Shown here: positions 1 through 64,000 of the stretch, piece after piece
Position numbering within the stretch: position 1 is the stretch's first letter
Layout of the letters: each line of letters starts with the position of its first letter
DNA from: Wolfiporia cocos
Taxonomy: Eukaryota > Basidiomycota > Agaricomycetes > Polyporales > Phaeolaceae
Length of the DNA: 64,000 bases
NCBI GenBank assembly: GCA_029448655.1
Contig: JACCLO010000014.1
Location: forward strand, 1,054,001 to 1,118,000
Reading direction: 5' to 3'
Made by a program: the position numbers and the translations under genes
Notes under the pieces: model-generated
The model's input: the letters and a program-made list of their open reading frames with translations, nothing else
The model's database searches: none
Told to the model about the DNA's origin: nothing

Positions 1-3000
1 TCTCTCTGCGCTCTGATCTGCCCCTCCATTCGGACGAGGTCCTTGGTGATATTCTGGTACGAGCTGTAGATATGGGTGAGGTCCTGCGCGATGTCGAAGA
101 GGGCCGTCCAGCCATCGGCTCGGCCAGCAAAAGGTCCCTTGGCCCTATACCAGAGGAGGGCGTGTCTGATCTGCAGATGTTGGGGGGAGTACCTCCTCGG
201 CGGCGTACCTCTCGGTCGTCCTTCCCGGCGACCCGTGTCGCTGTGGGGGGTCGTGGCGCGACGAGGGAGTTGGTGGCGAGTCGTCGACATATTATTACTG
301 TTCGGCTTTCGAGTGTCGGGGTTGCTCTGACTCGCATTCGGTGGTAGCTTTTTATCAACTCCTTGGAATGCTCCAAGTTCGCTTCGTCTTCCCATGAGTT
401 GTCGGCCGTGGCATAGCCTTTCCACTTGACGAAGTATTGATGCTTCTTTCTTTGCCATCTGTCAGCCAAGATGGCTTCGACTTCGTATTCTTCTTGTCCC
501 TTGATGATATCAGGTGGCGGCCGTAGGTAATTGGGTCCGTGTACCCTTGTTTCTTTGAATGGTTTTAGTAAGGCAGCGTGGAAGACCGGATGAATTTTCC
601 AATTTGCCGGTAACTGCAGCCGGTATGTCGTGGGTCCCATCTTTTCTGTGATGGTGAAGGGTCCCTCTCTTTTTGGTGCTAGTTTGTTCGATTCATAGGA
701 GATCGTTAGGTTCTTGGCGTCAAGCCAGACCTTATCCCCTTTCTCAAGCTTCGGCAGTTCTCTGAGAAACCGCCCTGCCATTCTTTTCTGGGCTAATTCA
801 TGCGCGATGAATGCCATCTTTTGCGCCTCTTTGACCTTCTTGATCCTGTCGACAGCTGCCGGGACGTTCCCTACTCTGTCATAGTCTGGGAATCCTCTCG
901 GGACATATCCTAGGATTATTTCAAGTGGCGCTGGCCGGTTTTCGGTCCGTCTGGTGTTGTGCGCAAATTTGACGTCAGGCAGTCGTTGTACCCATTGGAA
1001 AGGGTCGTTCATGCAATAGATACGAAGGTATACTTCGATCTGTTGATTCATCCTTTCCGTTTGTCCGTCTGTCTGGGGATGGTATGCTGTACTCATCGCT
1101 GACTCCGTTCCCTGCAGCTTGCATAATTCCCTGAATAGTTTTGATGCGAATTGTGGTCCCCTGTCCGAGATGATTTTTCGGGGGATGCCGTACTGTGAAT
1201 ATATCTTTCGATGGAATATTTCTGCGGCCCCTTTGCTTGTAATTGTTTTGTCGCATGGGGTGAGAGAGATGGCCTTGGATAGGCCATGGTCGACAATCAC
1301 CATCATGGAGTCATACTTTCCGACTCTTGGCAGGTCGGTGACAAAATCGACCGAGCACTGTGAGAAGGGGAGGGCGTCTTCCCGTGTCGGTATTGGTTGC
1401 AAAGGGGGTTTTAGCGGATTCCTATCAGGTTTCATCTGTTGACAGATTGCACAGCCCCGGAAGTATTCCGCTATCATTGTTCTCATGTCAGGCCACCAAA
1501 AGTGGGTCGTAACCTGTACTGTTGTACCCCAGATCCCAGGGTGTCCGGCCGGGATCGTGTCGTGGTATTTTGAGATGACGTCTCGTCGAAGGCCCTCGTC
1601 CCTTGGCACATACATCCTGCCCCTGTAGAGCAGTATTCCATCCGTTTGTTGCCATTCATCTGTGGTGGTTCTTGCGGGGAATTCGCCTGTGCCCCCTAGA
1701 GCACGGATCGCCTGTTCCGCAGATTCATCTCGATCGTTGGCGTTCTTGATTGGATCAATGACCGGGATCTGGATTGCATGGATGACGAGTTCGTCTGGAA
1801 TCATGGTGATTCCCTCGTTGTCTTCGTTGCTTTCGTCCAGGTGGTACAACCTGGAAAGTGTGTCGGCCATGACTAGTTTCCTTCCGGGGACGTGCTGCAA
1901 TTTCAGGTCGAATTGCAAAAGGAATAGATGCCATCTCGCTTGTCGCCGATTTAGGCGCTGTGCGCTTCTCCAGTACGTCAGGTTCTGATGATCACTTCGA
2001 ATCAAGATCCGATGCGGTGCTCCTTCCAATAGGTGCCGCCATTCTTCTAATGCTCGGACTATTCCGAGTAGTTCGTGATCGTAGATTTCGTAGTTCCGTT
2101 CTGTTGATGTCAGGGATTGTGAGAGATATCCCACTGGCCGTTCGCGCCTTGTTTCATCAGTTTGTTTCAGTACTGCTCCTGTGGAAAACTGAGATGCGTC
2201 TGTTTCGAGGATGAATGGTTTCTCCTTGTCTGGTGTCCCTAGTGCGGGCGCTGTCGTGAATGCTTGTTTCATGAATTCGAACGCCTTCTGTTCTTTGTCC
2301 GTCCACTGGAACCCTGTTCCCGTGACCGTTTTTGTGAGGTCTACTAGGGGTCGGGCGTGCGTCGAGTAATGATCGATGAATTTTCGATAGAAGTTTGCGA
2401 ATCCTAGGAAGGATCTGACTTCTTTGAGGTTCCGGGGGGTTGGCCATTCTTTAATCCCATTGAGTTTCGCTGGGTCCATCTGGATGTTCCCGGGGGTGAT
2501 GACCAGCCCTAGGAACTCAACTCGGTCGACGCCGAAGGCGCATTTCTCGGGTTTCACAAAGAGGTGGTTGTCCACTAACTTCTGAAGGATCCGTCGTTCC
2601 CGTTCTTTGTGTGTTTTCTCATCTTCCGAGAAAACGAGGATGTCGTCCATATAAACAAGCACCCATCCTTCGAGGATTTCTTCTTTCAGGATTTCATTCA
2701 TCATTGCCTGAAAGGTTCCGGGTGCGTTGCACAGTCCGAAAAACATAACTGTGGGCTCGTACAACCCTCGGTTTGTTTTGAAGGCTGCTTTCCATTCGTC
2801 TCCCTTCTTGATCCGCACGTTGTTGTATCCCGCTCTAAGGTCCATTTTTGTGAAGATCTTTGCTCCTTTTAGCTTCTCCAGGAGCTCTGAGATCAGTGGC
2901 AAGGGATAGACGTTCTTTATCGTCCCTTCGTTCAGATATCGATAATCTTGACATGGTCGTAGGCCGCTGTCTTTCTTTGGAACGAAAAAGAATGGTGACG

Positions 3001-4392
3001 CCATCGGGGATTTTGAAGGGACTATGAATCCCTTGGCCAAGTTTTCTTTTAGGAATTCGTCCAGCGCCTGTTGCTCTTTAGGCGAGAGTGCATAGACTTT
3101 GCAGTCTTTCGGCACGAAATCGGGTTTTAATTCGATTGCGTGGTCCCATGGTCTCGACGGGGGGAACGCTGCTGCGGACTCCTTGCTGAACACCTTGGCG
3201 AAGTCCAGTAGGTGTTTCGGGACCATCTCCTCAATCGTTCGTTCTGGTTCGGGGGTTTTCTGTGCGAATTCCTGGGATTTCGTCAGCGCTTTCCTGACAG
3301 CGTTGATGATTTGTATCTTTGTTAGGAACTTCTTTCGCGTCTCCCCTTTCTTTCCTATGATCCTAGGGTTATCTTTTGCGAAGCGTCGGATCGCTTCGTA
3401 CTCCTCGGGAGTATAGAGCCGCTGCGCTGTTTCTTCTGGCTGGTCCGTGGATCCAAACCCTTTCTCCCCTCGTTCTGTTTCATCTAGGTCTTCGACCTCT
3501 ATAATGTCGGGGGTGAGGTGCCATTCGAAAATTATCTGGGCTATTCGCATGCCCGGGATAATTCTATGTGCTTTGTCTGAGTAGTTGAAGATGATGGCTC
3601 CGACGTCTCCTCGGTAGTCCGAGTCTATGACTCCGGCTTGTACTACCAATCCGTGTCTGAGGGTGTTGCCTGATCGTCCGGCCAGCCTTCCATACGATCC
3701 CTTCGGGATCTTCATTTTTACTCCTGTGGAGACGAGTTTCCATCCTCCGGCGGGAATCTCGGTTTCTCCTGCGGCGTAAAGGTCATACCCTGCAGCTTCT
3801 TGGGTCCCCCTTGTTGGAATTTTCCCTTCTGGGGCAACTACCATCTCCACCGTGTCCATTCGGATCGTGGCTTCCTGTTTCTTTTCTTCTGCCCCTAGTA
3901 TCGATCGTACATCGACTGTTTGATCCTTCCAGTCGATTGTGGGGTTTTCGTCTTTTAGCCATCCATACCCTAGAATCATATTCTCTGTTCCGATTGATCC
4001 TACCAGGAATCGGACTTTTCGCGTTTTCTGGGTCTTCGGATATCGTAGTAGTATGGTGGCTTCTCGGTCTATTCGCCCATCTTTGTTTTCTGTTCCGTCA
4101 ACATTTTTGACGATGATCGGGTTCTTCAAGAGTTGCGTGGGCACCTTGTATTTTTCTACCACTCTGCTGTGGATCAGGTTCGACATTGCTCCTGAGTTGA
4201 TTAGTGCATTGCACTTCACGGGTTTTGCCAGCGTCATGATTACCGGGATGAAGAGGGATCGATTCTTCTCGAACGAGGTAATTACATGCGCTGCTTTCTC
4301 GGAGGGTAAGACCGTGGGCTTCCCTCCTAGGCAAAATCCTGTTCTTCTACGAGCCGTGCTAGGAGCTAGGGGTTCTTGGCTTTCAGGGCCCT
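1..4392 (-). CDS. pol: E1 pol polyprotein (PR-dUTPase-RT-RNaseH-IN-chromodomain), partial
   Basis: One frame stays open from about 4392 to position 1. I checked codon phase at the chromodomain (VKWKGY, near 413-430), the RT motif YMDD (near 2642-2653) and the dUTPase motif GVIDSDYRGD (near 3610-3634); all three agree. Order on the minus strand: protease (about 4200-3900, with ILGYGWL), dUTPase (about 3870-3450), RT (about 3250-2500), RNase H (TDASQF near 2200), integrase with HHCC zinc site (about 1590-1440) and DDE residues, then chromodomain (about 540-350). The protease motif reads NSGA, with Asn (codon 4198-4196) where Asp is catalytic. dUTPase motif 2 is degenerate (AGRSGNT instead of APRSGLA), while motifs 1, 3, 4 and 5 (GFGST) are recognisable. 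The frame is -1 relative to gag with about 27 nt overlap and no canonical slippery heptamer. Confidence 0.88.
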
Positions 4393-6174
4393 AATCGCTG
4401 TGACCGCTCTGTTTGCGGTGATGTATTCAGTCTCTTCTTCTGAGACTTCTTCGATGTGAGCTTCTTGCTCGGCTTCTTCTTCCTCGGTCTTTTGGGTGGT
4501 CCGCCTAGGGCGGGCTGGCTTCCTTGGCCTCTTTGGGCAGTCTCGCGACATATGCCCTGGCTGATGACAGGTGAAACACTTGCCCTTCTTGATGTGATTG
4601 TCCCTTTCCTGGGTGGTCATTCGATCTACATCCATCGCATTCGGATCTTTCGATGCGGTTGTCTGTGGGGCACTAGTGCGTCTGTTATTCTGGTTCGGGG
4701 CTTGCCAAGCCTTTTTCTTGACAAACGGTTTATCCCGTTTCAAGAATATCTTGTACGTATTTTCATAGTACGAGGCAGCGGACTGCCATTCATCAATGGT
4801 CGCTGGTAGCGGCCGAACGCCGATGATGTATCGGGTCGTATGTTCGGGTAACCCTTTCTCGAAGAGGGTTATGAGCAACGCGTTTCCGTCCGCGCTGTAT
4901 CGATCGTACTGGGCCTTCCCAGCCAAGTTGTTGAACTCGGTGATATAATCATTGATGTCCTTCCTGTCCTGGGTTACGTCCAGGATTTTCTTCCGCGCCT
5001 TCTGTACCTCTTCGATGGCTCCGAAGGCTTTCTGGAAGTCTGCATCAAACTGTGCAAGACTAGGCGGGAAGAATCATTTCGTCTGGGGGTTCGTATAAAC
5101 CCGGTGATAATTCTGTTTCCATTGGCCCGTTTTCCCCTTGTTTGAAATATAAGAGAGGATAAAGATCACTCTCTGAACGTCGTTCTGGAATGACGTTTCG
5201 TACATTGTAAACCAGGAATTGCACTGGTTTATGAAGTTCTGCATGTCGGATCGTTCCCCATCGAATACGTCTGGGGGATTGATCTTTATCATTGGGGGTC
5301 GGTAGTACGGGTTCGGCGCCGGAGGTTGAGGCTGCGGCGCATTCGGTGGTGGAGGCCCTCCTGGGGGTCCTCCTCCTCCCGGGTATCCTCCACCCGGGTT
5401 TCCTGGATTTCCTCCGGGGTTCCCTGGGTTCCCTCCAGGGTTTCCTCCTCCGGGGTTCGCGGGGGTTCCTCCTCCGAGTCCTCCAGGAGGGGGGGCATTC
5501 CCTCCTCCGAGTCCGAAGTTTCCTCCCAGTCCTCCTCCGCTTGTACCTGCGGAGGTTCGTCCAAATAGGCCTGAAGGCCATGTTCCTGGGTTTGTCGTTC
5601 CCATTCCTCCGCTTGGGCTAGTCCAAGACGGATTTCCTCCGCTACCCATTCCGGGTGCGTTCTGTGGGGGGTTTCCAAAGAGGTCTGTTCCTCCAGCCAT
5701 AGGCCCAATCCCACTCTGCGCAAAAGCAGATACAAATATTGGAGGGTCCTGTCCTCCGGTCTGGCTGTTATCTGTTCCTGTAAGGTTTCCAGGATTTCTC
5801 CCATCATCTCCGATGCGCTCAATTCCTGCCATTCCTGTGGCACCCGAAGGCTGATTCGTATTTCCATCAGCATCGAAGGTTCTGTTGATGGTTTCGGTTT
5901 CGTTTTCGGTCAATGTCGCGGTTGACATCGGAGGGATTTCTCCGAATCGTTCGAACGCTTCATGCGTTATTTCCCAAGCGGTCGTTCCTGCGGAGGGGTA
6001 TACTTGTACCCACTTCGATGCCCTATCTTCTCTGGGGATGACAACAATTCCTCCGCGGTTATGGAAGGCTCCAATGGTGTCAGTCCACTCGTATTGGTTG
6101 AGTCTGTAGACTCCCTGAATGTCCTCGGGCAAGAGTTCAATCAGTCGTGCTGGGAATTCTGGTCCAAATATCAT
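4366..6174 (-). pseudogene. gag: E1 gag, split by one in-frame stop
   Basis: Start ATG at 6174; the frame ends at 4366. A single in-frame TGA at 5076-5074 (codon 367) splits it into a 366-codon part and a C-terminal part whose frame resumes directly after the stop (FFPPSLAQFDADFQ). The N-terminal part ends in a long Gly/Pro/Asn-rich low-complexity tract (about 5640-5330). The capsid-like region follows (about 5290-4750), then a CCHC zinc knuckle of the form CX2CX4HX4C (CFTCHQPGHMSRDC, about 4590-4540) and an acidic tail. A CGA-to-TGA change would explain the stop. Programmed readthrough is possible but the position, inside the capsid region, argues against it. Confidence 0.85.
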
Positions 6175-6208
6175 GTGCCCTTACACCGTGGTAGGTGAGG
6201 GTGTGATA

Positions 6209-6219
6209 AGCTCGACCTT
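6209..6219 (-). other. E1 primer-binding site for self-priming
   Basis: Sense AAGGTCGAGCT begins 1 nt after the LTR end and is a perfect 11-nt complement of LTR positions 6555-6545. No tRNA-type primer site was recognised here. Tf1 of fission yeast is known to prime from the 5' end of its own mRNA in this manner. Confidence 0.7.
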
Positions 6220-6220
6220 C

Positions 6221-6928
6221 TGTTACGGGTCGAATACCCGTTCGTATATTCGAGTCGCGAATATAGATCGTTCTTCTGCACGTAGGCACGTCGCCGTATG
6301 CAAGGCAAATACTCGTTAGATGCCTTCGGGTCCTAAGTGAAGTCCTTAGGAGATCGGTTAATATCCAATACGCGTTAGAGGATATAATCTGTTCAAGTGC
6401 GAGTCGAATAGAATATAAGACTCGCCTAAGTCCGAGAAGTCAGTGTGCACTTCGAGGACTTAGTCGTTCGATTGCTCGAGTGAAAAATACTGAGCGTAGT
6501 TTCCTACGTTTGAGAACGAGTATAAGACTTCTTGTTTATACAACAAGGTCGAGCTGAAGAGCCTCGACGGTAAGTACACGAGTTTTTATACTACGGTAGG
6601 TTTCAGGGGTCAAGTCTGTCCCAGATGCCACCGATACTATCTACGCTATAGTCCCAAATGTCTGATAAGTATGGAGTGATATATCTGAGACGATAGATAG
6701 GAATGATGGCGGTTGAACGCCATCTATCAGCTAATAAACGATGAACATGAAACGGTGGCAGGGTTGGATCTGCCAAAGATGAAACGAGCCCTATAGACTA
6801 GTACAACTGGGGATGCGCCCAGTAAGATCACGAGTAGCCAGGGGGGTTGGTTGCACAACAAGTCCCTGTATCGTATTTGCCCAGTGGTGAGTTCTGTCGA
6901 TATTCGAAAAATCAAAATAACCATAACA
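6221..6928 (-). repeat. E1 5' LTR (708 bp)
   Basis: The sense strand starts TGTTATGG and ends CGTAACA, giving TG...CA ends within a TGTTA/TAACA terminal inverted repeat. The right edge abuts the interrupted RT frame of E2, the left edge the E1 leader. Only one LTR is in the window, so boundaries rest on the termini, the reading-frame break and the priming site. Confidence 0.85.
6545..6590 (-). promoter_or_regulatory. E1 LTR TATA box and predicted RNA 5' end (self-primer)
   Basis: TATAAAAA on the sense strand at 6590-6583 lies 35 nt upstream of AGCTCGACCTT (6555-6545), which is complementary to the site just after the LTR (6219-6209). The transcript is predicted to start at or next to 6555, so U3 would be 6928-6556 and R-U5 6555-6221. 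Confidence 0.7.
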
Positions 6929-7461
6929 GATAGGGCGTAGATCTTGCCGGCGTAGGGTTCGGAGTTTGGTAGGAGTTCTATGGCGTGATCCCACGGTCGT
7001 CTTTCGGGGAGTAGGTCGAATTCCGTTTCCTTAAACACGCCTTCGAAGTCGTGTAAGTACTCGGGTACTACCTCCTCGAAAGTCTTGGCTTCCGTGGTTT
7101 TGCCGGTGGCGATGGCGATCTCGGTTGCCTTCGTCGCGCGGACTCGCTCAGCAATGTTGGCTCGGCACTCTTCCCTATTTCGTAACCATGCGTCAGCAAA
7201 GATGTAATATATATGATCACCATCCTCGATCTGCTCGTGTTCGCAGTCGCAGGTGAAGGTGATTCGGCGTTTCTTCCAGTCGATGGTAGGGTTATGGTCC
7301 TCCAACCAATCGAAGCCGAGGAAAATGTCGGCCGAGCTCAGCTCGGTGACGTGGAACTTGCGCGTTTCCAAATGCGTGTCGATCTGCATCTGGAGTTCGA
7401 CATAGTGCGTCATCTTGCCCGCAGCGTTGGTACTTCTGTCAGCGTTGTACAGTTTGATGGG
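6929..7461 (-). pseudogene. pol: E2 pol fragment: protease C-terminus to RT N-terminus
   Basis: Directly after the TGA at 7464-7462 the same frame continues (PIKLYNADR..., then an ATG at 7413). It covers the distal half of the protease fold (IFLGFDWLEDHNPTIDW) and the region leading into RT (LLPERRPWDHAIEL, then KIYALS), where it stops abruptly at the E1 LTR. Because the frame is unchanged across the stop, E2 once had gag, dUTPase, protease and RT in one continuous frame, or used stop readthrough. A TGG- or CGA-to-TGA mutation is the simplest reading, since the stop falls inside the protease. Confidence 0.8.
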
Positions 7462-9609
7462 TCAGTCTAAAGGGAGTTGCTCGAGTTTGTGTTCCTCCAC
7501 GTAGGCACGACTGATGACCGATCCCGTTGAACTGGAGTCCATCAGTGCCTTTGTGAAGAGGGCGCGTCCGTCAGGGCGGTGGAGGGTGATCGGTACTTCG
7601 ATCTGCCTTCCCCGTTTTCCCGTCTGGATTACCACTACATTCCCTCTGAGTTTCTCACCAGTAGAGCCGAACCCCTGTGTTCCGCGTCTGGTTTCCCTAA
7701 TGCTTTTTACTATGTGCGTGTCTGGTGTCATGTTGCATTCGAGTATAAACTGGGCGATTCTGTCCCCGTACTCGACCTGATAATCTGTCCCGGTTTGATT
7801 ATTCAGTATGACTTTTAGTCGACCGGTGTAGTCTTCATCGACTACCCCGGCCTCCACGTCGACTCCCTTCAAGGCGAGTCCGGATCGTGGAGCTATGCGA
7901 CCGTATACACCGGGTGGCATTCGGATCATTATGCCTGTATCCACGGTGATACGTTTCCCGTTTGGTATAACGACTTCCTCCGCAGAGTGAAGATCGTAAC
8001 CCGCGGCTCCTTCACTTTTGCGCTCAGGGGGAATTGCCCACGGGTGGTCTAAGTATATGTCGAGCGTGACAGCCTTCTTCTTGGCTCGTCGATGCCGCAT
8101 TTTCTTTTCCGTCTTTTTCTGGACTGTAGGCTTAGATGCGTCTGCCATCTGCACATCTGAGTCTACAACCGGGTCTACGTCCATAGGCACATAGTTTACA
8201 TTAATAGAGGAATTAAGCACAGTTTTATCCTCCCGCCAAGCTCCGGTGGGAGGCTCCTCTGAGGCTGTTACAAACGAATCGTCGGAGCATGTTGAAGCTC
8301 CGTTGTCGTCACTAGGCACCATATCTACTGAACGTGGTACAGATACATAGTCAAATATCGGGCCCCCGGTTCCTAGCCCATATAGTCCATCCACCGGTTC
8401 GCTACCCTCCGAGGCAGATTCGGAGATAGAGACATTTACTGGTTCCTCGATCTCCAGAACTGAAAATTTATTATTAGAGAAGGGACGTACCTGAGTGAAT
8501 CCGGCTTCCTTCACAGCCTCCGGATTTTCCTTGGCCCAGGCGGCCACCATTCGCACGAAGTCTTCCTGGGATACTTCCCCAGGGATTTTTCCTGCTGGTG
8601 GGCCTTCGACGGCCTGGCGGGTGCGCGCCGGTTGTTGTGAGGGTCCGGCACCGGTGTTCCCTCCACTGGTAGCTGCTCGGGGCTTCCAGTTGGGTTGGTG
8701 CCAGACGGGCTTGTTGCAGCCCTTCCCTGGTGCCTCTGCTTGTGTCTTGCTGCAAGAGTGGCACTTCCTCTTGAGCAAATTGGCCCGTTCTTCTGCGGTG
8801 GGCTCGGACCGCGTGGTTCCCGATGACGATGTTGTCGCCCGACCCTTTCCTTTGTCGGTGACGCCCTTACCCGTGTCTCGACCATGGCGCAGCTTTTCCT
8901 CGTCGCGGAGACGACGCATCGCATTGTCCGTACGGAGGATGGCCTGTTTCCAAGACTCGTAGTCTTCTGGAATCTGGATGTTGTATCCCCGTTGTGATTT
9001 GTCATTTACCGTGGCGGCGACGAAAGCGGAGTGTACTGCCATGTAGATTTCCTTCGGGATGGCGGCGGTGACCCAGCGATGGACGATCTGGTTCTCTTTG
9101 TCGTATCTCGCCTCCGAAAGAAGTCTTTCCAGCTCCTGGAAGTACTCTTCGCCTTTACCGATGGACATGCTGAGTTTTTCGGCTGCAACCGCCGACTTCT
9201 TTTCCAAGTCGGGGTCGTCGAACTTCTGGTGTAGTTCCCAGATGAACCGTAGCCAACTCAGATGCCATTGACCGTCACGGTAGTGTTCCCGCGTGAATGC
9301 CGTTACCCAAGCATCTACCTTTGGTCCCCGTATCAACGAGATGGCCGTGCCGATCTTCTTGCTGTCTGTGAAGAGCAGCGGCCGGTTGTCGTCGATGTAC
9401 AGTTTTAGGCGCATTACCCAGGCGATGAAGTTCTTGCCGGTGAAGGGTTCGGGTTCGCGCACCTTGGACTTGTACCGGGGGTCAGGTCGTGGCTCTGGGA
9501 GCATAGAGTACGCGTCCCATTGCAAGCTTGCCGGTTTCTCGGGCCGCCACATTGATGCCCATGTTCCCTGAAGAGGCACGGCTCTCCAGGTGTTCGCGTG
9601 CACGTTTGG
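7462..9609 (-). pseudogene. gag: E2 gag C-terminal part, dUTPase and protease N-terminus
   Basis: An open frame of 715 codons runs from the E3 insertion site to the TGA at 7464-7462; it begins inside gag rather than at a real start. The gag part includes capsid-like sequence (FTGKNFIAWVMRLKLYIDD) and a cysteine-rich stretch (CHSCSKTQAEAPGKGC) unlike a standard CCHC knuckle. A Ser/Glu-rich linker follows, then a complete dUTPase with all five motifs (GAAGYDLHSA, APRSGLA, GVVDEDYTG, GDRIAQFI, RGTQGFGST; about 8080-7640). The protease start reads DSSSTGS, where DSG or DTG is expected, a likely inactivating G-to-A change. Here dUTPase lies upstream of protease, as in betaretroviruses. Confidence 0.85.
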
Positions 9610-9614
9610 GGGGG

Positions 9615-10313
9615 TGACACAGACTAGACTGTGGGACTCACACTATAACCTAATAAGCGACTTGAAGGAGTTGCTGGAGGTTGGTGAGGAGGCTAGTGGG
9701 CGCAAGCAGAGATGATATGTAACTGTGCGAATGCAGAGAACAAATCTAAGGCTTATCCGCAGTGATAGCCCTACTTATATACATGCTTTGTTTGGTTACC
9801 GGTAAGGGAGCCAAACGTGAAGGTGGTCTGTGCGCAGTCATAACTAATATGGTTAAGTCGTAAACTACAATAGACCATGTGCGCCGGTAATGGCCGCACC
9901 AGTAAGATCGTTTGTTTGGACTGTAGGTCCATGTTGTGGAAGTGGCTGTATCTACGTTAGTAAGCCATGCATGTGATTCTTATATACCGGCATCGGGATA
10001 TGAGTAATCGTAAGGGCATTGGCATGTGATAACGAGCAGGCCGCTTATCCAATCGTACTGACATAGCCCGGTATCGGGATATGAGTAAGGCGCGTGACAC
10101 CGGAGGTTAGTCCGCTGAGTCATTGACGCGTACAAACGTGTTATGTACGTGTTGTTACGACAAGTGGACGTATACCGCGTTGTGTACGTGTTGTTTGGTT
10201 GCGTGTACGTGTAGACGGGCGCTTAGCAGCGTAAATGTCTACAAGGTCGTAGAAATACCAGATAAATAGGTAAAAATACGAGAAAAATAGTGGCATGTCA
10301 CAAATCTGTGACA
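9615..10313 (-). repeat. E3 3' LTR (699 bp)
   Basis: Sense ends TGTCACAG...CTGTGTCA. Same length as, and no difference seen from, the copy at 18911-19609 at a constant offset of 9296. It directly follows the polypurine tract. Confidence 0.95.
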
Positions 10314-10326
10314 TTACCCCCTCTTC
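10314..10326 (-). other. E3 polypurine tract
   Basis: Sense GAAGAGGGGGTAA immediately precedes the 3' LTR. It is nearly the same as the tract before the 3' LTR of E4 (AAAAGAGGGGGTAC), as expected for plus-strand priming by a shared reverse transcriptase type. Confidence 0.85.
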
Positions 10327-10352
10327 AGGTTTCATTGTCCCTAATGGAACGA

Positions 10353-13300
10353 TTACTTTCCTGTGGAGCCGAAACCACCAGTACCGCGCTCGGATTTAAT
10401 CTTTTCAAAGTAAGATTTTCCGTGTAGCGTAATATGCGGGTCCTTAGCAACTTCGCAGATGAGCTGAGCAATCTTATCACCGGCCCGAATATCAATAGAT
10501 ATGTCGGAGTGATTCCGGAGAATGATGATTACTTCGCCTTGATAATCGTGGTCGATAACGCCACCCATTACGTCTATGCCTTTGCGGGCAAGACTAGAGC
10601 GGGGGGCGATACGTCCGTAAGTGCCGAAAGGTACCTGGATCTTCAGTTTGGTGTTGTATTCTGTCTGCCCGTGAGCTGGCAGAACGTCGCCTGTTGCAGT
10701 GTACAGGTCAAACCCAACCGAGTCCTTGGTTCCCTTTTCCGGCATTCGGCCGCCTTCACCGACTACGATTTTCAAATCCGCGTTTTGGTTAATGTCAGCC
10801 GACATCCATCCCCCGTCGGGGTGTCTAACCATGCGTTGCTTAGGGTCCTTCGCAAATTCTTCGCGATACTGCGGCCAGTCGTCTGGCCACGTGCATTCGT
10901 CGGCTTCCCAGTCGTCGCTATCAGGGTCGAAGACGTGAACTGCTTCTTTCCTTCTAGCTGAGCGCCTGAGGGGGACATCCTGCATTGGAATGGCGTGTGA
11001 AGCCTTGTATTCCTGCAGAATGTCGTATGCCGTGTCGAGATCGGCTTCGCGTACCCAGGAGTCGTCATTGATACCGAACCCTTTCCATCGGATTCTGTAT
11101 TCAACTCTTCCTGCTCGGAGACGATGATCTAAGATCTTCTCGACTTCCCATAACTCCTCGCCGTCGACCATTTCTGGTTGAGGCTCTGGTTTTTTCTGAT
11201 GCACCGGGTCCTTGTACATGACCAACTTGGAAGCGTGGAATACTGGGTGGTAAGCCCTGTATTGCTCGTCCATGTGTACCCTAAAGGTGACCGGAGATAA
11301 TTGTTCAATTATCCTAAATGGTCCCAAATAGCGTGGACTAAGACTTCTTTCGGAGTCTTGCCAGCTACGGGCGTCAACGAGAACTTTGTCGCCGACTTTA
11401 AACGGCACCGAGCGCTTATGTTGATCGTAGTACCAAGACCAGCGTTCGGCAGCCAACTTCATAGCTGCCTTAGCTTGTTCTTGTGCTGACCATCTGGCGT
11501 AAGCAATGGCATTTAAGTCCGTGTATTGTGTTGGACGTAAATTCGTAGGTCCTGCGTTAGGGTGCCTTCCTAGTTCGACAAAGAATGGACTATTCTTTGT
11601 TGTCTCACTAGCCGCGTTGTTGTATGCAAATTCAGCCGTTGGGAGAAACCATGACCAGTTATCCTTCTGAATAACATCGATGTAACATCTAAGATATTGT
11701 TCCAGGATTTGGTTAACTCTCTCCGTCTGGCCATCCGCTTGCGGGTGATAGGCGGTTGTCATTGACCGTTGGATTCCCAATTGTTCACACCATCCCTTGA
11801 ACAAGTCAGCTGCGAATTGCGGGCCTCTATCCGAAATGATTTGTTTCGGAAGTCCGTGGTTCGGATAGATCCGGAGGTACAGGAGGTTCGCTAATTCTTT
11901 TGCCGTTATCTTGTCTGACGTGGGAATGAAGTGCGCTCGCTTGGTAAGCCGGTCCACTATTACCATAATAGCATTGAATTGTTTCAATTCGCCGCTGGGT
12001 GGTAAGTGGACGATAAGGTCAATTGTGACGGTGTCCCAAGGTGCTTCCGGAACTGGGAGCGGTTGCAGGGGTCCGTACGGGGTCTGGTTGTGGTTCTTCA
12101 TGCGTTGACATGTGTCACAACCTTCCACGTATTGCTTTACCATCGTGGTCATTCCAGGCCACCAGTAATTACGTGATAGAAGTTCATAGGTCTTCCATCG
12201 TCCGAAGTGTCCGGCCGTCACATGGTCATGATGTAACTCCAGAATCTTCGTGCGCAATTCTTTAGGCTCTTTTGGAACGTACACTTTTCCTCGTCTGAGG
12301 AGTAATCCGGCCTCCATGTTCCATTCCTGGAGATCTTTACCGAATTCCTTGGGACCACTTTTCAGTAGTTCCTGGTAATCCTTGGTAATTTGATCGTCCA
12401 TGAGGGCTTGTCGGATTTGTCGGAGAAGGTCCTCGTCGCCTGATTGTATCTCCTGCTGTGACGCTTCTAGCGCCCTAACCGTAAAGTATTCCGGTTTCAG
12501 CAAAATTTGATCGCGATTGTCGAGTTCCACCCCCTCTTCATGGTCTGGCCTCCGTGACAGAGGATCAGCCGTAAGCATTGTTTTACCGGGTTTGTGGCAC
12601 ATGGTGAAGTTGAACCTTGTCAGGTAAAGACTCCATCGTGCCTGTCTCCGGGTTAGCCGTTGTGCCGATTTGAAATATGTCAGATTGAGATGATCCGACC
12701 ATACTTCAAATTTGTGTGGGTGTCCTTCGAGGTAATGTCTCCATTCCTCTAGAGCGCGGATGATTGCGAGCAACTCCTTATCGTAAATCTCATAGTTCCT
12801 TTCGGGTGCTGATAGAGATTTCGAGTAAAAGGCTACCGGGTGCCAGAGCTTATCCTCCGAAGAGTATTGCGATAGCACTGCACCAGTTGCGTAATCGGAA
12901 GAATCCGCTTCCACGCGGAACGGGGACTCCTGATCTGGGATCCGGAGTATTGGAGCCGATGTGAAAGCTTCCTTGAGAGTTTGGAAGGCTTCCGCTTGTT
13001 CGGGTCCCCAGTTCCATTGCGTGTTTTTCTTGGACAATTCGGTTAACGGCTTAACCACTTTGGAGAAATCTTTAATGAACCGCCGGTAGTAGTTGGCGAA
13101 GCCAACAAAGGCCTGGACGTCCTTCACCTTGGCAGGTGTAGGCCAGTCCATTACGCCGGCTACCTTCTTAGGGTCCATTTCGACTTTTCCTTTGGAAATG
13201 ATCATTCCCAGGTATTCAATACTGCTTTGTTCGAAGAAGCACTTTTCAGGCTTCGCGAACAAGTCGTTGTCTTGCAAGATTTGTAATACTTGCTTGACAA

Positions 13301-14888
13301 TGCGACGGTGTTCCAACAGGTCGTTTCCAAACACAAGGATGTCGTCTAGGTAGACAATGACCTTTCCTTCTCTGATAAGGTCACCTAGAATATCGTTCAT
13401 CATGTGTTGGAACGTGCTGGGTGCATTACAAAAACCGAAGTACATGACTACGGCTTCGTAAAGGCCGTTAGGCGTAATGAATGCGGTCTTCCATTCATCT
13501 CCCTCCTTGATTCTTACGTTGTTGTAACCCCAACGCAAGTCGAGCTTCGTAAATATCGAAGCCTGGCTAAGCTTATCGATAAGCTCGTCTATGCGTGGGA
13601 GAGGGTACCTGTTTTTAATGGTCAAGTCGTTTACTTTTCGGTAATCGACTACCATTCGGGCTCCACCGTCTTTTTTAGGGACGAAGAAGACCGGGCTCGC
13701 GATCGGGGATTTTGAGTGTCGGATGTAGCCCTTCCGTAACTCTTCCTGAATCCACTGATCTAGCGAGTTCGCCTCCTGAGGAGACATCTTGTATGCCTTA
13801 CTTGGGGGCGGTAGTACCGCGTCATCGGGGAAGTCGATGGCGTGGTCGTATGGTTTCCGTTCGGGCATCCTTTCGGATGCGCGTTGAGAAAATACCGTGG
13901 GACCAAACTCCTGGTATTCCTCCGGAACCAAGGATTTCCATTTCTGGAGATCCGCATCTGTCAGGAATTCATCATCCGACTTCTCCGTTATCGACTGAAT
14001 GGCATCGATAAGGAGTTCCGTTCCTTCGTCAAGGGTGTTCACCCAAGCGACAAGGGGATTCTCAGGCTCCTCTAAGCCGAGAAAATCTATTGGAAAATCG
14101 TTGATGATCTGATAGATGTTGCGGGGTTCGATTTCGTCTTCTTCCTCAGAAATCGAAACCCGTTTGCCATGTTTGCATTTTTCCGTACACCGATATGTGA
14201 AGGTTCCTTCCGGCCAATTGAAGTCCGGGTTGTGTTTCAGGAACCAGTCATATCCGAGGATCACATCCGCATTTTGTACGTCCATTACGTACAAGAATTC
14301 GGTGGACTTGTGTTCCTCGTGCACCATATAAGCTTTTACTGCCATATTGATATTACCGGCGGTATTAGAGGTACCGTCGGCGTTGCGAATCTCGAGAGGC
14401 GAAGGTAGTTTCTGAGTGACTAACTTCTCCTCATGGACGAGTTTCTTATCTATGACGCTTATTGATGCACCGGTGTCGATTAATGCCATGGCGTTTACTT
14501 TCTTTCCATATACCCACAGTTCCACTTCGATAGAGAACGATTTATTGTCGTCTCGAGAATCGTTTCCATGTACATTATACAAAGTGAAAAACTTCGACGC
14601 GAGCGGGTCAGGATAAAAGTATTTTACAGGAGGGGCACGTGTAGCTAGTGTCCTTGTCCTCCGGGCAAAGTCCATTGCCGAGTTACCGAATATACCGAGA
14701 TGGGATACCGGGTGACGTACGACCGCCTTATCTTCCCACAAGATAAGGGGTCTCTGTGAAGCCTCTTCGTAGAGGTGCGCTTCTTCGGGGCGCTGTACAC
14801 TCCCAGCCGCTGCGGGGCTGGTGTGTTCTTCACAGAACGTCTTCGAGACGTGTGGTTGGGGCGAGGGGAACCGAGATGGTCCCGACAT
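10353..14888 (-). CDS. pol: E3 pol polyprotein with C-terminal dUTPase (1511 aa)
   Basis: Domains by residue: aspartic protease with DTGA (138-141) and ILGYDWF (about 210); RT with YLDD (513-516); RNase H (ADSSDYATG about 660, SDHLNL about 731); integrase with HHCC zinc site (about 887-929) and D957, D1020, E1056; chromodomain (about 1246-1296, ending with the WKGF-type strand); then a dUTPase (about 1375-1511) that forms the extreme C-terminus. All five dUTPase motifs are intact: DSVGFDLYTA, APRSSLA, GVIDHDYQG, AGDKIAQL, RGTGGFGST. The frame is +1 relative to gag and overlaps it by 59 nt. The first ATG is at 14888, so expression could be by frameshift or reinitiation. A dUTPase placed after the chromodomain differs from both neighbouring elements. 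Confidence 0.95.
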   Translation of the reverse strand: MSGPSRFPSPQPHVSKTFCEEHTSPAAAGSVQRPEEAHLYEEASQRPLILWEDKAVVRHPVSHLGIFGNSAMDFARRTRTLATRAPPVKYFYPDPLASKFFTLYNVHGNDSRDDNKSFSIEVELWVYGKKVNAMALIDTGASISVIDKKLVHEEKLVTQKLPSPLEIRNADGTSNTAGNINMAVKAYMVHEEHKSTEFLYVMDVQNADVILGYDWFLKHNPDFNWPEGTFTYRCTEKCKHGKRVSISEEEDEIEPRNIYQIINDFPIDFLGLEEPENPLVAWVNTLDEGTELLIDAIQSITEKSDDEFLTDADLQKWKSLVPEEYQEFGPTVFSQRASERMPERKPYDHAIDFPDDAVLPPPSKAYKMSPQEANSLDQWIQEELRKGYIRHSKSPIASPVFFVPKKDGGARMVVDYRKVNDLTIKNRYPLPRIDELIDKLSQASIFTKLDLRWGYNNVRIKEGDEWKTAFITPNGLYEAVVMYFGFCNAPSTFQHMMNDILGDLIREGKVIVYLDDILVFGNDLLEHRRIVKQVLQILQDNDLFAKPEKCFFEQSSIEYLGMIISKGKVEMDPKKVAGVMDWPTPAKVKDVQAFVGFANYYRRFIKDFSKVVKPLTELSKKNTQWNWGPEQAEAFQTLKEAFTSAPILRIPDQESPFRVEADSSDYATGAVLSQYSSEDKLWHPVAFYSKSLSAPERNYEIYDKELLAIIRALEEWRHYLEGHPHKFEVWSDHLNLTYFKSAQRLTRRQARWSLYLTRFNFTMCHKPGKTMLTADPLSRRPDHEEGVELDNRDQILLKPEYFTVRALEASQQEIQSGDEDLLRQIRQALMDDQITKDYQELLKSGPKEFGKDLQEWNMEAGLLLRRGKVYVPKEPKELRTKILELHHDHVTAGHFGRWKTYELLSRNYWWPGMTTMVKQYVEGCDTCQRMKNHNQTPYGPLQPLPVPEAPWDTVTIDLIVHLPPSGELKQFNAIMVIVDRLTKRAHFIPTSDKITAKELANLLYLRIYPNHGLPKQIISDRGPQFAADLFKGWCEQLGIQRSMTTAYHPQADGQTERVNQILEQYLRCYIDVIQKDNWSWFLPTAEFAYNNAASETTKNSPFFVELGRHPNAGPTNLRPTQYTDLNAIAYARWSAQEQAKAAMKLAAERWSWYYDQHKRSVPFKVGDKVLVDARSWQDSERSLSPRYLGPFRIIEQLSPVTFRVHMDEQYRAYHPVFHASKLVMYKDPVHQKKPEPQPEMVDGEELWEVEKILDHRLRAGRVEYRIRWKGFGINDDSWVREADLDTAYDILQEYKASHAIPMQDVPLRRSARRKEAVHVFDPDSDDWEADECTWPDDWPQYREEFAKDPKQRMVRHPDGGWMSADINQNADLKIVVGEGGRMPEKGTKDSVGFDLYTATGDVLPAHGQTEYNTKLKIQVPFGTYGRIAPRSSLARKGIDVMGGVIDHDYQGEVIIILRNHSDISIDIRAGDKIAQLICEVAKDPHITLHGKSYFEKIKSERGTGGFGSTGK

Positions 14889-16821
14889 TGGCGACGGTGG
14901 TGGCGGGGGTCGAGGGTCCTGCTGAGCTTGGGTCAGCCGTCACTTCTTCCCAGATCGTTCGGGCACGATACGTCTTGCCATCCGCGGGGGGCGCCGAGTA
15001 CGGCTTCTTGCCAGAAGCCTGTCCCTTTCCACTACCCGAAGGAGCAGCCGTGGTCTTTCCAGACGCGGCAGCTGCATCCTTCGCCCTTTGTTGTTCGGCC
15101 CGCTGAGCGGCAGGCACGAACGTTCCCGCGGCCTTGTCTGCCGCAAGCTTAGGACACTTGTTGAAGTAGTGTCCCGTCTGCTTGCAGTAAGTGCAGACGG
15201 CGTTGGCGGTGGCGGCGGGGGCTTTGGCGGGCGCCTTTCCCTTGTCCTTCTTTGTCTCCGACTTCTTCGCAGAAGTGGAGGACGTCTCCTTCTTTTCGGC
15301 AGGGGCCGAGTCCTTCTTGGCGGCCTTCTCGAAGATCGAGCCCTTGATCTTGTCCGGATATGACGTTTGGTACATTTCCAGGGCGAAGTCGATCAGAGGT
15401 TCGATGTCGGTCGGGGCCTTGAAGAACGGAGTCTTGCCGAGGACGTTCAAGGTGTCCTTAACCTTTTCGGGGAGAGTTTCGGTGAACTCCCAAACCAGGG
15501 TCTCGTTGGCGGTTTCCGATAGGCGACCGAGGGTACGGAACCGTTCGCAGTAGTTGAAGTAGTTCGACTCTGCGAGTTCCTTGCCCTTGGTACCGTAGTA
15601 GCCTCGGATTTCCTTTTTTGCGATTTCCTTGTCCGTCATTTTACCGTATTGGACCATCACCGACTTGGTGAAGTCCTCCCATGTACCGAGGGGCTCGCCG
15701 TTTCCTGCCTTTTTGATAAGAGGCGAGAAAAATTTGTAGGCGTCCCCGGTTACTCGGAACAGGGCGGTAGTAATGCGGTCGTGGTCGTCGTAAACTCGGA
15801 GGGTGCCGAAGTAGAGACCCATCTTCTCCACCCATTCCTGTGCGGTCACCTTTCCAGATGATCCAGAGAATTCGGGGGGAGGGGGGATTTTCAGGTTTTG
15901 AGGCAGACCTGGAATCTGCGGGGCGACGGCTGCTGCGGCAGCGGCTGCAGCTTGTGCGGCGGCAGCGGCCTCGGCTGCACGGGCTTGAGCATTACCGGGG
16001 GCCGGTGCGGGTTCTTCCGGGGGCGTGCGGATGCCGGGAGGGTTGGGAACGGAGGGATTCTTGCGAATTCTCCGAAGTTCCTCGTCAACCTTCTCCATGC
16101 GCTCTGCGAACGCATCCTCGAGGTCGTCCAGCCGGGACCGGTAGTCCTTTCGGAGCTGCTTCTCCATTTCGGAGAGCTTGGCGGTGTACTCCTGTCGGAG
16201 TTCCTTGCCGAGGTCCACCATGGTGGACAATACCTCGTTCCGGACCGAATTGACCGCTTCGTGTAGCTCGTCTTGGGCCTTCTGTTCGATTGCCCTGGAT
16301 TGCCCAGCCAGGGAATCGATTCGTTCATGGATACGCTCCAGGCGGGCGTGCACCATTCGACCTAGGGTGTCGGTGGTGTCATGGCTTATGGCCGCACTTC
16401 GTTGTACGGCGGCATCGATGATTGGCCCATGTATGGACCCATCCACCTTGTGGTGTTCCTCCTCAGGAAGGTACGCCTTGAGGTTGTTCTCGACAGCGAC
16501 ATTGGTCTGTCGTGTCGGACCCGAAAATTCCATTTCTAGGGTGGTGGCGGGCCCGATAGGGCGAGTTCGACGAGCCGGTGGGTATCCGGCAATGGGGGAG
16601 CCTGGGCGTGTACCCATGGGGTTGGTCGGAGATTCCCTTTGCGGGGGAGCGAACTCCGGCATTTCCTCTTCCTCTTCCTCTTCTTCTCCCTCGCTTAGGT
16701 GCTCCAGCGTCACCAGTTGCTGGGTTCCCGAGGGACCAGCTACCGGTGTCACCGGGCCTTCTGAGCGGAGGCGCATCTTGCGGGGAGCGAGGGGAGTGCT
16801 GACGGAGGAGGTGGAAGACAT
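14830..16821 (-). CDS. gag: E3 gag (663 aa)
   Basis: An acidic run of Glu sits near residues 45-57, a helical/coiled-coil region (RIHERIDSLAGQ onward, then KELRQEYTAKLSEMEKQL) at about 165-255, and an Ala-rich linker after that. A retrotransposon gag capsid domain follows (PPPPEFSGSSGKVTAQEWVE, then TLPEKVKDTLNV, about 315-480), then a Lys-rich linker and one CCHC zinc knuckle (CTYCKQTGHYFNKC, about 545-560). It ends inside the start of pol. ATG at 16821 is the first in frame after the ORF1 stop, with a 149-nt gap to ORF1. Confidence 0.93.
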   Translation of the reverse strand: MSSTSSVSTPLAPRKMRLRSEGPVTPVAGPSGTQQLVTLEHLSEGEEEEEEEEMPEFAPPQRESPTNPMGTRPGSPIAGYPPARRTRPIGPATTLEMEFSGPTRQTNVAVENNLKAYLPEEEHHKVDGSIHGPIIDAAVQRSAAISHDTTDTLGRMVHARLERIHERIDSLAGQSRAIEQKAQDELHEAVNSVRNEVLSTMVDLGKELRQEYTAKLSEMEKQLRKDYRSRLDDLEDAFAERMEKVDEELRRIRKNPSVPNPPGIRTPPEEPAPAPGNAQARAAEAAAAAQAAAAAAAAVAPQIPGLPQNLKIPPPPEFSGSSGKVTAQEWVEKMGLYFGTLRVYDDHDRITTALFRVTGDAYKFFSPLIKKAGNGEPLGTWEDFTKSVMVQYGKMTDKEIAKKEIRGYYGTKGKELAESNYFNYCERFRTLGRLSETANETLVWEFTETLPEKVKDTLNVLGKTPFFKAPTDIEPLIDFALEMYQTSYPDKIKGSIFEKAAKKDSAPAEKKETSSTSAKKSETKKDKGKAPAKAPAATANAVCTYCKQTGHYFNKCPKLAADKAAGTFVPAAQRAEQQRAKDAAAASGKTTAAPSGSGKGQASGKKPYSAPPADGKTYRARTIWEEVTADPSSAGPSTPATTVANVGTISVPLAPTTRLEDVL

Positions 16822-16970
16822 TTTTTGTGAATCTGTTTGTGACGAATGTTAGTTTCCGGTTACTCATTGTCTTAGATTCTTAAGAAGGGATTGGGTTTTT
16901 GAAAACTGCAACTTTCGTTATAGATCACACTCGCACTCTATTTCAGAGTTAAAAGATGATAGTATTTCTA

Positions 16971-17903
16971 CTATACAATCGCGAGTATATCCTCTTCTAC
17001 CGAAGTAGTTGAGGGCCCTGCCACCTTGTCAGGTGGTGTTACACCGAAGGCAAAAGAAATTTGTAGCGCTACGCATTCTGCTATGATACGAGCTAAGTCC
17101 GTACGCCAATCCAAAAAGGAAATACTGCCGAGCTGTTTACAGTACTTTTTCATAATTCTCCAGTCTCTATTGGTGATCCTCCCCCGTCTCGCTCTATCCT
17201 TTACGTTATCCACCAAGTCCTCCAATTCTACTACCATAGTATGGAAACGCATGTCGTTTTCCATATGGAAGCCTGGGTAATTAGGGGGATGGTTGGCGAG
17301 AGGAGTGAGACGAGTGAGAGTGCCTTCTAGCATGGGAATAACTTGGTCGCATGCTTGGAGAGGCTTCTTCTTCCCGAAGACGAGGGAAGGGTCGAGAATC
17401 TTGTGGTTGGCCGGAACGGAAGGTCCGGCCGCCGGGCTGGAGAGACGGAGGGCCAGTGAAGAGGCTGCCTGCTTGGCTTCCTTGGCGGCTTGTTTGGCGG
17501 CGATTCGCTTATTCAGCTTATCGCGGGCGAGCTTAAGCTTGTTGAGTTCGCGGAGTTCAATTAAGTTCTCCATGGCGGTAATGGAAGCGGCTAGCTTCTC
17601 TTCCTCTGTCCAGATACGCTTGGCGAGCGGAACTGGTTTGGGAGGTCGAGGAGCGGGTTTCCCAGCCTCAGCAATGTGCTTTGGCATGTGGACGGGAATC
17701 TCCCAAAGATGGAGCTTCCCGGTGTAATCTTCCTTTACAGGAAGGGTGTATGTGACGTCCTCTGCCCGAGGAATGTCGGTGGTGTCGATGCGGCTGAGAA
17801 GGGACCGCTTCGCCGGTTTAACGTAGGGGGCAGTAGAGGAGCCACGGGTGCGACGGGTAACGCGGGGCATGATTCTAGAAAGTGCAGCCTTCATGAGAAA
17901 CAA
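16971..17903 (-). CDS. E3 ORF1, accessory protein of unknown function (310 aa)
   Basis: An extra ORF between the leader and gag, on the same strand. The first residues MFLMKAALSRIMPRVTRRTR are basic, with a second Met at residue 12. A strongly charged Lys/Ala/Glu region (LRELNKLKLARDKLNKRIAA, about 115-150) should form a coiled coil. The C-terminal third (HMENDMRFHTMVVELEDLVD and beyond) looks folded and mainly helical. There is no zinc knuckle, protease, RT or transmembrane motif, so it is neither a duplicated gag by motif nor an obvious env. It is intact in an element with identical LTRs, which suggests but does not prove function. Frame 17903 mod 3 differs from gag, so a fusion with gag is excluded. 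Confidence 0.75.
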   Translation of the reverse strand: MFLMKAALSRIMPRVTRRTRGSSTAPYVKPAKRSLLSRIDTTDIPRAEDVTYTLPVKEDYTGKLHLWEIPVHMPKHIAEAGKPAPRPPKPVPLAKRIWTEEEKLAASITAMENLIELRELNKLKLARDKLNKRIAAKQAAKEAKQAASSLALRLSSPAAGPSVPANHKILDPSLVFGKKKPLQACDQVIPMLEGTLTRLTPLANHPPNYPGFHMENDMRFHTMVVELEDLVDNVKDRARRGRITNRDWRIMKKYCKQLGSISFLDWRTDLARIIAECVALQISFAFGVTPPDKVAGPSTTSVEEDILAIV

Positions 17904-18910
17904 AGTTTCCCAGTGATACGTCCAAGAACAGGAATAAAAGGGATTATGTAGGGTAGTGGACTCCTTTTCAGGAGCAAAGAAGGTGTACTACGGGGCATAA
18001 TTACTCTTATGTTGCGCGCAAACCCTGTGCCGAGACGGCGCGGATATTCGCATGACCCTAACGGTCAGAGGCGCCGACTCCAGGGGTAGAGTTGCTGACT
18101 GCCAGGCCGGTTCCTGGGTCAGATGATTGGGAATCGGATACACGACACCGCCCCGGAGGGACGATGCCGGAAAGTGGCTGGGATTTTACATCCCTTAGCC
18201 TGTCCATGCTTCAACAATGAGGTTGCCGTCTGTAGCCACATGGGTGTCACATCAGGGCTAAAAAACCATTGTCGATCTAAGATCGCGAGACAGCAGCGCT
18301 CCACATCCCGAAGGAGTGGGCCACGCGCTTCTCTTCCAATGGGGCCCCAAATCCGTTTGACCCATGCTCGCACGCCGAGCTGCCCGGAGGACTTATGCTA
18401 TTGGCTACCGCGAGTGACCTATGGCAGGGTGATTTTTTACGTCACCCCCCTCACTGCTTTTCCCATAACGGGTTCAAAGCAGGTCCCTTACGCCTGGGAG
18501 GCGGCTTTGGAAAATTCCCATGCCATCATAATGATGACCCTGTGGATAGTGATGGGGCGCTGAACAACGCTTGCCATGACAGGGGGTTGGGCGCACACAG
18601 GCAGACCGTCCCCTTTTCTCCACAGGCGGGTCTTAACCGCGCATGGTCCAAGCTTGTCAGCGAGGACCATGTCTCCTTGACCCTGGAGTCCGGGTTAGGT
18701 AGGCCTCCTGCCTAAAAAGGCGGTGTGGCTTCCCTGGTTGCCAATCCTCTGCCGAGGATGGCGATGTATCCCCCAGATCTCAACTATCACCCCAATCGCC
18801 TTGTCAGGCAGAAAGGGATGTGCGCAGCAACAAGTAATATACCCCTGTAGGATGAAAACCCAGGCCCAAGCGCAAGCGCAAGGGCGGGGGTAGGAGGAGA
18901 TTTGTTCTTA
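17904..18910 (-). other. E3 untranslated leader
   Basis: About 1 kb between the 5' LTR and ORF1 without a convincing gene; the short ORFs on both strands look fortuitous. It contains a hairpin CTCC-TGAAAA-GGAG (17974-17961 in sense) shortly before ORF1. This resembles the better-conserved hairpins in the E2 and E4 leaders and is a candidate packaging or translation signal. Confidence 0.6.
18898..18908 (-). other. E3 primer-binding site for self-priming
   Basis: Sense AGAACAAATCT begins 2 nt after the 5' LTR and is a perfect 11-nt complement of AGATTTGTTCT inside the LTR (19043-19033). Confidence 0.75.
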
Positions 18911-19609
18911 TGACACAGACTAGACTGTGGGACTCACACTATAACCTAATAAGCGACTTGAAGGAGTTGCTGGAGGTTGGTGAGGAGGCTAGTGGGCGCA
19001 AGCAGAGATGATATGTAACTGTGCGAATGCAGAGAACAAATCTAAGGCTTATCCGCAGTGATAGCCCTACTTATATACATGCTTTGTTTGGTTACCGGTA
19101 AGGGAGCCAAACGTGAAGGTGGTCTGTGCGCAGTCATAACTAATATGGTTAAGTCGTAAACTACAATAGACCATGTGCGCCGGTAATGGCCGCACCAGTA
19201 AGATCGTTTGTTTGGACTGTAGGTCCATGTTGTGGAAGTGGCTGTATCTACGTTAGTAAGCCATGCATGTGATTCTTATATACCGGCATCGGGATATGAG
19301 TAATCGTAAGGGCATTGGCATGTGATAACGAGCAGGCCGCTTATCCAATCGTACTGACATAGCCCGGTATCGGGATATGAGTAAGGCGCGTGACACCGGA
19401 GGTTAGTCCGCTGAGTCATTGACGCGTACAAACGTGTTATGTACGTGTTGTTACGACAAGTGGACGTATACCGCGTTGTGTACGTGTTGTTTGGTTGCGT
19501 GTACGTGTAGACGGGCGCTTAGCAGCGTAAATGTCTACAAGGTCGTAGAAATACCAGATAAATAGGTAAAAATACGAGAAAAATAGTGGCATGTCACAAA
19601 TCTGTGACA
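18911..19609 (-). repeat. E3 5' LTR (699 bp)
   Basis: Upstream LTR of the minus-strand element, with the self-priming site just inside at 18908-18898. Apparent identity to the 3' LTR indicates a very recent insertion. Confidence 0.95.
19033..19077 (-). promoter_or_regulatory. E3 LTR TATA box and predicted RNA 5' end
   Basis: Sense TATATAAG begins at 19077, 34 nt upstream of the self-primer AGATTTGTTCT (19043-19033). The spacing predicts transcription starting at the self-primer, making U3 566 nt and R-U5 133 nt. Confidence 0.75.
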
Positions 19610-20419
19610 GGGGGGAGCCGACGGAGGGACCGGTGCCGCTGCCATAGCCAAATAAGGTACCTGACGGGTGATGACCGGGGGGGTGTAGCCTGGGAGGAAC
19701 GGGTTGGTCTGTCGAGATCCGACGTTCGATGCTGGGCGTGTTGCGGAGTTCACCGGTGGAGGAGATCCCATGTGTACGGATCTTATCCAGTTTTCGACCG
19801 GCTGGAATCGTTCTTCCAGGACCGAGGGTACTGACCTTACGGGGGCAGGACGCTGCAAGTGTGCGGATGCTGCGTCGCCTGCTGCCAATGCATCTGCTTG
19901 AAGCCGTTGAGCTTCGCGCAGGAATCGGCCCCCCATGTCGGTGTTCCATACCCCGGTTTGAACCATTGTCGCGGCCACGTTTTGGCACCGGAAGCCAAAG
20001 TCGTGGGAGGTCGGGTTGGGTGGGAAAGCCCATTGCATTGCGAGGGGTGAGTCGATGTGACCCAGGTGGCTGCCCCCGCGGATGGTGTTGGACTGTTCCC
20101 TTGCCAGGTGGAACGCCTGATCGAGCCGTTCGAAACCGGGGCCTTGGTCCTCAACCGATGCTCCGAGTGGGAGCGATCGACCGGGGGACGCTTGGCCCAT
20201 TGTTTCGGTGTGAACGGGGGCGACCTCTACCTGCTGGTGCGGAGCGTGGATGCTGTCCGCTACGGAGAGCAAGGCGAAGTCCTCGGGCAGACCATGTACC
20301 TGGTAGTTCACCCACTGCCCTGGGCGAAACGTGTCGATGGAGACCGGGGTTGGAGCGTCGAAGGGGTTGCGCGCGGGCCGTGGGGCGCGGATGTAGTCGA
20401 TGTCGTGTGGAGCGGCCAT
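19610..20419 (-). pseudogene. gag: E2 gag N-terminal part, cut off by E3
   Basis: ATG at 20419 opens a frame of 270 codons up to 19610, where the E3 LTR begins; the apparent ORF then reads into LTR sequence and stops. Joining 19610 directly to 9609 (removing E3 and one GGGGG copy) keeps the frame exactly and gives a gag-dUTPase-protease frame of 985 codons before its stop. The N-terminal part is Pro/Ala-rich without a recognised domain, typical of retrotransposon matrix-like regions. Confidence 0.85.
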
Positions 20420-21189
20420 TGTACGTAACGTGTAGGTGTAGAAATTTGAAAAAGCAGTGACCGCGACGTTCGAAGCGCTACCCGCCCACTGTGGATCAGC
20501 CTATAGCTGCGATCGGGGTGGTAACTATAAACTTCGTTTGTCCGTCTCTGTCAGAGTCCACTCCTTTTCGGGAGTGCGCCAAGAAACGCTAAGGGGTTTT
20601 CTGCCCAAAGCCGGCAAGTAAACTCTGCCTCCGAACCCTCGTCCAGCCCCGAAGCTAATTCGGGATACCGGGGGGACGGGAACTATCCGCCTGGGATGGG
20701 GCGTGTAAAAACTAAGCGTAATGGGCCAAGTGGCCGTATGTGTGAGCTGTGTCGCGCTCCTTCAGCCGCCTGGTGGGGCGCTGGGTTGCTATGGTAACGG
20801 GGGGGCGGTAATGCCCGTACATGCCGCGGTAATGCGGGTAAATAGGTGCCCAGTGCCTCTGTAAACTGCCGTAGGGCCCCTTAACGCCTTTGATTATTAC
20901 GCGTCGGGTGCACAATTACTACGGTGGGGATGAAACCCAAGACCTTTACGCCGCGTTGCACGACGGTGGTCCAGTAGCTTAGAAGCAACGGTAGGAGTGG
21001 TCCCCTACACGCTGTTCACAAGTGTATTCCCCCAGAACCCTGTTCCCTTGTCCCTGGGATACGGGAGGATAAGAGTTTAACACCCGAATCAACCGAAGTC
21101 AACTCGAGGGCGAAGAAACAATGCACTTTGCCCCTAGTGCGCCGGGGTTGTTCTGGAATGAACTCAGAACGGGGTGGAGACTCGTCTTA
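20420..21189 (-). other. E2 untranslated leader with hairpin
   Basis: 770 bp between the E2 5' LTR and gag, with no gene. The sense strand carries the block AGAAAACCCCTTAGCGTTTC followed by hairpin CACTCC-CGAAAA-GGAGTG (20576-20559). E4 has the same block and loop with a different but still paired stem. Other shared stretches with E4 include GGGGCGTGTAAA-type sequence near 20700. Confidence 0.65.
21178..21188 (-). other. E2 primer-binding site for self-priming
   Basis: Sense AAGACGAGTCT begins 1 nt after the LTR and is the exact complement of AGACTCGTCTT in the LTR (21293-21283). E4 has AAGACAAGTCT and AGACTTGTCTT: both partners changed together. Confidence 0.8.
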
Positions 21190-21560
21190 TGACACAAGCG
21201 TATTCTCAAGCAACTACTCAGGGGAATATTACTCGCGTGGAAGCGTATTCCTAGTCTGAGGCTACTCAAGGCAACAAAGGCCAAGACGAGTCTGGGGTGC
21301 TCCCTGCTCGTCTGGCTGGTATATATGCTCGTAGGCTGTTTGTACATGTTTGGCTACTATACAGTATTATGTAAGCTGATAGACCGTTTAGAGTATGGTA
21401 AACCCTATCGTAGGTGTAGAGCCACATCAAGGGTGTCTGGGGTCTGTGTAGGCACGTGTGGGGTGTTCGGGGTCCTTGCACGTGATGCGTAGGCGGGCGC
21501 TTAGATAAGATAAGGGTTGTTCCTAGTCGCAAGCAAGTTGGAGAAAATCGGCTTGTGACA
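21190..21560 (-). repeat. E2 5' LTR (371 bp)
   Basis: Sense TGTCACAAGCC...GCTTGTGTCA. The TATA (TATATA from 21325) is 32 nt upstream of the self-primer at 21293. It is related over its length to the solo LTR at 28863-29244, and in its termini and R/U5 to the 943-bp LTR of E4. Confidence 0.88.
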
Positions 21561-23335
21561 ACAGTAGCTATAGGTAGGGATGGATATCCAGCGACTGCGC
21601 GTTCCATCTTACCCGATCCGTTACAGCAGCTCATGCAATAAGTCAGACACCAGATGAATGCGGCGCTTCGATCTGATCCCAGACGTCTTGCATGCGCCCA
21701 TCGCCACTATCAGCGTTCACGATCTTCTACCGTGCGGCCGGCGGTTTTTCTATGCAGATCTGCGCGGCGTCCTGATAGAAAACAAGCCATCTCCGCTACT
21801 GCATGGCATTGGATTTTGAGCTGTGTACGCGGAGCACCGTGATCGATGCGCCGCTGTTAGAGCTCGCGCATCCGTGAGTTGTAGTGAGGACGTTTCATCT
21901 CGAAGCTCTGCGATTCCTCAAGGATTCTTTGGCTCAATCATTAGTCTCCCCTCTACCAGTCACAGTGCGCCTTAGATATGCAATTGTCATCGATAGCGCA
22001 TAATGTCTATGCGTCTGCGTGGCGGCATTTATGCATTTGCGCGCGTGCAAGACGGCTGAGTGCTTGCCTTGACGCCATTGAGGTAGACATTCATCTGGGT
22101 CAAACACAAATGATATTGTTACAATCTGACTCATTCGCATGCTTGTGCTTCATCTGTGCGTCTACGCTGTTCAAGAAGAGCGATACGCCAAATTGTGCCG
22201 TTATGCATATTATATTGACACAGAGAGCAGTAAATAGATCAATCTCGCATGCCAAACTAAAAACTTCACGACCTGCAGCGTTGCATCATAACAACTACTA
22301 CACTACCATTGTTACCAAAGGGTGTGCCACAATCCAACTAAGGGCTAGAGATTGACAATTCGTACCACAAACAGTAAAAGGTAAACGATCTGTATTACAC
22401 TATAGCAGGGTTTGTATGTCCATCGGCTCAAGCCAGCTCAGTACGTGCCTAAGGTCGTGTCCCCACCCTCATTGCTTTTTCTCTGTGATCGACAGAACTC
22501 ACGGATGCCCACAAAAGTCGAACCTTCCCTCCATCGCGCCGCGACAAAAACAGCGCCGTCGTTGCAGGTACTTTAGATGTCTCCCCACCTCGCGCTCTCA
22601 TCAGGTGCATACCGTCAATTAGCGCGAAACGGTCAGGCACATTCGTATGTCATCGCACGAGCCGTAGAGTGCAGCATAGGGTGTGCGAGAAGCGTTTAGT
22701 GGCTCAGATGCCACTAGTGCGGAGCACTGCGGACTGGTGAGCGGTGCGGGGAAGAAAGGATCAGGCGTCGGGCGGATGTGCTTGACCTTGGATGGTGCGA
22801 GTTTGCGATCTTGGGTCATAACATACCAAGATGACGATGTCGGCGTATCCGAACATGTCGATGGCCGTTGTCGTCAGAATGTCAGGGCGTGCGCCAGATC
22901 TTTGGTCTTGCTCATTATTCGCCACGCTTACAAGCCAAGAGCACAGTACAGATGGCCGGTATACGACCACATTGCTTTCATGAACTCGAGTTGGCATACA
23001 GGACGTCTGAGGCGCAACACTTGATCTATGTGCGACCGGTGAGTACGACTTTCGGTATATCGCATCCATGGTGAAGTGAGGTGATCAAGCGGTGGGGCGC
23101 TCCGCGGAAGAGTGCATGGTAGCGTGAATATATGGCGGACAAAAGGACGTTGAGTCTTGGATGATCGATTTTGGGAGAAGGAGCATGAACATGTAGAAAC
23201 GAGAATGATGCACATGGGAGGATATTTGAGGGAGCTGGGCGCGAGCTTTGCGATCAAAAAGAACAGCAATGTAATTAGAGCACACTCGCATCCACAAAAG
23301 TGTTAATGGAGTGCGAAGGGAGGGATGGCACGAGC
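21561..23335. other. Duplicated flank, decayed, no gene seen
   Basis: No supportable gene. Parts are paralogous to other blocks in the array: about 21650-22350 resembles 26870-27420 and 37440-38000, about 22400-22700 resembles 28190-28440, 38140-38440 and 38870-39120, and 22680-23330 resembles the DNA downstream of F-box genes B, C and D. These look like degraded copies of the same segmental duplication. Confidence 0.5.
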
Positions 23336-25133
23336 TCAAAGAAAGTCTTCATTGAAAAGGCCGAGGCGAACATCCACACGAGTCCTGCAGAATGGCAAAC
23401 ACGATCATGAGACGGCGCATCCATTGAAAGCTACCCACTCACCGCAGGACTCGCTCATGCAATTTGGGCATCTCGACCTTGAGCAGGGATGCCCAATCAG
23501 CCGCATCCGGCATAGGTCGATATGGATCTGTCCAGAACACAAAGTCTACATGGCGGAGATTCTCGTAGTCCTTGGCGGAAAGCAACTCGTCGAATTGGTG
23601 ACATATATCTCTCTTGAGAGCGGATACAATCCCTTGCAAATTGTCATGCGCATTCCAGCCGTACTGAGGCCGGTCTATGACAATGGTGACTTCACGCGAA
23701 TTCTTCGATACATTGGATTCAAGAATGCGGCGCATCCAGGCATATCCGACCGCCTCAAAGTTCAAGGCTTGCAAAGCAATTGTCTCCAATCTGTCGCACT
23801 GCGTGAGATCAAATACAGATGCTGTTACGAATGAACGTCAAATGCACATTTATGCAGCGGGTGGAGGTCGTATCGTGGACGTACCAATCGTATCAGAGAT
23901 CGCATCCGGCTGAAGATCCTTGCCACGACGTAAATTGAAATAGAGTTTCATGTCGCGGAAAGACTGTCTGCACTGCTTGAGCAGCTTGTGAATGGGCGCT
24001 CTATAAACGTCTAGATACTGGCTGTCAGAGGATGCCCAGGCGCTGAACTGGAACCTCTGGAGGCCAGCAACCAGTCCCGCGCTACACAGATGCTCGATCA
24101 GTGACCGGTTGGCTTCAACATTGGAGGATGTCTCGTTGCCGGAAAAGATTACTAGGTCAGTCAGCCTCACAGGATGTGTGCAGCGCGTAGCCGTAAGACC
24201 AGCATAGGGGCGTGTGCTCGTGAATAGTACGTTTTCGCATGTGAGGCAGACGAGGCTCGGGAGTGCGCAGACGAGACGCCCAAATTCGCGCACCTTCGGG
24301 AACGTGACGTCCAACAGCCGGAGCGCCGTGAGAGAGGAGAATGCGGAAAGGTGGACGAAGATGAGCGGATGGAAGTCGCTCGGCCTCCAAATTGCACCCT
24401 GGATGACAAGACGCCACACGAATTGCAGCTTGCCCGCGGCCATCATGGCGAATGTGCCCAATTGCGGAATCGGTGAGCGCCCGCCCTTTTTTTCCTTTCG
24501 GATACCACCGACCACCCAAATCGATCTCGCTTGCTGGAGGATATGTGGCTGTGCACGCGCTCGCCTCGCATGTCCTTGGACATGGCTCCGATCCCACAGA
24601 AAGACGTGCCGCTGCATCCAGTACCGACACCTCGGTGTCCACGCCTTGTGTACAAGCGCGCATCTTCTCAGGCTCCGAGGACTGTCCCACAGCCAGTCAA
24701 TGATACGTTCACAGGCCTCCGTCGGGAGCTGCGGCAGCCGCCTCCAGGACGGATCGCTCTCCATCAGCGCTGGATCCGCAGCGCCCGGGGCACGTCCGAT
24801 GTGTCTCCACCGGAGCTCTATATCTGCATCTATCCTTCAGTCGTCCCTCTGAGGTGTATATGGCTCACTTCGGACTTCCTGCGCTTGTCCAGCCCTATCC
24901 AATATGTTCTCCTCCTCCCTCCCTGGTACATCCTTTCCTTCCACCCCATGTTTCACTGCAGACTTCTCTCGCGTGGTTTGTTCGACGGTGCCAAGATCCT
25001 GTACTTCCTCGTGCAGTGTTGAGGACGGATAACTTCGAACTTCATCCCACTTTACATAGTCCTGACCACCCTCTCTGACCGGCACTGTGGTAGCTTCTCG
25101 GGCGTGTCGCTTAGCGGCATTTGCTTTGGCCAT
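23336..25133 (-). CDS. F-box protein A, four exons, intact (543 aa)
   Basis: Exons on the minus strand: 25133-24869, 24823-23885, 23821-23443, 23384-23336. The introns (45, 63, 58 nt) have GTGAGC, GTACGT and GTGAGT donors and AG acceptors. The same donors, phases and near-identical lengths recur in B and D, which supports the model. Exon 1 encodes a charged, probably disordered 88-aa leader. Exon 2 carries an F-box-like segment (LPTEACERIIDWLW, then RRCALVHKAWTPRCRYW) followed by a Leu-rich region (LSAFSSLTALRLLDVTFPKV). Exon 3 continues as LRR-like repeats, and exon 4 gives the short end TRVDVRLGLFNEDFL. F-box proteins of this type usually act as SCF ubiquitin-ligase adaptors; the target is unknown. 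The start is chosen at the Met shared by A, B and D, although the frame is open further upstream in A. Confidence 0.8.
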
Positions 25134-27452
25134 CTTCGTCTTGTTTCGGCGTGATTGGGGGTTAGTGTTGTCGCGACCCACAAAGATGGGATTGAATCGA
25201 GCAAGCTGGCCTCCGTTAATCTGCACGGCCACTCATATATCGGCGCGTCCTCAATAATTCACAACGTCGCACAGCCAACGGCATCTACAGAGTACAGAAC
25301 ATGGACCCGACACACAGCATAGTGCTTCTTTGATCTACCCACGCATCAGAGCTTCAGCAGCCTGGCAGACAGGAATGATTGAAATCACCGCAGTTGGCAC
25401 GGTTCGTCGACAGGAGTGATACATGAGCGCCATGTAACATCATATCCTGGCATTGATGATCACAGCAGCACGTCCTCTGCCCTTTGGGGGGCGCCTCTGT
25501 CGCTGTCGCCGTCAGCGTCAAGGCCTGGGGCGGTCGCCCGTGAGATGACGATGCCGTTGCACGAGCGAAAGCCCTCTCCGGACGAGAAGGCGTTATAACT
25601 TATCTCTACTCCATGAATATACCCATGAATGCAGGCATGCGTTGCGGTTTTGCACTTGAGACGCGAAGGCAACTTGCAAGGATTCGCAGTCAGCCACAGC
25701 GCCTCTCCTGCGAAAGGTTCGTATATGCTTTCCGCTATCCGTGTACGAGGCCTCGGACTCAGCATCCTTGCGCGACGGATCATGTGGGCAATGGCAATGT
25801 GACAGATCTGACGCGGGCGTCCCGTTCGTGTACATTACCTTCCTCAGTGCGAGAGGTATTATTGATCCATTGACCAAAGCCAATCTAAACGCCGATGTAC
25901 AGACTAGTCATTTGGCAGGCGCTCGGAGCGGTGCCAGGGCTTCTCAAGATGTGGTTGGAGATGAATATAGGAAGACAGATGCATACCACCGGATGACTGC
26001 GAGGTGTGCAGTGTATGTGGTGTGGTGGTGTAGAAGATACTGAAGGTAACCTCGTGGTTATTAGGTCTTCCAGATGGCACATGTGCGCGATCTGTGGTGT
26101 TTCAGCCGAGGTCTTCCCAACGTCATAACTCCTGGAGCTTTGTAACATCATTTCATCTATTAACGAAGATTGCAGTCTGAAGGTGAGAATCAGGGCGTAT
26201 CGCCGCCACACACATTGCCACATAGCAATTGTGGGAGTAAACGGCGCAGCAGAATCAAGAATGAGTCGAGGCGCCCTTCGCACGCTCGATGTGGATTCAT
26301 CAACACCATGAAGCAGCGAGGAGGTCACAACGCCAAGTAGGTCGGTCATGGACGCAAACGCAGAGTTGGCCACGATCAGAGATATGACAACGGCCATACA
26401 GCATTTAAACGCTACTAACAGACTTGGTGGAAGGCAAGACACAACGGAGACGAGCTCTAGATAGCCAAACGAGATTTTCGCAGCAGGCTATCAGAGGCGA
26501 CGCCGGCCGGGAGAAGGCGTTCATTCGGTGTGCAACTGTGCTATCGCTCTATAGGGAGGCGGAAGGATGCAAACGTCAGTCGGCGCGACGGATGACAATC
26601 GCGCGCTGTTTAAGTTCGTAGGACATCGAGTTGGATCCGTCTGACGCAAGCAACGCAGAGGGTAGCAGGAGCAGCGGAATGGCGAAAGCAGAGCTTCTGA
26701 GACGGATCCGACAGCTATCAGTCAATCATGTGTGCAACACGCAGTCAGCTAACGTTCTGGTGGATGACGTAGGCGCGGAATGGGTGCAGGCGCTTGGAAG
26801 GTGCCACAATCAGCGCGATCCGATCCCAATCAATCTCTCGCGCGCTAATTAGCTCAGTCGATCTTATCTGTTGCAGCCGACGGTCTTTCTTTACTGCTAT
26901 GCAGGTCCCGGCAGCGTCTTTACCGAGAATAAGCCATCTCCACCGATGAATGACTGCAAGTGCTGGAGCCCGAGCAATATGTAGGGAGCCGTGGTCGATG
27001 CACCGCCGTCAGAGCTTGGTCTGTGCGCATCTGTCAGTCGCGGCGATGACGTTTCGTCCCGAGATTTCATGCCTCAAGCCTTCTATTCTCTGCGACTCGC
27101 AAACGTCCGCTCAACCAATTACATCGGGTTTAAGACACAATCGCCCCGTCAAGCTGTGCGTTTGCGTGGCGACGCTGTGTGCTTGAGAGTGTACGGGACG
27201 GTTGCTTTCCTTGTGGGATGATATTCATTTGGGACGATTTGCGATCAACACAAATATTGCTTCTGTAATATAGCTCGTGCGCTCGCTTATCCACTTTGCC
27301 TCGCCTGTGCGTCCACGTTTCTGAAGGGGAACGCTACGGCAAATCGTCCAAATACGGATGCGTTGACGTGGGACTTGGAGTACACCCCAGCCGTATGCCA
27401 AGACCATTATGTCCACGGCTCATAATAATATCTGCTACAATCGTCACCGAAG
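25134..27452. other. Array spacer with one decayed paralogous ORF block
   Basis: 25200-25900 resembles the DNA upstream of B and D (32400-33060, 41600-42060). A 185-codon minus-strand frame at 26442-25885 shares sequence with 35879-35700 (both encode a DLLG...LLHG stretch) and may be a broken copy of another duplicated gene; its product is not recognised. 26400-27420 is paralogous to 36680-38000 without a conserved reading frame. Confidence 0.4.
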
Positions 27453-27460
27453 AGCATACC

Positions 27461-28076
27461 TAGTGATGTGCAAAGCACGGCTCGGCTCAAAGCCCGGGGC
27501 TTGGGCCCGGCTTTGAAGGGCTTGGGCTCAGCGGAATGTCAAGCCGGGCCCTCCTTGACGGCTCAGGCCGGCTTGGGCCCGGCTCAGGCTCAGGCCGGGG
27601 CTTATGGGTAATCATGTAGGACCTCGAAATTATTGGCTTGTGCAGCTCAAATGGCAGCACAACATATTCAGAATGCTTATATGTCTACTATTTGTTGTTA
27701 TTCTGATCTACAAGTGTTTCTACAGCTGCTTATGATGTTGACCGAAAATCCAGATCTCGATCACAACCCCGATCGCAACAGTAGTCACAACGTTCCGCAC
27801 CGTGTTAGCAGATCACAAGTCATTGTAATGGTCGTTGAGATCATATAAGGTGAATTGATGCAAAATCTTAAACCAAAGGGCCCATTTTCGCTAATTCTAA
27901 CAACACCACAGCTGCGCGCCTAAAGCCGCCGGCTCAGGGCTCGGCTACGGCCGGCTCACGATCCAAGCCGGGCCCTGAGCCGTCTTAAGCCGCCCCCCCA
28001 GGCTCGGCTCGGCCCGGCTTAAGTCGGCTCGGCCAGGCCCGGCTCACGGCTTTGAGCCGTGCTTTGCACATCACTA
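27461..28076 (+). mobile_element. hAT-type MITE, copy 1 (616 bp)
   Basis: Terminal inverted repeats TAGTGATGTGCAAAGCACGG and complement, with a perfect 8-bp target duplication AGCATACC (27453-27460 and 28077-28084). An 8-bp TSD with TAG-type ends is typical of hAT elements. Sub-terminal regions are very rich in GGCTC/GAGCC words that can fold into hairpins. A 71-codon ORF (27633-27848) recurs in the other copies but has no known domain. Confidence 0.92.
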
Positions 28077-28084
28077 AGCATACC

Positions 28085-28862
28085 AATCTACGTAATGAGT
28101 AGAGATGGTCAACTCGCAGCACAAACAACACATACGTCCATATCAAGGCACGGCAAACGATCTGTGCTACACGAGAGACCATATAGACCATAGGACCATG
28201 CTAGCTCGATGCATGCCTGAAGTGTCCCGACTCTCGTCGCTTCTTTTCTATCATCGAAATAATCCACGAAACCTCAAAAGTCGACCCTTCTCCTCACCGC
28301 ACCGTGACACAAACGCCGGCATCATTGCCTATACTTCAATTGTCTCCTCACCTCGCGCTCCAATATGTCGCATCCTCTACATAGTTGCAGAGTGATTGGA
28401 TACAGTTCCTGTCACCGTACGAGCCGTAGTGTACAGACCTGCCTAGCATTGGCACCACACCGATCACGAGACATCGCGCGCCAGGAAAACGCGATGAGGA
28501 ATGTCCAGCGGCTCGGATGGAAATAGTGCAGGCTTGCGGCGACAGGATGAACCGCTGAGCCGTGCAGGAAGGAAATCATCAGGCGTCTGGGGTGTGTGTT
28601 TAGATTGCATGGTGCGAGTGCGCAATATCGCGTGGAAGGCCTGCCTAGATTCGTGAGATAATGTCGGCGTATCCGAACATGTCGATGCTCGTCGTCGTGG
28701 GCCGTCAGGGCATGCGTAACATCCAGCACCCCAGATATTTCCACACCTTGCGTTCCCAGTGTGTGCATCCTTCGCATAAAGCGGAAGTAGTGCGTTCATG
28801 TTCCTCAGGCATCGCGAGAGCCATAGAGCGCAGCCTTGCCATCACTGGCGCAACAGGGCTCG
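28085..28862. other. Array spacer, no gene seen
   Basis: About 28190-28760 is a degraded paralogue of 22400-22900, 38140-38440 and 38870-39300. No conserved reading frame. Confidence 0.4.
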
Positions 28863-29244
28863 TGTCACAAGCCGATTTCTTTTGCCTAGCCAGCGACTAG
28901 TGACTAGAGCTTAAACCCTTATCTTATCTAAGCGCGCGCCTAAGCAGTCACGTGCCAAGACCCTGATCACCCTATCACGTGTTGTCAGACCCCCGGACAC
29001 TCTGTGCCGTGTACCTACACCCATTATAGGGTTTACCTTACAGAACGGACTATCAGCTTACGTAATAACTATACAGTTGCCAAACAATGTACAAACAGTA
29101 GAATAGCATATATACTGGCCGACGAGCAGGGTAGCACCCCAGACTCGTCTTGGCCTTATACACCTTGAGTAGCCTCAGATCAGGAATACGCTTTCACGCG
29201 AGTCATATTCCCCTGAGTAGTTGCTTGAAGTGTTGCTTGTGTCA
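28863..29244 (+). repeat. Solo LTR of the E2 family (382 bp)
   Basis: TGTCACAAGCCGATTTC...GCTTGTGTCA in plus orientation, flanked by GCTCG and GCTTG (a 5-bp TSD with one mismatch). It keeps TATATA (29109) and the self-primer AGACTCGTCTT (29141-29151) 32 nt further on. There is no internal sequence, so it arose by LTR-LTR recombination. Confidence 0.85.
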
Positions 29245-29763
29245 GCTTGCGAGACATCACGTGAAGGGAAGCATAGGTGGGGGGTGTTCAGTGGCTCGGA
29301 CGCCAATGGTGAGATTGGTTAAGCATGGTGGATTGCTGACCGGCGAAGGCATCGTGTGCCACACAGATGTATATGGCTGGATGGCGTGAGGGTGCAATGT
29401 TGCAATGTATCCAAATATATCGATGTCTGTTGTCGTTGGAGTGTCATGGCATGTGTCCGATCCTTGGTCTTGATCGTTATCCGCCACACTGACAATCCCA
29501 GGGCACAGTCCAGACGGACAGTAGACGGCCACATCGCTTTTGTGAACTTGATCTGGCACCAAGGACGCCTGAGGCGCACTGTCCAACTCATGTGCTCATA
29601 TATGCAACCGACAAGTGCTGCGGTTGGTGTTGCGTGTTTACGGCGGAGTGAGTTGATTGAGCATGGAGGCCTTTCCAAGTAGAGTGCACGGTAATGTGTG
29701 TGTGTAGTGGAAGGAAGATGTGGAGAGACTTAGATGATACAGCCGGAGAAGTGGCATGGACAT

Positions 29764-30315
29764 TAGTGATGTGCAAAGCACGGCTCAAAGCCGTGAGCCG
29801 GGCCTGGCCGAGCCGACTTAAGCCGGGCCGAGCCGAGCCTGGGGGGGCGGCTTTAGGCGCGCAGCTGTGGTGTTGTTAGAATTAGCGAAAATGGGCCCTT
29901 TGGTTTAAGATTTTGCATCAATTCACCTTATATGATCTCAACGACCATTACAATGACTTGTGATCTGCTAACACGGTGCGGAACGTTGTGACTACTGTTG
30001 CGATCGGGGTTGTGATCGAGATCTGGATTTTCGGTCAACATCATAAGCAGCTGTAGAAACACTTGTAGATCAGAATAACAACAAATAGTAGACATATAAG
30101 CATTCTGAATATGTTGTGCTGCCATTTGAGCTGCACAAGCCAATAATTTCGAGGTCCTACATGATTACCCATAAGCCCCGGCCTGAGCCTGAGCCGGGCC
30201 CAAGCCGGCCTGAGCCGTCAAGGAGGGCCCGGCTTGACATTCCGCTGAGCCCAAGCCCTTCAAAGCCGGGCCCAAGCCCCGGGCTTTGAGCCGAGCCGTG
30301 CTTTGCACATCACTA
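29764..30315 (-). mobile_element. hAT-type MITE, copy 2 (552 bp)
   Basis: Same TIRs as copy 1 in reverse orientation, with a perfect 8-bp TSD ATGGACAT (29756-29763 and 30316-30323). It lacks 64 bp found in copies 1 and 3 near one end, where the missing segment is bounded by AAGCCGCC-type direct repeats. It inserted into the 3' flank of F-box gene B. Confidence 0.92.
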
Positions 30316-30459
30316 ATGGACATATGTGAACGAGAATGATGCGCATTGAACCTGCTAAAGGGAGCTGGGCGCGAGCTTTGGGATCAAGGAGGGCAACATG
30401 TGATTGGGGCGCGCTTGTGTCTGCAGAACCGCAAGTGCGAAGAGAGGGCCAGTACGAGC

Positions 30460-32286
30460 TCATAGCTCGCCTTCATTCCAGAGCTTCAAAAGAACATCCA
30501 CGCGAGTCCTGCAGAATAGCAAGCGCAATCATGATACGGCACATATATCGAAGGCACCCACTCACCGCAAGACTCCTTGCTCATCCAATTTCGGCATCTC
30601 CACCTTGAGCAGGGTTGACCACCGAGTTGCATCCGGTATGTCTTGGTCAGGACGAGTTGAGAACACAAAGTCAACATAGTGGAGCTTCTCATAGTCCTTG
30701 TTGGAGAACAGCTCATTGAGTTGAGGGCACATGTCCTTCCTGAGAGCGGATACAGTCATTTGTAGGTTCTCCTCTGCATTCTCGCTGTACCGAGGCTTGA
30801 ACATGACAATCGAGACCTCACACAACTTCTTCGATACATTGGATTCAATGACACGGCGCATCCAGGAATATCCGAGGTCCTCAAAGTTAACAGCTTGCAA
30901 AGTGACTGTCTCGAGGCTGTCGCAACATGTGAGATCAAACACAGATGCTATTATAAGTGCATATCAGGTGTGCATATACGCAGTGGGCGAATGTAATATG
31001 ATAGACGTACCGATCGTATTAGAGATTACATCTGCCTGAATATCTTTGCTCGGTTCTAAAGCTGGAATGAGTTTCAACATGCGGAGAGACCGGCTGCACT
31101 GCCTGAGAAGCTCATGGAGGGGCTCTCTATAAGCACCCAGATATTTGCTGTCAGAGGATGCCTCGGCACAGAACTCGAACCTCTGAAGGTCAGCGACCAC
31201 ACCCGCGGCGCACAGGTGCCCAATTAGCGCCGTGTTGGCTTCAATATTGGAGGAAGTCTGATCGACAATATTAATGGAGTAGACCACCAGGTCAGTCAGC
31301 CTCACAGAGGGAGGACAGCGTGTGATCGCAAGACTCGCACATGGGGCTGTGCTTGTGAATAGCACATTTTGGCATCTGAGGCGGACGAGGTTCGGGAGTG
31401 CACAGACGAGACGCCCAAACTCGCGCACCTTCGGGAACGTGACATCGAACAGCCAGAGCGTCGTGAGGGAAGAAAACGCGGAGAGGTGGACGAAGATAAG
31501 CGGATGGAAGTCCCTAGGCTTCCAGATCGCATCCCGGATGACAAGACGCCACACGAGTGGCAGCTTCGCGGCGGCCATCATGGCGAACGTGCCCAGATGC
31601 GGTATCGGCGCCCGCTCGCCTGTTCTTTGAACAGAACCGACCACGAACACCGATCTAGCTTGCTGGAGGAGATGTGGCTGTGCCCGCGCTCGCCTCGAAT
31701 GTCCTTGGACGTGGCTCCGATCCCACAGAGCGATGTTTCGCCGCATCCAGTACCGACATCTCGGCGTCCACGCCTTGCACACCAGTGCACATTCCCGCAG
31801 CATCGAAGTGTCATTCCACTGCCAGTCGATGATACGCTCGCAGACCTCCGTTGGGAGCTGCAGTGGCCTCCTCGATGACGGATCGCTTTCCGTCAGTGCT
31901 GGGTCCGGGTCGCCTGGGACGCGTCCGATGTGTCTCCACCCGGGCTCTGTATCTGCATCCATCCTTCAGTCATCCCTCTAGGGTGTAAATGGCTCACTTC
32001 TAGCTTCCTGCGCTTCTCCAGCTTTCTCCAGAGTGTTCTCTCTCCTTGGTACACACACACTCTCCACTCTACCTTTCACCGCAGACTTCTCTCGCGTAGT
32101 TTGTTCAGCGCCGCGAAGATCTTGTGCTTCCTTCTGCAGCGCTGCGGGCGGAGCGTTCCGAACTTCCTGCTCTTTCGCTCTGCCTTCTGTCGCCTTCACC
32201 GCGTCTACATAGTTCTGACCATGCTCTCTGACCGGGGAGGCGGCAGCGTCCTGGGTGCTTCGTTTTGCGGCATTTGATTCTGACAT
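30460..32286 (-). CDS. F-box protein B, four exons, intact (553 aa)
   Basis: Exons: 32286-31998, 31952-31011, 30947-30566, 30508-30460. The introns of 45, 63 and 57 nt use the same donor sequences and phases as gene A. Exon 1 gives a charged leader (MSESNAAKRSTQDAAASPV). Exon 2 carries the F-box-like segment (LPTEVCERIIDWQWNDTS) and Leu-rich repeats (LSAFSSLTTLWLFDVTF). Exon 3 begins SVFDLTCCDSLETVTLQ, and exon 4 ends TRVDVLLKLWNEGEL. It is open throughout, hence apparently functional and similar in structure to A and D. It is flanked downstream by MITE copy 2 and the solo LTR. The frame is also open to an earlier Met at 32385, but that extension is not possible in D. Confidence 0.8.
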
Positions 32287-33954
32287 CTTCCTCTTGTTTC
32301 GGCGTGATTGGGGGGTTGGTGTTATTGCGACCAATGATGGTAGGATTGAGTCAACCAGAATGGCCTTCGTAAGCGCCTCATCCATTCATATACCAGGACG
32401 TCCTCACAGCGCTGCACAGCCAACCACATACACAAGGGACAAATGCGGTGCACAGCCTACAGATCAGCAGCCTGATGGCGATAAATGCAGGTCAACCACC
32501 TCTCTACTCCGTCGATATATGCAGGAGTGCTCTCGAGGCTTACCTCCCGAAACGAAAAGGCGACTGGGGTGTTCTTGTGCGACACCCTAGTGCCCCTCCC
32601 GCGAGTGGCTGGTACGCGCTATCCTCCACCCGTATACGAAGCGTCGAACACAGCACATGGCGCACAGCCGCGAAGGCCTCGTGGCAATAGACCATTGTGC
32701 TGCAAGCTAATTGAATTGCACATGGTTAGACGACATACAAGCACACCAAAAGGAGCCTACTTGCGCTCCAGGACGACGCTGAAGGTACGAGGAAGGCGAG
32801 CTGGGAGTCCCTGTAGCCATCTAGGGTAGTTCAGCCACAATTCTGATCGCATGTCGATCACGTCCGCACATAAAACCTTCGGCACGCCAAGGTCGCACAC
32901 GCTTGCCGCTATCCGTTCATGAGGCCTCAACTCAGCATCTGTTGCACAGCCCCGCAGCCCTCCCAGCGATGAATCACATGGGCGCTGCAGCCATCCACGC
33001 CTCGTTGTTATGATCACAGCTATGCGCCGTGCGGGAGATCCCTTCTTGCACGTCGCCCTCAGCGCATAGGCTACATTGGTTCATTGAGCACGCAAGATTA
33101 ACTTAACCAGTGGTGTTCCACGCCAATCTAGCAGTACAGGTTGCCCGAAAGTGGGCCTTTTGCACGCACTCAGGGAGGCATCGTCGCTTTTGAAAGCGCT
33201 GATGGAGTTGGAAGTTGTATCACTGCGATGCTATCGCGTGCATCCATCACATTCCTCGGTCGTCGTACGAGTCGTAGAGTGCAGGGCTGCGTAGGAAGAG
33301 GTGGGCGAAGAACGTTCGATGGTTCGGATTCCAAGAGCACGCAGTAATGGGCAGCACTGCGGACTGCTGAGCCGGGAAGGGAAAGAAACATTAGGCACCG
33401 GGCAGTTGTGCTTGAGCTTGGATAGTGCGAGTACGCGATGTTGGGTGAATGGCCTGGCTAGATGCGCGAGATAATCGTCGGCGTATCGATGGCTGCTCTC
33501 GTCTGAGTGTCAAGAGTGCGTCTAGATCATGTTCATGCTCAGTATCTGTCACACATACAAACCCAGGGAGCAATACATACGGGCGGTATACGAACGCATC
33601 GCTGTCATGAACACGAGTTGGCATTCAGGATGTCTGAGGTGCAAAACCTGACCCGTCTGCCCTAATGAGCGACTGATGAGTACTGCGACGGGTGTGGCAG
33701 ACTCAGGCGAGCTGAGTCGATTAAATCTTAGAGCACCCCGCAGTAGAGTGTTATGTGGTGGACGAAGAATACAAAGAGGCTTGGATGATGGATGACCTGA
33801 GGGGAGGTATGACGATGTATAAACGGGAATGATGCACATTTAAAGGTGCTGCAGATAGCTGGGCGCGAACTATGGGATCAAGGAAGGCAGCCATGTGATT
33901 GGGGTACACTCGCATCTGCAAAGGTGGGAGTGCATGGTGAGTGCCAGTACGAGC
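32287..33954. other. Array spacer, no gene seen
   Basis: The first part (32400-33060) is paralogous to the upstream flank of A and D; 33140-33950 is paralogous to the downstream flank of the other F-box genes. No ORF is conserved between copies. Confidence 0.4.
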
Positions 33955-35499
33955 TCAAAGAGAGTCTTCATTGAAGAGCCTGAGGTAAATATCAACACGG
34001 GTCCTGCAGGATGGTCAACACGATCATGAGAGGGCGCATTCATTGAGAGGTACCCGCTCACCGCAGGACTCCTCGCTCATGCAATTTCGGCATCTCGGCC
34101 TCGAGCAGGAATTCCCACCGAGTTGCATCTGGAATGGCTTCATCTGGAGCTGTAAAGTACACAAAATTAACGAGGTGCAGCATCTCATGATCTTTGTGAG
34201 AGAACAGTTTGTCGAGTTGAGGGTATATGTCTCTCTTGAGAGCGGACATAGTCCTTTGCAAGTTCTCTTCCGCATTCTGGTTGTATACGGGTTGGCACAT
34301 GACAATTGAGACCTCACGCAACTTCTTCGATACGCTGGATCCAAGAGTGCCGTGCATCCAGGGATATCCGATCTTCTCGAAGTTACAGGCTTGCAAAGAA
34401 ACTGTCTCCAAGCTATCACAATGTGCGAGATTAATTACAGATGCTGTGACGAATGCACATCAAATGTACATATACGGAGCGGGTAGATGTAATATTATAG
34501 ACGTATCAATGGTATCAGAGACCGCAGCCATTGGAGGATCCCTGCCTTCACGTGAATCAGGAGAGTTTCAGGTAGCGGAGAGACTGGCTGCACTGCTTAA
34601 AGAGCTCATGAAGGGGCTCTTTGTATGCATCTAGATACTTACTCTCAAAGGATGCCCAGGCACAAAATTCGAACCCTCAGAGATCAGCGACCACTCCCGC
34701 AGCGCACAGGTGCTCAAGGAGCGCCTTATTTGCCTCGACATTGCAGGAAGTCTCGTCGTCAGAGAAGATCACCAGGTCAGTGAGCCTCACGGAAGGTGGA
34801 CAGCGCGTCGTTGCAAGACTCGCACAGGGGGCCGTGCTCGTGAACAGCACATTTCCGCATGTGAGGCGGGCGAGGCTGGAGAGTGCGCAGACAAGACGCC
34901 CAAACTCGCGCACCTTAGGGAACGTGGCGTCAGCCAGCCGGAGCGCCGTGACAGAAGAAAATGCAGATAGGTGGACGAAGAGGAACGGGTGGGAGTCGGT
35001 CGGTTTCCAGATCGCGTCCTGCACGGTAAGACGCCATAATGGTAGCTTGCCCGCGCCCATCATGGCGAGTGTGCCCAGCTGTGGAATTGGCGCCCGCTCG
35101 CCCGCTCCGCCTGCCACCCAGACCGATCTCCCTTGGTGGAGGATGTCTGGCTGTGCCCGCGCTCGCCTCGCATACCCTTGAACGTCCTTCCGATCCCGCA
35201 GAACGACGATCCGCTGCATCCAGTACCGACACCTCGGTGTCCAGGCCTTGCACACTAGTGCGCATCCCTGCAGCATCCATGCGTCCGCTGCATCCAGTAC
35301 CGACACCTCGGTGTCCAGGCCTTGCACACTAGTGCGCATCCCTGCAGCATCCATGCGTATTCCCACTGCCAGTCGATAATACGTTCGCAGATCTCCGTTG
35401 GGAGCTGCGGTGGCCTTCTTGAGAATGACTTGCTCGCTGCCAGCGCGGCATCCGGAGTGCCCGGGACGCGTCCGATGTGTATCCACCCGGGCTCTGTAT
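33955..35499 (-). pseudogene. F-box gene C, pseudogene
   Basis: Homologous to exons 2-4 of A, B and D, but broken in several ways. Exon 1 is missing and the acceptor before exon 2 reads ATGGAG instead of ATGCAG. A 74-bp tandem duplication (35211-35284 and 35285-35358) shifts the frame in the F-box segment. A TGA interrupts the Leu-rich region near 34680. The intron-2 donor has changed from GTACGT to ATACGT. Exon 3 (about 34440-34066) and the exon-4 peptide (TRVDIYLRLFNEDSL, stop at 33957-33955) survive. The long ORF across 34677-35879 is a chance fusion created by the duplication. Confidence 0.82.
35211..35358. repeat. 74-bp tandem duplication in F-box pseudogene C
   Basis: Two adjacent perfect copies (35211-35284, 35285-35358) covering the codons for ALVCKAWTPRCRYWMQR. 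The length is not a multiple of three and the copies are identical, so it is recent relative to the other damage. Confidence 0.9.
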
Positions 35500-38400
35500 C
35501 TCCATTTATTCTTCAGTATCAGTGTCCCTTGGGGCGTGGGCGGAGATGAACACATCCATATAGATACACCTGGTATGCGACAGATCGATGCAATATGTTG
35601 GGCCCATATGTTTGTGCACGCAGTGTGTGCGGAGAACTCGTACAGCATGTGAACGAGTAGATCATGAGAAAAGATGCAATCTGCCATGGCCGGACAGGCT
35701 GGTGCTATACATGCGCAGACGAAGCACAACTGTGGGACAGTATCGAGAATGGATCGCACAGTGTAAGTCGCCCATCGCACGCGCTGTGCGAAATTAGGAG
35801 CACCATGAAGCAGCCGAGGGAACACATCGCCAAGTAGGTCATTGACGCGAACGCAGTTAGCCGCGTTCAGAGGTCGCACAAGGTGTATCCAACTGAGAGC
35901 GTTCGTGGCGTGACTCTGATGGCGCCGTCAAGCCTCAAAGTCGGAGAGATAAGGAAAGAATACCAGTGCTCTCGCTATCGTTACCGCATATAATTTTCGC
36001 CGGTGTGAGGCGACTCAACTATTTCGGCAGTCAATCCGTACAGGGCTTCGGACAAGGTGTGGCAGCAGTCGCTTGTGGAAGCTCGAACGCGGAACTCGAG
36101 TCCGTCTCATTGTAGGCACCGGTCAGAATGAAGGTCCGTGCGAAGCGTGAGCGATGCAGCAAGTCTGGTTACCAGAACGAGGCGGCGCAGGGAATCGTAG
36201 CACCAGTGCAGAAGATACACTCGTGCGTTAGTGTCGCCGATCGGAGCGGTAGAGGTGCAGAACGAGCGTGACGACGCGCAGGAATATTTCAATGCCGTTC
36301 ACAAGCACGCCATACAGACACGGAGCCGCACATCGAGTACAGTAAGCGTCAAAGGTTCCTGGAGCGATGTCAAGACGAGCTGCATGGATCCAGTATAGAC
36401 CGCTGGACGTGACCATTCAGAAAGACGGGCGGCGCCCCCTGGCGAGGACGCAGATGAGACGACATAGGATAGCAAACAAAGTCTGAGCTTTCAAGTCCGA
36501 GATTTCTGGTAAGGAGGTATCAGAGTCATGTTACACATCTTCACGAAAGGCACAGCGGTTGCTTAGCAAAGTCGAGAGGCCAGGTGAACATTGTGTCGCT
36601 AGTCGGACTAAGGTGCCAGTCCTGGAAGCGAAGCGGAGGGATTTACATCAGCGCGCTAATAAGATGTGGTTGATAACAAGATAGAGCCAGAGAGCTAGAG
36701 TTATGCAGAACGTTTCAGTCGACCATCTCAGCTAGGACACCACTACGCATGCGAATGGCAGAGCTTGGAGGGCAGGTCAGTGACAGCTATAGTTGCATGA
36801 AGGATGTTCTGTAAGCGTAAGCAGTAACAGCTTTGACATTTCAGTTTCGCATGAGCAGAAAGGCTTAGTATTGGAGCTATGCTGTGGAAAAACGATGATG
36901 ACGCACGCTGAACTGCGTAGCTCACCTTCCCACCAACAGCCGCATGAAGTCGCTATCTCCTTCCAAAGGCTGAGATATGATGACACTCCGTGCAAGGTAC
37001 GTGCGTTGTTACCAGTTACAGGATTTGGTGCAAAGGCTAGAGTCAGTAAAATACCGCTGTGAAGAGCAACACGGGATTTTCACAGCAGGCGATCGAAAGA
37101 CGACGTGAGAGAACGCGCTCATTGGACATGCAGCTGTGCTACTGTTCGGAAGAAAGGCGGACATATCTACAGAGTCAGCGCAATGCATGAGAACTGCGCG
37201 CTTCTGAGTCCGAGCGGGAGGATGTAGGACTCGGTCGTCGCGGATCGAGTGCATGGGCGAGCGCTCAGAATGGGATCCGTTTTCCGCGGGCAACCAGCCG
37301 TGCGGACCGGCAAGCCCAGAGTAGAGTTAGAACTCTGAGGCGGGGCCATAGGTAAGCTCTCCAGCAGAGTCAGCCAACGTTTTTGCCGTGGATGACGCAG
37401 ACGTGGAACGAGTGCGGGCGCTTCGATCGCGACGCGATCTAATCTCTCGCGCGCCAGTCGCCAATATCAATGGCTCTCGCTCTTATCATGTTCACTTCTA
37501 CATATGCAGATCTTTGTGGCATCCTGACCGAGAGCGCCCTCCGCCAATGCTTGGCACTGGAGCCCGAGCTGTGTAGGGAAGTCGCGATCGACACGCCGTC
37601 GTCCGAGCTCGGTGTACGTGCATCTGTCAGCCGTGACAGGGACGCCTCATCTCGAAGCTCTGCGCTTCCTTCAGGCTTCTGTCCTCTGGGGCTTGCTATC
37701 CCCCCCCTCCGCAAGCCACAGTGCGTCCTGGATCCGCAATTGCTCTTGACATCGTATAATAGGTCAACTTGTGCATCGGGGCGCGTACGAGATAGCTGTT
37801 TGCCTTGAGGAAGGATATGCATCTGCGACAAACATAGGTTACATTGTCACGAATTTGTCCATTCGCATGCTTGCCTCACTGGTGCGTCAGTGCTCTCATA
37901 AAGAGGAGCGACACGCCATATTGTGCCATTATGCATATGTTGACATAGGGCTGGGAGTACATCCATACCGTATACCAAGATAGGACCGGCCACATCGCAC
38001 GATGCTGTAACATGATAGTGCTATCGCTACAGACTATATCAATCGAAGTGAGGGTGAGATCTAGAGACTGTCAGCTCGACGGCAACCAGCAAAAAACGTC
38101 GAATCGGTGAACTACACTGTAATAGTGTCCGTATGGACCATTAGTTCAAGCGAGATCGGTGTATGCCTAAGAGCGCGTCCTCACCCTCATCGCCTTTCTC
38201 TATGATCAAAACAATGCACGGATAGCCGAAATGTTGGCCCTTCCTCCCACCATGCCACAACATAAACAGCGTCGCCATTGCCGGTCCTCCAGATGTCGCC
38301 CCACCTCGCCTTCCGTCGGGTGAACCCTTGTCATGTACACAGTATGATGAGCCACCACTCAAGCTGCGGAGCTCCTTCACCTCTATAGGACGCATGGCTT

Positions 38401-39788
38401 CTTGACAAGAGCAGGTCATCTTCGCCAATGCTCGGCACTGCTTTCAGAGCTATCTATGCGCAGCGATCGATGCGCCGTCGTCCGAGCTCATTCGTCGGCC
38501 GTGACAGAGACGCCTCGTCTCGAAATAATACCCTTCCGTGAGGCTTCTCTTCTTTGTAGCTCGCTATATTGTTTTTTGCTAGCCAATCGCAGTGTGTTTT
38601 AGGCCCTAGACTTTATATCGAACATCGGCCAACTTGCGCTTCTATATTGAAACAGACATGGGAGCACATCCATGATATTGTGTGCCAAAATGACTTGACA
38701 CGCATCACAGTGCCGACCCGGATTCATAATAGCTGCCATCATGTCACTGAAGAGTAAGCTTCGGAAACAAAGGTAGCATAAGTACGTGAGACCGCCAGGT
38801 TGTAACATAAACGCCAGTGTCAAAACGCGTCAAACGATTACACTACACTGTCACAGTGTCAATATAGATCATCGGTCCATTCCATCCCAGTGCACTCCTC
38901 GAAGTCGTGTCCCTGCCCTCCTCTTCATCTCTATGACCCGCAGAATACACTGACGTCCTCAGGCGTCAACCCTTCTCCACACCATGCCACGACACGAACA
39001 GCACCATCATTTCAGATGCCTCCCCGCTCGCACGCCCATCGGGTGTATCCTGTACATAGATGCGGAACAATGGGACACATCCATCTGTTATCGTACGAGC
39101 CGTTGAGTGCAGGCCCCTGCCTATGACTGACGCGACAAAGCTGCCGAGACATCGCGCGGAGGGAAGCAGAGGTGAGGTGTTCGGCGGCTCGGATGTCAAA
39201 GACGTGTGTTGGGAAGTAGCGCGGTGGATTGCTGACCCGTGGAGGTAAGGAAAGCATGGGGCGCTGCACGGACGTATATCGCCGGATTGTGTGGGTAGCA
39301 ATATTGTGTGGAAGGCCTGCTTAGAATGGCGTAGTAGAACATGTCGATGTCCGCTGTCGTCTGAGCGTTAGTGCGTGGGTCCGACCCTTGGTCTTGATCA
39401 TAATCCGCCACGGACGGGCGATTTGCAACAATATCACTATGATGTCGCCCTGGAATGCAGTATGTCTGAGGTGTAATACCTAACTTGCATACCTGTATGT
39501 GCGACTGACGAGTACTGTATTTGATGTGGCGCATTCACAGCGGAGTGAGTCAATCAAGCGTTGGTGTGCCCCGAGGTAGAATGTACGGTATCGTGAACAT
39601 AGATTGGACCAAAGCTGCGGAGAGGCTTGTATGATGAATTGGCAGAGAAGGAGAACAGACATTGAAACGAAAATGATGCACACTATACTGAAGGGAGCTG
39701 GGAGCGAGCTTTGCAATCAAGGAGGAGAGGCCATGTGATTGGGGCACACTCGCATCTACGAACGTGGGAAGGGAGGGCTAGTACGAGT
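35500..39788. other. Long array spacer with decayed paralogous blocks
   Basis: No gene supported. 35700-35900 matches 26230-26440; 36680-38000 matches 26400-27420; about 38040-38440 and 38870-39310 match 22400-22900; 38440-38760 is a further copy of the 37440-38000 block; 39300-39780 matches the downstream flank of the other F-box genes. It looks like two overlapping rounds of segmental duplication. Confidence 0.4.
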
Positions 39789-41502
39789 TCAAGTATAGTT
39801 TTCATTCCAGAGTCCCAAGAGAACATCCACACGAGTGCTGCAGAATAGCAAGCACGATCATGAGACGGCACAGTCATCGAAGGTACCTACTCACCGCAAG
39901 ATTCCTCGCTCATCCAATTTCGGCATCTCTGCCTTGAGCAGGGATGCCCACCGAGTCGCATCCGGCATGGCGCGATCAGGATGGGTCCATAACACAAAGT
40001 TAACATAGTGGAGCTTCTCATAGTCCTTGTTGGAGAACAGCTCATTGAGCTGAGGGCACAAGTCCTTCCTGAGAGCGGATACAGTCCTTTGTAAGTTCTC
40101 CTCCGCATCTAGGCTGTACACAGGTCGGTCTATGACAACCGACACCTCGCGCAATTCCTTCGATACGTTGGATTCGAGGATGCGGCGCATCCAGGCATAT
40201 CCGACCTTCTCACAGTTCAAGGCTTTCAAAACGACCGTCTCCAGGAGGTTGCACTGTGCGAGGTCAAATACATATCCTATTGCGAGTGAGGATCGGTGTG
40301 CACATACACAGTGGGGAAGGTCATATCATGGACGTACCGATGATCGCATCAGAGATCTGAACATTGCCTAGGCATGAATTGGGAGAGAGTTTCAAGGAGC
40401 GGAGAGACCGGCTGCACTGCTTGAAGAGCTCATGAAGGGGCTTTTTATAAGCTCCGAGATGCCTGCTGGCAAAGGATGCCTCGGCATTAAACTCGAAGCT
40501 CTGGAGGCCAGTGACCACTCCTGCGGCACACAGGTGCCCAATCAGCACCTTATTGGCCTCGACACTGGAGGAAGTCTCGTTGTCTGAGCAGATCACCAGG
40601 TCACTCAGCCTCACGGAGGGAGGACAGCGTGTGATTGCAAGACTCGCACAGGGGGCCGTGCTCGTGAATAGCACATTTTCGCATCTGAGGCGGACGAGGC
40701 TCGGGAGTGCACAGACGAGACGCCCAAACTCGCGCACCTTCGGGAACGTGACGTGATGCAGTCGGAGCGTCGTGACAGAAGAGAATGCGGAGAAGTAGAA
40801 GAAGATGAGCGGATGGAAGTCGCCTGGCTTCCAGATTGCACGCCCGATGACAAGACGCCACACGAGAGGCAGCTTGCCCGCGCCCATGATGGCGAGTGTG
40901 CCCAGCTGCGGAACTGGCGCCCGCTCGCCTTTTTTCGCTCCACCCACCACACGTACCGTTCTCGCTTGCTGGAGGAGGTCTGGCTGTGTCCGCGATCGCC
41001 TCGCATGTCCTTGGACGTGGCTCCGGTCGTACAGAGCGAGGTTCCGCTGCATCCAGTACCGACTCCTCGGCGTCCACGCCTTGCACACAAGGGCGCAGGT
41101 CTGCAGCCTCGGAGTGTCATTCCACTGCCAGTCGATTATACGCTCGCAGACCTCCGTTGGCAGCTGCAGTGGCCTCCTCGAGGACGGATCACTCTCCGTC
41201 AGCGCTGGACTCGGGATGCGTCCGATGTGTCTCCACCCGGGCTCTGTATCTGCGTCTATCCTTCAGTCGTCTCTCTAGAGTGTAGATGGCTCACTTCTGG
41301 CTTCCGCACACTTCTCTCGCGTGGTTTGTTCGACGGCACCGAGATCTCGTGCTTCCTGCTGCAGCGCTGCGGACGGAGCGCTTCGAACTTCTTGCCCTGT
41401 CTCTGCTGCCTTTGCCGTGTCTACGTGGTCCTGGCCGTCCTCTTTGATCGGCGCTACGGCAGCTTCCAGGGTGCATCGCTTCGCGCCATTTGCTTTGGCC
41501 AT
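39789..41502 (-). CDS. F-box protein D, four exons, intact (516 aa)
   Basis: Exons: 41502-41295, 41249-40338, 40276-39895, 39837-39789, with introns of 45, 61 and 57 nt in the same positions and phases as A and B. Exon 1 starts MAKANGAKRCTLEAAVAP; a TAA lies in frame upstream, which fixes this Met as the likely start and guided the choice in A and B. Exon 2 has LPTEVCERIIDWQWNDTPRL and Leu-rich repeats. Exon 3 reads VFDLAQCNLLETVVLKA, and exon 4 ends TRVDVLLGLWNENYT. It is open throughout. The predicted role is an SCF-type adaptor, by analogy only. Confidence 0.8.
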
Positions 41503-42465
41503 CTTCCTCTTGTTTCGGCGTGATTAGGGTTTAGAGCTATCGCGACCCGTGACGGCAAGGATTGAATCAAGCAGAGTGACCCTGGTAGGTCTGCCCAGTC
41601 GTTCATATACCAGGACGTCCTCACAGCGTCGCACAGCCAACCACACGTACAGAGGAGTGCACAGCACGGCGCTTCTTTCATCTACACAGCCTGGCAGCGA
41701 GGAATGAGAATGGACGCCAATGACCGCATTAGGCACGGTTCGCCGACAGGAGCGATACAGGAGCGCCAGACGACATGACCTGTCGGCGTTGATAATTGCA
41801 GAGCTATGGTCCCTCCCCTGATCTCTACTCCGCGAATGAGCCTATGTATGCAGGCGTACTTCCGAGGTTTACATCCCGAGACGCGAATGCGACTCGCGAG
41901 CATTCGCGGTGGCCACAGGGCCTCTCCTACGAAAGGCTCGTGTGCGCTTTACGCTATTCTTCTGCGAAGCCTCGAGTTCAGGATCCGTCGCACAGCCTCC
42001 ACGCCTCGCGGCGATGAATCATACGGGCGCTGCAGCCATACATGCCTTGATGTGCCGCGGGCGTCTCCCCGCACACATCGTCTCCCATATCACTACGTGC
42101 ATAGCACAATCTTTACCACGGAAATACCCTGAACAAATTGATTAAAGTAAATTGTCCTTGAAAACCTGGGACAAACCGTGAACTTGGTTAAAATATTTAC
42201 AGCATCTTTCCTGCAGAAAAAAGCTACTTGTCTGACATAAAATATTGTGAGCATGGATTATATTAAATATTCACACATTTTTGCAGTAGGAAATCCTGTG
42301 GATGCACTTTAAGTATTTCTCAAGTATTTTCTGCCCAAGTATTGTTAAAATGGAGGGTTGGACCACCATCCGGCAGAGTCTCACGTGTCACATCTTTTTT
42401 GAATACATTTGTATCCTGCCGCAGTAAACGAAGTACAAAAGTGGTCACGCTGGGCGCAGTGACTA
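41503..42465. other. Upstream flank of F-box D and AT-rich spacer
   Basis: 41600-42060 is paralogous to the upstream flanks of A and B and ends the duplicated array. 42120-42400 is AT-rich with no gene or repeat that I recognise. Confidence 0.4.
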
Positions 42466-42599
42466 GAGGGACTTCAGTGCCGGAGATGCATCTTTAGAGA
42501 CACCGCAGATGCATCTGAGGCTCTCTAAGCAATCTTAACGCCCAAGTGTGCTGCATAGATGCATCTGAATAAAATAAGATGCATCTGTGCAAGAAATAC

Positions 42600-42666
42600 C
42601 TGTGCAGGGTTCGAACACTTGACCTGGGATTAGTGAAGTCACAACCTGTACCACTTCGCCAAATGG
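42600..42666 (-). ncRNA. tRNA-like module 1 of the TIR element
   Basis: The sense strand has an A-box-like TGGCGAAGTGGT and, about 45 nt later, a B-box-like GTTCGAACCC, then TTATTTTATT, a possible Pol III stop. The T-stem pairs poorly and no complete cloverleaf forms, so it is not a functional tRNA. The copy in 54672-54988 keeps both boxes. Confidence 0.5.
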
Positions 42667-42962
42667 TCTTGGTATCTGGTCACATACTTGTCAATATGAT
42701 CCATTTAATGTCCTTTCATTGCTGTAGCTTGTTAATTGTCAAGTCACACCTTAGTGCAATGTTCCCATATTGCCCTGTAGGTAATTTATGACAGCATCCT
42801 TACCTCATTGCAGATACATATGGGTTGTGGGATACATTAATAAAGAGATGCATTCTGAGTTCAAGGAACACTTGAGCTTACTGACATATGAGCAGAATGT
42901 TAAATTTTTTACAACCGTTATTATATCAACTACTGAATATATATTTGCACAAGACCTTCCTT

Positions 42963-43043
42963 TCACTAACCACTTTAGCTGAGTGGTTTCAGCTGCTGTT
43001 TCGCTGAGGTCTCATGGTTCCTGGTTCGATTCCCGGCTTGTGA
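42963..43043 (+). ncRNA. tRNA-like module 2 of the TIR element
   Basis: TTTAGCTGAGTGGTTTCAGC (A box and a good D-arm) is followed by GGTTCGATTCC (B box) and, after the module, TTTATTTTG. The acceptor stem pairs at about 5 of 7 positions with extra bases before the D-arm, so it is tRNA-derived rather than a tRNA gene. Copy 2 (about 46550-46634, minus) keeps the same boxes. Confidence 0.55.
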
Positions 43044-43150
43044 TGCTTTATTTTGGTACTAACGAGCGCCTAATTTCGATGACTTAGAGTGCCCCAGATG
43101 CATCTGTGGTATCTCTAAAGATGCATCTGTGGCACTGAAACTCTACATGA

Positions 43151-43517
43151 CTATGGAGGGCAGATATGTAGAGGTCTTGGGAGCATCAGGGGAGAAGTTG
43201 TAGGTGAAAGATGAAAGTGGTTATTCAGAGGAGGGTGGGCCATCATGGCCTGGGAACTTACCCTGTGTCTACCTGTGTCTATAGCAACGGGTAGGGGGGC
43301 TATGAGGTTCATGAAAGCAGTAGAGCCAGACAGGAAGTGGGAGAATGCTGTGAGTCCTCTTCTTGTGGTAGAGATGATTTGAAGGTTGAGCGCTGGTGAG
43401 GCTTGGCGAAGGTGGGGGCATGTGTCTTCGTGGAGGGGGCAGTCGTGCAAGATGTGTGAGCCAGTCTGGATGGTAGTGCTATTGCAGGGGCAGTAGACGG
43501 TCTCAGAGGAGCCCATT
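43151..43517 (-). pseudogene. LINE relic: C-terminal zinc/RNase H tail
   Basis: The minus strand reads SETVYCPCNSTTIQTGSHIL followed by HDCPLHED, the C-C-H-C pattern after the RNase H domain of fungal non-LTR retrotransposons (normally C.CG...ET..HIL..CP). It continues the relic at 45398-45909 and is separated from it by the foldback element. Confidence 0.6.
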
Positions 43518-45397
43518 CAGTCACTGTACCTGGAACAGCCAGTCAACCAATGGGTACGATGGGCTTGTACACCGGTAGAGCCGACGTCGGCCGACGAATC
43601 CCTCGTTGCCTGCACGTCCAGTCAGCCCACCAGATCCTTGTAGCTGGAACATGGGGGTGGGCCAATGGGGGGTCACAGTGCCCATGTTTCCGTGAGCCCC
43701 AGTCGGCCCACCAGCCAAATTTCCATGTACCTGGAACACTGGGTGGGCCGACAGGGGGTCATGGTGCCCATGTTTTCGTGAGCCCCAGTCGGCCCACCAA
43801 CCAAAAATCTACATACCTGGAACATGGGGTGGGCCGATGGGGGGTCACGGTGCCCATGTTGCTGCAACTCACAGTCGGCCCACCCAGCAAATGTTCATGT
43901 ACCTGGAACATGGGGTGGGCTGATGGGGGGTCACGGTGCCCATGTTTTCATGAGCCCCAGTCGGCCCACCAACCAAAAGTCTATGTACCTGGAACACTGG
44001 GTGGGCCGACAGGGGGTCACGGTGCCCATGTTGCCGTGAGCCCCAGTCAGCCCACCAACCAAAAATCTATGTACCTGGAACATGGGGTGGGCCAATGGGA
44101 GGTCATGGTCCCATAGCTTGTGGTATGGGTCACAATAAGTATCATGGTAAGCATGCATATCTTGCAGTCATAGTCACAGTAAAGGGCACATAGATTGCAC
44201 CAAGCTTTCAATAAGCATCTATAGCTCATTGCAAGGCCTAGGGTGGCTTGTACATAGCATAGAAATCAAAATGGACAATTGTTTTACAATTATGCTCGCG
44301 ATAAGGGTCGCGAATAAGCGCCCATTGGTCGCGGTAAGGGTCGCGGTAAGGGTCGCGGTAAGGGTCACGGCAAGGGTCATGGTGATGGTACATGTCTTGT
44401 GGTAAGGGTCACAGCAAGGGCCCATAACTAGCACTAAGCCTTCAATAAGTGTTGTGAGGCTTGCGGCATCTCATACACAACATGGCAATCCAAATTGACA
44501 ACTGGCTTATAATTATGCTTGTGGAAAGGGTTGTGGCATGTGCCCATTGCAAGCCCTTACATGTGCTACTGATGTTTTTGTGAGCTAACTGCAAGCTTAC
44601 CGCGAGCTATGGGCGCCTATTTCGTGACCCCTACTGTGAGGGTATTGACTAGGAATGCTTCTATTTTATTCTGTGCTATACAAACAAATGCTTACCATGT
44701 GCCATTCAATATGTAATGTCACAGTTAATCTTCATAACACACTGAAGTTACCAGATATGTAGCATTTTGGTTGGTGGGCTGACTGGGGCTCACAGCAACA
44801 TGGGCACCATGACCCCCCATCAGCCCACCCCATGTTCCAGGTACATATATTTCTGGTTGGTGGGCCGACTGAGGCTCATGAAAACATGGGCACCGTGACC
44901 CCCCATCGGCCCACCCCATGTTCCAGGTACATGAACATTTGCTGGGTGGGCTGACCGTGGGTTGCAGCAACATGGGCACTGTGACCCCCTGTTGGCCCAC
45001 CCCATGTTCCAGGTACATAGATTTTTGGTTGGTGGGCTGACTGGGGCTCACGGCAACATGGGCACCGTGACCCCCTGTCGGTCCACCCAGTGTTCCAGGT
45101 ATGTAGACTTTTGGTTGGTGGGCCGACTGGGGCTCACGAAAACATGGACACCACGACCCCCTGTTGGCCCACCCCATGTTCCAGGTACATGGAAATTTGC
45201 TGGGTGGGTCAACTGGGGGTTGCGGCAACATGGGCACCGCGACCCCCCACTGGCCCACCCCATGTTCCAGCTACAAGGATCTGGTGGGCTGACTGGACGT
45301 GCAGGCAACAAGGGATTCGTCGGCCGACGTCAGCTCTACCGGTGTACAAGCCCATCGTACCCATTGGTTGACTGGCTGTTCCAGGGTACAGTGACTG
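43518..45397. mobile_element. 1.9-kb foldback element with minisatellite arms
   Basis: A large inverted repeat: it begins CAGTCACTGTACCTGGAACA and ends with the near-complement ending CAGTGACTG. Each arm (about 43518-44115 and 44760-45397) begins with a unique roughly 130-bp part, then has about six units of an 85-87-bp repeat containing the word GTACCTGGAACATGGGGTGG. The 640-bp centre is not inverted. Long ORFs in the arms are translations of the repeat. It interrupts the LINE relic between the segments ending FVPSEHTIQS and starting SETVYCPC; the exact TSD is unresolved because the ends are palindromic. Confidence 0.8.
44297..44400. repeat. 12-bp tandem repeat in the foldback centre
   Basis: Successive copies of a GGTAAGGGTCGC-type unit, degenerating on both sides, in the non-inverted centre of the foldback. 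Confidence 0.7.
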
Positions 45398-45909
45398 TAT
45401 GGTGTGCTCAGAGGGTACAAAGCATTGCTAGCACTCGCCGAAATGTCCATGTCCGAGTAGGGTTTGGATTAGGTGAGCATGAACACCGTGAGTGCCAGTG
45501 TAACAGCGGTGGAAGGGGTGCAATTTAAGGGAGGGTGGGTTAGGAAGCACAGTGCCAGCAAGGTTGCGATGCAGCTGATTTTCCATTCTGTGCACCATTG
45601 TTCAAGTGCCGATGCGAGCACGTTCGAGTAGCCACATAAGAACTGGCGGGATGAACATGGGGAGGGTGACCGCTGACCGAGCAAGGCCATCGGCGCAGGT
45701 GTTGCCAGTGATATTTGAGTGACCGGGGCACCAATGGAGCATGATGCACAGGTTGGGTCATGTTTGGAGTGCGGTGTCAATGGCCTGCCGAAAAATGACA
45801 CTGTGCATCTGGCCCGTATGGTGGTATCGTAGGCAGTGGTGAGGGTGGAGATCTGCACGACACCAACAGCAATAGGTATACTGTTCTCAGCCTCATCACA
45901 TCTTTCGGG
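45398..45909 (-). pseudogene. LINE relic: RNase H domain
   Basis: In one minus-strand frame: FRQAIDTALQT, a stop, then LCIMLHWCPGHSNITGNT and CADGLARSAVTL, the RNase H end typical of LINE ORF2. Further on come GHGHFGEC and FVPSE, the conserved run before the zinc tail that resumes at 43517. Stops and frameshifts are present. The upstream edge abuts the Brr2 pseudogene near 45910. Confidence 0.65.
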
Positions 45910-46442
45910 GTGCTCGAGAAGCTTCAATGGCTACATTCATCTATGAGCATAAGAGTCAGTCTAGGCCACGCCAGTCAATACAACAGAAAACATACCTTTT
46001 CAGCTCCCGTTGGTGCACAAAGAACTGTAGCAGTCTTTGGAATCTCCACCTTTGGCTTCTCATCCACACCTATTGTGTCCGTCTGTGCCTTCGCTTTCTT
46101 GTCCCCGGCAAGTTCTCTAGAATCCAACCAAGCCCCTTCTCCCACATCACAACCTCAATGTTGATGCGCTCATCAGCATTGCTCCGAATGAGCTTGGTAC
46201 ACCAGACAATGACATCTCAGTTCTTTGTGATGATGTGGAAGCTCTGGTACTTGACAGCTCCATGAGCTCATTCTCATAGCTTTGACTCCGGACTGAGGAT
46301 GGAAAGGATGGCAGCGGCCTCCTCTGTAGCCATGACAGGGTCAGGGTAGACATCGGAGATCTGACACTGGACCCAAAAACCATCGATGGAGTGCAGGGAA
46401 ACAATGTCTTTGGCGACCTGAGCCTTGCCCTGCTGCACAGAT
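45910..46442 (-). pseudogene. Brr2-like helicase pseudogene, downstream segment
   Basis: Continues the N-terminal part at 55762-54997 after the TIR element. The minus strand reads IVSLHSIDGFWVQCQISDVY, then NRDVIVWCTKLIRSNADERI and WEKGLGWIL, matching the plug region of spliceosomal Brr2 (SNRNP200) helicases as I know the family. After an apparent internal deletion, LCAPTGAEK follows (Walker A, normally APTGAGKT). It is split from MNVAIEAS by a 55-nt intron (45941-45995, GTATGT...CATAG). Frameshifts and the altered Walker A show it is dead. Confidence 0.75.
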
Positions 46443-46797
46443 GACGTACCTAGAGTTTCAGTGCCACAGATGCATCTTTAGAGACACTGCAGATGCATCT
46501 GGGGCACTTCAAGTCATCGAAATTAGGCGCCCGTTAGTACCAAAATAAAGCGTCGCAAACCAGGAATCGAACCAGGAACCATGATACCTCAGTGAAACAG
46601 CGACTGAAACCACTCAGCTAAAGCAGTTGGTGAGAGGAAGATCTTGTGCAAATATATAGTCAGTAGTCGATATAATAACAGTCGTAATAAAATATAACAT
46701 TCTGCTCATTTGTCAGTAAGCTCAAGTGTTCCTTGAACTCAGAATGCATCTCTTTATTGATGTATCCCACAACCCATATGTATCTGCAATGCGGTAA

Positions 46798-47740
46798 TGT
46801 CACAAGCCAATTTCAAAGCCTAGTAGAACACGCTAGCTTGGCACCCCACTCACGCCATACGCACGCTACAGCACTCTATCCGAGCCCAGCTGGAACCCCA
46901 CGGCAACGCTAGTAAAAGCCCTCCGCAATACAGGCCACTACGGGCACTAGCAGGCCACCAGCAGTCTAACCCTAAAACTCAGTCCAAGTCCCGGCAGCAT
47001 GAGCCATACGCTGCCTAGTCCCTAAAACCCGGAGTCACGAGTCAACCCCTAGAGTCCAACAGGCTACGATAGCACGACGGTACGCCTTGCGCACACACTC
47101 AGGCTAAACCGCCACCGTACAATACGCTATACGCCGACTAGGGGCACGACCTACACTCGCACGTGACCCAGAACACTAAACCTACCACCTCACGTCCCCA
47201 CCGCATGGATGGACACTCCCCATTACAGGCAATAGACCTAGTCTACGAGTCCACGCTACGGCTTCCCTCCAGTACCGCGACCTCTGGGAACCCGGGCCGT
47301 GAACGATCGACCCTCAGTACCGTAACTTCGGGAACAGAGGCCCCTGACGCGTCCTCTGACCACACCCTGTATAGATCCCTGCCCGTGGGACGGCAGAACC
47401 CTGACCGATGAACCAACGGTCGTCCCGCCATTACTGGCATGAACCCGACCAACGAGGAACACCGGTCGCATACCCGATCGTGGCAGACCACGCCCGATCA
47501 CGGACTTAGAACCCCGCCATTACCGGCACGTAGCCCATAGCCAGTTAGATACCAGTACGTAGACGCCCCAGAGCCCCCGTACACATGTACAAATAACTTA
47601 GGAGTATATATGCCAGACAGTCTTGAGCGTAAACCTCAGACTTGTCTTGGCCTTTTGTGCCTTGAGATGCCCGGACCAGGAAGGCGCTTTCATGCGACCC
47701 ACCTTCCCCCGGTGTGTGTCTTAAGGTTGCGCTTGTGTCA
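46798..47740 (+). repeat. E4 5' LTR (943 bp)
   Basis: TGTCACAAGCC...GCTTGTGTCA. TATATA at 47605 lies 33 nt upstream of AGACTTGTCTT (47638-47648). The R/U5 part resembles the E2 LTR (shared GTCTTGGCCTTT and CCTTGAG words), whereas U3 is much longer and unrelated by eye. Confidence 0.93.
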
Positions 47741-50700
47741 TAAGACAAGTCTCAACCCCCGGGGAGGTGTTCACCACTCCCCAACCCCGGCGCACGAGGG
47801 GCAACGTGCATTTCTCATTTGCCCGTCATGCGGTAACCCCGCTGGCGTGAGGAATTACGCCGCCGCCCAGGCATGGAAGGGCTATACCCGACGACCAGGG
47901 TCAAGGTCATACACCCGTTGCATCCCAGGGTTAAGGGATTTGGGATCTGGGGATCAGTAGAGCGGCGTGCGGGGGACCTCTCCCGCCGTTGACTGGGAAC
48001 TACTGGGCCAGCGTCGCGCAATGCGGCGCCAAGGCTTTGGGTTACAACCCCACCAGCGTAGACGTGTACCCGGCGCATAATAATCAAAAGCGCTAAGGGG
48101 CCCGCTGGCAGTCTACCTGGGCACCGCCTGCTTATTTACGGCCATTATCGGCTCGACTGTACGGACATTACAGTCCCCCCGGTTACCATAGAACCCAGCG
48201 CCTAACCAGCGGCTGAAGGGCCCAGACAGCGGCCAGTACCATTACGCCACTTGGCATGTACTATAGAATTTTACACGCCCCATCACATAGGCGGATAGAT
48301 CCCGGTCCCCCGGTATCCCGGATTAGCTCTGGGGCTGGACGAGGATTCGGAGGCTGTGTTTTCTTGCCGGCCTTGGGAAGAAAACCCCTTGGCGTTTCTT
48401 GGCGCATCACCGAAAAGTGATGGACACAGATTAGAGTGGATCGAAAGTACCCGAGAAGTAGGAAGTTTGTAGGCTCCACCCCGATAGCAGTTATAGACTG
48501 AATGCCACAGAGGGCGGGGGTCGCTTCCGAAAGAATACAGGGGAAATAAGATCGCGACTCCACTTTGCGTACTATAGTTTCAGTACATACACACTCGTTA
48601 CGTACACCGCCGGAGAATGGGCTTGGTCGCCCCCGGCACAGGACCTTTTCCTTTTGGACATTGCCGCGAAGAACGCCGTGGCTAGAACGATAAGTCTCCG
48701 TGCCGCCCTACCATGACTGGTCGCGCGAAGGGCTCAGTGGCACCCAAAGTCCTAGGGGGACAAACCGTGCCGCAGATTGAAAGCGGTCACCCCGAAGATG
48801 AAACACCACTGGACCCCGAGTACCCCGCAGACCAGGGGCCGCTATGGGAGATACATACACCCTCGTTTAGGATTGGCAATATATTCCTTCTCGATAAACC
48901 CGTCCGACGTAACGTCTAGTCCAACATATCCACAGTCCACAATACACAGTCAATTAGGCAGCAAGGGTACCCAACTCCCTGCTTCGTACAGAAGGCCTGC
49001 ACCGTAGCGGAATCCGACACCGGCTCGTAAAGTAGAAAAGCCTCACCAGCACTTTACGCAGCCAACGCCGCCACGCACTACACCGTGCTTGGGAAAAGGA
49101 GGTACAAACTCCCGAGCATGCCGAACGACTATACGTAGTTACTAGCCCATGTATACTACGGACTGTAAATATCCCAAACAATATACTCTACATCGGTAAC
49201 CCCGAAAAGACCAAAAGTAGGAAGTACACACCGGTCACTCCGACGGCACCGCAAAATCCAAGGCTGCCGTGAACATCTTGGGGGCCGCGCCTCCCTTGAG
49301 CACTCGGTATGCTAAGGACTAGCAACGCTGTGAAACCGCGTACCTACTAGGGGGAACATAACCCGAATGAGAGTAGGGATGGACATGTATAAACTGGACA
49401 AAGGAAAAAGACGTATACGAAGAAACTGGACAACAAAGGAAGGAGACCGACGGAGCGAGAGGAAGCAGTAAGCTACGCTACGCAAGGACGAAGGATCGAG
49501 CTTTCGAGCTCTCTGGATACACCAAGCACGCGGACGCCGAATCAGTACCTACTCCGCCATAACACGACACCCATCCGCCATGACCGGTATCTACCCCGAC
49601 TGGCACCGGCAGTCTGTCCCGAGACCGACGTAACCAAAAGCAAGTACACTGGAGAGGAACTCGGGGCCTGGACGCACTTCGTCCGAATAGGAACCGGCTC
49701 ACGGAATAAAGCCAAGGAAGCGAGTATCGGACTCACCACGAACCAGGTATGCCCCTTAAATTTAATTCATGGACTATACTCTGCCATGGGGCAAACCACG
49801 ACCCCGAGCGATGAATCATTCCGCTCTGTCACGAACCCTAGCGGTAAACCACCCCGCTACGTACTTTCTATTTGGAGGAATGGCCCACGGGCACTCCACC
49901 CTTTTGACTCTGTTATAAAATAAAATATATACCCTGGGAAGTAGCGAAATAACGCTCCCACTTAATACTTTATAAAAATATATAAATCGATGCAACCCTC
50001 AATAGTAAGGGATAACATCACGTCACGTACCACGGGTCTGGACGAGGGGAAATGGCAGCCTCGCCCAGACTCACGACCCATAATACATGAAACGCGAACC
50101 CAGACCACGGGCGCGTGGAACCTATCCAGTACGACCCAGACCAAGGGCGTACATTTACAATGAAGCGTGTCCCAACCCAGGAACGGGAAAGGGCACGTGG
50201 AATTTTTTATGACACCCCCGGGCGCAACCCTCCCAGACACACGGAGGACCGGGCATGCCGACGACCTAACCCTGCGGGGAGGTCATGACCACGCCTACGG
50301 GCATAGGGACATTGTACCCTGGTAGTAGCACATGTACTACCAACGGGAATAATTGAACCCGCCACGTCCAGAATGGCCCTAACCGGCGAGGACGTGAAGG
50401 GACAGTGCGACGGAACATTCCGCACTGTCCATACACAAAAAGTCGTACTAAATGATTCGAAACGGAATAGATCATTTAGGGAACCGAAACGACACCCCAT
50501 GGAATATCGAACCGACTCGCGGACCAGATCGTACAGCAATAATACGACCAGTCACAGCTCGAACGGCCAGAGTAAGAGGAACATTTTGAGAACATATGGA
50601 AAGTACTCCGAGAGGAAAATGGCACCGGTTACGACCCCGGCTGAGCCACCTCGGTAGAGGAAATCCCGTCTGATAGGCAACTACCCCACACAGGGAGTCG

Positions 50701-53700
50701 TAAGCCCTAGTTCAGAAATATGAACTTGATTAGTACTCCGAAGCCCAACGACTTGGCTCGCCACGCAGTACCGATCCCTGCTAATGCAAGAGCCCCGGCG
50801 CACTTCACCAGCTCAGCGCAAGACGGACCAATTCGATCGTCACTACATCCATGGCGACCCCATTCCGGGACAGCTAACGAGAACCACCGGCAGTCCACCT
50901 CCGCGACGAGAAATACCGCGGATAACGAATACACGACCGATGTACCATTCCGGTCAACGAACCAACCCCGCCCCCGATCCGAACCAAGTAGATCGCGGGG
51001 ATGTAACATACATCATACTTGCTTACATTCTAGAGAAAACAGGAACAGGAAAAGTAGAAGGACCCACCCTGAAGAGGGGGTCCTGGTAACCCAATACGAC
51101 GCGCACTTCCGTCGTAACCGATCAAGCCTGAGGGAACCGCAACCAAAGCAGGGGTTCCCTAGTCCTCGCGCTACCCCACCGGGAGCGTTGAGAAACCGGA
51201 ACCACCAGCTGAGGAAGCAACCCCCTCCGCTCGATCTCGAACCACCTATACCGACTAGAATCGCCAACTTAAGCAAGTCGCCGCTGCCGATACACCACCC
51301 CAGCAGACGGCTGTAACAACAACACACCTATACCCCGCCTTCGACAGGAACGAGGCAGGCAGGGCGTCACGTGCCGGACCCTAACCCGGAACTATGGGCC
51401 GCACGCGAACCAGACGCCCAGCCACTATACCCACACGCGCTAGATCGCGCACTTTAATTATTATTCACTAACGTACATAGGAAGAAACGAACCGAGCAGG
51501 AGATCAGGTCTCACCAACCTGGGCCAGCGACTGAACATGTAGTCGTCGCCAGTAAAGACCATGGAAGCCGACCAATCCCGGCATGATGCCACTCCCCAGT
51601 ACCTAAGCCAGAATACGGCAGTGGGAACAGGGACCGCCTCTCATGTCCGGTTAGGCGACCACGGGACTGCACCATCGTCCCTCAACCCGAATCGACCTCG
51701 TACGAGGGCCAAGCAACGCCCCTTCCGACACTCTGGGCCATCAGTGCCCACACACTCATTCGGCAATTCCGGCCGCAAAACGGATCGGGCAGCTGGACAG
51801 CCCATGTACCAACCCCCAGTAGACTCAGACGGCTAGAAAAGAACCAACGCCGTGACCTCCCGGTAAACCAGACCGGGCACAGCTAAGTACTTTCCTCTAA
51901 TAAAAAGCACTATGAGGAACACGAAAAGGGAACCAGAGGGAACCGGCAATACGCCACCTCTTGGTGTAATAATATTGTACAATACATAGACGTGCGAACT
52001 CGCTACAGAGCGCACATTGGACTTGTAACCCGGGGTAGACCAGTCCCCTGTACTAGTATCCTTGTGCTCGCAGAGGACCAGCGGGCCAGAACGAACCCAA
52101 GGACCTCTGCGGACACAAGAATACCCTATAATTAATGGACAAACACGTCCTAATGCCGAGACGAAGAATAGCTCGGATGTAACATTAGTACCAACGCCTA
52201 TGAACCCAAATACAGGGCATAGAGCGTACTTACGAACCATACAAACCGAGATGAGACATTCCTCGGAAGTATACGACTAGCACGGGAACCTACGGGCCCG
52301 CTGCAACGACTCAATCTCTAGAAACACCGGGGAAACCCTACTAGAGATACGAATAAAACTATACCCGAGCACAAACAAGCTCACAAGGGGATAGCGCCCC
52401 TTAAATCGCTAACCACTCGTTCATATTTATAAAATAGAATTACGAACCACCAAGGATGCGGGGAAACATACGCACCTTGAACGAACATGGAAGGATCCAA
52501 GTACCTAGAAATCGGACCAGAGCTCGCGTCCGCGCCACGCCACCCTTCAGTACCGAAACCTTTGGGAACACGAGTCACGAACGACTCTCAGTACCATAAC
52601 CTCGGGAACCAAGGCCGCTGAAGCGCCCTCAGACCAAGCACGAAGGGAAAGAAAGTAAAGGGAAAATAAGTAGAAGTAGAAGGAAATGACAAGCCGAGGA
52701 CAGCTTGAATCTAGGGGGGGGGGAATCGATTATTTCGGGTCAGTTTAACGAAAAATCACCCCTCTGGACATCGACGGCGACACCTTACCTCACCAAAGAC
52801 ATGGTGAAGGGCTACCGCTATGCGGCATTTAGCAAAACCAAGCTATCACGCGCACACGTACTTAGGCAGTAGACAACGGTGCAATAAGCAAAAGGCACCC
52901 CTTTTACTATACGAACCCGGGGAGAGCAACCCAGACACCCCACTTCCAACGAATATTACGATACAATAATGATCCTTACGATATAAAACCACGCCGACGA
53001 TCGAAGGCGAACAAAAGAAACAAAAACATACAGAAAAAATACAAAATACAAAAAAAAAACACATATACATAAAAAAAAAAACATACTACAGTAACGAATC
53101 ACATATACCCAAGCAAAGGAACCACATCCCCCCTACTATACAGATAGGATACACATGGATAGGAACCAGGACTTATTACTTACCTTCATTTTACACTCAC
53201 GGTAGACGAGACATCCCTACCACGAACCGCGGAAGACAAAAGGCATAGGTCGGACGAACAGGACACACGGACATACGGAGCCAGTCAATCGAACAACGAC
53301 CGCTCCAGGAAAGGATACTTGCAAGCAGGTTGTGTAGAAAAAAGACACGCGGACACACCATACACGCACTACACTACAACCCACTGTCGAAACCAGGGAA
53401 CACGTAAGACAAAGAGCAAGGACGTCTGCAGGACCCAAGGACCCGCGCGTCCAAGGTGATCCAACGGCAGACAGAGCTCAAAGTCGAACATACTGGTCAG
53501 ACAGCGCCAGAAGGACATGCGGGCATAGGACCACTGAAGTAGAAAAGCTATACACTAGCACTTCAGACATCACTGGTCACGCCTACAAGTAGACTAGAAA
53601 GCACGCGGGCACTAGAACGTCGAAACCAGACCGATAGTACATCACGCCCGGTGCAGACAAGCACAGTCGAACCATGTCCAAGGAACTTGCAAGGAAACTC

Positions 53701-53728
53701 GGGGACGAGTTGCTAAAAGAGGGGGTAC
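47741..53728 (+). other. E4 internal region, non-coding
   Basis: 47741-48720 is a leader related to that of E2. It includes AGAAAACCCCTTGGCGTTTC followed by hairpin CATCAC-CGAAAA-GTGATG (48405-48422). A 68-codon frame from 48713 sits where gag would start but resembles nothing. 48920-53714 has many short frames in all phases and A-rich tracts (for example 53040-53090), with no domain motif seen on either strand. The polypurine tract AAAAGAGGGGGTAC is at 53715-53728. Confidence 0.75.
47742..47752 (+). other. E4 primer-binding site for self-priming
   Basis: AAGACAAGTCT begins 1 nt after the LTR and is a perfect complement of LTR positions 47638-47648. It differs from E2 at one position with the compensating change in the LTR partner. 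Confidence 0.8.
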
Positions 53729-54671
53729 TGTCACAAGCCAATTTCAAAGCCTAGTAGAACACGCTAGCTTGGCACCCCACTCACGCCATACGCACGCTAC
53801 AGCACTCTATCCGAGCCCAGCTGGAACCCCACGGCAACGCTAGTAAAAGCCCTCCGCAATACAGGCCACTACGGGCACTAGCAGGCCACCAGCAGTCTAA
53901 CCCTAAAACTCAGTCCAAGTCCCGGCAGCATGAGCCATACGCTGCCTAGTCCCTAAAACCCGGAGTCACGAGTCAACCCCTAGAGTCCAACAGGCTACGA
54001 TAGCACGACGGTACGCCTTGCGCACACACTCAGGCTAAACCGCCACCGTACAATACGCTATACGCCGACTAGGGGCACGACCTACACTCGCACGTGACCC
54101 AGAACACTAAACCTACCACCTCACGTCCCCACCGCATGGATGGACACTCCCCATTACAGGCAATAGACCTAGTCTACGAGTCCACGCTACGGCTTCCCTC
54201 CAGTACCGCGACCTCTGGGAACCCGGGCCGTGAACGATCGACCCTCAGTACCGTAACTTCGGGAACAGAGGCCCCTGACGCGTCCTCTGACCACACCCTG
54301 TATAGATCCCTGCCCGTGGGACGGCAGAACCCTGACCGATGAACCAACGGTCGTCCCGCCATTACTGGCATGAACCCGACCAACGAGGAACACCGGTCGC
54401 ATACCCGATCGTGGCAGACCACGCCCGATCACGGACTTAGAACCCCGCCATTACCGGCACGTAGCCCATAGCCAGTTAGATACCAGTACGTAGACGCCCC
54501 AGAGCCCCCGTACACATGTACAAATAACTTAGGAGTATATATGCCAGACAGTCTTGAGCGTAAACCTCAGACTTGTCTTGGCCTTTTGTGCCTTGAGATG
54601 CCCGGACCAGGAAGGCGCTTTCATGCGACCCACCTTCCCCCGGTGTGTGTCTTAAGGTTGCGCTTGTGTCA
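53729..54671 (+). repeat. E4 3' LTR (943 bp)
   Basis: Same sequence and length as the 5' LTR as far as I could read, directly preceded by the polypurine tract and followed by TSD GGTAA. Confidence 0.93.
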
Positions 54672-54996
54672 GGTAAGGATGCTGTCATAAAAGCAATACA
54701 CTAAGGTATGACTTGACAATCAACAGCTACGGCGATGAAAGGACATTAAATGGATTATATCAACGGTATGTGACTTGGGTACTGAGACAATTTGGCGAAG
54801 TGGTACAGGTTGTGAGTTCACTGATTCCAGGTCAAGTGTTCGAGCCCTGCACAGGTATTTCTTGCGCAGATGCATCTTATTTTATTCGGATGCATCTATG
54901 CAGCACGCTTGGGCGTTAATATTGCTTAGAGTGCCCTAGATGCATCTGCGATGTCTCTAAAGATGCATCTCCGGCACTGAAGTCCCTCGACGTACC

Positions 54997-55762
54997 CCCA
55001 ATAACAAGTTCCTCATCTCTTTCGAGTAACTCAGGAGTGCCTCTCCCGTTTCCTCTGCCTCCTCATTCTCCTCGTCTGACTCGTCCCGGATCTCGAAGCC
55101 CTCCTCTTCTTCCTCTTCTTCATCGAAGACAACCGCGACACCCATTTCCTCGTCCATCTCAGCATCCTTCCGCTCCAGGTGTGGGTCCACTTGCATTTTG
55201 TCCTCCGCACCATAATTCATCATCTTCTTTGACAGGTCAAGGAGTTGTGAAACCGTCATGGGGCCTATGACCTCCTCAACCTCCTTCTTCTTGTCGAAGT
55301 CCTTCATGTTCTCATTCTTCAGCGTCTCCAGAACGGTATCAGCTGCGCTGCGGATGACATCGTGCACCTGGTCCCTGAGGGACTGGTGAACACCAGACAG
55401 GATAAGCTCGTATACCTCGCACGTCTCTGCTGTGCGAGGGCAGTACATAAGCCCCTCCATGTCCTGCGTTGCCTCGATGATGTCCATGTAGCCAAAGCCT
55501 GTCGCCTCCACCCTGCATTTTGGCTGCCTCTCCGATGTGTTCTGCTTATCCGTGGTCTTCTACTTCTGCTTCTCCTCCAGGTCCTTCAGAGTCTCGTGTT
55601 GCACACACGAGCCCATCTCGCATAGTCAATATGCCCAGCCAGAGAAGTGGGCATGCCATCAGGCTCCTTGTCACGGTGGAGGAGAGCAGACCGATCGGCA
55701 GTCAAAATCAAAGACAAGATGGCAGCATAGCTGTAGTTAGACAAATCCCACTTCACGGACAT
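54997..55762 (-). pseudogene. Brr2-like helicase pseudogene, N-terminal segment
   Basis: Start ATG at 55762 (MSVKWDLSNYSYAA), then LTADRSALLHRDKEPDG, a damaged stretch, FGYMDIIEATQDMEGLMY, and ADTVLETLKNENMKDFDKKK. A long acidic tract follows (VVFDEEEEEEEGFEI). This is the N-terminal region of the U5 snRNP helicase Brr2, by resemblance to the family. Frames shift at least twice (near 55620-55520 and near 55030) and a stop follows EAEVEDHG. The helicase cassettes are absent, so this is a truncated duplicate of a conserved splicing gene. Confidence 0.75.
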
Positions 55763-55831
55763 GATAGTGCAAATGATGGTCAGAAGATGGCAAGCACTCG
55801 ATGCCCCGCGCCATGACAAATTAGTTTCAGA

Positions 55832-56344
55832 GTGCTTGATTCCGATTCTCGGGATTTTTATGTAAAGGCTGATTCGTTTCAGAATCGAGTGTCAGATTTA
55901 GTCGAGATTCAGAGAATCGATGGGCTTGGAATCGGATCTGCAATTCTTGCCAGGAAAATCGAGCGCATGTTGGAACTAAATACAAAGTGTGGTAGATCCG
56001 TGGACCTGAAACACCCAATGTGGTGTACCTCTTCCGTATCCTTGATGGGCTTCGATCCAGTCCTCGGCACTACTACAACCACTTTGTATAGGATAAAGGC
56101 CACACAGTACCCCTGGATATTAGAACAGCGCAACAAGGACAAGCCAGAATGCCTCAAGGCATGGCTATCCGAGCTATATGACAAGGTGGGGGTGGTGGAC
56201 GTGCCGTTGGACGAGTTTCTTGATCAATTCGTACCCTGTGATACATCGGACTATCCGCAGTTAAGGATCAAAGATCCCTTCACAGATCTTCAAGGGCTTG
56301 AGCTCAAAGAAGAGAAGGGCACCCCGTATTACTTTATTTTGTAA
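55832..56344 (+). CDS. Hypothetical protein (170 aa)
   Basis: An open frame between the divergent Brr2 pseudogene and the Plavaka relic. It has no signal peptide, membrane segment or motif that I recognise. It is mixed charged and aromatic, with a central PMWCTSSVSLMGFDPVLGTT and the end EEKGTPYYFIL. Codon use looks protein-like, but it could be an exon of a decayed mobile-element gene. There is no evidence for expression. Confidence 0.35.
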   Translation: MLDSDSRDFYVKADSFQNRVSDLVEIQRIDGLGIGSAILARKIERMLELNTKCGRSVDLKHPMWCTSSVSLMGFDPVLGTTTTTLYRIKATQYPWILEQRNKDKPECLKAWLSELYDKVGVVDVPLDEFLDQFVPCDTSDYPQLRIKDPFTDLQGLELKEEKGTPYYFIL

Positions 56345-56403
56345 CTGGTTTAAACCAAGTATACTTAGTATTTCCTTTATTTGGTTGGAGCCTTAGTCCT
56401 CAA

Positions 56404-57566
56404 GGGCGAAATCTAGAAGCAGAATGGGCAGGATGTGGCCAATGCAACACTGTACCTTCCTGGATCCTTTGATTGTGCTCCACAGAATCCAGCTGAGAGG
56501 ATCTCCAGTGGATACAAGGCTTGCAAGTATGCAGCTTATCTATATGAGCTTGAGCCAGGGTACTTCTATGGACTATTGCAAGAGCCATACTTGCAGAACT
56601 TCTGCAAAATTGTGCATGGTTTCCATCTTCTCAACCAGCGCACAGTCCATTGTGAAGACTTGACTGAAGTGGAGCCACTTCTCATGGTTTTCAATGAAGA
56701 GTATGAGCAGCTCTACTTTATGCAGAAACCTGAGTGGTTGCACATGGTTCGCCAGAGCATTCACACAGCGGTTCATATGCCCACCGAAACCACACACCTG
56801 GGACCATATCCAATATTCTCTCAATGGGCCACCAAATGATCCATTGGCATTATCACTGACTTGATAAGACAGGACTCAAATCCTTCTGCCAATCTGTCAG
56901 AAATGATGCTCTGACTCAGCTAGATCAATGTAATCAAAGTGATCTTCCCAGAGCTTGATCCGCAGCTGTCACTTTCCCATACTGCCATTGATCTCGGTCA
57001 TGACTATGTGTTAATGCACAAAAAAAGATGTCGCTCACCTCATTCGACTGCCAGAGGGTAACGCACTGGTTGCCTTTATGGACAGAATGCGACTCCCATA
57101 CTCTCCTGAATAGGCTGCTCATCCAAGGCTACAGCGGTGGGCTCGTCTCAGGTTGCCCAACAAACAGATTGCTTGCTCAGCCTGGCACGAGACTCTGAAA
57201 CCTCTTGAATGTCTTTGCATCTCATGATGTGTGAAGGTCAGTAATACAATGCCTTATAGGCATACTAATCCAGTTGTTGCATGTGGATATCCAACAAGAT
57301 GGGTGTATCAGATTTGCAGAGGTCCTATATTATTTCATGGTCCAAGGCCCACATGGGGAAAACCAAGCATTTGCTATGGTAACCTACTACTCAGACCCAG
57401 ATAGAGACCTGCTCGCAAAATCATTCAACACACTATGGTGTCACATCCCAGCACCCATTTAGATCCCAGTGTGCGAGACCTTACTGGGCGGGTTTTCGTG
57501 GTCGAAAATTCAGGCTTGGATATCGCTACTATGGCAGGATGTGAAGAGCTCAACGAAGAGGAGTAA
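56404..57566 (+). pseudogene. Plavaka-type (CACTA) transposase C-terminal relic
   Basis: The frame at 56435 reads LPGSFDCAPQNPAERISSGY, then YLYELEPGYFYGLLQEPYLQ, NFCKIVHGFHLLNQR, IHTAVHMPTETTHLGPYP and FSQWA. This is the conserved distal part of the Plavaka/CACTA transposases common in Agaricomycetes. After frameshifts and stops the C-terminal beta-rich part is seen at 57300-57460 (IRFAEVLYYF, VTYYSDPDRDLLAKS), and the end at 57490-57566 (VFVVENSGLDIATMAG, then NEEE and TAA). The catalytic N-terminal half is missing. Confidence 0.72.
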
Positions 57567-58260
57567 TATATATAGGTATGAGCACTTGCATTGCCTTTGC
57601 GAGTTTGAGGTCTCATCCACAGAAGCAGCATACTACAGCGACAAGAAGGGAACGTTTGGGGACCGTGGCAGAGCCGCTCTCTTGCTGCCGTATTTCTCAA
57701 CGTTTCGTAGACTGAGCGATTGTTGGTGGAGGAGGTTGGACGCCCCCTCACGCAGTCGCGCATCATGCACTAGGCGGGAATGGAGCAGCGGCCTATGTGC
57801 AGATTCCAGCAACTCCTGGCATCCACGTATTGCTATTGCATGGGACAGGATTGCTAGGGGCAAACATACCTGCGTTACACACAGCCACACTTACTCAAGT
57901 GGACATAGGTGGACTTCCAGCGCTCGTTCATCAGCAAAACCCCCGGCTGCATATATGGGAATCTATGTGCATGCATGTACATATATTGTCTACATGCAAT
58001 ATATAGTATCAGAATTATTGTGACACATTGCATGTGCACATCAGGCTCCTACGTCATTCCCAATACCGGCAAGGATTGCAGTGCATATATGATGTAGGCT
58101 AGATTTTATTCGCATATATTGACTAGCACATGATTGTGAGCACATATATTGTGCTTTGAACGTTGTATGCATCCTAGCTAGGCACTGACGAAATGCATAT
58201 TCATATTCATTACTAGCAGATAAAATCTAAAAATGGTGTATATTGAATACTTGTCCTAAA
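57567..58260. other. Spacer, nothing recognised
   Basis: No gene or repeat that I can support; short frames on both strands lack motifs. Confidence 0.35.
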
Positions 58261-58737
58261 TTACAGTATGCTACCGCCTTTTATGAACTCGAAGTAGTGC
58301 TCGGGCTTGAACATGCCGGGGCACAGCTGCAGTTCTGGTAAATTAATTTGGGCAACTGAAACTCTACAGTACATGCTGAAAAGTGTACGTGTTGAGTGGG
58401 GCGCATTAGGCAATATTGTCGCCACAGTACACATACAATTGAGTAAGAGGACACTAGTCTCAATCAGACGTTCTGGCAGCACACATGTTGCTTGGGAGCA
58501 CCTGAGCGGAGATCGAAAAACTGAAGACATAGTGTGCTGACAGAACGTCTGGTGGATTTCGCTAGGGCGGATGTAGGTGACCCCTGTGAGGCACGTGTCT
58601 ATGTGCCTGTGCATTCCTGCAGTCACAACAGCATCAAGGCGGAGAAATATTGCTTCAGTCACATCAAGCTTCCAGTCATATGGTGCCTTCTCGGGATCAA
58701 AAATCTGCTCAAACTTGGTGGTTGTTACAGTCTGCAC
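58261..58737 (-). pseudogene. RecQ-like DEAD/DEAH helicase relic
   Basis: The 158-codon frame starts with KFEQIFDPEKAPYDWKLDVT and EAIFLRLDAVVTAG. This resembles the segment before Walker A in the dispersed RecQ-like helicases of basidiomycetes, where TGAGKT should follow, but the frame diverges there. The end (MFKPEHYFEFIK) resembles the later PEM..KPGHF region. It appears to be an internally deleted fragment. Assignment is from family memory only. Confidence 0.45.
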
Positions 58738-58972
58738 AGGGGTTATCAGAGATCTTTACTGATGCCTCACTGGAGGAAGGGACTTAGCATTCAACTGCCT
58801 TACTGTGCACCTATTTGTGGGGATCCCTGCTCAACTGGTGACCCTCGTTTCATGTACAACAGCCCTATGCCCATAGTCTTGCAGCATATCAGATTCTAGT
58901 TGATATCTTGTGTCTAACCACAGGATTCCTACGTTTCAGCCATTGTTGCGCTCAACTGCAATGCTTCATATT

Positions 58973-59264
58973 TGTTATCTTAGCACACTAGCCTTATGGA
59001 CTTAATGGTAGCAGTACCAAGGACACTATGACCCCAGTTATAGGATCACAGTATATAACCTGATGTAAATGCCGGTCGGGTTCCTCAGCTCGACCTTGTT
59101 GAATTACGAGGATCTTATACTCATTCTCAAAGGCCTAAGCAATTAAGCCTGCAGCTTGTATATCGACGCTCTGACTCTGCCGAGTCTGACAAGTAGTGCG
59201 CTACTTGACACACTGAGTAACTCGACTTAGTTAATTCAGCTGAACGGATATTTGATCCATAACA
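58973..59264 (+). repeat. Relict solo LTR related to E1
   Basis: TGTTATC...CATAACA ends. The middle is clearly related to the E1 LTR: a TATATAA at 59052, then CAGCTCGACCTTGTTG with the exact E1 self-primer AGCTCGACCTT at 59087-59097 (35 nt later), and CTTATACTC.TTCTCAAA. Flanks do not form a convincing TSD, so it is old or its ends are misplaced. Confidence 0.6.
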
Positions 59265-59786
59265 ATCTGACACTGAGCTCGCACGAGATCTACCAAAGCC
59301 AAGCATAGAACTCGATAAGATGCAATGGGACTGGCTTGACATTGATGTACAGGGCTTGGATGTCATGCATTCATGCATCATGTACCACATGTAATATCTG
59401 GGAAATTGTGGGTCGCTGCCTCTTAGTGCAGCATGACAGCATGCCGCTTCGTGTGTGCTGCCCTATGCACCTATCAGTATGTGCTGTGGCCAAATCATCT
59501 GATGATATGCAGCACACCTGGTTTGCGTGTAAGCAGTCACAATACATTGAGGTGTGCAATTATACAAGAGCAATACATGTGCGTGCTACTAGGCTGTATG
59601 TAAGCATATTCAACGTGAGCATATTGATAGCAAAGCTACAAGTCTAGGCCAGTACATTGTACAAAGTCCTTCATCCATCCATGTCACAACATCAATAGCG
59701 TCAACCTGCGAGTAGCACCCCGTCACGAAGCAGCCCTCATGAGCGTCTGGTGAACCTGGGACATCCCAATGTGACCACCGATACAA
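59265..59786. other. Spacer, nothing recognised
   Basis: No gene or repeat that I can support. Confidence 0.3.
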
Positions 59787-61050
59787 TCACCCCCTTCGCA
59801 CCCATTTGGCTTTGTGTTCATGCATCTCTCGAGGAGGCAAGAGTTTGCTCCAGTCCTTGGCCCGACACTTCTTGTGCAGTGGCTCCACACTATGCGAACC
59901 TGCAGCAGCACTTCCTGGGTCTGTGGTAAGCGGGCCTACAGTGGCGCTAGAAGACTCCACGCCAACATCTGTCTGTTGTGCAGATGACCGCATTCAGCTG
60001 GGCTGCTTCCTCTTGGTCCCACGGCTGCTGGCCTGGCTGCGGGTAGACTTTGCCTGGCCGCCTCATCCCGTGCCACACTTGGGGCAAGTCGGAGTCAACT
60101 CTGCATTCTGGGAGCCTTGGGGCTCGCTTGGTGAAGATGGAGCACTACCATCACCAGTGGAAAGGGCAGATTCAGCTCTCTCCTTCCTGAGACAGTTGGA
60201 TGTCCCAATAATGCCTGCACCCGCACCCATCTTGATATCCATCCCACCGTCCGTCTCTGAATAGGGTGGCTTGAATGGAATCGCCGCATTGTCCTCCGGC
60301 CATCCTTCCATCCCAAGCACCTCATCAGACACTTTGAGCATTGCATCATACATCAATGGCACCAGTGTTTGTGCGATATCCTTGACCATTTTGCCCTCCC
60401 AAACATAAGCTTTAAAGACCATTGACCACAGCCTTTTGAGTAAATGGCTAAGAGGGGCATTGTCCTTGACGGCAAACATTTTCTGTAGAAGAGGCTCTCT
60501 TTCATCTTCTTGACTTGCTTTGGAGTGATTGCACCAAAAATATCTGTGAACACACCTTTGCCTTCCTTATGGTCATGGTTTGTGTGACAAAGCACAGCCC
60601 AGACTAAAAGCCAAAAGAACGACTCAAGGTCGTGGTGTGCTTGATGAGGCACATCATTCTCTGGGTCCGCATCTATGAGTTCCATGGCCATGAGCTCAAC
60701 CGTGCCCTGAGATATTTAGTAAATCGAGCAAACTACGGCTGGGTGTATCGTACATGACTCACCATTCTTTCCTTAAGCTTGTTCTCAAGTTCCCTAAACT
60801 TCTTCCACTCACCCACAGAGAGCGGAGTCCCCTGGAGCGATTTCCCCTGAAACAGTGTCCCCTTAATACCCTTCCATCTGAACTTCGACGAGTCAACTGG
60901 TGAGCTGTAGTCAAGGTCGTCAATGAAACCACAGAACTCTACCACTCCTTTGCACACTAGCATCATATTGCCGAAACTGATGTCTCGATGGAGAACACTG
61001 GACAGATATGTGAGCAGATGACCTGGATCATCAGCAAAGTGCGAGACCAT
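59787..61050 (-). pseudogene. FunK1-type fungal protein kinase, truncated pseudogene
   Basis: It contains the catalytic loop VLHRDISFGNMMLV and the metal-binding region GFIDDLDYSSP (61050-60880). A 56-nt intron follows (60707-60762, GTGAGT...CTCAG, branch-like TTTACTAAAT). Splicing it gives GTVELMAMELI and HQAHHDLESFFWLLVW, matching the C-lobe of FunK1 kinases. A one-base deletion in an A-run near 60478 breaks the frame, which resumes as KMFAVKDNAPLSHLLKRLW and ends in a Ser/Pro-rich tail with stops and a basic TKRK-type segment. The N-lobe is missing. Substrates of this family are not well defined. Confidence 0.65.
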
Positions 61051-62376
61051 AGATCTACGTAGATATACCTAGCAGATCCTGTAAATGTAGGCGGACAGGT
61101 ATATTCATGTATAACCCCCTTATAGTAGCAGGTCCGCGCAATAGCAAGCGCCCAAGGGACACGTTCTTGCAAGGATGCGGCGCCCAGACCCATGCTGTTG
61201 CGAGGACCTCATATGAGGCCCTTGCTATTGCGAGGACCTCACAATAGCGGTCCCTTGGGCAGTTGGCAGGGCAGGGGCACCGCTCTAGGGTACCGGTTCC
61301 AGAGATGCAGCTCATATAATTTATTAATACACATAGTACAGTGCCGATAAAAGTTCGATTTTATTCATGTCAGTAGAGACGGCTAGTAACAGAAGGGGCT
61401 ATGAAAGATCTACCACAGAGCAGTAGTCTCTGACCTCCGCTCCTGCCCATGGTGTGCACAGCAGCAACCTCGTCAACATGACCATATGCCACGGGCGTGG
61501 TGTGGACACCATGCGCTGCCACTACTGCGAGCGTGTCCCGTGCACAGCGCTTACTATCACCGTATGCAGCACATCAACCATAAGTTACTATAAGCAGGAA
61601 GGGAAGGACACACATGAGCGCAGTCACAACATGTGCCACGAATGATAGGTGGAGGAGGCTTGAAGATGGGTGTACTGTGGGAGGAATCAGACCGTGAGGT
61701 GAGAGATAAGTAGGCGGTATGCACGACATCTGTCAAGGAAGTCACGACTGGTTACGGCAATCATGGGGAGCTTATGGCACATTTAAGAACTGATGTTGCT
61801 GAGCAGAAAAAGCACATATATGCGCACAAGAAGGGGGAGAATATGAGTTGACACACCAGATATCTGGGGGTGAGGGTGATGAGTACCGAGCAGTGGGCGC
61901 TGTCCAGTGTTTTGTGCCTGTCATGGCAAGCATTCCCATAAGATTATGGCAGTAGGGTTTATTAAGGTATGCAGAGGGAGAAAGGAAAGACATACTGTGT
62001 GTGCAGCAAGCACGCTGGGTCACAGGTAAAGACCACAATGCATGGTGCCGAGAACGGAAGGAGAACAACAGACCTGGGAGAGAGAGTGGTGGACACATCA
62101 ACTTGGATACATGCAAGTGGCAGACTGTGTCCGGGTAGTTGAGTGACAAGAGAGCAACATATGGATTGAGGAGAGAGAAGTTGAGCACGTTGACAGTGAC
62201 AAGAGCCAGCCTTTATGACAAGATTCAAGAGCCAACTGAAAATATGACAGACTATGAAGTATGATGAAAGGTGTTGCCCGATCAAGTAAGGGACTTACTA
62301 AATCGGATGGGAGCCACATCACGCCCAGATGCCACTCTGCGCATGGATGTGTTCCGGTTATTGATATATCCATCCA
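61051..62376. other. Spacer with small direct/inverted repeats, no gene
   Basis: 61120-61260 repeats GCGAGGACCTCA, CAATAGC and CCCAAGGGAC words in both orientations, so a compact foldback. The remainder has no supportable gene. Confidence 0.35.
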
Positions 62377-62577
62377 TGTTGATCCTGCAATTGATATTCC
62401 TGTCCTTGTTTATCCTGAAAATAATAGATCTATCCTGTTTGGTCCTGCAAATATTATTTCGGTCCTCTTTGATCCTGCAACTAACATCCCGGTCCTCATT
62501 GATCCTGAAAATAGTATTTCGGTCCTCATTTATCCTACAAAATATATCTCGGTCCTTGTTGATCCTGCAAGTACCCC
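62377..62577. repeat. 30-bp minisatellite, about 7 units
   Basis: Tandem, diverged copies of a unit like ATCCTGCAACTAACATCCCG plus GTCCTCATTG. Because the unit is a multiple of three, both plus-strand frames through it stay open; this is not evidence of a gene. Confidence 0.85.
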
Positions 62578-62810
62578 ATGCATAGTGTCTGCTCGTATCT
62601 ACGGATATCTACCGAGCTGCTATTTGCAATAGTTAGCAGACTAGATATGAGAGTTCGTGTTTTGCCGATGATGCATAGGCAATGGTCAGCAACAAATTCG
62701 ACTTTCCGAGCAAGAGGACACACCTATGATTGCATAGCGGATCGCTTGGACCAGCTGTTTCATTGAAGTGAACTTGCTTAGAGGCTCTCTGACAATGTCG
62801 AGAACGATTC

Positions 62811-63847
62811 ATGTGTGGCTTCGCTCATTCCACAGTCCATTCTTAATGTCCTTGGCCATTGCAGATATGGTGACGTGGAAACTGGACGTCTCCCCCAGGT
62901 CCTCGCTGTACAGCATCTTAGCTAGTGATGTGCAAAGCACGGCTCGGCTCAAAGCCCGGGGCTTGGGCCCGGCTTTGAAGGGCTTGGGCTCAGCGGAATG
63001 TCAAGTCGGGCCCTCCTTGACGGCTCAGGCCGGCTTGGGCCCGGCTCAGGCTCAGGCTGGGGCTTATGGGTAATCATGTAGGACCTCGAAATTATTGGCT
63101 TGTGCAGCTTAAATGGCAGCACAACATATTCAGAATGCTTATATGTCTACTATTTGTTGTTATTCTGATCTACAAGTGTTTTTACAGCTGCTTATGATGT
63201 TTACCGAAAATCCAGATCTCGATCACAACCCCGATCGCAACAGTAGTCACCACGTTCCGCACCGTGTTAGCAGATCACAAGTCATTGTAATGGTCGTTGA
63301 GATCATATAAGGTGAATTGATGCAAAATCTTAAACCAAAGGGCCCATTTTTGCTAATTCTAACAACACCACAGCTGCGCGCCTAAAGCCGCCGGCTCAGG
63401 GCTCGGCTACAGCCGGCTCACGATCCAAGCCGGGCCCTGAGCCGTCTTAAGCCGCCCCCCCAGGCCCGGCTCGGCCCGGCTTAAGTCGGCTCGGCCAGGC
63501 CCGGCTCACGGCTTTGAGCCGTGCTTTGCACATCACTAATCTTAGCCAAACCATAGCGGGGGATATTGTGCTTCTCGAGGTAGGCATTGATCTTGATGTA
63601 GTGAACGACTGCATTCAGTCTGGCAATACCGCTCCTTGATAATGACGTGTTTGACTTGGAAACCACCGAGTAGATTGTCATGTGCAGAGCTCGAGCTGTC
63701 TTCAGGCCAATCCATGCTAGAATCCACAGAGTCATCCATACCCGCCCGCTCAGCCGACACATCCATCACGCCAGAGTCCTCAACAGCCATGGAAGAGCTG
63801 GCAGCATCATCTCTGCATGCTTGCTCGTGTGGTGTGAGGCTCCACAT
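62811..63847 (-). pseudogene. Unrecognised gene split by MITE copy 3
   Basis: The minus strand starts with a Ser/Asp-rich part (MWSLTPHEQACRDDAASSSM, then MDWPEDSSSSAHDN) and continues GGFQVKHVIIKERY. It shifts frame to RLNAVVHYIKINAYLEKHNI and PRYGLAK, where the MITE enters. Beyond the MITE, MLYSEDLGETSSFHVTISAM and AKDIKNGLWNERSHT end at a TGA. Removing the MITE and one TSD copy keeps the second frame. The family is not recognised. Confidence 0.45.
62923..63538 (+). mobile_element. hAT-type MITE, copy 3 (616 bp)
   Basis: Same TIRs, length and orientation as copy 1, with a perfect 8-bp TSD ATCTTAGC (62915-62922 and 63539-63546). It differs from copy 1 at only a few positions, indicating recent activity of an autonomous hAT source elsewhere. 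Confidence 0.92.
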
Positions 63848-64000
63848 ATCGTTGCATGCAGGTGCTTTCCCCTTGCACCACGATGAGGGAGGAGTACTGT
63901 CAGAATCCCCCTGAGTCAGGTGCAGATCCTCAGGCAGCGGACACCAGTAGATCAGCAGCCCCTCCCCAACCCAAGTCGCCCGAGAAAACAGCTGCAGACT

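Follow-up and report, generated by a model that had tools for sequence, protein, structure and literature searches.

The window, a stretch of 64,000 nucleotides from Wolfiporia cocos, carries four LTR insertions (E1 to E4), each flanked by a 5-bp target duplication. E2 is the host element, within which E1 and E3 have inserted. The LTRs of E2 (5' LTR at 21190..21560, minus strand, 371 nt; 3' LTR at C6:1048906-1049276) were assigned from the LTR pair and its flanks and are 98.65% identical; comparison of the flanks gives ACAGT as target duplication. E1 was delimited in the same way, with a 708-nt 5' LTR at 6221..6928 (minus strand), a 3' LTR beyond the window at C6:1052464-1053171, 99.4% identity between the two, and the duplication GATAG. 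E3, also on the minus strand, has two identical LTRs of 699 nt (5', 18911..19609; 3', 9615..10313) and the duplication GGGGG. E4 lies on the plus strand between identical LTRs (5', 46798..47740, 943 nt; 3', 53729..54671) and is flanked by GGTAA. Its internal region (47741..53728, plus strand) holds no gag/pol-like frame on the sense strand, where the longest stop-free run, the one scanned, has 201 codons and no Pfam match. Positions 47922-48425 of E4 are 78% like the stretch that follows the primer-binding site (PBS) of E2. Rfam and ARAGORN scans of the window returned no match.

The other three elements carry protein domains. In E1, the pol frame (2..4390, minus strand, running off the window) encodes, by Pfam, a dUTPase before the reverse transcriptase (RT), RNase H, integrase, SH3_Tf2-1 and a chromodomain, with no protease at the Pfam cut-off. 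E3 pol (10353..14939, minus strand) encodes protease, RT, RNase H, integrase, SH3_Tf2-1, a chromodomain and a C-terminal dUTPase. In E2, the frame on the downstream side of the E3 insertion (7462..9642, minus strand), whose first 28 bases fall in the E3 3' LTR, contains a dUTPase at amino acids 539-662; this domain thus sits in an upstream frame, parted from the E2 RT by the insertions. SH3_Tf2-1 was found in E1, E2 and E3. A chromodomain at the integrase end was detected in E1 (6.8e-16) and E3 (1.1e-10), and that of E2 is sub-threshold (16.8 bits vs 25.1).

The RTs of E1, E2 and E3 were placed in a tree of 25 rows, together with Ty3 and 21 proteins selected by name from the 237 retrieved; Tf1 and sushi-ichi are absent from it, and E4 has no RT. 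E1, E2 and E3 fall as three lineages in a clade (support 100/98) with seven fungal rows and five vertebrate rows, which we take to stand for the sushi group. Eight plant rows, Ty3 and one arachnid row lie outside this clade. The placement, as far as sequence comparison goes, fits the self-priming Tf1/sushi group of chromoviruses.

A preliminary description of this DNA had proposed that all four elements share an exact 11-nt complementarity between the PBS, 1-2 nt past the 5' LTR, and a segment of the LTR located 32-35 nt downstream of a TATA box. These statements hold. The four pairs are perfect reverse complements: in E1 the PBS at 6209..6219 and the self-primer 11-mer, which is the putative RNA 5' end, at 6545..6555 (minus strand); in E2, 21178..21188 and 21283..21293 (minus strand); in E3, 18898..18908 and 19033..19043 (minus strand); and in E4, 47742..47752 and 47638..47648 (plus strand). 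The PBS lies 1 nt past the LTR in E1, E2 and E4 and 2 nt past it in E3. TATAWA is placed at -35, -32, -34 and -33 in E1, E2, E3 and E4, respectively, and is the only such motif in the upstream stretches scanned (145, 107, 157 and 137 nt). In every element position +1 is an A preceded by a pyrimidine. Reading of the flanks showed that the Watson-Crick match ends at 11 in all four, the next position being a G.U pair in E2 and E4. Primer length nevertheless remains ambiguous, as U11 in E2/E4 can pair with either the last A of the LTR or the first A of the PBS, and a spacer fixed at 2 nt would give a 10-nt primer in E1, E2 and E4. The 11-nt match is compatible with a Tf1-like cut between nucleotides 11 and 12, and a length of 10 is also allowed.

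Although all four elements pair as described, E2 and E4 are relatives, so that they amount to three cases. The earlier view that the sequences are unrelated among E1, E2/E4 and E3 was wrong with regard to E3, whose primer is identical to that of E2 at 7/11 positions and to that of E4 at 8/11. When the sequences are read, the differences prove to be all C/T transitions, matched in the PBS. There are three lineages, yet not three unrelated primers.

A tRNA-type PBS usually starts with TGG. This motif is absent from the 20 nt past the LTR in all four elements, which, judged by TGG alone, argues against the proposal that the 3' end or an internal fragment of a tRNA primes at the PBS and that the LTR match is incidental. 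Many LTR elements do use tRNAs, and half-molecule tRNA primers are described for plant copia elements in the part of the literature consulted (PMC6317226). A tRNA primer would nonetheless leave unexplained why three lineages have perfect 11-mers, each at a set spacing from TATA, as well as the coupled C-G/U-A change described below, and we regard it as highly improbable. The genome contains 49 located tRNA genes.

Chance complementarity was assessed in two ways. When the 60 nt after the LTR were shuffled (5000 trials per element; 329 of the 371 nt of the LTR were used for E2), a match of at least 11 arose at frequencies of 0.0006, 0, 0.0002 and 0.0006 for E1, E2, E3 and E4. In a harsher control, in which the post-LTR window was slid over the whole window with true related sites left unmasked, such matches numbered 14/8479, 11/8533, 22/8390 and 12/8320. 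A lone 11-mer match could thus be fortuitous. However, the RTs of E1, E2 and E3 belong to separate lineages, and the joint probability is therefore very small; together with the fixed position, the conservation in copies and the coupled change, this makes coincidence a negligible explanation.

Of the 93 copies fetched, 91 retain both 11-mers unbroken and paired (33/35 for E1, 8/8 for E2, 30/30 for E3 and 20/20 for E4); the 93 are a high-scoring rather than random sample that includes the window's own E1, E2 and E3. The copies comprised 8 of 41 rows for E2, 30 of 40 for E3, 20 of 40 for E4, and 30 of 40 for E1 plus five 10-kb stretches picked from 150 listed SH3_Tf2-1 matches in a search for further families. 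These five examined stretches yielded no further family, all being E1-type and 93.7-96.5% like E1. The sequence between the 11-mers drifts, with identity as low as 77% among the E4 copies, while the 11-mers stay. E1-type perfect sites number 291 genome-wide, and the reversed-pattern control gave 0.

The compensating pair change noted earlier between E2 and E4 was checked in family copies and is found there too. Among 217 E2/E4-type sites genome-wide, for which perfection was demanded at the other ten positions, the variable pair was C-G in 169, U-A in 34 and discordant in 14. The C-G/U-A change may be a single event. At the CpG pair adjoining it, 12/14 changed places were uncompensated and 2/14 compensated, and the uncompensated changes look like decay of dead copies. 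A search pattern for new primer types matched 10 sites, the control giving 4 and 4; eight of the ten were E2 type with the CpG change and one was E3-like.

In each of the four leaders the minimum-energy fold contains the primer-PBS helix, whose pairs have mean probabilities of 0.91-0.97 in the ensembles. This 11-bp helix accounts for most of the fold z-score. When it is left out, z is -5.25 for E1, whose U5 between primer and PBS (6220..6544, minus strand) is strongly folded by itself, -1.94 for E2, -2.67 for E4 and -1.50 for E3, so that the U5 of E3 alone is not clearly structured. Predicted U5 hairpins connect primer and PBS in E2 (21189..21282, minus strand), with compensatory changes in relatives, and in E4 (47649..47741, plus strand). 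Among E2/E4 relatives, 93.9% of cells in the hairpin were paired, compared with 36.9-44.5% when slid, both sides had changed in 12/42 pairs, and 0/500 shuffles scored as high on four of five measures. The alignment comprised the two window copies and 19 of 50 sites listed with their letters (217 counted); the 19 were picked by eye as distinct types, the other 31 being mostly near-copies. These data amount to strong compensatory change, and for E2/E4 they support a modelled U5 hairpin that has the primer helix as its closing stem. In the U5 helices of E1, changed cells broke the pair 62 times and kept it 22 times. The central duplex of the three-duplex, or pretzel, leader structure is present, and eight tests of its Tf1-type side duplexes showed no clear advantage over shuffled probes (p 0.05-0.40). 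Nucleotides 12-15 can pair with the LTR end in E2/E4 relatives, in pairs that are invariant and hence uninformative.

The U5 fold of E2/E4 relatives covaries well past the 11-mer, and the U5 of E1 folds strongly by itself, so that structure could have a function in its own right. In an alternative reading, the helix does no more than close a leader structure that serves packaging, translation or dimerisation, with priming achieved otherwise. We consider this very unlikely. The helix uses the bases adjoining the LTR end, where minus-strand synthesis has to begin if that end is to be made, and the opposite strand of the helix lies where the RNA is expected to start.

The exact 11-mers, their conservation in copies, the one co-varying pair, the helix in the folds and the RT phylogeny together bear out the Tf1-type layout of the preliminary description. 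On this sequence evidence, E1 to E4 are very probably self-priming Gypsy retrotransposons of the Tf1/sushi type. Self-priming is a known mechanism, and the layout is normal for elements of this type. Given the TATA spacing and the pyrimidine-A context, RNA polymerase II would start at the A of the 11-mer, and the transcript could then pair through its first 10-11 nt, as the sequence allows, with the PBS just past the 5' LTR. Between them, U5 is predicted to fold in the cell and join both, with covariation in E2/E4 pointing the same way. By analogy with Tf1, cleavage by the element's RNase H would fall 3' of nucleotide 10 or 11 and would release a 3' end to prime minus-strand DNA. Families that are still jumping would keep primer and PBS matched while both drift, because a mismatch would cost priming. 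E4 lacks proteins of its own and has an E2-like leader; it therefore probably relies for its copying on E2-type proteins acting in trans. More tentatively, one possibility is that the self-primer is presented by a U5 hairpin based on the primer-PBS helix instead of by a pretzel, an architecture that compensatory change would keep in the E2/E4 group and that would be common to autonomous elements and the protein-less E4, the leader serving as a recognition tag for RNase H cutting and copying in trans.

Self-priming is established for Tf1 and has been inferred for many relatives. Here, one genome offers at least three lineages that differ in their primers, perfect sites in the hundreds, natural variants both compensated and uncompensated, and a non-coding passenger whose leader is of the same kind. 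This is a ready-made set for studying primer cutting, the exactness of pairing required, and whether it is by the leader that each RT selects its RNA.

In the sections of the cited papers that we drew on, the closest parallel is Tf1/Tf2 of Schizosaccharomyces pombe. Tf1 primes from its own first 11 bases, cut between 11 and 12 (PMC7175516), and the pair shares with E1 to E4 an 11-nt self-primer and a PBS adjoining the 5' LTR. The chromodomain (E1, E3) and SH3_Tf2-1 (E1, E2, E3) are further likenesses. In contrast, one genome here holds three lineages with different primers, the pretzel side duplexes are unsupported and a U5 hairpin is predicted instead, and a dUTPase domain is added. Tj1 of S. 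japonicus and Tosmo and Tcry of other fission yeasts likewise have a PBS that complements the RNA 5' end (PMC4600332, PMC10085805); they differ in the three-duplex pretzel leader attributed to them (PMC10085805), and these excerpts mention no dUTPase for them (PMC4600332, PMC10085805). Tcn1 of Cryptococcus neoformans and Tcn1-clade elements of mosses and club-mosses are chromoviruses with proposed self-priming (PMC7175516, PMC6317226), a likeness to E1 to E4 by description rather than sequence; for one of them, SM-Tcn1, neither tRNA nor self-priming was found, according to the relevant passages (PMC2864245). The same passages make no mention of self-priming for the Gypsy elements of the basidiomycetes Postia placenta (PosPlaTy3) and Phanerochaete chrysosporium, and place the dUTPase of basidiomycete Gypsy elements such as these at the N-terminal or C-terminal end of Pol, or else between protease and RT (PMC2864245). 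The dUTPases of E3, at the C-end, and E1, before the RT, resemble these arrangements, whereas that of E2 differs in its upstream, insertion-separated frame. A scan of viral contigs with the E3 RT region gave six pattern matches, none of them a relative.

The 11-nt self-primer, which lies in the LTR at the inferred RNA 5′ end, is an exact complement of the primer-binding site (PBS) 1–2 nt after the 5′ LTR in all four elements, as the preliminary description had reported (PBS/LTR partners at 6219–6209/6555–6545 in E1, 21188–21178/21293–21283 in E2 and 18908–18898/19043–19033 in E3, all on the minus strand, and 47742–47752/47638–47648 in E4, on the plus strand). The primer is located 32–35 nt downstream of a TATA box and starts with A after a pyrimidine, alike in three reverse transcriptase (RT) lineages. 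In 5000 shuffles of the 60 nt after the LTR of each element, matches of at least 11 had a frequency of 0.0006 or less, and a slid-window control without masking gave match rates of 0.0013–0.0026. Comparing the four elements shows 8 variable positions in the 11-mer, and the partner is always altered to match; the comparison includes E1, whose 11-mer is only assumed to be homologous to the others. The main correction concerns E3, whose primer had been called unrelated and is in fact akin to that of E2/E4.

The pairing is kept in copies from the genome, which comprises 64.4 Mb in 76 contigs and contains the window at positions 1054001–1118000 of contig C6. Both 11-mers were intact and complementary in 33/35 fetched copies of E1 (the two exceptions being single transitions), 8/8 of E2, 30/30 of E3 and 20/20 of E4, while identity of the stretch between them drops to 77% in the E4 set. 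Perfect E1 sites number 291 genome-wide. At the 217 E2/E4-type sites, counted with the other ten positions perfect, the variable pair was C-G in 169 and U-A in 34, leaving 14 discordant by subtraction; this is the pair at which E2 and E4 differ. A hand count of 50 such sites gave 38 C-G, 9 U-A, 2 U·G and 1 C-A. Counting against covariation, the adjoining CpG pair was compensated at just 2 of 14 changed places; uncompensated CpG changes are what decaying copies would be expected to show.

In an RT–RNase H tree of 25 rows, which did not include Tf1 and in which the Ty3 row is long, E1, E2 and E3 clustered at 100/98 with rows from fungi and vertebrates; plant rows, Ty3 and one arachnid row fell outside. 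They formed three branches in an eight-row group with five fungal rows (100/98). Their nearest named relatives were from Sparassis, Antrodiella, Phanerochaete, Moniliophthora and Lyophyllum, all of them basidiomycetes, and thereby suggest that the host is one too.

Pairing, TATA spacing, copies and the three RT lineages together argue, at the level of sequence, that the proposed Tf1-type self-priming reading is correct. The first 11 bases of Tf1 serve as primer, with the cut between 11 and 12 (PMC7175516), self-priming is considered common in the Tf1/sushi group and the Tcn1 clade (PMC6317226; PMC10085805), and Tj1 has the same layout (PMC4600332). Self-priming is the ordinary mechanism for the Tf1/sushi group, so the four elements are of value as a rich source of natural data and not as a new mechanism. 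What is added here is a covarying hairpin in U5, the stretch between self-primer and PBS, of E2/E4, and a non-coding E4 with the same hairpin. Among the open-licence papers listed, no title or abstract opening describes the present U5 hairpin, or such a coupled change, for basidiomycetes.

The predicted minimum-energy fold contains the primer–PBS helix in all four leaders (primer, U5 and PBS); those of E2 and E4 keep 10 of its 11 pairs, U11 pairing with another A. Leader z-scores against shuffles were −7.39 (E1), −3.89 (E2), −4.04 (E3) and −3.43 (E4), with 0, 1, 0 and 0 shuffles as good. U5 without the 11-mers scored −5.25, −1.94, −1.50 and −2.67, and was matched by 0/100, 10/200, 14/200 and 3/200 shuffles, respectively. 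Because the scores of U5 alone are weaker, the primer helix supplies much of the leader z. Predicted U5 folding is strong in E1, moderate in E4 and E2, and not clear in E3. The E1 U5 (6220–6544, minus strand, 325 nt) is modeled as a string of hairpins, strongly folded also in the absence of the primer helix.

When 21 E2/E4-type leaders were placed on the E2-fold structure, 93.9% of cells were paired, compared to only 36.9–44.5% with partners slid by 1–3 columns, and 12 of 42 pairs had both-sided change; four of five measures exceeded all 500 shuffles, in a test biased in favor of the hairpin by related rows and a structure taken from one of them. The number of pair types did not exceed shuffles (49/500), and one short helix was poorly kept (68.3%). 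The upper hairpin exchanges A-U/U-A, U-A/G-C and G-C/A-U in 4, 7 and 9 of the 21 rows. In E1, variable columns were rarer among paired (47/222) than unpaired (45/125) positions (Fisher p 0.0035); of the changed cells within helices, 62 disrupted the pairing and 22 preserved it, and three were altered on both sides. Tested against shuffled probes, both side duplexes in the Tf1 “pretzel” described in PMC10085805 gave p 0.05–0.40. It is conceivable, though less likely than not, that a U5 hairpin based on the primer–PBS helix would present the self-primer instead of a “pretzel”; the folding of U5 without the 11-mers makes this slightly less probable.

LTR pairs are 99.4% identical in E1 (708 nt, target duplication GATAG) and 98.65% in E2 (371 nt, ACAGT), and fully identical in E3 (699 nt each, GGGGG) and E4 (943 nt each, GGTAA). 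Both E1 and E3 lie between the LTRs of E2, and the nesting order is consistent with LTR divergence because this host element is the most diverged. E4 has no gag/pol-like frame. Each of the other three elements encodes RT, RNase H and integrase, together with an SH3_Tf2-1 domain. The chromodomain is clear in E1 and E3 and sub-threshold in E2, where it is degenerate or divergent (16.8 bits vs. a cut-off of 25.1; 2742–3437, minus strand, of L009, another stretch carrying part of E2). All three carry a dUTPase, each at a different place: before RT in E1 (frame 2–4390), in an upstream frame in E2 (7462–9642), and C-terminally in Pol, beyond the chromodomain, in E3 (10353–14939). A comparable variation occurs in another basidiomycete, Postia, whose elements have dUTPase at three places in Pol (PMC2864245).

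E4 is inserted in one arm of a large fold-back element (42466–54988), whose arms, overall 88–92% alike, pair 42466–42756 with 54699–54988, 42800–43145 with 46451–46797, and 43513–44114 with 44800–45402; both contain 86-nt tandem repeats. A second inverted-repeat element (27461–30315; arms 27461–27956 and 29821–30315, 98.8% alike) has a further copy at 62919–63549, and between its arms lies an E2-like solo LTR (~28863–29244) retaining the E2 primer 11-mer. Four related frames cluster on the minus strand at 23850–41262 (23850–24836, 30964–31965, 34677–35927 and 40321–41262), one of them with an F-box-like match that is weak and falls below threshold (E 0.0019).
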